From Chitinophagaceae bacterium (GTDB lineage Bacteria > Bacteroidota > Bacteroidia > Chitinophagales > Chitinophagaceae), in assembly GCA_017853575.1 (NCBI GenBank), contig JAFMJI010000014.1, positions 1-42,809 of the forward strand: a stretch of 42,809 bases of DNA. Direction: 5' to 3'. This document shows positions 1-42,809 of this stretch, one piece after another. The stretch's first letter is position 1. Every line of letters begins with the position of its first letter. The notes below the pieces were generated by a model, which saw nothing but the letters and a program-made list of their open reading frames with translations, made no database searches and was not told the origin of the DNA. A program made the position numbers and the translations under genes.

Positions 1-24
1 GGTTCGAACCCGCTATTCTCCACT
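1..24 (+). tRNA. 3' end of a tRNA (5' part outside the window)
   Basis: The first bases contain a T-loop core (TTCGAAC) followed by what reads as a T-stem 3' strand, an acceptor 3' strand ATTCTCC and discriminator A. This is the layout of a tRNA 3' end. CCA is not encoded. The anticodon is outside the window, so the identity cannot be given. The same 23 bases recur at 84-106. A tmRNA 3' end is an alternative, but the acceptor does not match the usual tmRNA 5' strand GGGGCTG. Confidence 0.45.
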
Positions 25-62
25 AGAAATTTAAGTTCTCTGTTACGCATCAAGAACGTCAG

Positions 63-84
63 CCCTGCCTGCCGGCAGGCAGGG
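63..84. repeat. 22-bp perfect palindrome (family D repeat)
   Basis: The core CCTGCCTGCCGGCAGGCAGG is a perfect palindrome, extended by one pair on each side. A variant with a 5-base centre lies at 35510-35530 inside the 3' end of deoC, where it is translated as LPAGQAG. It directly abuts the second copy of the tRNA-like 3' end. Confidence 0.8.
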
Positions 85-106
85 GTTCGAACCCGCTATT
101 CTCCAC
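84..106 (+). repeat. Second copy of the tRNA 3' end (23-bp direct repeat)
   Basis: Bases 84-106 repeat bases 1-23 exactly. The upstream sequence here is the family D palindrome and not a T-stem 5' strand, so this copy is a fragment and not a complete tRNA. Duplicated tRNA 3' ends are typical of integration sites or of recombination between tandem tRNA genes. Confidence 0.7.
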
Positions 107-127
107 AATTAGATGCTTATTAGAAAA

Positions 128-442
128 TTATAGAAAGCCCAATTCTAACTTAGCTTCCTCGCTCATCATATCCTTGGTCCACGCTGGTGTCCAGGTAATC
201 TCAACAAAAACATCATTCACCCCTTCAACCTCCCTGATTTTTTGGTCAACTTCATGAGGTAGTGTTTGTGCAGCAGGACAACTAGGTGCAGTGAGTGTCA
301 TGATGACTTGCACATTATTAATAGGAACAACATTCACTTCATAAATCAAGCCCAGTTCCCAAATATTCACAGGAAGTTCCGGATCAAAAACAGTTTTGAT
401 CTTTTCAATTACTTCTTGTTTTATTTGTTCTTCTGTTTTCAT
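128..442 (-). CDS. sufT: SufT / MIP18-family (DUF59) Fe-S assembly factor
   Basis: This 104-residue protein is a single MIP18/DUF59 domain. It has the opening DPELPVNIWELGLIYEV and the conserved LTAPSCPAAQTLP segment, whose Cys is the conserved residue of the family. SufT-type proteins help mature Fe-S proteins in the cytoplasm. It is the last gene of the minus-strand order sufB-C-D-S-E-T, starting about 30 bases after the sufE stop, and the gap is partly filled by a heptamer array. The length is normal for a single-domain SufT. The placement beside SUF genes supports the assignment; the exact client proteins cannot be read from sequence. Confidence 0.88.
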   Translation of the reverse strand: MKTEEQIKQEVIEKIKTVFDPELPVNIWELGLIYEVNVVPINNVQVIMTLTAPSCPAAQTLPHEVDQKIREVEGVNDVFVEITWTPAWTKDMMSEEAKLELGFL

Positions 443-450
443 TTGAATCT

Positions 451-520
451 GTTATCTGTTGACGGTTGGCTGTTAACCGTTAACTGTATTATCTCGTCCC
501 TCGTCCCTTATCCCTCGTCC
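451..520. repeat. Composite heptamer array, family A then family C
   Basis: Ten consecutive 7-nt units in one register. Six are of the GTTGACN/GTTAACN kind (451-492) and four are CTCGTCC or CTTATCC (493-520). The array overlaps the 3' end of sufE, where it encodes the last residues and the stop codon. Confidence 0.85.
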
Positions 521-946
521 CTTTATCAAGTACACCCCCGCATCCATCTTCATTTGCTTGATCATAGCTCTGAGACCATTCGATCTTGTTTGTGCAAGAT
601 GTGAACTCAATCCAACTTTATCTATAAACTCCAATGGTGCATCGATAATTTCCTGCGGCGTATGTCCACTTAGAACCTGAATCATCAAACTCACCAGGCC
701 TTTTACTATAACTGCATCACTGTCTCCCTCAAAATAGACCCTGCCTTCTTTTTCAAAGGAATGAATCCATACACTGGATTGGCAACCTTTAATCTTGAAC
801 TCTTCTGTTTTATATTGATCATTGAGTTCAGGAAGTTTTTTCCCGATATCAATGATGTATTCATATTTCTGTTCCCATGTATCAAACAAAGAAAAGTCTT
901 CGATAATGGAGCGCTCAACAGATGATATGGTTGGATGTGATTCCAT
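473..946 (-). CDS. sufE: SufE cysteine desulfurase sulfur acceptor
   Basis: SufE accepts persulfide sulfur from SufS and passes it to the SufBCD scaffold. The protein has 157 residues with the acceptor cysteine Cys55 in KIKGCQSSVW, and the SufE/NifU-like core runs to about residue 140. Its ATG overlaps the sufS stop codon (TAATG), so the two are translationally coupled. The last 17 residues (IKGRGIRDEGRDNTVNG) are entirely encoded by the heptamer array at 473-525 and are not part of the family; Escherichia coli SufE has 138 residues. The tail is probably a tolerated, disordered extension. Confidence 0.92.
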   Translation of the reverse strand: MESHPTISSVERSIIEDFSLFDTWEQKYEYIIDIGKKLPELNDQYKTEEFKIKGCQSSVWIHSFEKEGRVYFEGDSDAVIVKGLVSLMIQVLSGHTPQEIIDAPLEFIDKVGLSSHLAQTRSNGLRAMIKQMKMDAGVYLIKGRGIRDEGRDNTVNG

Positions 947-2178
947 TATTTCAACATCTTGATAGCTTTGTTCAATGCTTCGATGAATATATCCACTTCT
1001 TCAATTGTGTTATATGCTGCGAATGAAGCCCGGGTGGTGCCTACAATTCCCAGACATTGCATCAATGGTTGCGCGCAATGATGACCTGTTCTTACAGCAA
1101 TCCCCTGATTGTCCAGCAAAATGGCAAGATCTTGCGGATGCACACCATCTATTGTAAATGATATTACGCTTACTTTAGGTTGGATGTCTCCAATTATATG
1201 CAGTCCTGGTATATCTTTTAATTTTGAAGTAGCATGTTCTAATAAAAGATCTTCGTGTTTTCTGATATTGGATTTTCCAACTCGGTTGATAAATTCAATG
1301 GCAGATTTCAACACAATGGCATCTGCAATATTGGGGGTGCCTGCTTCAAACTTGAAGGGCAACTCATTGTAAGTTGTCTTTTCAAATGTTACTTCTTTAA
1401 TCATCTCTCCACCACCTTGATATGGGGGCATGGACTCTAAAAGATGTTTTTTCCCATACAGGATTCCAATTCCTGTAGGACCATAAATTTTATGTCCTGA
1501 AAATGCAAAGAAGTCGCAATCCATTTTCTGTACATCAATATCCAGGTGCACTGAAGATTGCGCGCCATCAACCATTACCAAAGCTCCTTGCTGATGGGCG
1601 AGTGCAATAATTTCTTCAACAGGATTGATAACACCCAATGCATTGGAGGCATGTACAATGGAAACAAATTTTGTTTTTTTGGATAGCATTTTCTCAAATG
1701 CATTCATATCTAATTTTCCATTTCCATCAATTGGAATGACTTTAATGGATGCACCTTTTTTTTCTGCTATCATTTGCCAGGGAACAATATTGGCATGGTG
1801 TTCAAGTGAGCTGATGATAATTTCATCTCCCTCATTCAAAAATGCATTGCCCCAAGAGTTAGCAACCAGATTGATGCTTTCTGTAGTGCCTTTTGTGAAA
1901 ATAATTTCTTCGTGATGCTTTGCCTGAATAAATGATTGTACGACAGCACGAGATGCTTCAAAATCTGCAGTGGCCTCATCGGCTAGCGTATGAAGTCCGC
2001 GATGAATATTTGCGTTATAGTAAGAGTAGTAATGCGCAATTGCATCAATCACCTGTTTTGGTTTTTGAGAAGTTGCAGCATTGTCGAAATATACCAGTGT
2101 TTTTCCCTTGACTTTTCTTTCAAGTATGGGAAACTCAGACCTAATTGATTGTATGTCGTATGGTAGAGTAGACGACAT
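946..2178 (-). CDS. sufS: SufS group II cysteine desulfurase
   Basis: This PLP enzyme converts cysteine to alanine plus an enzyme-bound persulfide for Fe-S cluster assembly. At 410 residues it matches the family length. The PLP lysine is Lys230 in FSGHKIYGPTGIG and the persulfide cysteine is Cys368 in RTGHHCAQPLM, close to the E. coli positions (226 and 364). The N-terminal YFDNAATSQKP and the ASNALGVINP segments are typical. It starts 2 bases after sufD and overlaps sufE by one base, as expected for a tightly packed operon. Confidence 0.96.
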   Translation of the reverse strand: MSSTLPYDIQSIRSEFPILERKVKGKTLVYFDNAATSQKPKQVIDAIAHYYSYYNANIHRGLHTLADEATADFEASRAVVQSFIQAKHHEEIIFTKGTTESINLVANSWGNAFLNEGDEIIISSLEHHANIVPWQMIAEKKGASIKVIPIDGNGKLDMNAFEKMLSKKTKFVSIVHASNALGVINPVEEIIALAHQQGALVMVDGAQSSVHLDIDVQKMDCDFFAFSGHKIYGPTGIGILYGKKHLLESMPPYQGGGEMIKEVTFEKTTYNELPFKFEAGTPNIADAIVLKSAIEFINRVGKSNIRKHEDLLLEHATSKLKDIPGLHIIGDIQPKVSVISFTIDGVHPQDLAILLDNQGIAVRTGHHCAQPLMQCLGIVGTTRASFAAYNTIEEVDIFIEALNKAIKMLK

Positions 2179-2180
2179 AT

Positions 2181-3479
2181 TTATGCTTGAAAAGATAAAC
2201 GTTCTGAAATAAGTTGCTCAATGTAATTTTTGATGGCTTCATGCTCAATTTGTCCTAGAATATCACTTGCAAATGCTTGAAGCAACAATGCCTTTGCATT
2301 TTTTTCAGAAATGCCTCTTGCTCTCAAATAGAAGAGTGCATCTTCATCCAGCTTTCCAATGGTGCATCCATGTGAGCATTTCACATCATCTGCAAAAATT
2401 TCTAACTGTGGTTTTGTATTAGCAGATGCCTGGTCTCCAATTAGGATGTTTTTGTTGGATTGATATGCATTTGTTTTTTGTGAATCCTTGCGAACAAATA
2501 TTTTTCCATTGAATACCCCGGTCGATTGATCATCCATGATGCCTTTATACAATTCATTGCTTTCGCAATGCGGCATCCTGTTGTCAACAATTGTGTGGTT
2601 GTCGGCTATGGTATTTCCGTTGAGAAGATACAATCCATACATATGGCTTTCTGCATGTTCATCCTCCATTACCATGTTTAAATTGTTTCTAACAATGGCG
2701 CCATCCAAAGTTATCGTTACCGCATGTGTATTTGATCTTTCAAGCTGACGAACATGGGTTGTTCCAGTATGATTGGAATGCTTTCCCTCGTTTTGAAGTT
2801 TAATGTATCTGGTGATAGAATCTCTTCCTGTACATATTTCAATTACTTCATTTGTAAAACTTTCGCCACCTCCAATGTTGATATAAGTCTCTACAATTGT
2901 TATCTGAGCATTTGCTTCAATGGAAGCAAGTATTCTTGGTTGAGAAAACCTGAATCCATTGCTGCTGTCAGAAAAATGATAGATGATCAAGGGTTGTAAT
3001 AGGCTTTTACCTTTTTTTAATTTTATGAAGGCACCTCCGGAGGCAAATGCTCCGTTTAGGGCATTCACACCATCAGGATGATAAGCCTGGCTATGTCCTA
3101 AATGTTCTTCAACAAAAAGTGCATCTTCATCTCCAGCTGCAGTCTCAAGCGATTTTACAACCAATGCATCTTTTTCATGGATGATAGAATGATCGGCTTG
3201 AAATCGTCCATTGAAAAAAACAATGGTATTAGCCTCTTCGGTACCAGGTAAGATTGATTTTTTGATGATCGTATCTTCAAGATTGGATGACTCAATTGCT
3301 ATATTCATTTCATCCTTAAATATATTCTTGACAGGAATATATTTCCATTCTTCATGTTTCAACGCAGGTATTCCCATGCCGGAAAAAGTTTTCCAATTTT
3401 CCGTTTGGAAAGAAGCAAGATGGGTTGAATTACCTTCTTGCTGCGAATATGCTGTTTTCAAATTGCTTTTCACATCCAT
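2181..3479 (-). CDS. sufD: SufD subunit of the SufBCD Fe-S scaffold
   Basis: SufD pairs with SufB to form the scaffold on which SufC dimerises; it supports iron entry and cluster assembly. The protein has 432 residues. The SufB/D beta-helix core lies in the middle and the C-terminal block contains CSHGCTIGKLDEDALFYL, with the His that is important in SufD. An all-helical N-terminal region (about 1-100) precedes the core. It lies 12 bases after sufC and 2 before sufS. It is distinguished from SufB by the shorter length, the sequence and the operon order. Confidence 0.93.
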   Translation of the reverse strand: MDVKSNLKTAYSQQEGNSTHLASFQTENWKTFSGMGIPALKHEEWKYIPVKNIFKDEMNIAIESSNLEDTIIKKSILPGTEEANTIVFFNGRFQADHSIIHEKDALVVKSLETAAGDEDALFVEEHLGHSQAYHPDGVNALNGAFASGGAFIKLKKGKSLLQPLIIYHFSDSSNGFRFSQPRILASIEANAQITIVETYINIGGGESFTNEVIEICTGRDSITRYIKLQNEGKHSNHTGTTHVRQLERSNTHAVTITLDGAIVRNNLNMVMEDEHAESHMYGLYLLNGNTIADNHTIVDNRMPHCESNELYKGIMDDQSTGVFNGKIFVRKDSQKTNAYQSNKNILIGDQASANTKPQLEIFADDVKCSHGCTIGKLDEDALFYLRARGISEKNAKALLLQAFASDILGQIEHEAIKNYIEQLISERLSFQA

Positions 3480-3491
3480 CTATCCAGTATT

Positions 3492-4253
3492 TTATGCAAT
3501 TGCCTGATCAACTTCTTCTTTGATAAAATCATATCCTCTCTCCTCTAATTCCAATGCCAAATCCTTGGTGCCTGATTTCACAATTCTTCCTTTGTAAAGA
3601 ACATGCACATAATCTGGAACGATGTATTCAAGCAATCTCTGATAGTGTGTTACAACCAGAAACGAATTGTCTTTGGATCTTAGTTGATTTACTCCATTCG
3701 CAACAATACGCAATGCATCAATATCAAGTCCGGAGTCTGTTTCATCCAAAATAGCAAGCTTTGGCTCCAGCATGGCCATCTGAAATATTTCATTTCTTTT
3801 TTTCTCGCCACCAGAAAATCCTTCATTCAATGATCTTGACAACAATGCTTGGTCAATTTGAACGAGTTTCATTTTTTCTTTCATTAATTTCAAAAACTGT
3901 GCTGCATCCAATGGATCCAATCCATGGTATTTTCTTTTTTCATTCAATGCTGTTTTCATGAAATTGGTGGTGCTTACACCTGGAATTTCAACAGGGTACT
4001 GGAATGCGAGAAACAATCCTTCTTTTGCTCTGTCTTCCGGAGATAGTTCAAGCAAATCTTTTCCTAAGAAATCAACAGATCCTCCAGTTACTTCATAATC
4101 TTCTCTTCCAGCAAGCACCGATGCAAGGGTACTCTTTCCGGATCCATTCGGACCCATGATCGCATGTACCTCTCCTGGTTTGATATCAAGGTTGATACCT
4201 CTAAGGATTTCTTTCTCTTCGATGCGGGCTTGCAGATTTTCAATCTTCAGCAT
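3492..4253 (-). CDS. sufC: SufC Fe-S assembly ATPase
   Basis: SufC is the cytosolic ABC-type ATPase that drives the SufBD scaffold; it has no membrane partner. The 253-residue protein shows Walker A GPNGSGKST (about 34-42), a Q-loop FLAFQYP, the SufC-type signature FSGGEKKRNEI and Walker B LAILDETDSGLD. The DETDSGLD variant in place of DEPTSGLD is diagnostic of SufC. It lies 23 bases after sufB. Confidence 0.97.
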   Translation of the reverse strand: MLKIENLQARIEEKEILRGINLDIKPGEVHAIMGPNGSGKSTLASVLAGREDYEVTGGSVDFLGKDLLELSPEDRAKEGLFLAFQYPVEIPGVSTTNFMKTALNEKRKYHGLDPLDAAQFLKLMKEKMKLVQIDQALLSRSLNEGFSGGEKKRNEIFQMAMLEPKLAILDETDSGLDIDALRIVANGVNQLRSKDNSFLVVTHYQRLLEYIVPDYVHVLYKGRIVKSGTKDLALELEERGYDFIKEEVDQAIA

Positions 4254-4276
4254 ATATATGAATTGATATTTTAAAA

Positions 4277-5725
4277 TTATCCTACACTTCCTTCTAAACT
4301 GATGGCAAGCAGCTTCTGTGCTTCCACTGCGAATTCCATCGGCAACTGATTCATAACTTCTTTTGCAAAACCATTGATGATCAATGCTACAGCTGTTTCA
4401 GTGTCCATTCCTCTTTGGTTACAGTAGAAGATTTGATCTTCACCAATTTTAGAAGTAGTTGCTTCATGCTCAACAACAGCAGTATTGTTTTTTACTTCGA
4501 TGTAAGGAAAAGTATGGGCACCGCATTTATCTCCTAACAACAATGAATCACATTGAGAAAAGTTTCTTGCATTGGTTGCATTCTTCGCAACATTCACAAG
4601 TCCTCTGTATGAGTTGTTGCTCTTTCCTGCGGAGATTCCTTTGGAAACAATTCTACTTCTTGTGTTTTTACCCAAGTGTATCATCTTGGTTCCGGTATCT
4701 GCCTGTTGAAAATTATTGGTTACAGCAACAGAATAAAATTCACCAATGCTGTTATCGCCTTTCAGTATAACACTAGGATATTTCCAGGTTACACTTGAGC
4801 CAGTCTCCACCTGGGTCCATGAAATTTTTGCATGGTCTCCAGCACAGATCCCTCGTTTAGTAACGAAATTATAAATACCGCCTTTCCCTTCCTTGTCGCC
4901 AGGATACCAGTTTTGAACAGTAGAGTATTTGATTTCTGCTTTTTCTTTGGCGATCAATTCAACCACTGCAGCATGCAATTGATTTTCATCACGCATAGGA
5001 GCAGTACATCCTTCCAAATAGCTCACATAACTTTCTTCTTCAGCAACGATCAACGTTCTTTCAAATTGACCAGTGTTCTTAGCATTGATCCTGAAATAAG
5101 TGGAAAGTTCCATGGGGCATCTTACACCCTTTGGGATATAACAAAATGATCCGTCACTGAATACTGCAGCGTTCAATGCCGTGAAATAGTTGTCGGTGGC
5201 AGGTACAACTGATCCTAAATATTTCTTTACGAGCTCTCCATGTTCCTGGATCGCTTCGCTCATTGAACAAAATATTACTCCAACTTTTGACAACTCTTCT
5301 TTAAAAGTTGTTGCAACTGAAATACTGTCCATCACTGCATCAACTGCAACTCCTGTCAATCGTTTTTGTTCATTCAAGGAAATCCCAAGTTTTTCAAAAG
5401 TATTTCTCAACTCAGGGTCTATCTCATCCAAGCTTTTGGGAGAAACTTTTTGCTTGGGTGCTGAATAGTAAATGATGTCTTGAAAATTGATGGTTGGATA
5501 GATGACATTCGCCCAGTTGGGTTCCTCCATTTTTTGCCAATGTTGAAATGCTTTTAATCTGTACTCCAACATCCATACAGGCTCATTTTTCTTTGCAGAA
5601 ATAAAGCGTATAGTATCTTCCGATAAACCCTTTGGAGCTTCATCCGCTTCAATGTTCGTTACAAAACCATATTTGTATTCCGAGCTGGTAATTTCTTCTA
5701 AAATATCGTCCTGTTGCTCTGGCAT
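4277..5725 (-). CDS. sufB: SufB subunit of the SufBCD Fe-S scaffold
   Basis: SufB is the scaffold subunit that receives sulfur and holds the nascent cluster. I chose the ATG at 5725 (482 residues, beginning MPEQQDD). A longer frame opens with TTG at 5752, but that TTG lies inside a promoter-like GAATTTTG box. Family blocks include [21 protein letters not shown], the GCTAPM segment, and a C-terminus [21 protein letters not shown] ending LEGSVG. It is the first gene of the suf operon and is divergent from galK across about 180 bases. Confidence 0.95.
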
Positions 5726-5905
5726 GGGGTCTCTCTTTTTAATGGTCTGCAAAATTCACGATTTTCAAGTTTTCAGGGAAATGATACAAGAGCTTAAAAC
5801 CTGATTTTCAATCATTTTTCCCAATATCGTAACACAAAAGCTGGGGATTGGTTCATTTTGTCTAGTTTGTGTCAGTTTTAGAGCGAATTCAAACCGGTTT
5901 AACCA

Positions 5906-7054
5906 ATGACCAAGCAAGGATTGGAGCAGATTTTCAAGTCGAAATTTAATACACCATCACATTTTTTTAAAGCACCCGGAAGAATCAATTTGATTGGTGA
6001 ACATACCGATTACAACGACGGGTTCGTGTTGCCAGCAGGTATTGATAAGTTTTGTGGAATTGCAATTGCTCCATCGCCAAAAAAATCATTCCAAATCGTT
6101 GCATCTGACCTGAATGATGAAATTTCTTTTGAAAATATTACAGATCAACCTGTTTCATCTCATTGGGTTAACTACATCTGGGGGGTGATCCATGCATTTA
6201 AGAAAAGAGGATTTACCATTCCTGCATTTAATGCAGTTATTCAATCAGATATTCCTGTTGGCGCTGGACTTTCCTCTTCGGCTGCGTTGGAAGTTGTTTT
6301 TGCAAAAGCTTTCAATGTATTGTTTCAGTGTGGACTCACAGATATTGATCTGACATGGATTGCAAAAGAAGCTGAAAATAATTTCGTTGGATTGCAATGC
6401 GGTATCATGGATATGTTCGCAAGTGTTCATGCCAAAAAAAATCATGCGATCAAATTGGATTGCAGGAGTCTTGAATTTGAATATGTACCAATGAATCTTG
6501 CATCCAATAAGATTTTGTTGATAGATACATGTGTGAAACATGAGTTGGCTTCTTCGGAATACAATCAGCGCCGCCTCGAATGTGAATCTGCCGTTTCAAA
6601 AATGAAACAAAATGGTATAAAGCTTCATTCATTGAGAGGTGCTTCCATTGAACAGGTGTATGAAATGAAATTTAAAATGTCGGATGATGAATTCAAACGA
6701 GCAAAGTATGTAGTTGAAGAAAACAATCGACTTCATCAATTTGTCGATGCCATTAGCAAAAGCAATATGTCGGCTGCAGGAGCTTTCTTGTATGCATCGC
6801 ATTACGGATTAAAGCATGACTATGAAGTAAGTTGCCCTGAGTTGGATTTTCTGGTTGAAACTGTAAAATCATTAAATGGCGTTTGGGGCGGAAGGTTGAT
6901 GGGAGGCGGATTTGGTGGATGCACCATCAATTTGGTCGAAACAGAAAAAATAGAAGAAATCAAATCGAACATTACTGCTGCATACCACAAACAATTCGGT
7001 GTCAGTCCAAAATATTATATTGCAAGTACAGGTGATGGTGCCTGTGAATTTTAA
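5906..7054 (+). CDS. galK: Galactokinase
   Basis: Galactokinase phosphorylates alpha-D-galactose with ATP, the first committed step of the Leloir pathway, in the cytoplasm. The 382-residue GHMP kinase has the signature PGRINLIGEHTDYNDG (24-39), the ATP loop VGAGLSSSAALEV (about 117) and the C-terminal GGRLMGGGFGGCTI block. The stop codon overlaps the ATG of the following epimerase gene. No galT or galE is in the window, so the rest of the pathway must be elsewhere. Confidence 0.95.
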   Translation: MTKQGLEQIFKSKFNTPSHFFKAPGRINLIGEHTDYNDGFVLPAGIDKFCGIAIAPSPKKSFQIVASDLNDEISFENITDQPVSSHWVNYIWGVIHAFKKRGFTIPAFNAVIQSDIPVGAGLSSSAALEVVFAKAFNVLFQCGLTDIDLTWIAKEAENNFVGLQCGIMDMFASVHAKKNHAIKLDCRSLEFEYVPMNLASNKILLIDTCVKHELASSEYNQRRLECESAVSKMKQNGIKLHSLRGASIEQVYEMKFKMSDDEFKRAKYVVEENNRLHQFVDAISKSNMSAAGAFLYASHYGLKHDYEVSCPELDFLVETVKSLNGVWGGRLMGGGFGGCTINLVETEKIEEIKSNITAAYHKQFGVSPKYYIASTGDGACEF

Positions 7055-8196
7055 TGCATCATATGAAAAAATTGTTTGCCTTTGCCCAGGTTTTTCTTGC
7101 AGGATTTACAGCATGTGTTGTTCCTCCTTCATCCAGAGAGCATGCTGCGCTTGATAAGGATAGAGTAAATGCTTTTGCGGATACGCATAATGGAAAAAAA
7201 GTCAAGCTATATACCCTTAGAAATAAAAACGGTATGGCTGTTGAAATCAGCAATTATGGTGCAACGCTGGTTTCTATTCATGTTCCTGATAAAGATGGAA
7301 ATGATGGAAATGTGCTGTTGGGCTATGACGATGTCAATGGATATTATAATGGTAAATCATATTTTGGATGCGTTGTAGGACGATTTGCAAACCGAATAGC
7401 AAAAGCAACATTCAAGTTAGATGGAAAGGAATACCATGTGCCACAAAATGATGGATTAAATTCCTTGCATGGCGGGATTAACAGCATTGACAAGCAAGTA
7501 TGGGATGCCCGAATTATGAATGATGCGATTCGATTCACCACTGTCATAAAAGATGGCGACAATGGATATCCCGGAAATGTTAAACTTACAGTCGTTTATT
7601 CACTAAGGGCGGATAATAGTTTGGTAATAGATTATGCTGCAACAACTGATCAACCGACTGTCCTCAATATCAGCAATCACGCATATTTTAATCTGACGGG
7701 TGATCCATCTAACACCATATTGGATCATGAAATCAAGATCAATGCAGATGCTTTTACTCCGGTCGACAGCACATTGATTCCAACGGGCGAATTAAAAAAA
7801 GTTGCCGGTACTCCATTCGATTTTACGCTATTCAAAAAAATTGGAAAAGAAATAAATCAACAAGATCAGCAATTGATTTACGGAAAAGGATATGATCACA
7901 ATTTTGTTTTAAATACAAATGATGGCAAGTCTCCTGTTGTAGAAGTGATTGAAAATAAATCTGGAAGAAAAATGGAGGTATTCACCACCCAACCTGGAGT
8001 GCAGTTTTACACAGGAAATTTTTTAAACGGAACAGAGAAGGGGCGTGGGGTTTCATATCAGTTAAGAACAGGTTTTTGTTTGGAAACACAACAATTTCCT
8101 GATGCCCCCAATCAACCCAATTTTCCGTCAACTGTCCTTAAGCCTGGTGAAACCTGGAAGAGTCAGACTACTTACAAATTCAGTACAATAAAATAA
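7054..8196 (+). CDS. galM: Aldose 1-epimerase (galactose mutarotase), predicted lipoprotein
   Basis: The enzyme interconverts alpha and beta anomers of aldoses, supplying alpha-galactose to GalK or feeding xylose isomerase. The aldose epimerase fold starts around residue 50. The N-H-A-Y-F-N-L-T-G-D segment carries a catalytic His and CLETQQFPDAPNQP carries the catalytic Glu. The N-terminus MKKLFAFAQVFLAGFTAC looks like a lipoprotein signal with Cys at the end of FTAC, so the protein is probably anchored outside the cytoplasm. The frame opens at 7054, overlapping the galK stop; the second ATG at 7063 is an equally good start and fits the signal better. Confidence 0.93.
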   Translation: MHHMKKLFAFAQVFLAGFTACVVPPSSREHAALDKDRVNAFADTHNGKKVKLYTLRNKNGMAVEISNYGATLVSIHVPDKDGNDGNVLLGYDDVNGYYNGKSYFGCVVGRFANRIAKATFKLDGKEYHVPQNDGLNSLHGGINSIDKQVWDARIMNDAIRFTTVIKDGDNGYPGNVKLTVVYSLRADNSLVIDYAATTDQPTVLNISNHAYFNLTGDPSNTILDHEIKINADAFTPVDSTLIPTGELKKVAGTPFDFTLFKKIGKEINQQDQQLIYGKGYDHNFVLNTNDGKSPVVEVIENKSGRKMEVFTTQPGVQFYTGNFLNGTEKGRGVSYQLRTGFCLETQQFPDAPNQPNFPSTVLKPGETWKSQTTYKFSTIK

Positions 8197-8200
8197 ATGC

Positions 8201-9679
8201 ATGAAATTTTTATTGGGAATTGATGTTGGTTCTTCATCTGTTAAGTGTGCGTTGATTTCGATTGATTCTGGTGAATGTGTTGCATCAGCCTATTCACCAT
8301 CATCTGAAATGCAAATACATGCGCCTGAAAAAGGATTTGCTGAACAGGATCCTGAAACCTGGTGGAAGGAGCTACGAAATGCAATGGCCATACTTGCAGA
8401 TGAATGTGATTTTAAAAAAAATGATATTGCCACCATCGGCATCTCTTATCAAATGCATGGATTGGTGATGGTTGATAAAGAAGGTCGTTCGCTCAGGCCT
8501 TCTATCATTTGGTGTGACAGCCGTGCAGTAGAAATTGGAGCCAACGCATTTCAACAAATGGGACAAAAACATTGTCTTGAACATTATTTGAATTCTCCAG
8601 GAAACCTTACTGCATCTAAATTAAAATGGGTCAAGGAACATCAGCCTGAAATATATGGCCGTATTCATAAAATCATGTTACCAGGAGATTATATCGCATA
8701 CAGACTCACTGGAGAAATGCGTACAACCATCTCTGGATTGTCTGAAGGGGTCATGTGGGATGCGCTGAATGAATCAATGGCATCTGATCTGCTGAAGTTT
8801 TATGATATTGATGAAAGATTGATTTGCAAAACGGTTGATCAATTTGGTGAGCAAGGGTATTTAACCGAAAAAGCTGCAAGTGATTTGGGATTGTCTCCAT
8901 CGATTCCTGTTTGCTATCGTGCGGGCGATCAGCCCAACAATGCATTTTCATTGAATGTGCTCAATCCTGGTGAAGTCGCTGCAACAGCAGGTACATCTGG
9001 AGTTGTTTATGGTGTGATCGATAAACCTTCATATGATCCTGCATCCCGCGTGAATACGTTTGTGCATGTCAATCACAACATAACACAAAAACGATACGGT
9101 GTTTTGTTATGTGTGAATGGAACGGGTATTCTCAACAGTTGGTTACAAAAAAATATGCTCAATCATCTCTCTTATCAAGAGATCAATGCATTGGCCTCTT
9201 CTATTTCCATTGGATCAGACGGATTGCTTTGTTATCCATTTGGGAATGGTTCTGAACGTGTTTTGGAAAATAAAAATCCAGGTGCACAGTTTAAAAATCT
9301 TCAGTTCAATCAGCATAAAAATGCTCATTTAGCAAGAGCTGCACAAGAAGGAATTGTTTTTTCACTGTATTACGGAATGGAAATCATGATGCAAATGGGA
9401 CTCTCATTGAATACAGTGCGAGCAGGGAAAGCCAACATGTTTTTAAGCAATTTGTTTGCGGAGGCTTTTTCAAATACCACAGGTGCAACAGTTGAACTCT
9501 TCAACACCGATGGAGCGCAAGGTGCAGCAAGAGCTGCTGGAATTGGCGCTGGAATTTTTAAGAATGAAAAAGAAGCCTTTGCTGGATTGAAAATTTTGCA
9601 AAAAATTGAACCGCAGAAATTATTGCAGAAACAATATGCGGACGCATATCAAAACTGGAAATCGAATCTTAGTTTTTAA
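8201..9679 (+). CDS. xylB: Xylulokinase (FGGY family)
   Basis: Xylulokinase phosphorylates D-xylulose to xylulose 5-phosphate, which enters the pentose phosphate pathway. The 492-residue protein has the FGGY N-terminal ATPase segment LLGIDVGSSSVKCAL, the xylulokinase-type SYQMHGLVMVD and IIWCDSRA motifs, and a second ATPase domain with GVVYGV and the DGAQGAARAAGIGAG loop. It is 4 bases after galM and upstream of xylA. The isomerase neighbour makes xylulose the most likely substrate among FGGY kinases. Confidence 0.93.
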   Translation: MKFLLGIDVGSSSVKCALISIDSGECVASAYSPSSEMQIHAPEKGFAEQDPETWWKELRNAMAILADECDFKKNDIATIGISYQMHGLVMVDKEGRSLRPSIIWCDSRAVEIGANAFQQMGQKHCLEHYLNSPGNLTASKLKWVKEHQPEIYGRIHKIMLPGDYIAYRLTGEMRTTISGLSEGVMWDALNESMASDLLKFYDIDERLICKTVDQFGEQGYLTEKAASDLGLSPSIPVCYRAGDQPNNAFSLNVLNPGEVAATAGTSGVVYGVIDKPSYDPASRVNTFVHVNHNITQKRYGVLLCVNGTGILNSWLQKNMLNHLSYQEINALASSISIGSDGLLCYPFGNGSERVLENKNPGAQFKNLQFNQHKNAHLARAAQEGIVFSLYYGMEIMMQMGLSLNTVRAGKANMFLSNLFAEAFSNTTGATVELFNTDGAQGAARAAGIGAGIFKNEKEAFAGLKILQKIEPQKLLQKQYADAYQNWKSNLSF

Positions 9680-9704
9680 CTATTTATTTATATTTACAAA
9701 TGCA

Positions 9705-9767
9705 GTTGACTGTTGACGGTTAACAGTTAACAGTCAACCCAAAACTCAAAACCCAAAACGCACAACA
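9705..9767. repeat. Composite heptamer array, family A then family E
   Basis: Nine consecutive 7-nt units in one register. Five are family A (9705-9739: GTTGAC, GTTAAC and GTCAAC types) and four are CAAAACN or CACAACA units (9740-9767). The array ends three bases before the xylA ATG, so it occupies the position where a ribosome binding site would be. Confidence 0.88.
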
Positions 9768-9770
9768 CAC

Positions 9771-11099
9771 ATGTCAATCACTCTCGGTAACAAAGAATTT
9801 TTCTCAGGCATCGGAAAAATAAAATACGAAGGTCCAAAATCAGACAATCCGCTTGCATACAAATGGTACAACGAGGATCATGTAATTGGTGGTAAAACCA
9901 TGAAGGAATACTTGAAGTTTGCCGTTGCCTATTGGCATAGCTTCTGCAACGTTGGAGCAGATCCATTTGGTCCGGGTACACATAAATTTCCTTGGGATGT
10001 TGCTGGCAATGCCATTGAAAGAGCAAAAGATAAAATGGATGCTGCGTTTGAATTCATTACAAAGTTGGGTATACCCTATTATTGTTTTCACGATGTTGAT
10101 TTGGTTGATGAGGGTGCTAATTTATCCGAGTACGAAAGCAATCTTGCTGCAATCGTAGATTATGCAAGCATGAAACAAAAGGCAAGTGGTGTCAAGCTAT
10201 TATGGGGTACTGCAAATGTTTTTTCCAATCCTAAATACATGAATGGAGCAAGCACCAATCCAGATTTTTTGGTGTTAACGCATGCAGCTACCCAAGTAAA
10301 AAATGCCTTAGATGCTACCATCAAATTGGGTGGTGAGAATTATGTGTTCTGGGGTGGACGAGAAGGGTATATGACTTTGCTGAACACAAATATGAAAAGA
10401 GAGCAAGAACATTTGGCAAGGTTCTTACATACAGCAAAAGATTATGCAAGAAATAATGGATTCAAGGGAACATTCTTCATAGAACCTAAACCATGTGAAC
10501 CAACCAAACACCAATATGATTATGACGCAGCAACAGTGATTGGATTTTTACGTCAACATGGATTGGATAAAGATTTTAAATTGAATGTTGAAGTGAATCA
10601 TGCAACGCTTGCCGGACATACATTTCAACATGAATTGCAAGTGGCAGCAGATGCTGGAATGCTCGGAAGTATTGATGCCAACAGGGGGGATGCTCAAAAC
10701 GGATGGGACACCGATCAATTCCCGATGAACCTGAATGATTTGGTGGAATCCATGTTGGTGATTTTGGAAGCAGGTGGATTTGCAGGTGGCGGTGTAAATT
10801 TTGATGCAAAAATTAGACGCAATTCAACGGATGCCGATGATTTGTTTCTCGCACATATTGGGGGGATGGACAGTTTCGCTCGTGCATTGATCGTTGCTGA
10901 TAATATCATGAAACAGTCTCCTTACAAGGGATTCAGAAAAAACCGATACGCTTCATTTGATAGTGGAGATGGAAGGAAGTTCGAAGATGGAAAATTGAGT
11001 TTGGAAGAACTCAGAGAAATTGCATTCAAAAACGGAGCGCCCATACCAATCAGCGGAAAGCAAGAATGGCTGGAAAACATCATCAATCAGTACATTTAA
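9771..11099 (+). CDS. xylA: Xylose isomerase
   Basis: Xylose isomerase converts D-xylose to D-xylulose using two divalent metals. The 442-residue class II enzyme shows the catalytic His in [20 protein letters not shown], the metal-ligand segments [15 protein letters not shown] and [16 protein letters not shown], and GSIDANRGD. It follows xylB after a 91-base gap filled by a heptamer array. No Shine-Dalgarno-like sequence precedes the ATG because the array runs to within 3 bases, so initiation is probably SD-independent, as is usual in Bacteroidota. A hairpin follows the gene. Confidence 0.96.
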
Positions 11100-11125
11100 T
11101 TTCACATCTTAGTATTACTTATTTT

Positions 11126-11175
11126 AATCCTTAAGTAATTGATTTTCAATTATTTGAGGATTAATTTTATTTTTA
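11126..11175 (+). terminator. Likely terminator after xylA
   Basis: A 17-bp stem (11126-11142 with 11146-11162, including two G-U pairs) has a 3-nt loop and is followed by a T-rich tract. It sits 26 bases after the xylA stop and about 115 bases before susC. It could end the xyl transcript or act as an attenuator before the SusC/SusD genes. The stem is AT-rich, so efficiency is uncertain. Confidence 0.55.
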
Positions 11176-11227
11176 TCCCATAAAGCATTGATTTTCTGCG
11201 TTAACCATGTTTTAACATATGCCTTTT

Positions 11228-11261
11228 TTTGTTTAACTTCACGGGGTAAAATTTATTATTG
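11228..11261 (+). promoter_or_regulatory. Possible susC promoter
   Basis: TTTG at 11228-11231 and TATTATTG at 11254-11261 resemble the Bacteroidota TTTG / TAnnTTTG pair, but the spacing of 22 is longer than the usual 19-21 and the second box has one mismatch. Confidence 0.3.
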
Positions 11262-11276
11262 ATAAAACAAACGCAA

Positions 11277-14200
11277 ATGAAGAAAATTCTATTTTCCCTC
11301 ATCTTGGCTGTTTTGTGTGCTGCAATTGTAGACGCTCAGGTTCGTCAAGTAACTGGTTCAGTGAAAGATGAAAAGGGTGCTGCAGTTCCTCTTGCAACAA
11401 TCAAGATCAAAGGTTCGCAAACATCTGTATTGGCAGATGACAACGGAAACTTCAAAATCAGTGCTGCTGCAAATGCAACGCTGCAGATTACTGCTACTGG
11501 CTTTGCGCCAATAGAAGTAGTTGCAAGTTCAACCAGTTTGTCAATTTCTCTCAAACAACAAATTGAAGAAATTGATAATATCGTTGTAACTGCTCAGGGC
11601 ATCCGCAAGAAGTCAAAAGAAATTGGTTATTCTTATGCAAAAGTTTCTACTGAGGAATTGATGGTAGGACGTGCACCAAGATTGACACAAGCCCTTGCTG
11701 GTAAGGTTTCTGGTTTGGCTATCTATACTGTAAACAACAGTGTGGATCCTGCAGTTAAAGTAATTCTTCGCGGTTATCGTTCACTTACTGGTAACAACGA
11801 AGCATTGGTGGTTATCGATGGTATGCAAACAACATCTACAGTTCTTGCTACTATTAATCCAAATGATGTTGAAACCGTAACCATCTTGAAAGGTGGTCAG
11901 GCTGCTACATTGTATGGTTCCGCTGGTGTAAACGGTGCATTGGTTATTACTACAAAGCAAGGTGCCAAGGGTAAGATCAAAACAACCTATTCTCATGCTA
12001 CCAACTATGAAGAAATCAACTTCATGCCTAAATTTCAAAACAAATATGGTTCTGGATCTCAGTACTATGAATACAACTATGGAGATCCTCTTTATAGCAA
12101 CGACTACAAAGTTCGTATGAAGGCAAACTGGCGTTCTTATGAGAACCAACAGTATGGTGATCCATATGATGGAAGTCTCAGGATCGCAGGTCGTGTATTG
12201 GAAGATGGAAGCAAGTTGGTTATTCCATATGCTGACGTTCCAAACGTACGTAGAGATACATATGATAGAGGTATTTCAAGCAACAACCAGGTAAGTTTCT
12301 CTGGTGGTGATGACAATGGCACTTATTATCTCTCTGTTGAAAATCAGAAAATCAATGGTATCGTTCCTGGCGACTGGAGTGATAGAACAGGTGTTCGTGC
12401 TAATGCAACAAAGAAATTTGGTAAGCTTTCAACTGGCTACAATGTTTCTTACAACCAAATTGCATACGACAGAACATCAGCTGATTTCCAGAATGACGTT
12501 ATCAATACTGCATCTTGGGTTGATTTGAAAAATATGAGGAATTGGAGAACAGATCCATTTGCAAATCCGAATGGATATTATAATGACTATTATAACAACC
12601 CATTCTTTAATAAAGACATCAGTCGTTCACGTTATAAGGATGCAAACCTTCAAGGTAATTTTGATCTTGAATACAAACTCACTCCTTGGATGAGCTTGTA
12701 CAACCGCTTAGGTATCATGAACAACTCCAGAACTGGTAAAAATACAACTGAGAAGTTCACGTATTCTGACTGGGCTAAGAACAGCGCTTATATTCCAGAT
12801 CCTTGGACATCTTATGATGACTATCCTGGTATCTACCGCGCTATTTCAAACGTACTTGGATCTGTAAACGACTTCAGTTCAACAGAGAATGTGTTGAACA
12901 ATGAATTCCAGGCTAGAATCAACAAAGATCTCGGTGTTGTTCAAAATAAATTGACGTTGGGTTACAGCGTTTACCAGCGATATACCAAGTCTATATCTGT
13001 TGCATCAAGCTCTATCGTTGTGCCTGATGTATATAATATTTCAAACAGACAAGGTATTCTCTCTGGTTCAGAGTCTAACACTACTGAAAGAAAGTATGGT
13101 ATATATGGAGACTATAACGTGAGCCTTAAGAATATGGATTGGTTGAGTTTGAACTTGACTGGTCGTTATGATGCGACTTCAAGATTCTATAAGCCTACAC
13201 GCGCCACCAACCAATACTCCTACCTCTACTATGGAGCAGCATTGTCAGCAATCTTGACTGATGCTATTCCACAATTGAAGAGCAATGTATTGAGCTATGC
13301 AAAACTCCGTGCTTCTTATAACAAGAATGGTAACGATAACATTCCTTTGTATGGTTTGGATCTTTCATATGCAAACGGTGCGAACTTCCCTTATGGTTCA
13401 AACGTTGGTTTGACTGTAGGAAATACATTGCCTGATGCAAACCTGAAACCAGAGTTTGTAACAGCAATTGAAGCAGGTGGTGAATTTGCTTTCTTGGATA
13501 ACCGTATCAACCTTGATCTTTCTTGGTACAAACAAAATTCAATAGGTCAGGTATTAACCGTTAAAATTCCAAATACAACAGGTTTCTCTAACTTGTTGAT
13601 CAACGTTGGTGAAGTAAGTAACTGGGGTTATGAAGGTGATTTGAAAATTCAAGCTGTTCGCAGCAAGAATTTCAAATTTGATGTGAACATGAGGTATTCT
13701 TACAACGACAATAAAGTAATCAACTTGTATCCTGGAATTACTGAATTCCAATACGGTGGATACTCTTATGCAAACACCAACGTAATTTTAGGACAGCGTT
13801 TCCCTCAATTAAAGACCAACGGTTACTACTATGCAACTGATGGCTCTGGCATGAGACGTGTAAATGCAACAACTGGTTATCCAGTTCAGAATCCAACTTT
13901 AACTCCACGTGGTAGCACCCTTGCTCGTCACATGGCAGGATTTGGATCATCACTTACATATAAAGATTTGCGTTTCACTTTCAACTTCGAATACCGTGGT
14001 GGTGGTGTGATGTATGCTGATCTTGGACGTCAGATGACCTTTACTGGTTCTGGTAAGTGGACAGAAAACAGAGATCCTCAGATTTTCCCTAATTCATATT
14101 ATTTGGATGCAAGCGGCAAAGAAGTTCCAAACACAACCGTACAGGTGCGTGAACCTGAGTATGCTTTGTGGGTAAACAACTACCGTTTGATTTCTGAGAA

Positions 14201-14468
14201 CTTCGTTTGTCCAAATTGGTTCATCAAATTGAGAGATGTAAACCTTAGCTACGATTTACCAGCTTCTATCATTAAGAAGACTAAATTCTTCAGCAATGTT
14301 TCCATTGCAGCGTTTGGTAGAAACTTGTTCACCATCGTAGACAAGGCTAACTTCTATACTGACCCTGAATTCAGTTACACTTCAGGTAATGGAATAGGTA
14401 TCAGCAATACTGGTCAAACTCCTCCTGTTCGTCAGTATGGAATCAACCTCAATTTTGTTCTTCAATAA
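11277..14468 (+). CDS. SusC/RagA-family TonB-linked outer membrane transporter
   Basis: A TonB-dependent beta-barrel that imports sugar oligomers or other ligands across the outer membrane with its SusD partner. I chose the ATG at 11277 (1063 residues) because the longer frame opens with a TTG. Order: signal peptide (about 1-21, ending VDAQ), carboxypeptidase-regulatory-like domain (VTGSVKDEKGAAVPLATIKI), plug domain with ILRGYRSLTGNNEALVVIDG and the SusC motif GSAGVNGALVITTK, then the barrel ending with aromatic-rich strands (last residues NLNFVLQ). The gene lies directly upstream of susD and downstream of xylose and galactose genes, so pentose- or galactose-containing glycans are plausible ligands. 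That is inference. Confidence 0.95.
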   Translation: MKKILFSLILAVLCAAIVDAQVRQVTGSVKDEKGAAVPLATIKIKGSQTSVLADDNGNFKISAAANATLQITATGFAPIEVVASSTSLSISLKQQIEEIDNIVVTAQGIRKKSKEIGYSYAKVSTEELMVGRAPRLTQALAGKVSGLAIYTVNNSVDPAVKVILRGYRSLTGNNEALVVIDGMQTTSTVLATINPNDVETVTILKGGQAATLYGSAGVNGALVITTKQGAKGKIKTTYSHATNYEEINFMPKFQNKYGSGSQYYEYNYGDPLYSNDYKVRMKANWRSYENQQYGDPYDGSLRIAGRVLEDGSKLVIPYADVPNVRRDTYDRGISSNNQVSFSGGDDNGTYYLSVENQKINGIVPGDWSDRTGVRANATKKFGKLSTGYNVSYNQIAYDRTSADFQNDVINTASWVDLKNMRNWRTDPFANPNGYYNDYYNNPFFNKDISRSRYKDANLQGNFDLEYKLTPWMSLYNRLGIMNNSRTGKNTTEKFTYSDWAKNSAYIPDPWTSYDDYPGIYRAISNVLGSVNDFSSTENVLNNEFQARINKDLGVVQNKLTLGYSVYQRYTKSISVASSSIVVPDVYNISNRQGILSGSESNTTERKYGIYGDYNVSLKNMDWLSLNLTGRYDATSRFYKPTRATNQYSYLYYGAALSAILTDAIPQLKSNVLSYAKLRASYNKNGNDNIPLYGLDLSYANGANFPYGSNVGLTVGNTLPDANLKPEFVTAIEAGGEFAFLDNRINLDLSWYKQNSIGQVLTVKIPNTTGFSNLLINVGEVSNWGYEGDLKIQAVRSKNFKFDVNMRYSYNDNKVINLYPGITEFQYGGYSYANTNVILGQRFPQLKTNGYYYATDGSGMRRVNATTGYPVQNPTLTPRGSTLARHMAGFGSSLTYKDLRFTFNFEYRGGGVMYADLGRQMTFTGSGKWTENRDPQIFPNSYYLDASGKEVPNTTVQVREPEYALWVNNYRLISENFVCPNWFIKLRDVNLSYDLPASIIKKTKFFSNVSIAAFGRNLFTIVDKANFYTDPEFSYTSGNGIGISNTGQTPPVRQYGINLNFVLQ

Positions 14469-14492
14469 CCAAAACACTTAAAAACATAAGAT

Positions 14493-16025
14493 ATGAAAAT
14501 GAAACATATATATATCGCGATGTTTTCGGTCCTTGTGGGAACAACAGGGTGTAAAAAGGAATTCTTGAATGTGAATACCAACCCGAATTCACTTCCCTCA
14601 GCTACTCCTGGTTACGTGTTGGCAAATGCCTTGAACGTATCAGCTGCTAGTATGGTTGGACCGAATGAACTGGGTAGTTTTTGGGGTGGTCAGTGGACGC
14701 AGTCCAATGGCTATATCCTGGCTACAACTATTTTCCAGTATAATTTTACAAACAATGACTTTAACTATTGGGATGGTACGTATGACAATCTGTACGACTA
14801 CCAATATATCATCGACAATGCAAAAGACGCTGGTCAGGATTTTGCAAGAGGTCCTGCTAAAATCATGCAGGCGTTCAACTTCCAAAAGTTGGTTGACCTC
14901 TATGGTAACATTCCTTACAGTGAGGCATTGAAGGGAGTAAGTAAATTGGCTCCCAAGTTCGATGATCAAAAAGCTGTATATGAAAGCTTGATTACTTTGT
15001 TGGATGATGGTATAAAAGATGTAAAGGCAAATGCTATTCCAAGTGCATTTTCTGCATCAGACATCATCTTCAAAGGGAATGGTACCAACTGGGTAAAATT
15101 TGCCAATTCATTGAAATTGCGCATTCTTATGCGTCAATCACGTGTATCGGGCAGAGACAGCTATATCACTACTGAATTGAATAAAATCATTTCCGAAGGA
15201 TCTGGTTTCATCACGGGTGTTGATGTAGGCGCAAACCCTGGTTATACTGCTGCTGCAGGCCAGATCAATCCATTCTATGATAGCTATGGTTACAGTGAAA
15301 CTGGTGCTCGCCGCGCTAATAACAACTGGCCTAGAATCACTGATTTTGTAATTTCTACATTGAAAGCTACAGGTGATACCGTGAGAATGAAGAGAATTGC
15401 ATATGCAATTGGAAATGAGGATGGAGCAAATCCTGGAGTGAGCTTGAAGGCGGAAGTTAATACCAATTATGTTGGAGTTAAATTCGGCGCAAACTCTGGT
15501 TACCTTCCTGGTAACTCTTCAGCACCTGGTCCATCAGTGCTTACAAAGGGGCAATTCAGTAAACCTTACATCATCATGACTGCTGCTGAAATCCAATTCA
15601 ACCTAGCTGAAGCAAAACAGAGATATGGGGCTTCGGTAAACTTGACTGGTACAGCTAAATCATATTATGATGAAGGAATCAAACAATCTTATCGCATTCT
15701 CGGTGCATCTTCAGCAGATGTATCAAGACTTACTACCAGCGGTGTTGATAATGTTGATTTCGATGCTTCTACCAACAAGTTGAACGCAATCGCTTACCAA
15801 AAATGGCTTTGCTTCATCAATTTCAATGGTTTGGAAGCATGGTCTGAATATCGTAAAAGCGGTATTCCTGCAACTCCACAATCCATCAACTATGTGGGTG
15901 GTGCAAGCATTAGACCTCTGAGATTGTATTATCCTGGAACTGAACTTGGTTCTAATGGAGACAACGTGAAAGCACAAGGAACAATCGATCCTTTGGCTAC
16001 TCGTATCTTCTGGGATATTGATTAA
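14493..16025 (+). CDS. SusD/RagB-family surface lipoprotein
   Basis: The substrate-binding lid lipoprotein partner of the SusC transporter. The 510-residue protein starts with a lipoprotein signal whose Cys20 follows LVGTTG. The segment KKEFLNVNTNPNSLPSATPG is typical of the SusD-like_2 group (PF12771), which differs from the starch-binding SusD type. TPR-like helices follow, including FQKLVDLYGNIPYSEAL and EIQFNLAEAKQRYG. It is 24 bases after susC and ends before a strong terminator, so the two form one transcription unit. No glycoside hydrolase lies nearby, so the ligand remains unknown. Confidence 0.92.
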   Translation: MKMKHIYIAMFSVLVGTTGCKKEFLNVNTNPNSLPSATPGYVLANALNVSAASMVGPNELGSFWGGQWTQSNGYILATTIFQYNFTNNDFNYWDGTYDNLYDYQYIIDNAKDAGQDFARGPAKIMQAFNFQKLVDLYGNIPYSEALKGVSKLAPKFDDQKAVYESLITLLDDGIKDVKANAIPSAFSASDIIFKGNGTNWVKFANSLKLRILMRQSRVSGRDSYITTELNKIISEGSGFITGVDVGANPGYTAAAGQINPFYDSYGYSETGARRANNNWPRITDFVISTLKATGDTVRMKRIAYAIGNEDGANPGVSLKAEVNTNYVGVKFGANSGYLPGNSSAPGPSVLTKGQFSKPYIIMTAAEIQFNLAEAKQRYGASVNLTGTAKSYYDEGIKQSYRILGASSADVSRLTTSGVDNVDFDASTNKLNAIAYQKWLCFINFNGLEAWSEYRKSGIPATPQSINYVGGASIRPLRLYYPGTELGSNGDNVKAQGTIDPLATRIFWDID

Positions 16026-16043
16026 TGAGTAAAACACTCCAAA

Positions 16044-16077
16044 TAAAAAAAGGCTCTGCATTTGCAGAGCCTTTTTT
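16044..16077. terminator. Bidirectional rho-independent terminator
   Basis: A stem GGCTCTGC / GCAGAGCC with a 4-nt loop is flanked by an A run on the left and a T run on the right, so it can act on both strands. It separates the convergent susD gene and the oxidoreductase gene on the minus strand. Confidence 0.92.
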
Positions 16078-16091
16078 GTTTCTATTATGTT

Positions 16092-17144
16092 TTAGAGAAG
16101 TCCGCTTACTTGAAGAGTTTTTTTCTTTTCTGAACTCTCAAAAGCAAGCTCTATTAGTTTAATGACATTGTAACCATCCATTGGTGTTTCTTTCAAAGGT
16201 TGATTATTAGTTATCGATTGAAAAAGATTTTCATAGTAATATCCAAAGCTCCCTTTTAAAGATGGGTAAATCTCTCTAATGATTTTACCATCTATTTCTG
16301 TATGAATCAATCCAAAATATGTAGATTCTTCCTTGCCCCAATCTGGTCCTGTTGGAACAACACCTGCTTTTAATAAATCTTCTTGTGGGTCCTCGCCATG
16401 TTTTATAAATGATCCTTTGGTGCCATGGATCATATATCGGGGCCCCATTTCTCTCACCAGCATGCTTGAATGCAAGGTTACTATCAGGCCATCATATTCG
16501 AGTTTGACATCAAAGAAGTCGTCTACTTTGGAATATGATTTCATCTTTCGAATATCTGCTGTGATATATGTTGGTTTACCAAACAACACCAAAGCCTGGT
16601 CAATTAAATGTGGGCCCAAATCATAAAAGACACCACTGCCAGGCAATTCATGCTCTCTCCATAATCCATAGGTCCGGGGATCTGGTCTATATCGATCATA
16701 ATGTGCAAAGAATTCTCTTGGTTCTCCAAGCAAACCATCAGCAATGATTTTTTTCATGGTCAAAAAATCTGCCACATATCTTCTGTTGTGAAACACAGAA
16801 CAGATTTTTCTTGTTTTCTTAGATAGCTCAATTAGTTCATAAGCCTCTGTAGATGTATTGGTAAAGGGCTTTTCAACAACTACGTGTTTTCCCGCTTCCA
16901 GTGCGGCTTTGGCATAGGGGAAATGAGTGGTGTTAGGACTGGTAATGACCACCAATTCGATAGAAGTGTCTTGCAGCACTTCTTCAATCGTTTTGGCAAC
17001 TTTTACTGAAGGAAATTTTTCTTTACAAGTCTCCCCATTTCTTTCCAATATCATATCCAACGAATATTCTCCATGCGTGGTGATAAATGGGATATGGAAT
17101 GTTTTGGATGAAACGCCGTAGCTGATAACTGCTGTTGAGATCAT
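16092..17144 (-). CDS. Gfo/Idh/MocA-family oxidoreductase
   Basis: A 350-residue NAD(P)-dependent oxidoreductase of the Gfo/Idh/MocA family, usually acting on sugars, inositols or related polyols. The N-terminal Rossmann part includes VVITSPNTTHFPYAKAALEAG and the family motif HVVVEKPFTNT, whose Lys is catalytic. The C-terminal part has GSGVFYDLGPHLIDQALVLFG, with the His of the active site. The glycine-rich loop at the N-terminus reads SYGVSSKTFHIPFI, a YdgJ-like variant. The substrate cannot be told. It is separated from susD by the terminator and is divergent from dapD. Confidence 0.88.
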   Translation of the reverse strand: MISTAVISYGVSSKTFHIPFITTHGEYSLDMILERNGETCKEKFPSVKVAKTIEEVLQDTSIELVVITSPNTTHFPYAKAALEAGKHVVVEKPFTNTSTEAYELIELSKKTRKICSVFHNRRYVADFLTMKKIIADGLLGEPREFFAHYDRYRPDPRTYGLWREHELPGSGVFYDLGPHLIDQALVLFGKPTYITADIRKMKSYSKVDDFFDVKLEYDGLIVTLHSSMLVREMGPRYMIHGTKGSFIKHGEDPQEDLLKAGVVPTGPDWGKEESTYFGLIHTEIDGKIIREIYPSLKGSFGYYYENLFQSITNNQPLKETPMDGYNVIKLIELAFESSEKKKTLQVSGLL

Positions 17145-17152
17145 TTTAAAAA

Positions 17153-17385
17153 GTTCTAAGTTGTAGGTTATAAGTTCTAAGTTGTAATTGTTGTAATGGT
17201 TGTAATGGTTATCGGGTTGTCATTGATGTCAGCCTGTTGTCAGTTCTTTGTCGGTTCGTTGTCGGTTTTTTTCAGCGTATTATAGTTACAATTTAACAAT
17301 TATAACAACTACAACAACTATAACAATTACAACAATGACAACCCGACAACCATTACTACTTACAACCTACAACTTACAACTATGT
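17153..17385. repeat. Large composite repeat, family B heptamers plus 9-nt units
   Basis: Between the oxidoreductase and dapD start codons, 17153-17187 holds five family B heptamers (GTTCTAA, GTTGTAG, GTTATAA). These are followed by 9-nt units of the type TGGTTGTAA, then an 11-nt periodic stretch around 17235-17270. The right half holds complementary units. Bases 17203-17225 and 17333-17355 are inverted copies with one mismatch. No gene is seen in this stretch; the open frame that runs through it into dapD is repeat-derived. Confidence 0.85.
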
Positions 17386-17392
17386 ATTTCAT

Positions 17393-17400
17393 TATCTTCG
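17393..17400 (+). promoter_or_regulatory. Putative dapD promoter -7 box
   Basis: TATCTTCG lies 16 bases before the dapD ATG and matches the Bacteroidota TAnnTTTG box at all but one fixed position. The -33 region falls in repeat sequence and shows no clear TTTG. The identical box precedes cca. Confidence 0.45.
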
Positions 17401-17415
17401 CAAAAATTTTCAAAC

Positions 17416-18228
17416 ATGCAACTCAAAGATCAAATATTGGCTGCTTGGGACAACCGGGAACTATTAAAGGATGCTACTTATGCAGATGCAGTAAGAGCTG
17501 TCATTGAAGAAGTAGACAAAGGGCGTTTGCGTGTTGCTGAGAAAACAGGCGATGATTGGCAAGTGAATGAATGGGTAAAGCAAGCCATATTGATGTATTT
17601 CGGAATTCAGCAGATGCAAACATGGGATCTGGCACCATTTGAATTCTACGATAAAATGTTGTTGAAGAAAGATTATAAATCTTTAGGTGTTCGTGCAGTA
17701 CCCCATGCGGTTGCACGTTATGGCGCATACCTTGCAAAGAATGTGGTGTTGATGCCATCTTATGTAAATATCGGAGCATATGTTGATGAAGGAACCATGG
17801 TGGATACATGGGCAACCGTAGGTAGCTGTGCTCAAATCGGTAAAGGTGTTCACCTGAGTGGAGGTGTGGGAGTCGGAGGTGTATTAGAGCCTTTGCAAGC
17901 AACACCAGTGATCATCGAGGATGGCTGTTTTGTTGGTAGTCGTTGTATAGTGGTGGAAGGAGTTGTGGTTGAGAAAGAGGCAGTATTAGGTGCGAATGTT
18001 GTATTGACAAAGTCAACTAAAATAATTGATGTAAGCGGACCAGAACCTAAGGAATACAGAGGAAGAGTCCCTGCCAGATCTGTTGTAATTCCGGGGTCTT
18101 ATACCAAAGAATTTCCTTCTGGAAATTATCAAGTAGGATGTGCACTCATCATCGGACAACGCAAACCCAGCACCGATCTTAAAACTAGTTTAAATGATGC
18201 ATTGAGAGATTTCAATGTGTCAGTTTAA
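17416..18228 (+). CDS. dapD: Tetrahydrodipicolinate N-succinyltransferase
   Basis: DapD succinylates tetrahydrodipicolinate in the succinylase route to diaminopimelate and lysine. I chose the ATG at 17416 (270 residues, starting MQLKDQILAAWDNRELL), which matches the roughly 274-residue family length. The open frame extends 56 codons upstream, but that part is a Thr-rich translation of repeats. A left-handed beta-helix with hexapeptide repeats runs from about residue 105 (YVDEGTMVDTWATVGSCAQIG), followed by GGVGVGGVLEP. The C-terminus ends PSTDLKTSLNDALRDFNV. The product also feeds peptidoglycan synthesis. Confidence 0.95.
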   Translation: MQLKDQILAAWDNRELLKDATYADAVRAVIEEVDKGRLRVAEKTGDDWQVNEWVKQAILMYFGIQQMQTWDLAPFEFYDKMLLKKDYKSLGVRAVPHAVARYGAYLAKNVVLMPSYVNIGAYVDEGTMVDTWATVGSCAQIGKGVHLSGGVGVGGVLEPLQATPVIIEDGCFVGSRCIVVEGVVVEKEAVLGANVVLTKSTKIIDVSGPEPKEYRGRVPARSVVIPGSYTKEFPSGNYQVGCALIIGQRKPSTDLKTSLNDALRDFNVSV

Positions 18229-18231
18229 CCG

Positions 18232-18273
18232 GTTGACTGTTAACTGTTAACTGTTAACAGTCAACAGTCAACT
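18232..18273. repeat. Family A heptamer array between dapD and cca
   Basis: Six 7-nt units in one register move from GTTGACN through GTTAACN to GTCAACN, so the array is a near-palindrome. It starts 4 bases after the dapD stop and ends 3 bases before the cca promoter box. Confidence 0.9.
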
Positions 18274-18276
18274 GCG

Positions 18277-18284
18277 TATCTTCG
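18277..18284 (+). promoter_or_regulatory. Putative cca promoter -7 box
   Basis: TATCTTCG ends four bases before the cca ATG. If used, the transcript would be leaderless or nearly so. The region where a -33 box would lie is inside the heptamer array. Confidence 0.45.
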
Positions 18285-18288
18285 CAAA

Positions 18289-19734
18289 ATGAATATCACT
18301 TTCACTAAAGAGGAAATTGAAATCATTTCCAATGTCGCAAAAGCATCATCTTCATTGAAGATGGAAGCCTTTGTTGTAGGAGGTTTTGTTCGTGATAAAA
18401 TCTTACTTAGGAATTGTAAGGATATCGATATTGTTTGTCTGGGTGATGCAAATAGTTTGGCAGAGGGACTTGCAAGTCAATATTCATTTGGTCCGAAGGT
18501 TTCATGGTTTAAAAACTATGGAACAGCGCATGTAAGAATTGGTGATTACGATGTTGAATTCGTAGGCGCGAGAAAAGAAAGCTATCTACAGCATTCCCGG
18601 AATCCTATCGTAGAATTAGGAACGCTTCAAGATGATCAGGAGCGAAGAGACTTTACCATCAATGCATTGGCTTTTTCTGTTGACAGTTTACGGTTAACAG
18701 TTAACAGTCAACTGTCAGCCGTCAATTTAATTGACCCCTTCAACGGCATCGAAGATCTTCAAAAGGGAATCATCAAAACACCGCTGTCACCTGAAAAAAC
18801 TTTTTCTGATGATCCTCTTCGCATGATGCGTGCCATTCGATTTGCATCTCAGCTCAACTTTACCATTGATGTAAATACATTATCTGGGATTGCAGATACT
18901 GCGCATAGAATTGATATCATATCTCAAGAGAGAATAACAGATGAATTGAATAAGATCTTGATGTCGGAGAAACCCTCAATAGGACTTGACTTATTGTATA
19001 AAACAGGCTTATTAAAATTAATTTTTCCTGCTTTGGTTGATTTGTCTGGAGCAGAATATATCGATGGGAAAGGGCATAAAGACAATTTCTATCATACACT
19101 ACAAGTGTTGGATAACATTTGTCCTCATACCAACAACCTTTGGCTGAGATGGGCGGCTCTATTACATGATATTGCAAAGCCAGCTACCAAGCGCTTTGAA
19201 AATGAGGTGGGATGGACCTTTCATGGACACGAAGTGGTAGGAGGAAGAATGGTCCCCAAGATTTTTTCAAAATTAAAGCTGCCTACCCAGGAAAATATGC
19301 GCTATGTGCGTAAGCTTGTTGAACTGCATCTTCGTCCAATAAGTTTGACAAAAGAAAACATAACCGACTCCGCGATTAGGCGATTGCTATTTGATGCTTC
19401 AGACGATCTGGAAGATCTGATGACACTTTGTGAGGCAGACATCACATCAAAAAATGAAGCAAAGGTTAAACGCTTTCGATCCAACTTCGAATTGGTGCGT
19501 CAGCGATTAAAGGAAGTTGAAGAGAAAGATAAAATTCGAAACTGGCAGCCACCCATCACTGGTGAACTCATCATGCAAAAATTCAATTTGCAACCATGCA
19601 GAGAAGTAGGCATTATAAAAACCGCCATCAGAGAAGCTATTCTGGATGGTGTAATTGAGAACAGTTATCAAGCCGCTTATCAACTTATGTTAGCAGAAGC
19701 GAAAAAATTAGGTATGAAACCAGTTGACAGTTGA
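18289..19734 (+). CDS. cca: CCA tRNA nucleotidyltransferase / poly(A) polymerase family with HD domain
   Basis: Class II nucleotidyltransferase predicted to add or repair the CCA end of tRNAs. The 481-residue protein has FVVGGFVRDKIL (about 28-39), the catalytic DIDIV (46-50), and DFTINALAF (121-129). The RNA and SrmB-binding part includes DDPLRMMRAIRFASQL, and an HD domain carries LLHDIAKPATKR. Residues 131-146 (VDSLRLTVNSQLSAVN) are a translated heptamer array inserted in frame before LIDPFNG. The stop codon lies in a further array at 19723, so the last residues (PVDS) are also repeat-derived. The convergent neighbour is miaA. Confidence 0.92.
   Translation: MNITFTKEEIEIISNVAKASSSLKMEAFVVGGFVRDKILLRNCKDIDIVCLGDANSLAEGLASQYSFGPKVSWFKNYGTAHVRIGDYDVEFVGARKESYLQHSRNPIVELGTLQDDQERRDFTINALAFSVDSLRLTVNSQLSAVNLIDPFNGIEDLQKGIIKTPLSPEKTFSDDPLRMMRAIRFASQLNFTIDVNTLSGIADTAHRIDIISQERITDELNKILMSEKPSIGLDLLYKTGLLKLIFPALVDLSGAEYIDGKGHKDNFYHTLQVLDNICPHTNNLWLRWAALLHDIAKPATKRFENEVGWTFHGHEVVGGRMVPKIFSKLKLPTQENMRYVRKLVELHLRPISLTKENITDSAIRRLLFDASDDLEDLMTLCEADITSKNEAKVKRFRSNFELVRQRLKEVEEKDKIRNWQPPITGELIMQKFNLQPCREVGIIKTAIREAILDGVIENSYQAAYQLMLAEAKKLGMKPVDS
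18679..18727. repeat. Family A heptamer array inside the cca coding region
   Basis: Seven 7-nt units in one register (GTTGACA first, GTCAATT last) lie within cca and are translated without a stop. It has the same palindromic order of unit types as the intergenic arrays. Confidence 0.9.
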
Positions 19735-19764
19735 CTGTTAACAGTTAACTGTCAACCGTCAACT
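19723..19764. repeat. Family A heptamer array between cca and miaA 3' ends
   Basis: Six 7-nt units run through the cca stop codon and end one base before the miaA stop codon on the other strand. The palindromic order could form a hairpin acting on both convergent transcripts. Confidence 0.88.
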
Positions 19765-19765
19765 G

Positions 19766-20698
19766 CTATCTCCAAACCCTCTTAAACCACGTAATCTGCC
19801 TCTTCGCATAATTTCTGGTATGTTGTTTGATCTTTTCAATCGCTTCTTCTTGCGTGCATTTCCCATCAAAATAATCGAAGAATTCTTTGTATCCCACAGT
19901 TTGCAATGCAGGTAAATCTTTGTACGAAAACAACGATCGTACTTCATCTTCCAATCCATCCTCTATCATCTTATCAACTCTTTTGTTGATTCTTTCATAG
20001 AGTTCTTCTCGGGGGAGGTCTAGTATTTTGTAGGTGAAAGTAATCGTTGAATCGTTGTAATTGTTGTAATGGTTGTAGTTGTTGTCAATGTATTCACCCT
20101 TGTTCCTCGTCCCTTGTTCCTCGTCCCTTGTTCCTCGTCCCTTGTCTCTCTCTCTATTATGATATTCATAAATTGAAGAACCAGTAAACATCACCACTTC
20201 CAGCGCCCGCATCATGCGTTGTGGATTGTTGATATCGCCGTGATCAGGAAAAGTTGGATCGAGGTTGATGAGCTCATGTCTCAACACATCAATTCCTTTT
20301 TCCTTGTATATCTGAATCACTCGCTCTCTGATTTCATTAGGAATAGTAGGGATATTGTCGAGTCCTTCTACCAGTGCTTTTATATATAAACCTGTTCCAC
20401 CGCATACAATTGCTTTGTCTGAGTTTTGAAAAATTTCATCTAAATATCCTCTTGCTTCTTTTGCAAATGTTGCTGCTGAAATATTTTCTGTGATGGAATG
20501 ATTTGCAATAAAGTAATGCTTGACTTCATGAATCTCTTCTTCTGAAGGTCGCGCTACTCCAATATTTAATTCCTTGTAACATTGCCTTGAATCTGCAGAA
20601 ATGATGGATGTATTATATTCCTTTGCCAGCCGAATGGCTTCAGCAGTTTTTCCAACAGCTGTTGGGCCTGCAACAATGATGCATTCTTTTTGTGTCAT
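19766..20698 (-). CDS. miaA: tRNA dimethylallyltransferase
   Basis: MiaA transfers a dimethylallyl group to A37 of tRNAs that read codons beginning with U. The 310-residue protein has the P-loop GPTAVGKT (11-18), SADSRQCYKELNIGVARP (34-51) and the C-terminal HTRNYAKRQITWFKR. Residues from about 183 to 217 are foreign to the family: GRGTRDEEQGTRNKG comes from a family C heptamer array and DNNYNHYNNYND from 9-nt units. The insert falls in the variable linker before LPREELYERI. The C-terminus stops soon after TWFKR and directly meets the array at 19764, so a few usual C-terminal residues may be lost. Confidence 0.93.
   Translation of the reverse strand: MTQKECIIVAGPTAVGKTAEAIRLAKEYNTSIISADSRQCYKELNIGVARPSEEEIHEVKHYFIANHSITENISAATFAKEARGYLDEIFQNSDKAIVCGGTGLYIKALVEGLDNIPTIPNEIRERVIQIYKEKGIDVLRHELINLDPTFPDHGDINNPQRMMRALEVVMFTGSSIYEYHNRERDKGRGTRDEEQGTRNKGEYIDNNYNHYNNYNDSTITFTYKILDLPREELYERINKRVDKMIEDGLEDEVRSLFSYKDLPALQTVGYKEFFDYFDGKCTQEEAIEKIKQHTRNYAKRQITWFKRVWR
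20051..20147. repeat. Composite repeat inside the miaA coding region
   Basis: On the plus strand, 20099-20147 is seven 7-nt units alternating CTTGTTC and CTCGTCC (family C), and about 20051-20090 is four 9-nt units of the GTTGTAATG kind. Both are translated within miaA; three heptamers give a 7-residue period in the protein. Confidence 0.88.
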
Positions 20699-20737
20699 GC
20701 GATTGGCAGCTTATGGAGAACTGCAACCGATTGCTAT

Positions 20738-21313
20738 TTAAAAATTATTTTCCTCTTCTCCTCCTGATTCCTCTCCTCCAAATTCATCATCCTGTTCACC
20801 CTCGTCTTCACCTTCATCAGAAAAACCTTCCCCAATTGCACTCAAATCATATTTCTCTTCAATGTCAGCAAACTTATCTCCCAATATGCTTTTGATGCCA
20901 TACTGACTCGGACCAATTCCTTCTTTTCGGGTGATGGTTGGGTAGGTGATCTTTGTATTTTCTTCCTTTGATACATTGATCAATTGAATATGGAAAGTCC
21001 AATTTTTATTGAGGTCATATACATATATGAACTTCTGCTCTGTGTCCTTGATTTCTGATCCGATGGATGTGCTAATCATGTCCAATGGCTCAACCTTGTA
21101 TTCTATGCCATCATATTTTTCCAAACTGATAGCCCTTCCTCGTTGCCAAAGGTCATTGCTTCTGTAAAAACTTGCTTCATGAATACTATCAAATTCATAT
21201 CCCTTTAAAATGCTTTGATGAAGCTCATAAAAAGATTGAGTATGCTTGATGGCAACATCTCTGTAGACGGTGTCATCTTCCTCCAGATATACCCTGAATT
21301 TTAAAATGGCCAT
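20738..21313 (-). CDS. pRiA4b ORF-3 / IS1096 passenger TnpR-like family protein
   Basis: A 191-residue protein of the PRiA4_ORF3-type family, recognised from MAILKFRVYLEEDDTVYRDVAI near the start, a mid-region WTFHIQLI, and the late segment KKEGIGPSQYG-like block (here RKEGIGPSQYGIKSI). The family name comes from a plasmid and an IS, but there is no transposase or terminal repeat here and the biochemical role is unknown. The last 28 residues are almost only Glu, Asp, Gly and Asn (DEGEDEGEQDDEFGGEE), a disordered acidic tail. It lies 39 bases from miaA and 29 after the outer-membrane protein gene. Confidence 0.72.
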   Translation of the reverse strand: MAILKFRVYLEEDDTVYRDVAIKHTQSFYELHQSILKGYEFDSIHEASFYRSNDLWQRGRAISLEKYDGIEYKVEPLDMISTSIGSEIKDTEQKFIYVYDLNKNWTFHIQLINVSKEENTKITYPTITRKEGIGPSQYGIKSILGDKFADIEEKYDLSAIGEGFSDEGEDEGEQDDEFGGEESGGEEENNF

Positions 21314-21342
21314 GCGGCAAGTTAATGAATTTAAGGAAGCGA

Positions 21343-22878
21343 TTAGAATTTGAAGCCCACTGTTAATACAACGTTGCTGCTTCCGTTTTTTAAATAAGAC
21401 GGGGCAAAATATGCCTGCTCCAATCGATAAGGATAATATGCATCATTCCATATTTGATATATGTAGGTGAGGTCAACAAAATACCCTTTGTTTCTGTATC
21501 CCAGTCCTGTGCTTAGATTCATTCTTTTATTCGATATTCCTGAAGTAGTGAATGTATTGGTCATATAATTGAATCCCATTCTCGCCATGAGAACGTTGAA
21601 TTTTAATTCACCACCCAGACGAATATTCAGACCTGATTTGTATTGTGTTTTCAGATTTGTGTTTACTTCATTTAAATAATCCCCTCCATTATTATAAGCA
21701 GAATTGATCGTTGGAGTGAATTTTGCATTCTTGTAATTGTCATACTCAACATCAGCACTAACAAAACCTTTTTGATTTTTTACATTCTCATCTGAGCTGA
21801 GTGTATAACAAATTCCAAATAGAAGTTTTGAAGGCCTTGTAAAATTGTACTGGTATTGCCCCATGCTCCCATTGTTCAGATCAAGCGAACTCTGCTTGAG
21901 TACTCCATTGCCCATGTATCCTTCCAAATCTGTTGTGATTTTTGCAGAGTAGTCATCAATCATACTATATACCAAAGGACTGTGATAGGAGACGCCGATC
22001 CTAAAATCTTTGGTGGGTCTGGCAATTATACCTGCTTTAATGCCTACTCCAACACCTGATGTGTAGAGATAATCTTCTGATTCGAAGTAATTAAAATTAT
22101 TGAGCTTCTTGGTGATATCCGATTCTCTGAAAACACTGTTTCTTTCGAAAGTTAATTTGCTAAACACCACTGTTCCTCCAAAATAAACTTTGTCGCTGTA
22201 ATTGGCGCTCGCACTCATGAAGAAATCACGGATGCCTCCATTGGTGGTTACAGTATTTTGTTGAATTAGCCCGGATGAAATAGGGGCAAGGCTTCTGTAG
22301 CCTTTGATCGTGTAATTCGGATTTAATAAAGTATCAATTAAATATGTATTGAAAGCAAGACTCGATCCGTATGGAAAACCTGTTGCAGCTTTATTAGGAT
22401 CCGTAACGTTGTTTTTCACCAGCTCTTCAAGATATTTCTCTGAAAAAGAACTTTGGTTATTGTTGCCTGATAAAAATACTTTGTTGGAAAAATTTACCGG
22501 ACTCACCATTCCGATGGAAAATGTAAAATTGCTCCATCTTCCATTGTAAGAACCGTCTTTGGGAAGCACAACTCCAAAATTATTGTAGTCGTATCCGTTC
22601 TTTTTTTCTTTATTGCTGGTGTTGAGGTAATCCGTTTTTGATCTGTTCAAAAAAAGCGAAGGAGAAAAAGTCAGTTCCCCAGTTTTATACAGTCCGATTC
22701 CAGCAGGATTTACATATGCCGCCGAAAGATCTCCTCCCAAAGCTGTTACAGCACCACCAATCGCCCTGGATCTTGCTGTTCCTCCATGATCCGTCATGGA
22801 ATACCTGATTGCATCTGCAGATTCTTGGGCAAAGGCAGATGAAGAAATCAATAAGCAGATATATAGGAGACGTTTCAT
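21343..22878 (-). CDS. FadL/OMPP1-like outer membrane beta-barrel protein
   Basis: Probably a 511-residue outer-membrane protein of the OMPP1/FadL/TodX type, related in style to PorV-like proteins of Bacteroidota. The ATG at 22878 gives a clear signal peptide (MKRLLYICLLISSSAFAQ). The open frame continues 26 codons upstream, but that part is translated repeat. After the signal, TARSRAIGGAVTALGGDLSA and AYVNPAGIGLYK are the typical N-terminal plug-like block, followed by amphipathic strands to a C-terminal VVLTVGFKF. The ligand is unknown; fatty acids or other hydrophobic molecules are typical for the family. Confidence 0.82.
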   Translation of the reverse strand: MKRLLYICLLISSSAFAQESADAIRYSMTDHGGTARSRAIGGAVTALGGDLSAAYVNPAGIGLYKTGELTFSPSLFLNRSKTDYLNTSNKEKKNGYDYNNFGVVLPKDGSYNGRWSNFTFSIGMVSPVNFSNKVFLSGNNNQSSFSEKYLEELVKNNVTDPNKAATGFPYGSSLAFNTYLIDTLLNPNYTIKGYRSLAPISSGLIQQNTVTTNGGIRDFFMSASANYSDKVYFGGTVVFSKLTFERNSVFRESDITKKLNNFNYFESEDYLYTSGVGVGIKAGIIARPTKDFRIGVSYHSPLVYSMIDDYSAKITTDLEGYMGNGVLKQSSLDLNNGSMGQYQYNFTRPSKLLFGICYTLSSDENVKNQKGFVSADVEYDNYKNAKFTPTINSAYNNGGDYLNEVNTNLKTQYKSGLNIRLGGELKFNVLMARMGFNYMTNTFTTSGISNKRMNLSTGLGYRNKGYFVDLTYIYQIWNDAYYPYRLEQAYFAPSYLKNGSSNVVLTVGFKF

Positions 22879-22883
22879 GTAAG

Positions 22884-22994
22884 GTTGTAAGTTATAGGTT
22901 GTAGGTCGTTGTAATTGTTCTAGTTGTTTTCGGTTGTTGTAATTGTCATTAGACAACTTATAACTAACAACTTACAACTACTACAACAATTATA
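22884..22994. repeat. Family B heptamers with 9-nt units, inverted pair
   Basis: Left arm 22884-22904 holds three units (GTTGTAA, GTTATAG, GTTGTAG) and the right arm from 22957 holds complementary units (CTTATAA, CTAACAA, CTTACAA). Between them lie 9-nt units of the TTGTTGTAA kind. It fills the gap between the lipoprotein gene and the barrel protein gene. Confidence 0.82.
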
Positions 22995-23006
22995 ACGGCT
23001 GTTTGG

Positions 23007-23729
23007 TTAGTTCCCCCCTCTCGGGAAAGATCTTACTGGAGCAGTTCCGCTGGATCCAGAGGATGAATTGCTGGAAGGAGCATAGGTTCCTCCAGAAGAA
23101 TTGTTGCTGAAATTTCTACTGGAACCGCCAGTGTTGTAATTGCTCTCTCTGTAATAGTTATTGTTGCTGTTGTTATATGATCCGCCAATACTTGAATTGC
23201 CAAACTTTGAAGCATTGTATGATGCACGAGGCGGATTGTAATTGCTCATATTGTAAACCCTGGGGCCAGAATTCTTGGGAGCAACAGTTGTTTTGAAGGT
23301 GTTCAACACTACAAGTGGTTGTCCATAATACATAGGTGAAAACGGACTGTAGTAATAGTTGATTGGATTGAACATGAATGGATTTCCCAATGAGAAATTA
23401 TTGAATCCAATATTTCCACTGTATGAATACAAATCAAAATAAGATCTGTTGTTCCAATAAGGATTGTTCCAATATGCATAATCATCGTCAAACAATCCCC
23501 ATCTTGAGCGACTAAAAGATTTCATCCTCAAATAGCGGTCCTCCATTGGAACTGCTGCAGCATTGTAGCGGCCTCCGCCATATCCATCTTCATCATCCGT
23601 TATAACATAGCTTGAATTGTTTCTTGCCGGAGAAAAATACACATCATCTGGTGTTTGTCCGGATCTATATGCCACACTGCATCCCATCAACAAAGAAGCG
23701 AAGGATAAAACTGCCATGATCTTTCTCAT
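23007..23729 (-). CDS. Unknown lipoprotein, Asn/Ser/Tyr-rich
   Basis: I chose the ATG at 23729 (240 residues); the frame is open 50 codons further but without signal-like sequence. The N-terminus MRKIMAVLSFASLLMGC is a lipoprotein signal with Cys17. Next come the segments SGQTPDDVYFSPAR and YLRMKSFSRSRWGLFDDDY, then a Tyr/Asn/Phe-rich middle and a low-complexity Ser/Gly/Asn C-terminus. Proteins with a T-P-D-D-V-Y-[FY]-S start after the lipobox are common in Bacteroidota and of unknown function. I do not recognise a catalytic motif. Confidence 0.75.
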   Translation of the reverse strand: MRKIMAVLSFASLLMGCSVAYRSGQTPDDVYFSPARNNSSYVITDDEDGYGGGRYNAAAVPMEDRYLRMKSFSRSRWGLFDDDYAYWNNPYWNNRSYFDLYSYSGNIGFNNFSLGNPFMFNPINYYYSPFSPMYYGQPLVVLNTFKTTVAPKNSGPRVYNMSNYNPPRASYNASKFGNSSIGGSYNNSNNNYYRESNYNTGGSSRNFSNNSSGGTYAPSSNSSSGSSGTAPVRSFPRGGN

Positions 23730-23738
23730 AACAACGGA

Positions 23739-23769
23739 TTTAAAGATTACCACTAAGTTACTACATTTG
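23739..23769 (+). promoter_or_regulatory. Putative proS promoter
   Basis: TTTA at 23739-23742 and a perfect TAnnTTTG box (TACATTTG, 23762-23769) are separated by 19 bases. The proS ATG is 71 bases downstream. The lipoprotein gene is divergent from this site. Confidence 0.55.
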
Positions 23770-23839
23770 CGCAAACGCGCTTTAATGATTAGACGTTTAA
23801 GTCTCGTTAAAGTTGCTATCCACCCAAAAAATTTCCAAC

Positions 23840-25318
23840 ATGGGCAATGAGTTGACCTCCAGATCGGTAGATTATGCACAATGGTACAACGACCTTATCC
23901 TCAAAGGAGGATTGGCCGATTATTCTGCAGTACGTGGTTGCATGGTCATCAAACCCTATGGGTACACGCTCTGGGAAAATATGAAAGATCAGCTTGACAA
24001 GATGTTCAAAGAAACTGGACATGTGAATGCTTATTTTCCTCTGTTCGTGCCCAAATCATTTTTGGAAAAAGAGGAGGGACATGCTGAAGGATTTGCAAAG
24101 GAATGTGCTGTTGTTACCCATTATCGTTTGAAAGCTGATCCCAACCATAAAGGAAAATTGATGGTGGATCCGGATGCAAAACTGGAAGAAGAATTGATTG
24201 TTCGTCCAACCAGCGAGGCCATCATTTGGAATGCTTATAAAGATTGGATTCAATCATACCGCGATCTTCCTTTGCTGATCAACCAATGGGCAAACGTAGT
24301 GAGATGGGAGATGAGGACAAGATTGTTTTTAAGGACAGCTGAGTTTCTCTGGCAAGAAGGACACACTGCACATGCCACATCCGAAGAAGCCATTGCAGAG
24401 GCTGAGAAAATGCTCCATGTCTATGCTGATTTTGTTGAAAATTATATGGCACTTCCTGTTATCAAAGGAGTGAAAACGCCTAATGAAAGATTTGCAGGTG
24501 CATTGGAAACATATTGTATTGAAGCACTGATGCAAGATGGAAAAGCTTTGCAGGCAGGTACTTCACACTTTCTTGGACAAAATTTTGCGAAAGCATTTGA
24601 TGTGAAATATTTGACGAAGGAGAATAAGCAAGAATTTGTGTGGGCTACTTCATGGGGTGTTTCAACCAGATTGATTGGTGCATTGGTAATGGCGCATAGT
24701 GATGATGAGGGATTGGTACTTCCTCCAAAAATTGCTCCATTGCAGGTTGTAATCGTTCCTATTTATAAAGGCCCAGAACAAAAGGCATTGGTTGATGAAA
24801 AAGTCAATGCAATTGTTGCATCTCTTAAATCTTCTGGCATTTCCGTGAAGTATGATGATTCAGACAATGTTAGACCTGGATGGAAATTTGCTGAATACGA
24901 GATGAAGGGTGTTCCTGTAAGAATTGCAATTGGTCCGAAGGATATTGAAAATGGTGTAGTGGAAATTGCACGAAGAGACACCAAGGAGAAAAAATCAGTT
25001 CCATCGGAAGGTGTTGTAGATTATATCAAAGCATTGTTGGATGAAATCCAGCAAAACCTTTACAACCGTGCGCTCGCATTCAGAGAGGCTAGTATAACTG
25101 AAGTGAATTCATGGGATGAATTCAAGAAAGTAATTGCCGAAAAAGGTGGATTTGTTTCTGCACATTGGGATGGAACAGGCGAAACGGAGGATAAGATCAA
25201 AGAAGAAACCAAAGCAACCATTCGTTGTATTCCACTAAACAACAAAATTGAATCAGGGGTTTGTGTTTTTTCTGGAAAGCCAAGCAAGCAAAGAGTTCTT
25301 TTCGCACAAGCTTATTAA
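23840..25318 (+). CDS. proS: Prolyl-tRNA synthetase, archaeal/eukaryotic type
   Basis: Class II aminoacyl-tRNA synthetase charging tRNA-Pro. I chose the ATG at 23840 (492 residues, [19 protein letters not shown]) because the upstream in-frame codons do not match the family. The short length, the absence of an editing domain and [26 protein letters not shown] mark the ProS type 3 group used by Bacteroidota. Class II motif 2 appears as [21 protein letters not shown]-like sequence (residues about 155-175) and motif 3 as [20 protein letters not shown]. The C-terminal half has an anticodon-binding fold (VVIVPIYKG) and a zinc-type tail. Its 3' end overlaps the convergent ROK gene by 4 bases. Confidence 0.95.
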
Positions 25319-26541
25319 AAAACAACGCGGCTTCTTGCTATCAGGCATGCGCCAATCACACCTGCATGTTCTCCAAGTTTAGATAATCGCAAGGTTGTAT
25401 CATTGTTTACCAGTGCTGAGGAGAATTTATTTAAAACACTTCTGGCCGGAAGGCGAATATAATCTCCCGTTTCTGCGAGTGCGCCACCAATGATCAATGT
25501 TTCAGGGTTGAAGATGTTAATCAAAACAGCCAATCCCTTACCAAGTTTTTCTCCAACCTCAGCAAGCAATTCAATGGCTAGCATATCCTCATGCTTTGCT
25601 GCATAAATGATGTCAGGCAATTGTATATCGTCAATTTTTTTATTCTTCAAAACAGAAGAGCTTGATCCGCTTTTTAATTTTTCTTTGAACTTTCTTTTCA
25701 ATGCAAATCCGGATGCCTCCGTTTCAAAACATCCTTTCTTTCCACAGATACAAATGATCTCATTATCGAAAAGCGGGATATGCCCAAGTTCTCCGCTGTA
25801 TCCAGATTTGCCGTAATAGGTTTTTCCGTCGATGATGATTCCAATGCCAATTCCATAATCAATATTGATGAATACCAGGTTCTTTTCATTGATCGAATCA
25901 CCTGCATTCATTTCTGCAAAGACCATTGCTCGGGAATCGTTTTCAATAAAAACGGGGATGCCCAATTCCTTTTCCAGCAAGTCTTTCAGTGGTTCATCAA
26001 TAAAATTGAAATAGCTGATCGTATTTCCGGTTTTCGTATTGATTCTTCCTGGCATTGAAATACCCAGTCCTCTGATATTCAGTTTTTCATCTTCGATGCT
26101 TGTTAGAAACTTTTTGATTTCATTCTTCAAGTCTTTCAGAGAATCTTCAGTATTCTCAAATTTATAAGCAACTTGTTTGAAAGGAATGTTGATGTTTTTT
26201 TTAAAATTCATCACACCAAAATCGATGTGAAACCTGCTGATGGCAACTCCAACAAAATGACAAGCATCAGGAGAAAGTCCGAACACACTTGCTTTTCTCC
26301 CACCCGTTGAATCCAGCTTACCTTCATCTTGGATAAATCCATCATCGACAAGAGATGTGATAAGGGTAGTTGTTTTTGGAACGCTGATATTGAGTTCCTT
26401 GCTTAGTTCGGTGATTGTACAATGCGACCTTCTGTCGATTCTTTTGATGATCGACTTTTTGAGGGAAGCATTTTTAGAAGCAACTCCAGAATGCGCCTTG
26501 TTATTGAATAAATCAAAGTTTATTTTCTTCTTTTGAACCAC
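25315..26541 (-). CDS. ROK-family transcriptional regulator (NagC/XylR-like)
   Basis: A 408-residue ROK regulator: an N-terminal winged helix (about 30-75, [29 protein letters not shown]), then the sugar-kinase-like fold with [13 protein letters not shown] and [17 protein letters not shown], and the zinc motif [18 protein letters not shown] proteins of this layout bind sugars or sugar phosphates and repress or activate carbohydrate genes. The start is a GTG at 26541; no ATG is available before the helix-turn-helix. It is divergent from lpd, so binding in the 98-base gap may affect lpd or itself. Control of the xyl/gal locus 10 kb away is possible but not shown. Confidence 0.88.
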
Positions 26542-26585
26542 GTTTCTAAGATAAACTTTTTTTGAAAACCGCCTGCCTAGGCCTT

Positions 26586-26616
26586 TTTGTCATTTCACCC
26601 TTTAGGAGTAATTTTG
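26586..26616 (+). promoter_or_regulatory. lpd promoter
   Basis: TTTG (26586-26589), 19 bases, then TAATTTTG (26609-26616): a perfect match to the Bacteroidota sigma-ABfr consensus. The lpd ATG is 24 bases downstream of the second box. Confidence 0.75.
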
Positions 26617-26639
26617 CACCTCAATATAAAACAACTACC

Positions 26640-28046
26640 ATGGCATACGACGTACTAGTATTAGGAAGTGGTCCTGGCGGCTATCCTGCTGCCATCAGAG
26701 CATCACAACTCGGTTTCAAAGTTGCAATCATTGAAAAAGAGAGTTTGGGTGGTGTTTGTCTGAACTGGGGATGTATTCCAACCAAGGCCCTTTTGAAAAG
26801 TGCTCAGGTATACGATTACTTGAAACACAGTGCTGACTATGGTATCAAGGCCAGCAATGTTGAGCATGATTTTGGTGGAGTTGTAAAACGCAGCCGTGGT
26901 GTTGCTGATAAAATGAGCAAAGGTGTTCAATTCTTGATGAAGAAGAATAAGATTGATGTGATCATGGGGTATGGTAAAATTGCTGGAAAAGGAAAGATTG
27001 AAGTCACCTCTCCTGATGGGAAAAAGCAAGTCGTTGAAGGAAAGTATATCATCATCGCAACAGGTGCAAGAAGTCGCCAGCTTCCCAACCTTCCTCAAGA
27101 TGGTAAGAAAATCATTGGATACCGCGAAGCAATGGTATTGCCACAACAGCCTAAATCAATGATTGTAGTGGGAAGTGGAGCAATCGGCGTTGAGTTTGCT
27201 GATTTCTACAATTCAATGGGGACAAAAGTTACCATCGTTGAATTCATGCCAAGAATTATTCCAGTGGAAGATGAGGATATTAGCAAGGAATTGGAAAAAC
27301 AATTGAAAAAGAAGGGAATCAATATTCTCACTTCAAGTGAAGTAACTAAAGTGGATACTGCAGGTGCTGGTGTGAAAGCTTCTGTGAAAAACGCATCTGG
27401 TGAATCGGTATTAGAAGCGGATATTGTTTTGAGTGCAGTTGGCATTGCTCCAAATATTGAAAACATTGGATTGGAAGAGAATGGTATCAAAACAGAGAAG
27501 GGTAAAATCGTTGTAGATAAGACGCAACAGACTACTGTTCCTGGTATCTATGCAATCGGTGATTGTTCACCCGGACAAGCCTTGGCGCACGTAGCAGGAA
27601 AAGAGGGAATCAATGCAGCTGAAGCAATTGGTTTTCTTGAAAAGAAATATCACCATAAGCCTGATGCGATCGATTATAACAACATCCCAGGATGTACCTA
27701 TTGCTCTCCAGAAATCGCTTCTGTGGGATATACTGAGAAAGCGGCTAAAGAGGCTGGCTATGAGGTGAAAGTGGGTAAATTTCCATTTATGGCTTCCGGT
27801 AAGGCAAGCGCTGCTGGAAGTACTGACGGATTTGTAAAGGTGATTTTCGACGCTAAATACGGTGAATTCCTGGGTGCTCACATGATCGGTGCCGGGGTAA
27901 CCGAAATGATCGCTGAGGTAGTGGTAGCCCGAAAATTGGAGACCACGAACCATGAGATTCTCAACGCCATCCACCCACACCCAACCATGAGTGAAGCGGT
28001 GAAAGAGGCGGTAGCCGCAGCCTATGGCGAAGCGATTGATATCTAG
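26640..28046 (+). CDS. lpd: Dihydrolipoyl dehydrogenase (E3)
   Basis: FAD-dependent E3 subunit that reoxidises dihydrolipoamide in pyruvate, 2-oxoglutarate or branched-chain dehydrogenase complexes and in the glycine cleavage system. I chose the ATG at 26640 (468 residues) because a perfect promoter lies just upstream; the longer frame would start before it. Order: FAD motif VLGSGPGGYPAA, redox pair Cys40/Cys45 in GGVCLNWGCIPTK, NAD motif VVGSGAIGVEFADF, second FAD motif GIYAIGDC, and the C-terminal catalytic dyad in HPHPTMSEAVKEA. No E1 or E2 gene is adjacent. Confidence 0.96.
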   Translation: MAYDVLVLGSGPGGYPAAIRASQLGFKVAIIEKESLGGVCLNWGCIPTKALLKSAQVYDYLKHSADYGIKASNVEHDFGGVVKRSRGVADKMSKGVQFLMKKNKIDVIMGYGKIAGKGKIEVTSPDGKKQVVEGKYIIIATGARSRQLPNLPQDGKKIIGYREAMVLPQQPKSMIVVGSGAIGVEFADFYNSMGTKVTIVEFMPRIIPVEDEDISKELEKQLKKKGINILTSSEVTKVDTAGAGVKASVKNASGESVLEADIVLSAVGIAPNIENIGLEENGIKTEKGKIVVDKTQQTTVPGIYAIGDCSPGQALAHVAGKEGINAAEAIGFLEKKYHHKPDAIDYNNIPGCTYCSPEIASVGYTEKAAKEAGYEVKVGKFPFMASGKASAAGSTDGFVKVIFDAKYGEFLGAHMIGAGVTEMIAEVVVARKLETTNHEILNAIHPHPTMSEAVKEAVAAAYGEAIDI

Positions 28047-28049
28047 CGA

Positions 28050-28132
28050 GTTGTAGGTTATAAGTTGTAAGTTTTAAGTCATAAGTTATGCATATGGCTG
28101 CTTACTTACAACCTATAACCTAAAACTTACAA
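28050..28132. repeat. Family B heptamer arrays, inverted pair
   Basis: Left arm 28050-28091 is six 7-nt units (GTTGTAG, GTTATAA, GTTGTAA kinds). Right arm 28105-28132 is four complementary units (CTTACAA, CCTATAA, CCTAAAA). A 13-base spacer separates them. The pair sits between lpd and rpmB. Confidence 0.88.
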
Positions 28133-28147
28133 CTACGAACAATAAAA

Positions 28148-28179
28148 TTTGGCCTAAACCAAACAATTCACTAATTTCG
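28148..28179 (+). promoter_or_regulatory. rpmB operon promoter
   Basis: TTTG (28148-28151), 20 bases, then TAATTTCG (28172-28179), one mismatch from the consensus. The rpmB ATG is 21 bases downstream. Confidence 0.6.
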
Positions 28180-28199
28180 CCCTCCCAAAATTTGAGATT

Positions 28200-28436
28200 A
28201 TGGCACGAGTATGTCAGGTTACTGGAAAGCGTCCGATTACTGGAAATAAGGTATCACATTCGAATATCAAGACCAAGCGTCGCTTCCTTCCAAACCTCCA
28301 GACAAAGCGTTTTTTCCTCGCTGAGGAAGACAGATGGATTACGTTGAAGCTTTCTTCAGAAGCGATCCGTACCATCAACAAAAACGGACTCTACAGTGTT
28401 GTAAAAGAAATGAGGGCTCAAGGAGCGACTATTTAA
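28200..28436 (+). CDS. rpmB: 50S ribosomal protein L28
   Basis: Large-subunit protein L28 of 78 residues, beginning [22 protein letters not shown], the family signature. It includes the [14 protein letters not shown] segment. First gene of the cluster rpmB-rpmG-DUF4295-ftsY-rimO, the usual arrangement in Bacteroidota. Confidence 0.97.
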
Positions 28437-28454
28437 TCTTATCAATCATAAGAA

Positions 28455-28637
28455 ATGGCTAAGAAAGGAAACAGGGTTCAGGTAATTCTCGAGTGCACAG
28501 AGCACAAAACTACTGGTCAAGCTGGTACCAGCCGTTATATTACTACTAAGAACAAGAAAAACACACCAGAGCGTTTGGAGTTGAAGAAATACAACCCCAT
28601 TCTGAAGAAATATACTGTTCACAAAGAAATTAAATAA
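28455..28637 (+). CDS. rpmG: 50S ribosomal protein L33
   Basis: L33 of 60 residues: [14 protein letters not shown] at the start, then [20 protein letters not shown] and [14 protein letters not shown]. It is the zinc-free type, with only one Cys. It is 18 bases after rpmB and 2 bases before the DUF4295 gene. Confidence 0.96.
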
Positions 28638-28639
28638 CC

Positions 28640-28810
28640 ATGGCAAAGGCAGCATCAAAGAACGCGAAGATTAAAGACGCAAAGGCTTCTGCTGAAGCAA
28701 AGAACTGGACAAAAGTGGTCAAGGCAGTAAGAAGTCCAAAGACTGGCGCCTACACGTTTAAAGAAACCATCGTTCACAAGGACAAGGTAAAAGAGTTCTT
28801 GGCTCAATAA
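28640..28810 (+). CDS. DUF4295 family small basic protein
   Basis: A 56-residue Lys/Ala-rich protein starting MAKAASKNAKIKDAKAS and continuing NWTKVVKAVRSPKTGAYTF to KVKEFLAQ. It matches the Bacteroidota-specific DUF4295 family that is regularly encoded immediately after L28 and L33. The gene starts 2 bases after the rpmG stop. A ribosome-associated role is likely from its context and charge but not established. Confidence 0.9.
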   Translation: MAKAASKNAKIKDAKASAEAKNWTKVVKAVRSPKTGAYTFKETIVHKDKVKEFLAQ

Positions 28811-28830
28811 ATGCATTTGAATTCAATGTC

Positions 28831-28873
28831 AAAAGCTGTTCCGTATAACTTTTCGGGACAGCTTTTGTTTTAA
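28831..28873 (+). terminator. Rho-independent terminator after the L28-L33 operon
   Basis: A 13-bp stem (28831-28843 with 28854-28866, one G-U pair) with a 10-nt loop is followed by TTTTGTTTT. It starts 20 bases after the DUF4295 stop and ends just before ftsY. Confidence 0.85.
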
Positions 28874-28884
28874 TAGCAATATCT

Positions 28885-29841
28885 ATGGGATTTTTTGATA
28901 AGCTATTTGGGAAAAAAGAAAAAGAACAACTTGAAAAGGGTTTGGAGAAAACCCGCGAGGGATTTTTTTCAAAAATCACCAAGGCTATTGCAGGAAAATC
29001 ACAGGTAGATGAAGAAGTGCTGGATCAACTGGAAGAAGCATTGATTACAGCAGATGTAGGTGTTGATACAACCGTTCAAATCATCGAAAAAATCGAAGCA
29101 CGTGTTGCAAGAGATAAATACATGAGCACCGACGAGCTTCATCAAATGCTCAAAGATGAGATTCGTAACATCCTGGTAGAAGATGAAAAGGACACACTCA
29201 AGAAATTCGAACTTCCTGAAAATAAAAAACCATTTGTCATTCTTGTTGTAGGCGTGAATGGTGTTGGAAAAACAACAACCATTGGTAAGCTTGCCATGAA
29301 TTTCAAAAATGCTGGTAAATCTGTTTTGTTGGGCGCTGCAGATACGTTTCGTGCTGCAGCTGTCGATCAGCTGACCATCTGGAGTGAACGCGCTGGTGTG
29401 CCTATTGTAAAAAAAGAAATGGGTTCAGATCCTGCATCTGTTGCTTTTGATACGGTTAATAGTGCTGTTGCAAAAGGAGCGGATATTGTGTTGATTGATA
29501 CAGCTGGACGTTTGCATAATAAAGCTCACCTCATGGAAGAGCTGAGCAAAATCAAACGTGTGATTCAAAAAGTGATTCCTGATGCTCCACATGAAACCTT
29601 GTTGGTGTTGGATGGAACAACCGGACAAAATGCTATTGAGCAGGCAAAACATTTCTCAGCAGCAACAGATGTTTCTGCATTGGCCATTACAAAACTGGAT
29701 GGTACTGCTAAAGGCGGTATTGTTCTTGCGATATCCAATCAATTCAATATCCCAGTCAAATTCATCGGCGTCGGCGAAAAAGCGGAAGATTTGATGGTAT
29801 TTGATCGTAAGGAGTTTGTGGATTCGTTGTTAAAATTCTAG
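28885..29841 (+). CDS. ftsY: FtsY signal recognition particle receptor
   Basis: SRP GTPase receptor that delivers ribosome-nascent chains to the Sec translocon at the inner membrane. The 318-residue protein has a short charged N-terminus without the long acidic A domain of E. coli, then the N domain, then the G domain: GVNGVGKT (123-130), DTFRAAAVDQL, DTAGRLHNKAHLMEEL and TKLDGTAKGG. It starts 12 bases after a terminator, so it probably has its own promoter. Confidence 0.96.
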   Translation: MGFFDKLFGKKEKEQLEKGLEKTREGFFSKITKAIAGKSQVDEEVLDQLEEALITADVGVDTTVQIIEKIEARVARDKYMSTDELHQMLKDEIRNILVEDEKDTLKKFELPENKKPFVILVVGVNGVGKTTTIGKLAMNFKNAGKSVLLGAADTFRAAAVDQLTIWSERAGVPIVKKEMGSDPASVAFDTVNSAVAKGADIVLIDTAGRLHNKAHLMEELSKIKRVIQKVIPDAPHETLLVLDGTTGQNAIEQAKHFSAATDVSALAITKLDGTAKGGIVLAISNQFNIPVKFIGVGEKAEDLMVFDRKEFVDSLLKF

Positions 29842-29925
29842 TTCTAAGTTCTAGGTTGTAGGTTGTAAGTTATTTTGAAAATCAGCTTCACCAACAACTT
29901 ACAACTTATAACTTACAACTTATAA
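29841..29925. repeat. Family B heptamer arrays, inverted pair
   Basis: Left arm 29841-29875 is five 7-nt units and right arm 29898-29925 is four complementary units (CTTACAA and CTTATAA alternating). The left arm starts at the ftsY stop codon and the right arm ends three bases before the rimO ATG. Confidence 0.88.
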
Positions 29926-29928
29926 AGC

Positions 29929-31236
29929 ATGCGTTCTAAAAAGCAAAATAAGGTTAATATCATCACCCTCGGCTGTAGTAAAAACATGGTCGATAGTGAA
30001 GTCATGAGCGGTCAACTCGCGGCGAATGACTTTGATGTGGTGCATGAAAATGCAAAGCTTGATCACAATATTGTGATTGTAAATACATGTGGATTCATCG
30101 ATAAGGCAAAAGAAGAGAGCATCAATACCATTTTAGATCAAGTTGATCTCAAGAAAAAAGGTAAACTTGATAAAGTATACGTTACAGGTTGCTTAAGTGA
30201 GCGGTATAAAAATAATCTTGAAGAAGAAATTCCAGAAGTAGATGCATTTTTCGGCACCATGGAGCTCCCAAGATTACTTTCAACTTTGAACGCAGATTAT
30301 AAAGCTGAATTGGTCGGAGAGAGGCTGCTGAGTACGCCTTCTCATTATGCTTACATGAAAATCAGTGAGGGGTGTAATAGAACATGTTCTTTTTGCGCTA
30401 TTCCACTCATGCGTGGCGAACATCGCAGCAAATCGATGGAAGAATTGATCAGTGAAGCAGAGCGCCTGGTGAAAATGGGAGTGAAAGAGATCATGCTGAT
30501 TGCACAGGAACTTACTTACTACGGGTTGGATCTTTATAAAAAGAGAATGCTTCCCGAGCTGCTGAAATCACTTGCAAAAGTTGAGGGAATTGAATGGATT
30601 CGGTTGCATTATGCCTATCCCTCAAAATTTCCACTCGAAATCATCGATGTGATGAAGAAAGAGCCGAAAATTTGCAACTACTTAGACATGCCGCTTCAGC
30701 ATGCGAGCGATAGAATGCTTAAAGCAATGAAGCGTCAGATTTCCCAACAGGAATTGAAAGATCTTATTGCAGAGATCCGTTCCCGCATTCCAGGCATTTG
30801 CCTGAGAACAACATTGATTGCTGGTTTTCCCGGAGAAACGGAAGAGGATGTTGAAGAGTTGAAGAAGTTCCTTGAAGAAATGCAGTTTGATAGAGTAGGA
30901 GTATTCACCTATTCTCATGAAGAAGATACTTCTGCATATGATTTTAAGGATGAGTTGACACAAGAAGAGAAAGAAGCAAGAGCTCAGGATATCATTGCTT
31001 TTCAGCAGGACATCAGCTTTGAAAAAAATCAACAGAAAATTGGACAAACATTGAAGGTACTTATTGACAAGAAAGAGGCTGGAAGATATATTGGAAGAAC
31101 AGAATTTGATAGTGTGGAAGTCGATAACGAAGTGATTGTTCATTCAAAAAAAGCACTCAAACCCGGCGATTTTGTGATGGTCAACATAACAAAGGCGTAT
31201 GATTATGATTTGGAAGGAGAGGTAGTTGAGTTGTAA
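29929..31236 (+). CDS. rimO: Ribosomal protein S12 methylthiotransferase RimO
   Basis: Radical-SAM enzyme that methylthiolates an aspartate of ribosomal protein S12. The 435-residue protein has the N-terminal UPF0004 domain with Cys16, Cys54 and Cys88 for one cluster, the radical-SAM CxxxCxxC (Cys149, Cys153, Cys156 in GCNRTCSFCAIP) and a C-terminal TRAM domain. The wording DMPLQHASDRMLKAMKR and YPSKFPLEIIDVM distinguishes RimO from MiaB. Its stop codon TAA lies inside the first heptamer of the following array. Confidence 0.94.
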   Translation: MRSKKQNKVNIITLGCSKNMVDSEVMSGQLAANDFDVVHENAKLDHNIVIVNTCGFIDKAKEESINTILDQVDLKKKGKLDKVYVTGCLSERYKNNLEEEIPEVDAFFGTMELPRLLSTLNADYKAELVGERLLSTPSHYAYMKISEGCNRTCSFCAIPLMRGEHRSKSMEELISEAERLVKMGVKEIMLIAQELTYYGLDLYKKRMLPELLKSLAKVEGIEWIRLHYAYPSKFPLEIIDVMKKEPKICNYLDMPLQHASDRMLKAMKRQISQQELKDLIAEIRSRIPGICLRTTLIAGFPGETEEDVEELKKFLEEMQFDRVGVFTYSHEEDTSAYDFKDELTQEEKEARAQDIIAFQQDISFEKNQQKIGQTLKVLIDKKEAGRYIGRTEFDSVEVDNEVIVHSKKALKPGDFVMVNITKAYDYDLEGEVVEL

Positions 31237-31348
31237 GTTATAGGTTGTAAGTTATAAGACATGAGGAAAGTTGGAATTTAATGTTTGATTTTTTGAAATA
31301 AATTGGCTGTTAACCTACAACCTAAAACTTACAACTTAGAACTTATAA
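31230..31348. repeat. Family B heptamer arrays, inverted pair
   Basis: Left arm 31230-31257 is four 7-nt units (GTTGTAA, GTTATAG kinds) and contains the rimO stop. Right arm 31314-31348 is five complementary units. The 56-base spacer is unrelated sequence. The arms lie between rimO and bshC. Confidence 0.88.
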
Positions 31349-31375
31349 AAAGGCTCTAATTTTACATAATACAAA

Positions 31376-32974
31376 ATGACCTCCCACTGTAAATACATCT
31401 CCTATCAATCCACAAACTCCTTCTCGGGTCTGATATACGACTATTTGGATAATAAAGAATCTCTCAAGAAATTTTACGAACACGCACCAACCATTGTAGG
31501 AGTAAAATCAGCGATTGCAGCCAGAAAGAACTTTTCAACCAATCGAAGTTTGATCCATGATGTATTTACTGAGGCTTATCAAAATACTCAACTAACCGAT
31601 CTTCAATCAACAAATATTAAATTTTTGAAGGATGAAAACACCTTTACAATTTGCACAGCTCATCAACCCAATATTTTCACTGGTTACTTGTATTTCATTT
31701 ACAAGACAGCCCATGTTATAGCCATTGCCAAAAAACTAAAGGCAGAAATGCCAAAGTATAATTTTGTTCCAATTTTCTATATAGGCAGTGAGGACAATGA
31801 TTTCGATGAGTTGTCAAAGTTCAAGTTGAATGGCAAGTCCTTTCAATGGAACTCAGATCAGAAAGGTGCTGTAGGTAGAATGAAGGTGGATAAAAATTTG
31901 TTGAATTTGCTTGAAGAAGTAAATAAAGAGGTGGTTCATCTTCCATTTGGTCCTGCTTTGATGGAGATGCTTCGCAAGGCGTATGCAAAGGGACAGGATA
32001 TAGCTGGCGCAACTTTTTCGTTGCTCAATGATTTGTTCTCAGCAGAGGGTTTATTAGTTCTACAGCCTGATAATCCTGCATTGAAGAAGAGCATTGTACA
32101 AATCATGAGAGATGATTTGCTGCATCAGTCAGCAGAGAAAATAGTTACTCGAACCAATGAATTAATTGGAGAACATTATAAGCTCCAAGTCAATCCACGT
32201 CCTGTTAACCTTTTTTATTTGAGGGATGGCATTCGCAATCGAATTGATAAGCGAGGAAATGTTTACACCGTTGATGACACCATCATTAAATTTTCTGAAC
32301 AGGAAATCATTCAAGAGTTAGAGGAATATCCTGATCGATTTAGTCCCAATGTAATCCTAAGAGGCATTTACCAGGAAACCATCCTTCCGAATATTTTATT
32401 TGTAGGAGGTGGATCAGAAGTTGCTTATTGGATGCAGTTGAAGGATTTATTCCATCATTATAAAGTGCCATTCCCGGTGCTTGTATTGAGGAATAGTTTT
32501 ATGTTGATGGATTCCATCCAAGAACACAAGTTAAAAGAGCTTGAGTTGTATCCAGCTGATTTGTTCAAAGAGGAAATTCAGTTATCGAATGAATATGTTC
32601 AGCAGCTTGCTGGGAAGGAGATCAACTTAAGAGTTGAAGAAGAAGAAAGCAAAAAATTGTTTCAGCAATTAAAGTCAGCGGTTTCTTCAATAGATAAAAC
32701 CCTCATCCAGCATGTTCATGCATTGGAAACAGAGCATTTTAAAAAGCTTGCAGCATTGGAAAAGAAGATGCTGAAAGCCGAGCGAAACAAGCAATCCACA
32801 CAGTTGCAAAGAATCTGGAAATTAAAATCATCTTTATTTCCGAACAATATTTTACAAGAACGCTCTGAAAATTTCATGCCGTACTATGTGCAACACGGAC
32901 CAGCATTTATTCAGTCAATTCTCGAGCATTCGCTCTCACTCGAACAGGAGTTTGGGGTGCTTGTTATGAAATAA
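31376..32974 (+). CDS. bshC: Bacillithiol biosynthesis cysteine-adding enzyme BshC
   Basis: BshC joins cysteine to glucosaminyl-malate, the last step of bacillithiol synthesis. The 532-residue protein matches the family length and has the nucleotide-binding-like segments FTICTAHQPNIFTGYLYFIYK, FVPIFYIGSEDNDFDEL and a long C-terminal coiled coil (about 415-490). A promoter-like TAATTTTA lies 12 bases before the ATG. A YfiT/DinB-type thiol transferase at 41509 is consistent with bacillithiol use in this organism. BshA and BshB are not in the window. Confidence 0.93.
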   Translation: MTSHCKYISYQSTNSFSGLIYDYLDNKESLKKFYEHAPTIVGVKSAIAARKNFSTNRSLIHDVFTEAYQNTQLTDLQSTNIKFLKDENTFTICTAHQPNIFTGYLYFIYKTAHVIAIAKKLKAEMPKYNFVPIFYIGSEDNDFDELSKFKLNGKSFQWNSDQKGAVGRMKVDKNLLNLLEEVNKEVVHLPFGPALMEMLRKAYAKGQDIAGATFSLLNDLFSAEGLLVLQPDNPALKKSIVQIMRDDLLHQSAEKIVTRTNELIGEHYKLQVNPRPVNLFYLRDGIRNRIDKRGNVYTVDDTIIKFSEQEIIQELEEYPDRFSPNVILRGIYQETILPNILFVGGGSEVAYWMQLKDLFHHYKVPFPVLVLRNSFMLMDSIQEHKLKELELYPADLFKEEIQLSNEYVQQLAGKEINLRVEEEESKKLFQQLKSAVSSIDKTLIQHVHALETEHFKKLAALEKKMLKAERNKQSTQLQRIWKLKSSLFPNNILQERSENFMPYYVQHGPAFIQSILEHSLSLEQEFGVLVMK

Positions 32975-32981
32975 AGATGGC

Positions 32982-32989
32982 TATCTTTA
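32982..32989 (+). promoter_or_regulatory. Putative promoter -7 box for the membrane phosphatase-like gene
   Basis: TATCTTTA lies 8 bases before the ATG at 32997, with TTG 18 bases upstream inside the end of bshC. One mismatch from TAnnTTTG. The transcript would have an extremely short leader. Confidence 0.4.
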
Positions 32990-32996
32990 TGCATAC

Positions 32997-34412
32997 ATGT
33001 CGCTGAAAATTCAACTTCGATTCTTACTAACGCTTTTCTTTTTGAACCTGGTCCTAAGTGGGTTTTATCTGGTGTATGTAGATAGGCCTTTTGTTTATTA
33101 TGAATATCTTTTTTTACCCTTTTTGCTTTCAGTTTTTCTAAATAGAGCAGTACAATATATTTTAATTGTACTTTTCGTACTAATAGACTTATTGCTGTCA
33201 TTCTCTCATTTTTATTTTTTTGATAGCTTTAATTACTTGGTAAAAGCTCCATCTCTTTTCATTTCAGCTTTCACTCTCACTCAGATCATAGTTGGATTAA
33301 TAGGGTTTATAGTTTTCGTTTCATTGGTCTATTTAATTCGAAAAATGTTTACTGGCGATACGCCTCCAGAAAGACCATTGAGCAGAAGAAGTTTTTTATT
33401 GTTTTCAGGATTGTGTTTTCTTTTGACATATCTATTAGATGTATACAATGGAAGTTCTTTTATTAATTTTCGTCCTGCTGCAAACAACCATTACAACATT
33501 GGTAAATCCTTAGTAAGGGAGTTGTATAAAGATGCACGTATATATTATAAGAATTATGCTCCAGTCGAAAGTATTGTCAATTTTTCAGAAAGATCGAAAA
33601 AGTTGCCACCCTCATACAGTATTATACAAGATTCCACTACTTCAAGGCAACTGGTAATCATATTAGAAAGTTGGGGGTTACCAAAAAGCAAGGCTATAAG
33701 ATCATCTTTTCAGCAAAAAGTTGAATCGATGCTTACAAAAAAGTATACTGCAAAATTTGATTCAACTCTTTCTATTGGAGGCACATCGCAAGCAGAGGCA
33801 AGAGAGCTCTTGAACAAATCAGGAGAGGCATATTATTCGGTTGTGCAGTACGAAAAAATGCTTGACCAAGGCCTGGTTCATGCAAAAAAGATTCAAGGGT
33901 ACAAAGTTTTTTCTAGACAGGGATTCAGTGGGTTTCACAGCAATGGCTTTAAGTTTAGAAAGTTGATTGGTTTTGAAGACGTCAAAGAATATTCCTATTA
34001 CCGAGATTCACTTCGTTTCCCCGAAGTATACTTCAATCATTACAAGGCGGTTGATGATCGACGAGTAATTGAGGATGCTATGCAACAGTTTAAGAAATCC
34101 AATAAGATTTTTGGTTATGTATTGACTATCAATACGCACCTGCCTTTTGAATTGCCAGTTTCTGAAAAAAAACGCCAGTCATATAGGCAAACCAGCAAAC
34201 AATTGCTCAAAGAGTTCCCCACTATCGAATCTTTTGATCAATTTTATTTACTTATGACCCAGCTTGAAGATATCTGTAAATTAACAGATGCACATAATAT
34301 TCAAAGAGTTGTAGTGGTTGGTGACCATCCCCCGCCTTTTTTGCAGAGTGGTGAACGGGATCTTTACTCATCTAAATTTGTTCCTAGTCTTGATATTCAA
34401 TTGAATCATTGA
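32997..34412 (+). CDS. LtaS/MdoB-like membrane sulfatase-superfamily protein
   Basis: A 471-residue inner-membrane protein with about four to five N-terminal transmembrane helices (to about residue 150) and an extracytoplasmic alkaline-phosphatase-superfamily domain. Recognisable parts are LVIILESWGLP (metal-binding Glu), GGTSQAEARELL with the likely nucleophile Thr, TINTHLPFELP and VVVVGDHPPPF with the metal-ligand Asp-His. The spacing is that of LtaS/MdoB-type phosphoglycerol or phosphoethanolamine transferases. Its substrate is unknown; an envelope polymer or lipid head group is the best guess. Its 3' end overlaps the convergent acyltransferase gene by 7 bases. Confidence 0.82.
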   Translation: MSLKIQLRFLLTLFFLNLVLSGFYLVYVDRPFVYYEYLFLPFLLSVFLNRAVQYILIVLFVLIDLLLSFSHFYFFDSFNYLVKAPSLFISAFTLTQIIVGLIGFIVFVSLVYLIRKMFTGDTPPERPLSRRSFLLFSGLCFLLTYLLDVYNGSSFINFRPAANNHYNIGKSLVRELYKDARIYYKNYAPVESIVNFSERSKKLPPSYSIIQDSTTSRQLVIILESWGLPKSKAIRSSFQQKVESMLTKKYTAKFDSTLSIGGTSQAEARELLNKSGEAYYSVVQYEKMLDQGLVHAKKIQGYKVFSRQGFSGFHSNGFKFRKLIGFEDVKEYSYYRDSLRFPEVYFNHYKAVDDRRVIEDAMQQFKKSNKIFGYVLTINTHLPFELPVSEKKRQSYRQTSKQLLKEFPTIESFDQFYLLMTQLEDICKLTDAHNIQRVVVVGDHPPPFLQSGERDLYSSKFVPSLDIQLNH

Positions 34413-35476
34413 TTCTGCATAGAATAAAATTTTTCCTCTACGAATTTTCGAGTAAAAATTGAATAGAGAAACGCTATGGCAATACACAATATAAAAACAG
34501 TGAATTCTGTTGCTGTGTTTTTATCCAACTCGATAACCTGAAAAATAAATTTGGGCATCACTAGCAATATCAGTGCATGGTTTAAATAAATGGAATAAGA
34601 ATATTTGCCCAGCCATTGGAGGGGCTTTTTAGTTAACAATGTTGATGTATATCCATTCCCATTTGCCAAAAGGAATACCAAGCCTGAAAAAAGGATTGGC
34701 ATTACACCAAGTTCAATTGCTGAGTGAATAAAAGCTGTTTTTATGTAATATTTATTGAGGTACAGTAAAGCAATAGATGTTGTTGCCAGTATCAAATCTG
34801 TATAGTAATAAATTTTGATTGATCTCGAATGAAGATTTTCTATGACGACACCAATCAAAAACAAATATATACACCTCAGAAAACCATATGCTGCATTGTT
34901 GTAATGGCCAATTGTCGACACTTTAACAAGTATCAATGCTGATGCAAGAAGCGCAATCCACATAATTGCATTTCTAAATGTTTTGTTTGCAATCAAAAGA
35001 CATGTAGAAAATAAAAAATATGAATAAAATTCTGCAGATATCGACCAAGTAGGTCGATTGATACCCCATGAAGTGCCCAAGAGAGGAGTTGAATTGTTTA
35101 GAAGCAATGTATCTATATAGCTTGTAATGATTGATATATTGTTTATCTCTTTATTTATGTAATTACTAAAACCATTTCTTGAAATTATTTCAAATAAAAA
35201 ATACAGCGTAGTTGTATAGAACAGAAGAGGGTAGAGTCTGAAGAACCTTTTTTTCAGAAATGCTTTTGCTACTGCAAGATTTCTTATATGCTTATAATTG
35301 TAAGCAATTACAAAGCCCGATATAATAAAAAAGAAATCTACAAGCAGATCAGCTTGTCTAATAATAAAGTTTTCAAAGAAATAAGTTGGAATGTACTTTG
35401 CATCGTAATGATGTAAAACAACAAGAATACAGAGCAATCCTCTTAATCCATCTAGACTATTTATTCTTGGTTTCAT
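34406..35476 (-). CDS. Acyltransferase family 3 (OafA/YrhL-like) membrane protein
   Basis: A 356-residue polytopic membrane protein of the acyltransferase-3 family, which O-acylates sugars of lipopolysaccharide, capsule or peptidoglycan. I chose the ATG at 35476 (MKPRINSLDGLRGLLCILVVLHHY); a TTG two codons earlier is also in frame. The family His (VVLHHYD), the IISGFVIAYNYKHI segment, KKRFFRLYPLLFY and TWSISAEFYSYFLF are clear, followed by about ten helices. It starts 2 bases after deoC, so it is translated with it, probably by chance of position. Confidence 0.9.
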   Translation of the reverse strand: MKPRINSLDGLRGLLCILVVLHHYDAKYIPTYFFENFIIRQADLLVDFFFIISGFVIAYNYKHIRNLAVAKAFLKKRFFRLYPLLFYTTTLYFLFEIISRNGFSNYINKEINNISIITSYIDTLLLNNSTPLLGTSWGINRPTWSISAEFYSYFLFSTCLLIANKTFRNAIMWIALLASALILVKVSTIGHYNNAAYGFLRCIYLFLIGVVIENLHSRSIKIYYYTDLILATTSIALLYLNKYYIKTAFIHSAIELGVMPILFSGLVFLLANGNGYTSTLLTKKPLQWLGKYSYSIYLNHALILLVMPKFIFQVIELDKNTATEFTVFILCIAIAFLYSIFTRKFVEEKFYSMQNQ

Positions 35477-35478
35477 AA

Positions 35479-36213
35479 TCAATAAGCCCCTTGTCCCTCG
35501 TCCCTTGTCCCTGCCTGACCGGCAGGCAGGCCTCCTCCCTCTAGAATAGCAGCCGTCGCTGTTGCACCTATCCTGGTTGCTCCTGCATCAATAGCCGCAA
35601 GCATGTCTTTAAGATTACGAATGCCCCCTGCAGCTTTTATTTGAACATGAGGAGCAGAATGTTTACGCATCAATATTATATCATCAATCGTTGCTCCTTT
35701 GGTTTGAAATGTCCCATCAGTTAGTTTTACATACCCATAACCAGTGGAAGTCTTTACGAAATCAACATTCAATTCTGAACATATTTCACAAAGTTTGATT
35801 TTATATGAAGTTTCCAGATAATCGTTTTCAAAAATTACTTTTAGTATGGTGCCGTTAGCATGACAAACATCCAACACTGCTTTGATATCAGCTGTAACAT
35901 ACTCCCAGTCACCGCCCAATACTTTACCAACATTCACCACCATGTCTATTTCAGTTGCACCCAGTTGAATACATTCCAATGTTTCTGCAACCTTGATCGA
36001 AGTGGTATTGCTGCCTTGAGGAAATCCAATCACTGTACAAACGTCTACACCAGTGCTTTTCAGTACTTCAGCTGCACGTTTTATGGCATAAGGCTTGATG
36101 CAAACTGTAGCAGTCTGATATTGAATCGCCACCTGCAATCCTTCCTCCAAATCCTTGTCAGTCATGGTAGGGTGGAGAAGTGAGTGGTCGATGTATTTGT
36201 TGAGAGGTTTCAT
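35479..36213 (-). CDS. deoC: Deoxyribose-phosphate aldolase
   Basis: DeoC cleaves 2-deoxyribose 5-phosphate to acetaldehyde and glyceraldehyde 3-phosphate. The TIM-barrel protein of 244 residues has catalytic Asp90 (ATEIDMV), Schiff-base Lys154 (DFVKTSTG) and Lys193 (KAAGG). The native sequence ends at about residue 227; the last 17 residues (LPAGQAGTRDEGQGAY and neighbours) are translated from a family D palindrome and a family C heptamer array. Normal bacterial DeoC of this type is about 220 residues, which fits. Confidence 0.93.
   Translation of the reverse strand: MKPLNKYIDHSLLHPTMTDKDLEEGLQVAIQYQTATVCIKPYAIKRAAEVLKSTGVDVCTVIGFPQGSNTTSIKVAETLECIQLGATEIDMVVNVGKVLGGDWEYVTADIKAVLDVCHANGTILKVIFENDYLETSYKIKLCEICSELNVDFVKTSTGYGYVKLTDGTFQTKGATIDDIILMRKHSAPHVQIKAAGGIRNLKDMLAAIDAGATRIGATATAAILEGGGLPAGQAGTRDEGQGAY
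35490..35531. repeat. Family C heptamers joined to a family D palindrome
   Basis: 35490-35510 is three 7-nt units (CTTGTCC, CTCGTCC, CTTGTCC) and 35510-35530 is a CCTGCCTG / CAGGCAGG inverted repeat with a 5-nt centre. The whole block is inside the deoC 3' end and is translated. Confidence 0.85.
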
Positions 36214-36228
36214 TTTTAAATATTCAAA

Positions 36229-36349
36229 GTTGTAAGTTGTAGGTTATAAGTTATAAGATAACAGCCAATGTTCTGGGTCTTATCTGATAAGTGTTTTAAT
36301 ACAACCAAGTAATACTTATAACCTATAACTTAAAACTTACAACTTATTG
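36229..36349. repeat. Family B heptamer arrays, inverted pair
   Basis: Left arm 36229-36256 is four 7-nt units, right arm 36315-36349 is five (the last, CTTATTG, includes the purE stop codon on the minus strand). A 58-base unrelated spacer lies between them. Confidence 0.87.
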
Positions 36350-36886
36350 ATCAAACTCATTATCAAACCCCTTCTTCTTCAACCCCTTTGCCTTGCCTAC
36401 CACTTCTTTCTTCATTTTGTCTTTGAAGGCGATGAGTTTTTTCTCGAGGGATTTATTTTTGGTGGATAAGATCGATGCTGCGAGGATGCCTGCATTCTTT
36501 GAACCATTCAACGCTACGGTAGCAACGGGAATACCATTGGGCATTTGAAGGATGGATAGCACAGAATCCCATCCATCAATTGAATTGGATGATTTGATGG
36601 GAACACCAATAACTGGAAGTGTTGTAACGGATGCAACCATGCCAGGTAAATGTGCTGCCCCACCTGCACCTGCGATAATAATTTTAATGCCACGTTTAGA
36701 AGCTGAACTGGCGAATTTCATCAAACGGTCTGGTGTTCTGTGTGCGGAAACAACTGTTAGCTCAAATGGAATTCCAAACTCTTTTAATTGTTCCGCGGCT
36801 GCATTCATTACTGGTAAATCACTATCGCTTCCCATGATGATGCTTACAATTGCTTTGCGTTTGGTAGCTGTTTTTTTTACTGGCAT
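36344..36886 (-). CDS. purE: N5-carboxyaminoimidazole ribonucleotide mutase
   Basis: Class I PurE converts N5-CAIR to CAIR in purine synthesis. The 180-residue protein has [40 protein letters not shown] and the LPVIGVPI block with the catalytic His in SAHR. N-terminal Lys/Arg-rich residues and a Lys-rich C-terminus extend the usual 160-residue core. It is 3 bases after purK in transcription order; both act on the same intermediate. Confidence 0.96.
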
Positions 36887-36889
36887 TGT

Positions 36890-38023
36890 TTATAGTTTGT
36901 CTTTCCCTTTGATGAAAAGTGTTCGTTTTATTTTCTTGGCTTGCAATAACAATTCCTGTTTCTCATCACTCATGATGGTTGCATGTCCCATTTTCCTTCC
37001 AGGCTTCGTTGTGCTCTTTCCATACAGATGTACAAAAGCATTGGGGATTTTCAATACTTCTTCCAATCCTTCATAATGAGTTTCTCCTTGATATCCATCA
37101 GCTCCCAATAAATTCACCATGATAGATGATTGAATTTTATTGGTATTTCCCAATGGATAGTTAAGCAATACCCTCCAAAGCATATCGAACTGTGATGAAT
37201 AGTGGGCTTCGATCGTATGGTGACCAGAATTGTGAACCCTTGGAGCAGTTTCATTCACCCATACATTTTCTTGCTTGTCGATGAACATTTCAACTGCAAA
37301 AATTCCGGGTGACTGTAGATTTTTAGCCACTGAAATTGCCATGGCTTCTGCTTTCCAAAGAGTTTGTTGTTTTAGATCAGCGGGACAAATTTGATAGTCG
37401 AGTAAATTCAAAATTGGATCAAAAACCATTTCAACAGCTGGATAAAGGGCAGTCGATTGATCTTGTCCAACTGCAACAATGATGGCAATTTCTTTTTCAA
37501 TGTCAATCATTTTTTCAAGTACGCTCGGTGCATCAAATCCTTTTGAAATATCTTCTTTGGTATGAATCAATTGAACGCCCTTTCCATCATATCCTCCAGT
37601 AGCAAGTTTTTGAGCCGCTGGAATCAAATGATGATGATCATGGATTTCGTTTTTTGTATTCAGCACTGCAAAATCTGCACTTGGAATTTCATGCTGCTGA
37701 TAAAAGGATTTTTGGTGGATTTTATTCTTGATAATTTTCAATGCATGTGGACGAGGAATCACATGTACACCTTGGCGCTCCAATGATTCAAGTGCTTCAA
37801 TGTTTACATTTTCTATTTCAATAGTGATGACATCCAGATGCTTCCCAAAATTGATCACGTCATCATAATTAGTTATATCACCCTTGATAAAATGATTGCA
37901 AAGATGAGCAGCAGGACAATTAGGGTCATTTTCCATCACACTTACTTCCGCGGGATAATCAGCCGCCTCCTGCAAAAGCATCCTGCCCAACTGACCGCCT
38001 CCTAATATGCCTACTCTTTTCAT
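36890..38023 (-). CDS. purK: N5-carboxyaminoimidazole ribonucleotide synthase
   Basis: ATP-grasp enzyme making N5-CAIR from AIR, bicarbonate and ATP. The 377-residue protein starts RVGILGGGQLGRMLLQEA, has KLATGGYDGKGVQLI (ATP-grasp loop), and VNETAPRVHNSGHHTIEA with metal-binding residues. It is the first gene of the purKE transcription unit. Confidence 0.96.
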   Translation of the reverse strand: MKRVGILGGGQLGRMLLQEAADYPAEVSVMENDPNCPAAHLCNHFIKGDITNYDDVINFGKHLDVITIEIENVNIEALESLERQGVHVIPRPHALKIIKNKIHQKSFYQQHEIPSADFAVLNTKNEIHDHHHLIPAAQKLATGGYDGKGVQLIHTKEDISKGFDAPSVLEKMIDIEKEIAIIVAVGQDQSTALYPAVEMVFDPILNLLDYQICPADLKQQTLWKAEAMAISVAKNLQSPGIFAVEMFIDKQENVWVNETAPRVHNSGHHTIEAHYSSQFDMLWRVLLNYPLGNTNKIQSSIMVNLLGADGYQGETHYEGLEEVLKIPNAFVHLYGKSTTKPGRKMGHATIMSDEKQELLLQAKKIKRTLFIKGKDKL

Positions 38024-38045
38024 GTTGCCTAATACGTTTATTCAA

Positions 38046-38101
38046 GTTGACAGTTGACGGTTGACTGTTAACCGTTAACTGTCAACCGTCAACTGTTGAC
38101 A
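38046..38101. repeat. Family A heptamer array between purK and the L,D-transpeptidase gene
   Basis: Eight 7-nt units in one register: GTTGAC type, GTTAAC type, GTCAAC type, and one final GTTGACA. It lies between the divergent purK and transpeptidase starts. Confidence 0.9.
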
Positions 38102-38158
38102 AAATTAACCAAACCCCGCCTCAAATCCATTAATTTTACGAAATCATAGGTTTTGGAT

Positions 38159-38923
38159 ATGTCAGCTCAAATTAAATCGGTTCTGTTGTTATTTTCATGG
38201 ATGATCATCACTGATCTTGCCCATGCACAAAACTCCTTTGTTGATTATCAAAAGTCCTTCAGCAGAGTAGCCAAGGCGTTTAATAATTGTGAGGATCACT
38301 TAAAAAATCAGTTTACAGAAAAAGGATTGGAATGGCCTGTAAAACAGCTGTATATCAGGTCGTTTAAGTACAACAGTGAATTGCAGGTTTGGGTGAAGAA
38401 TAGCAATTCAGATACATTTAGTCATTTCAAAAGCTATAAAATTTGTGCGTTAGCAGGAACCATGGGACCAAAAAGGATGGAGGGAGATTATCAGGTTCCG
38501 GAAGGTTTTTATTATATCAATGAATTTAATGCAAACAGTACCTATCATTTATCATTGGGATTGAATTATCCCAATCCATCAGATAAATTATTATCAGATG
38601 CGATGCGTCCGGGAGGTGAAATTTATATTCATGGAAGCTGTGTAACAGTAGGGTGCATTCCGTTAACAGATCCGATGATTGAAGAGTTGTATGTGCTCTC
38701 CACATTTGCTAAAGCAGCTGGACAACATTTTATTCCAGTACATATATTTTCTGTAAAGTATGATGATAAAAAAAGCATTGAATATTTAGAACCATTGCTT
38801 GAAAAGGATGAATCTTTCAAAGAATTTGAACATAAGCTGAAAAAAGTATACGATTTCTTTAATCACAATAAAAAGCTTCCAGTCGTTGCAGTTCTACCCA
38901 ACGGCGAGTATACTTTCTATTAA
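38159..38923 (+). CDS. YafK/YkuD-like L,D-transpeptidase-fold protein
   Basis: A 254-residue secreted protein: signal peptide to about residue 24 (ending AHA) and a YkuD-type domain. The catalytic block reads IHGSCVTVGCIPLTD (His158, Cys166). The IHG...C-V-x-V-G-C-x-x-x-T-D form matches YafK/DpaA rather than classical transpeptidases (S-H-G-C-V-R). YafK-type proteins act on peptidoglycan links. I chose the ATG at 38159; the frame extends two codons to a TTG. The stop is followed at once by a heptamer array. Confidence 0.87.
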   Translation: MSAQIKSVLLLFSWMIITDLAHAQNSFVDYQKSFSRVAKAFNNCEDHLKNQFTEKGLEWPVKQLYIRSFKYNSELQVWVKNSNSDTFSHFKSYKICALAGTMGPKRMEGDYQVPEGFYYINEFNANSTYHLSLGLNYPNPSDKLLSDAMRPGGEIYIHGSCVTVGCIPLTDPMIEELYVLSTFAKAAGQHFIPVHIFSVKYDDKKSIEYLEPLLEKDESFKEFEHKLKKVYDFFNHNKKLPVVAVLPNGEYTFY

Positions 38924-38958
38924 CTTATAACTTACAACTTATAACTTACAACTTCTAA
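38924..38958. repeat. Family B heptamer array overlapping the ABC gene start
   Basis: Five 7-nt units (CTTATAA, CTTACAA, CTTATAA, CTTACAA, CTTCTAA) begin one base after the preceding stop codon. The last A of the last unit is the A of the ABC gene ATG. No left arm is present, so it is a half-site. Confidence 0.88.
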
Positions 38959-39707
38959 TGATTAAAGTCTCCGACCTCAAAAAAAGTTACAACTCCTTCC
39001 AAGCAGTCAAAGGCATCAGCTTTCATGTACATGAAGGAGAGATCTTTGGATTGCTTGGCCCAAATGGTGCGGGCAAGTCGACTACACTCGAAATCATGGA
39101 AACACTGCGGGAAAAGACTTCTGGAGAGATTACGATAGGTGGATTTAATTTGGATAAAGAGCCCAATGAAATTAAGAAGATCATCGGAGTGCAGTTGCAG
39201 ACATCCGGCTTTTATCCTGGATTGAAATTAGTAGAGTTGATTGAATTGTTCAATGGATTGTACAACAAAAAAGTTGATCCACTTGAATTATTGAAAAAAG
39301 TAAACCTAGAGGACAAAGCAAAGTCTTTGTATAAATCATTAAGTGGAGGACAAAAACAGCGCTTCTCCATTGCAACAACTTTAATTAACGATCCAAAGAT
39401 TATTTTTTTGGATGAGCCTACAACTGGGTTGGATCCACAGGCCAGAAGAAATTTATGGGATTTGATAAAAAATATTCGATCGCAAGGCACTACCGTCATA
39501 ATTACTACTCATTACATGGATGAAGCAGAGTATTTATGTGACAGAGTTGCAATCATGGATGAAGGTCGAATCATCGCGCTTGATAAACCTGATAAATTGA
39601 TCGACGAACTCCTTGCAACTGGATTTGAAAAACAAAAAGAAACCAAAGGTGCAAACTTGGAGGATGTATTCATCAACCTCACCGGGCATGGACTCAGAGG
39701 GGAATAA
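38958..39707 (+). CDS. ABC transporter ATP-binding protein
   Basis: A 249-residue ATPase of the DrrA/ABC-2 export type: Walker A GPNGAGKST (about 33-41), Q-loop GVQLQTSG, signature LSGGQKQR, Walker B IIFLDEPTTGLDP and switch His in ITTHYMDEAEYLCD. It would power export of a drug, lipid or polysaccharide through a membrane permease. No permease gene follows; downstream lie a heptamer array, hairpins and the DUF559 gene. It may work with a permease elsewhere or have lost its partner. Confidence 0.92.
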   Translation: MIKVSDLKKSYNSFQAVKGISFHVHEGEIFGLLGPNGAGKSTTLEIMETLREKTSGEITIGGFNLDKEPNEIKKIIGVQLQTSGFYPGLKLVELIELFNGLYNKKVDPLELLKKVNLEDKAKSLYKSLSGGQKQRFSIATTLINDPKIIFLDEPTTGLDPQARRNLWDLIKNIRSQGTTVIITTHYMDEAEYLCDRVAIMDEGRIIALDKPDKLIDELLATGFEKQKETKGANLEDVFINLTGHGLRGE

Positions 39708-39712
39708 CAGCA

Positions 39713-39761
39713 GTTAACGGTTGACAGTTGGCTGTTAACTGTTAACCGTCAACTGTCAAAT
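39713..39761. repeat. Family A heptamer array after the ABC gene
   Basis: Seven 7-nt units in one register, from GTTAACG through GTTAAC-type to GTCAACT and GTCAAAT. It starts 6 bases after the ABC stop. Confidence 0.87.
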
Positions 39762-40038
39762 TCAACTGAAGTTTTTTACATCAAATGCCCCCATCCTTGT
39801 TGGTTTTTTAAACTTATCTGTCTCCCTATCTGGCGTTAGCAGTATCGAATTAATTAATACATCTCTTCTTGATATATTTTTTCAACCTCTCCGTCTGCTC
39901 ACTGCCTTTGGCAGTTCACATCCACCTCTCCTATCCATTCGCCTTCGGCTCATGGCAGGAGAGGAAACTTGGTTTGATTAATTGAAAAAGCTTATATATT
40001 ATGATTATTTTGAATTGATTTAAAATAACTAGCACTCT
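39762..40038. other. Non-coding stretch with hairpins
   Basis: No credible gene is seen here. The stretch contains several hairpins: CTGCC-TTT-GGCAG near 39903-39915, a CTCTCCT / AGGAGAG pair at 39926-39932 and 39957-39963 with GCC-TTC-GGC in its loop, and the outer inverted repeat copy at 39878-39893. It belongs to the structured left flank of the DUF559 gene. Confidence 0.7.
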
Positions 40039-40470
40039 TCAAAACTCCCCTCCTGGATCAGGAGGGGTGGATCCAGACATCCCGACAGAGTCGGGATTGT
40101 CTGGAGACGGGGTGGTAGAGTAATAAAATTTTAAAATCATTTCAATTATATAATTCAAATCCTCAAAAACCAATCTATTTTCAAATCTCAGAACTTGAAT
40201 ATTTTTTGATTTTAAATAAGCAGTTTTTCTTTCATCTCTTTTCATTCCTTGCTCCCAATAATGATCTTGACCGTCTAGCTCTATGCAAAGCTTAATAGCT
40301 GGGCAATAAAAGTCAAGTATAAAATTGCCAACACTGTGTTGTCTCCTGAATTTTAATCCTGCAACTTTTTTATTACATAAACTTTTCCATAAAGTTGCTT
40401 CAGCAGAAGTGCCAAATGTTCTCAATCTCTTCCTTCTCTCTTCAAAATATTTTTTGTTATGAAAATGCAT
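40039..40470 (-). CDS. DUF559 (Vsr-like) endonuclease-fold protein
   Basis: A 143-residue protein with the DUF559 domain, related to very-short-patch repair endonucleases of the restriction-endonuclease-like fold. The core runs from FGTSAEATLWKSL through KFRRQHSVGNFILDFYCP to IKLCIELDGQDHY, DERKTAYL and VLRFEN; the D in LDFYC and the E in CIELDG are the likely catalytic acidic pair. The last 27 residues (STTPSPDNPDSVGMSGS and on) are translated from the left inverted repeat, and the stop codon lies at its edge. Function of the family is unproven. The gene is flanked by inverted repeats on both sides. Confidence 0.82.
   Translation of the reverse strand: MHFHNKKYFEERRKRLRTFGTSAEATLWKSLCNKKVAGLKFRRQHSVGNFILDFYCPAIKLCIELDGQDHYWEQGMKRDERKTAYLKSKNIQVLRFENRLVFEDLNYIIEMILKFYYSTTPSPDNPDSVGMSGSTPPDPGGEF
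40041..40119. repeat. Left inverted repeat of the DUF559 cassette
   Basis: Contains CCCCTCCTGGATCAGGAGGG (start of a 24-bp near-palindrome, 40047-40070), a CCCGAC / GTCGGG hairpin at about 40081-40094, and GGGGTGGTAGA at 40109-40119. All but the middle hairpin have exact inverted copies at 40534-40642. Confidence 0.85.
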
Positions 40471-40533
40471 GATGCATTTTATTTAAAAAAGGTAGTTGGC
40501 TAATGTTTATTTGCACAGTTATAAATGTTTATT

Positions 40534-40642
40534 TCTACCACCCCGGCCTCTCCGCCAAGGCGGATCGGCCACCCCTCCTGATCCAGGAGGGGAATTGTTA
40601 TTTGTGCGGAGAGGTTGAAAAACTATCCAGGAGGGGAGTTTT
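40534..40642. repeat. Right inverted repeat of the DUF559 cassette
   Basis: Carries, in order, the inverted copy of GGGGTGGTAGA (40534-40544), a CCGCC-AA-GGCGG palindrome (40552-40563), the 24-bp copy (40569-40592), the 16-bp outer copy (40607-40622) and the 17-bp copy (40626-40642). It ends 26 bases before the FKBP gene ATG. Confidence 0.85.
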
Positions 40643-40656
40643 TGGAGCTAAAACTT

Positions 40657-40664
40657 TATCTTTA
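40657..40664 (+). promoter_or_regulatory. Putative promoter -7 box of the FKBP gene
   Basis: TATCTTTA lies 4 bases before the ATG at 40669. The -33 position falls inside the right inverted repeat of the DUF559 cassette, with no clear TTTG at normal spacing. Confidence 0.4.
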
Positions 40665-40668
40665 CTCT

Positions 40669-41400
40669 ATGAAAAAAATTACATTTTTAGCACTTGTTTT
40701 GGCCAATGTTTTATTGACAAACGCACAAAATAAACCAGCAGCAAAGCCTGTTGGTAAGCCTACCACAAATCCGCCAGTGGCAGCAGCTAAAACTGCTCCG
40801 GTTTTGAAAAACTCACTTGATTCCATGAGCTATGCCATCGGATTGTTGGATGGAAATTTTTTCAAATCTCAGGGCATTAAAAATGTGAATCCATCTGTTT
40901 TGGCCAAAGGGTTTAATGATGCACTTGGAGGAACCCCGTTGATGACTCCTGAGCAAGCTGATCAATGCGTAAGAAAAGAAATGCAAAAACAAGCTCAAGA
41001 GAAAATTAAACCAACTATACTCGAAGGAGAAAAATTCTTATTGGCCAATGCAAATAAGGCTGGTGTAAAAACAACTGCAAGTGGGTTGCAATACGAAGTA
41101 CTTCAGGAAGGAACTGGCGCAAAACCCAAAGACACCAATACGGTGAAAGTACATTATGAGGGATACTTATTGAATGGTAAAAAATTTGATAGCTCTAAAG
41201 ATCGTGGACAACCCGCTGAATTTCCATTGAATCAAGTGATTCGCGGCTGGACAGAAGGAGTGCAATTGATGAGTGTTGGCTCAAAGTATAAGTTTTACAT
41301 CCCTTATCAATTGGGGTATGGTGAAATGGGATCAGGCGAAGCCATCCCCGGCGGATCGGTGTTGATTTTTGAAGTAGAGCTTCTTGATATCGTAAAATAG
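40669..41400 (+). CDS. FKBP-type peptidyl-prolyl isomerase, exported
   Basis: A periplasmic or surface prolyl isomerase of the FkpA/Mip kind. I chose the ATG at 40669 (243 residues), which gives a signal peptide MKKITFLALVLANVLLTNAQ; the frame opens earlier inside the cassette repeat. Order: a Pro/Ala-rich linker, the FKBP N-terminal dimer domain (DSMSYAIGLLDGNFFKSQGI), a helix, then the catalytic FKBP domain from about 140 with VKVHYEGYLLNGKKFDSS, VIRGWTEGVQLMSVG and GYGEMGSGEAIPGGSVL. Helps fold envelope proteins. Confidence 0.93.
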   Translation: MKKITFLALVLANVLLTNAQNKPAAKPVGKPTTNPPVAAAKTAPVLKNSLDSMSYAIGLLDGNFFKSQGIKNVNPSVLAKGFNDALGGTPLMTPEQADQCVRKEMQKQAQEKIKPTILEGEKFLLANANKAGVKTTASGLQYEVLQEGTGAKPKDTNTVKVHYEGYLLNGKKFDSSKDRGQPAEFPLNQVIRGWTEGVQLMSVGSKYKFYIPYQLGYGEMGSGEAIPGGSVLIFEVELLDIVK

Positions 41401-41409
41401 ATGTAACTG

Positions 41410-41494
41410 GTTATAAGTTCTAAGTTGTAGGTTGTAAGTTAAATACAGATTACCTACAACTTAAAATTTATAACTTGCAACTTATAACTTACAA
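41410..41494. repeat. Family B heptamer arrays, inverted pair
   Basis: Left arm 41410-41444 is five 7-nt units (GTTATAA, GTTCTAA, GTTGTAG kinds) and right arm 41453-41494 is six complementary units. The right arm ends 14 bases before the next ATG. The 8-base spacer makes it a compact hairpin. Confidence 0.88.
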
Positions 41495-41508
41495 CAATTA
41501 CAACCCTC

Positions 41509-42033
41509 ATGACAGATATCAAATACCCCATCGGAAGAGTAGAAATCGTAGCATACAGTGAAAAAGTAAAGGACGATAGCATGGCAGATATTCTTTTCCT
41601 GCCACGCATGCTAGAATATGCTGTGCTTAATTTAAATGAAGATCAATTGCATACACCTTATAGAGAAGGTGGATGGTCGTCCAATCAGATCATTCATCAC
41701 CTAGCAGATTCTCATATGAATGCATTTATTCGATTTAAATTAGGACTCACAGAAGATCATCCCACCATCAAGCCATACGATCAAAACAAATGGGCAGAAA
41801 CAGTAGATGTAAAAAATACTGCGGTGAATATTTCAATAACCCTCTTGCACTCATTGCACCACCGCTGGTATGAATTGCTGAAAACCCTTACAGAAGCTGA
41901 TTTCAAGAGAACTGTTTATCATCCAGAACAAGAACGTGATATTCCATTGTGGAATTTCTTGTTGATCTATGCATGGCATGGTAAACATCATGCAACGCAG
42001 ATCACTCAGTTGAGGGAGAGGATGGGATGGTAA
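41509..42033 (+). CDS. YfiT/DinB-family putative bacillithiol transferase
   Basis: A 174-residue four-helix DinB-fold protein with the triad of metal-binding histidines in IIHHLADSH and WHGKHHATQI. The start TDIKYPIGR and the GGWSSNQIIHHLADSH block are typical of YfiT/BstA-like proteins, which conjugate bacillithiol to electrophiles or are annotated as metal-dependent hydrolases. The presence of bshC at 31376 makes the thiol-transferase reading more likely. Confidence 0.85.
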   Translation: MTDIKYPIGRVEIVAYSEKVKDDSMADILFLPRMLEYAVLNLNEDQLHTPYREGGWSSNQIIHHLADSHMNAFIRFKLGLTEDHPTIKPYDQNKWAETVDVKNTAVNISITLLHSLHHRWYELLKTLTEADFKRTVYHPEQERDIPLWNFLLIYAWHGKHHATQITQLRERMGW

Positions 42034-42043
42034 AGAAGTAAAA

Positions 42044-42099
42044 GTTTTGAATTTTGAGTTATGGGTTTCGGGTTAACTGTTAACAGTTAACGGTTAACA
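42044..42099. repeat. Composite heptamer array, family E then family A
   Basis: Eight 7-nt units in one register: GTTTTGA, ATTTTGA, GTTATGG, GTTTCGG, then four GTTAACN units. It starts 10 bases after the preceding stop and ends 10 bases before the murB ATG. The E-to-A change mirrors the A-to-E change at 9705-9767. Confidence 0.88.
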
Positions 42100-42109
42100 G
42101 GAAGACAAG

Positions 42110-42809
42110 ATGATCATAGAGAACAATATTTCACTTAAGCATTTGAATACATTTGGTATCGAAGTTTATGCCAAGGAATTTGTTGTAATCAAAACCCACC
42201 AAGATTTACTCGATCTAATTTCTCAACGCGATCTCACCAAAGAAAAGTTTTTGATGCTTGGAGGTGGGAGTAATATTCTTTTTACAAAAGATTTCGATGG
42301 ACTGATCATTAAAAATGAAATCAATGGAATTGAGCTGATCAATGAAGATGATCAATATGTTTGGGTCAAAACGGGTGCTGGAGTTGTTTGGCATGATTTT
42401 GTTTTACATACTATTGATAAAGGTTGGAGTGGATTGGAAAATCTTTCACTCATTCTAGGCACAGTTGGTGCTTCACCGATACAAAATATTGGGGCATATG
42501 GAGTCGAAGTAAAAGATGTAATTGAAGAAGTAATGGGTGTTGACATCTCAACAAAAAAAGTAAATACAATAAAAGCAGCAGACTGTCATTTTGAATACAG
42601 ATCCAGCATATTCAAGACAACGCTTAAAAACAAATTTCTCATTACAGATGTTGTTTTCCGATTGCGGAAACATCCTGAATTGCACACTGAATATGGTGCG
42701 ATTAAGGATGAACTTAACAAGGAGAATATTGGACATCCAACCACAAAGGATGTTTCAAATGCAGTAATCAATATCCGTCGTTCTAAACTACCTGATCCTG
42801 CTATTATCG
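42110..42809 (+). CDS. murB: UDP-N-acetylmuramate dehydrogenase MurB (partial, 3' end outside)
   Basis: MurB reduces UDP-GlcNAc enolpyruvate to UDP-MurNAc in peptidoglycan synthesis. The visible 233 residues start MIIENNISLKHLNTFGIEVY and include the FAD-binding LGGGSNILF (about 50-58), GLENLSLILGTVGASPIQ and NIGAYGVEVKDVI, then CHFEYRSSIFK with the Tyr and Ser-region residues. The E. coli-type (type I) enzyme is about 340 residues, so roughly one third lies beyond the window. Confidence 0.95.
   Translation, partial: MIIENNISLKHLNTFGIEVYAKEFVVIKTHQDLLDLISQRDLTKEKFLMLGGGSNILFTKDFDGLIIKNEINGIELINEDDQYVWVKTGAGVVWHDFVLHTIDKGWSGLENLSLILGTVGASPIQNIGAYGVEVKDVIEEVMGVDISTKKVNTIKAADCHFEYRSSIFKTTLKNKFLITDVVFRLRKHPELHTEYGAIKDELNKENIGHPTTKDVSNAVINIRRSKLPDPAII

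Follow-up and report, generated by a model that had tools for sequence, protein, structure and literature searches.

Heptanucleotide repeat arrays with facing arms and changing units in the intergenic gaps of a Chitinophagaceae bacterium

Results

Arrays and genes of the 42.8-kb window

The window, by which we mean the whole 42,809-nt stretch of DNA analysed here (contig JAFMJI010000014.1 of a Chitinophagaceae bacterium), carries tandem arrays whose units were written as family A (GTTNTAR), family B (GTTRACN) and family C (GGGACR or CCCTYGT). Near its start (451-523) a family B array (451-488) is followed by a family C array of CTCGTCC units (490-523), the latter lying within the 3'-terminal part of a minus-strand SufE ORF (473-946). 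In the gap 9680-9770 a family B palindrome runs in register into CAAAACN units (9703-9768), and the divergent gap before dapD is filled by family A arms (GTTNTAR ... YTANAAC) placed around facing arms of 9-nt period (17151-17381). The gene for the CCA-adding enzyme is bordered by a family B palindrome on the dapD side (18232-18272), which is one end of the gene found inverted in relatives G022 and G024, and by another in its convergent gap with miaA (19721-19765). Its ORF holds an in-frame family B array on the plus strand, within a variable loop and with the stop-giving unit altered (18679-18727), while the miaA ORF on the minus strand holds arrays of 9-nt period and of family C (CCCTTGTTCCTCGT) at 20040-20145, amounting to about 30 extra loop residues.

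Further along, family A arms with an interior of the 9-nt type occupy 22884-22997 (gap 22879-23006). Convergent family A arms lie 5' of the ribosomal L28 gene (arms 28050-28133, gene 28200-28436), span the entire stop-to-start interval at 29840-29925, include the stop codon of the upstream ORF in their first unit at 31229-31345, reach 90% complementarity over 31 nt at 36227-36347, and recur at 41409-41499. A family C array on the minus strand marks the 3' end of a DeoC-family ORF (array 35488-35512; ORF 35479-36213, minus), and a lone family A arm, listed on the minus strand and C-rich on the plus, fills a 34-nt gap at 38921-38957. Family B palindromes stand in a divergent gap (38045-38100) and in a convergent gap (39711-39759), and at 42046-42100 GTTTTGN-like units, recognised by eye, precede a short family B palindrome.

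The original prediction had listed 18 places with heptamer arrays, and arrays in 7-nt phase were found at all 18, with none in shuffled sequence. Self-match segments at lag 7 (score of at least 14) numbered 12 in the window against a mean of 0 in five dinucleotide shuffles, so that the autocorrelation check that had been proposed gave enrichment within the window; over the scanned lags of 4-21, other segments appeared at lags 9 (3), 11 (1), 14 (5), 18 (1) and 21 (1), and the remainder gave 0. Tandem Repeats Finder returned a row of period 7 or 14 at or beside 17 of the 18 places, the exception being 39713. Among 22 intergenic gaps of at least 29 nt, with gene limits drawn by hand from the ORF list, 15 held a lag-7 array unequalled in 200 mononucleotide shuffles (p = 0.005, the floor of the test) and 7 held no such array. 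Three listed sites are intra-ORF, namely 18679 (CCA-adding enzyme), 20099 (miaA) and 35490 (3' end of the DeoC-family ORF), and these together with the 15 gap arrays make up the 18 sites. Head-to-tail 7-nt units were therefore present above chance, as in heptanucleotide tandem repeats of the STRR/LSSR type; no Rfam model matched the window at its gathering score.

A constant 7-nt step with varying unit sequence, as first described, was upheld. Most arrays are strict heptamers, as had been claimed, but a 9-nt period was seen at 17181-17210, 17288-17342 and 20040-20085. Likewise, several vocabularies were seen where at least four families had been proposed, but they are not independent, with in-register switches between them. 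By reading, the family changes without loss of the 7-nt phase at 9705-9768 and at loci L164 and L176, and composites of family B next to family C occur at several sites. With G.T pairing taken into account, units of the forms GTTRAC and TTRTAA are their own complements.

Twenty non-redundant stretches from the genus, mostly picked around the CCA gene and thus in the dense region, gave 28 segments at lag 7, one at lag 8 and two at lag 9; eight of the twenty, around the CCA gene, had no segment at lags 4-15. Other Chitinophagaceae have heptamer vocabularies of their own, such as the GTTAGGG-like units of G036 (locus L021), the pooled loci from these genomes including overlaps (several genomes twice) and one N run. 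As a control for the motif search the reversed pattern was run, and it matched 5 times on each strand in G023 and nowhere else.

Facing arms share one polarity

An inverted second arm of at least 18 nt was present at no fewer than 11 of the 18 sites, as counted from 25 of the 28 inverted pairs. In two-arm arrays the G-rich strand of each arm almost always points 5' to 3' towards the middle of the gap. This arrangement of facing arms, G-rich strand first, is the main structural rule of the arrays, and the original prediction had omitted it. Whole-genome pairs within 200 nt, hand-counted from full lists, were G-first to C-first 13:0 for family A (GTTNTAR) and 4:0 for family C (GGGACR), which is the facing, G-rich-first pairing of Xanthomonas-type convergent heptamers. 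Motif-defined pairs of family A were also counted in the window together with 40 stretches of this genome; 16 were G-first and none C-first. The 54 array hairpins from several species comprised 50 with the G-rich strand first, 2 with the C-rich strand first and 2 ties. A second detector, applied to largely the same DNA, gave 39:0:0 in favour of G-first for arrays, as against 22:15:4 for other hairpins.

A hairpin score of 14 was attained by 43 of 123 arrays and by 24 of 492 random regions; of the arrays in named relatives 9 of 28 attained it, and of the 7 from the order's other families none did. When single arms were folded on themselves, the 5' arm paired better in 32 of 47 hairpins and worse in 14, although the means were not far apart (-5.1 vs -4.3 kcal/mol) and family C showed a small or mixed difference. 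By reading, runs of at least three G, the mark of quadruplex potential, occur only in family C (GGGACR) and not in canonical GTTNTAR or GTTRACN units.

Paired arms share one vocabulary but are not detectably copies of each other. With arms defined by motif, the match of an arm to its own partner was 0.684 for family A against 0.721 for permuted partners (4688 of 5000 permutations at or above the own-arm value) and 0.807 against 0.822 for family B (4362 of 5000). A first copying test, in which the own-arm mean was reached by 0 of 5000 permutations in family B (11 hairpins), 225 in family A (12) and 864 in family C (3), looked positive, but its arms had been selected for best match. Arm-to-arm correction by quasi-palindrome copying was accordingly rejected, the effect having gone for A and B once arms were defined by motif alone. 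Shuffling the order of units gave p < 0.05 in 0 of 37 hairpins (mean match 18.7 vs 16.3 shuffled, with best-match-selected arms); apparently perfect copies were seen in the hairpins of L056 (23/23 nt) and L184 (32/32 nt). Independent arms would also fit a single copying event followed by fast turnover of units.

Arrays are concentrated in one region

Arrays are clustered in one region and not spread evenly over the genome. The 42.8-kb window has 17 merged arrays, while twenty 20-kb stretches (400 kb) of the same genome have 7 in all, the latter being a density sample from which contigs partly picked for motif matches were kept out. Gap occupancy was 10 of 15 in the window and 6 of 132 elsewhere (automatic ORF calls, gaps of at least 40 nt). 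High density in this region is shared by some of the relatives that use unrelated units, though not by all. Small numbers were obtained for G036 (7 arrays in 17.5 kb vs 1 in 65.1 kb elsewhere, an N-only contig being dropped) and G027 (2 in 9.1 kb vs 1 in 45.3 kb). In G016, five of the six detected arrays fell within 2 of 20 stretches, one of these being the orthologous stretch; the detector overlooks short arrays, a family B match at G016:C1:916 lying outside its six. G023 has a weak hot region only (1.5 vs 0.97 per 10 kb), and the G024 sample, less three N-only contigs, gave 0 arrays in about 12.4 kb.

A replication terminus was considered as the cause of the hot region and is not supported: the sign of the strand bias is constant around the region in G016, and the array-rich contigs C4 and C37 are strongly strand-biased, though the window is weakly so (0.034).

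Sites persist while units change

The comparison of orthologous gaps that had been suggested was made between species, and occupancy was kept while the unit family changed. In G024, arrays were found in 8 of 8 alignable array gaps and in 0 of 5 array-free gaps, six of the eight occupied gaps using another unit family (by reading). At C15:320809, family B is present in G000 and G022 and family A in G013, with no array at the one place compared in G024, where a second matching contig is C181. In G022, the array gaps 29842 and 31237 lack a lag-7 score and have 9-nt-type repeats by eye. Both unit number and unit family differ between these species, which share about 72-84% identity over their long matches.

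The CCA enzyme gene has opposite orientations relative to dapD in G000 and G013 on the one hand and G022 and G024 on the other. Family B arrays flank it on both sides in G000 and G013; in G022 and G024 one end of the inverted gene is family B and the other a C-type hairpin. An array-mediated inversion of this gene is possible but unproven. Arrays in coding loops stay in frame and free of stops: in the array of the CCA enzyme, the unit at the in-frame stop position is GTTTAC or GTATAC in 4 of 4 species.

Discussion

We favour a reading, to which we give a probability of a little under 0.4, in which the arrays are made and renewed by an accident of DNA synthesis, associated with forks or breaks, involving G-strand 3' ends and slippage, and are not one spreading element. 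As both arms aim their G-rich strands inward, a break within the gap, or an end that stalls there, would leave a G-rich 3' end exposed to either side. Gaps that carry an array would be prone to breakage or stalling, and a 3' end in such a gap would slip or re-prime by one heptamer on adjoining or nearby repeats, lengthening the G-strand, and the ends could be rejoined via short matches such as those offered by GTTRAC and TTRTAA units. Such rejoining would re-create facing arms, admit new vocabulary and seed neighbouring gaps, and through this seeding a hot region could last across species. The arrays themselves would be mostly tolerated by-products. Not every array has facing arms (43 of 123 attain hairpin score 14), and the comparison made is interspecies only; both observations weigh against this reading.

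The idea that a process, and not dispersal of a single repeat, underlies the arrays is borne out by gaps that remain occupied after a change of unit family and by the separate vocabularies elsewhere. Slippage or dedicated copying had been proposed as that process; a process of some kind fits, while no copying-enzyme gene was found, with PF00078 and PF01797 as the only models tested.

Arrays might also be ordinary heptanucleotide slippage microsatellites at any tolerated site, with arms incidental or due to rare template switching. The prevailing 7-nt step and the 80 of 123 arrays below hairpin score 14 agree with this, and heptanucleotides have been described as outnumbering every other class of long repeat in many genomes, slippage having been proposed for them (Mrazek 2007, as cited in the excerpts available of PMC4679880 and PMC4692102). 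Plain slippage does not produce facing arms of fixed polarity (13:0 and 4:0 genome-wide), nor regional clustering in several species with different units, and we regard it as somewhat unlikely.

Under selection for RNA or DNA hairpins that act as intercistronic stabilisers or as terminators in both directions, sequence could vary freely provided that a hairpin is kept, and this would account for G024 keeping 8 of 8 gaps occupied, six with a changed family; 11 of 15 array gaps lie between same-strand genes, a position shared by 4 of 7 array-free gaps. Its standing is lowered, and in our view it is unlikely, by the lack of arm covariation, foreign arms of a family pairing as well as a hairpin's own. 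Divergent gaps and ORFs harbour arrays too, one gap is single-armed, one site is empty in G024, only 6 of 132 sampled gaps elsewhere in the genome are occupied, and ordinary T-run hairpins stand in the array-free gaps 16026-16091 and 28812-28884 (by reading).

The many dispersed palindromic copies, some in frame within genes, and the composites of B beside C recall a non-autonomous palindromic mobile element, whether REP/MITE-like or like the Rickettsia palindromic elements. Against such an element, which we consider rather improbable, the families have, by reading, no common ends or core and vary internally in unit number and order, different families at one site would not be expected from random insertion, and no target duplication was recognised by eye at the single empty site considered (C15:320809). 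The Y1 transposase model PF01797 had 0 matches in G000, G013, G022 and G024, which also tells against it. Of 38 genomes searched, 21 have a match, and since the array-bearing G027, G031 and G036 are among them, a Y1 enzyme may be at work in some members of the genus.

It is still less probable that end healing of a telomere-like kind, operating with no recognised reverse transcriptase, adds species-specific heptamers at recurrent fragile sites; a two-arm array would then be the scar of a head-to-head join, its vocabulary recording a changing template or founder. Copying of a short RNA template onto 3' ends by a reverse transcriptase or telomerase-like enzyme is very improbable, for although the geometry, with the G-rich strand ending 3' on both sides, is that of two telomere-like ends joined head to head, and although G036 has GTTAGGG-like units, PF00078 (present in 5 of 38 genomes searched) was not found in G000 (99.6% complete), G013, G022, G024, G023, G027, G031 or G036, and a divergent enzyme missed by this model would be needed.

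The likeness to cyanobacterial STRR drawn at the outset holds: STRR are intergenic 7-nt tandem units of variable copy number, usually in one direction per array, and the arrays here share the intergenic 7-nt tandems and differ in their frequent facing arms. REP/BIME sequences are short extragenic palindromes in many copies, with a fixed core and a Y1 transposase (RAYT) partner, whereas neither a fixed core nor PF01797 was found in this genome. Rickettsia palindromic elements form one dispersed sequence family, in frame inside protein genes; the in-frame palindromic repeats are alike, while 7-nt tandem units that differ between species are unlike them. Integron attC sites have 7-nt GTTRRRY and RYYYAAC cores, and both order and unit differ from those described here.

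The excerpts available of two reports bear more closely on the arrays. Rehm et al. (2015, PMC4692102) there describe GGGAATC heptamers of Xanthomonas that are mostly intergenic, form 70 and 75 convergent pairs in two strains and vary widely in length and sequence between the same genes of the two; only few paired repeats are noted for Nostoc. Intergenic heptamers in convergent pairs are thus common to both systems. The Xanthomonas unit, as far as those excerpts go, is a single G-rich, quadruplex-capable one, whereas here a genome has several vocabularies, the canonical A and B units lack GGG, families switch in register and vocabularies are replaced at orthologous gaps. The excerpted account of MacGregor (2015, PMC4679880) reports sets of TAACTGA heptamers in five Bacteroidetes, describing them as direct repeats built from a single unit, although the main genome has one indirect repeat. 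Other heptamers are noted there in the same intergenic regions, and in relatives the repeat may be missing from the gap concerned. Intergenic heptamers with others alongside are likewise found here, and the view that mixed heptamer arrays were undescribed in Bacteroidota stands in part only, several units side by side having been partly described there. That account, in the parts available, contains neither a polarity rule nor a swap of unit family at one gap, and TAACTGA is, by reading, not among the units here (GTTRACN, GTTNTAR, CCCTYGT). Heptamer arrays are thus already known from cyanobacteria, from Beggiatoaceae and from a few Bacteroidetes, as are the convergent G-rich heptamers of Xanthomonas; what is new is the mixed vocabularies, the polarity rule common to them and the turnover of vocabulary at fixed sites.

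Bacterial heptanucleotide repeats have been the subject of scattered reports, with no established mechanism, and a polarity that holds across unit sequences, together with fixed sites whose vocabulary changes, places strict and testable demands on any mechanism. If a process linked to breaks or forks is at work, the gaps would naturally record the places at which breakage and rejoining occur in such genomes, and the same process would explain in-frame insertions like those in MiaA and the CCA-adding enzyme.

Heptamer arrays and their setting

Twelve segments matching themselves at a 7-nt shift with a score of at least 14 (lag-7 segments) were found in the window and none in five dinucleotide shuffles, bearing out the original observation of 7-nt arrays. 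Lags 4-6, 8 and 10 gave no segment, lag 9 gave three and lag 14 five. With gene limits, including start codons, set by us, 22 intergenic gaps measured 29 nt or more, of which 15 contained a lag-7 array and seven lacked one; three more arrays sit within open reading frames, which agrees with the 18 sites originally tallied. Units were assigned to families of our own lettering: A (GTTNTAR), B (GTTRACN), C (CCCTYGT/AGGGACR), D (a 9-nt type, GTTGTNNTN) and E (GTTTTGN/NCAAAAC). A composite, in which a family B palindrome is followed by TATT or a similar sequence and then by C-type units, recurs at window 451-523 (also in the orthologous loci L047 and L051), at 1930-2015 of fetched locus L062 (also in its orthologs L218 and L219), on the minus strand of L163 and near 1534 of L222.

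The host genome (G000) comprises 2.317 Mb in 40 contigs and is 99.6% complete, the window being one entire contig (C29). Among the best 80 matches to its CCA-adding enzyme, the closest named records were metagenome genomes labelled Bacteroidetes or Chitinophagaceae, some carrying the words Erken or Loclat, which we take to be lake names. The genes neighbouring arrays are ordinary, encoding SufE, SufB/D, a TonB receptor with its SusD-like partner, DapD, the CCA-adding enzyme, MiaA, ribosomal protein L28, a DeoC-family aldolase and a radical-SAM enzyme. Neither a tRNA nor an Rfam hit at gathering scores was found in the window. An inverted repeat of another kind, rich in GC (39960-40614), flanks a DUF559 gene (40039-40470), whose 3' end, by reading, continues into it; an exact 19-mer from this repeat was absent from the 269 loci fetched. 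Another contig of the assembly (L165, C9:1-5938) has a GC content of 65% in a genome of about 38%, and is possibly foreign or misbinned.

Sites persist while units change

In the close relative G024 (75-79% identity over its long matches to the window), lag-7 arrays were found in all eight alignable array gaps and in none of five alignable array-free gaps (one-sided Fisher 1/1287, by our arithmetic), two of the latter being short and strongly conserved and one carrying a terminator-like hairpin, so that these may exclude arrays for other reasons. By reading, the unit family differed in six of the eight occupied gaps: those at 22879, 28047, 29842, 36214 and 38924 hold A in the window and B in G024, and that at 38024 holds B in the window and a C-like array in G024. 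Of two further close relatives, three of five array gaps scored at lag 7 in G022, the other two showing 9-nt-type repeats by eye, and three of three in G013, while array-free gaps lacked arrays in two of two and three of three cases, respectively. Outside the window, site C15:320809 carries B in G000 and G022 and A in G013, and the place compared in G024 carries no array; thus empty states exist.

Arrays also enter genes in frame. The array at 18679-18727 lies within a loop of the CCA-adding enzyme that varies in length among relatives, and is common to four species. One of its units would, in canonical form, bring TGA or TAA into frame; in each of the four it reads GTTTAC or GTATAC instead. 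In MiaA, D and C units encode some 30 additional residues, mixed differently across the four species, and the loop is shorter in the other relatives among 28 of 120 rows listed. C arrays, whose canonical units are stop-free on both strands, overlap the tails of two reading frames, SufE and DeoC-family, past the domains. A units always place TAA or TAG on the G-rich strand, and the A arrays of the window overlap reading-frame ends only (with start codons set by us). Around these genes, in the interval 18229-19765, the orientation of the CCA-adding enzyme gene with respect to dapD is reversed between G000/G013 and G022/G024; further genus members (L014, L016 and others) have miaA and then the CCA gene in tandem. 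Upstream of miaA (within 20699-20737), 33 nt are the same in four species despite a divergence of about 20% elsewhere.

Facing arms nearly always share one polarity

Inverted repeats numbered 28 in the window, and 21 of the 25 listed were arrays, accounting for 11 of the 18 sites. Family A places its GTTNTAR arm 5' with the reverse complement after it, family B forms a near-continuous palindrome, and family C pairs, found outside the window in the same genome, have arms about 100-120 nt apart. Genome-wide, as counted from lists, pairs with arms within 200 nt were 13 with the G-rich arm first and none with the C-rich arm first for family A (97 matches), and four and none for family C (28 matches). 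When hairpins from G000, its three close relatives, other genus members and named relatives were pooled, 50 were G-rich first, two C-rich first and two tied. With a second detector, run on largely overlapping DNA, the tally was 39:0:0 among 7-nt arrays, compared with 22:15:4 among the remaining hairpins. The rule holds in about 15 unit vocabularies (our own grouping), the exceptions being a B array in G009 (L179) and an AACGCTT-type hairpin in L086. As both strands of a hairpin read alike, it amounts to a G-rich strand that enters the gap from either gene edge in the 5' to 3' direction. Not every array has facing arms: a hairpin score of 14 was reached by 43 of 123 arrays from all groups, against 24 of 492 random regions, and by none of seven arrays from other families of the order. 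Units of 8 nt occur in some Chitinophagaceae (L123-L125, L134 and L135), with facing arms in L134 and L135.

Arms kept in step as copies were not detectable. With arms set by motif alone, own-arm match was 0.684 against 0.721 for arms of different pairs in 16 family A pairs, and 0.807 against 0.822 for foreign arms in 20 family B arrays, which argues against hairpin selection and ongoing arm-to-arm correction; an earlier comparison, biased by picking arms on best match, was discarded. A few hairpins are perfect across 23-32 nt and may thus reflect an original copying event. Self-pairing is somewhat stronger in the G-rich than in the C-rich arm for 32 of 47 hairpins and weaker for 14, which hints at re-priming on the G-rich strand.

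Arrays cluster regionally

Merged arrays numbered 17 in the 42.8 kb of the window against seven in 400 kb (twenty 20-kb stretches of five other contigs), and 30 of the 97 genome-wide family A matches fall on the window contig, 1.8% of the genome. The CCA-gene region is also dense in some relatives that use other units, with seven arrays in 17.5 kb against one in 65.1 kb elsewhere in G036, two in 9.1 kb against one in 45.3 kb in G027, and a weak excess in G023 (three in 20 kb against four in 41.4 kb). In 20 stretches of one 543-kb contig of G016, five of six arrays lay within 27-47 and 60-80 kb, the latter stretch holding the CCA gene. The hot region is not universal, since segments at lags 4-15 were lacking from 8 of 20 genus stretches, and G004 showed lag 9 only and G031 lag 14 only. 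G031 has 66 family B matches genome-wide, equal to G000, despite which its CCA-region stretch gave no lag-7 segment scoring at least 14. Across the twenty genus stretches (317.9 kb), 28 lag-7 segments were found against one at lag 8 and two at lag 9, and twenty stretches (337.5 kb) sampled in other families of the order contained six at lag 7, one at lag 6 and two at lag 15. The exact B pattern occurred in nine of 60 genomes including G000, all within the genus. Besides the window contig, C3, C4, C8 and C37 are rich in arrays. The replication terminus was not supported as a cause, strand bias keeping its sign in G016 and being strong in C4 and C37, although it is weak (0.034) in the window.

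Known heptamers and a proposed mechanism

Rehm et al. (2015, PMC4692102) describe 70 and 75 convergent pairs of Xanthomonas GGGAATC heptamers, with gene-edge placement equal to that of the present arrays. Five Bacteroidetes are among the carriers of TAACTGA repeats (MacGregor 2015, PMC4679880), and heptamers and hexamers are the apparent source of some of the commonest satellite families in bacteria (PMC6749651). Titles and abstract openings, with most subscription literature outside the search, yielded no description of vocabulary replacement at orthologous gaps or of a polarity rule common to different units.

The reading that we favour, with a probability of roughly 0.4, is fork- or break-associated synthesis. 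Breaks or stalled forks would expose G-strand 3' ends in gaps already holding repeats, synthesis from these ends would proceed with 7-nt slippage, and the broken ends would then be rejoined. The polarity, the gap occupancy and the lack of both enzyme families tested are observations, whereas breaks, slippage and rejoining are inferred. These observations, with the independent arms, the change of units at fixed sites and the clustering, jointly fit such a mechanism, by which gaps of these genomes may retain their arrays while the units are replaced.
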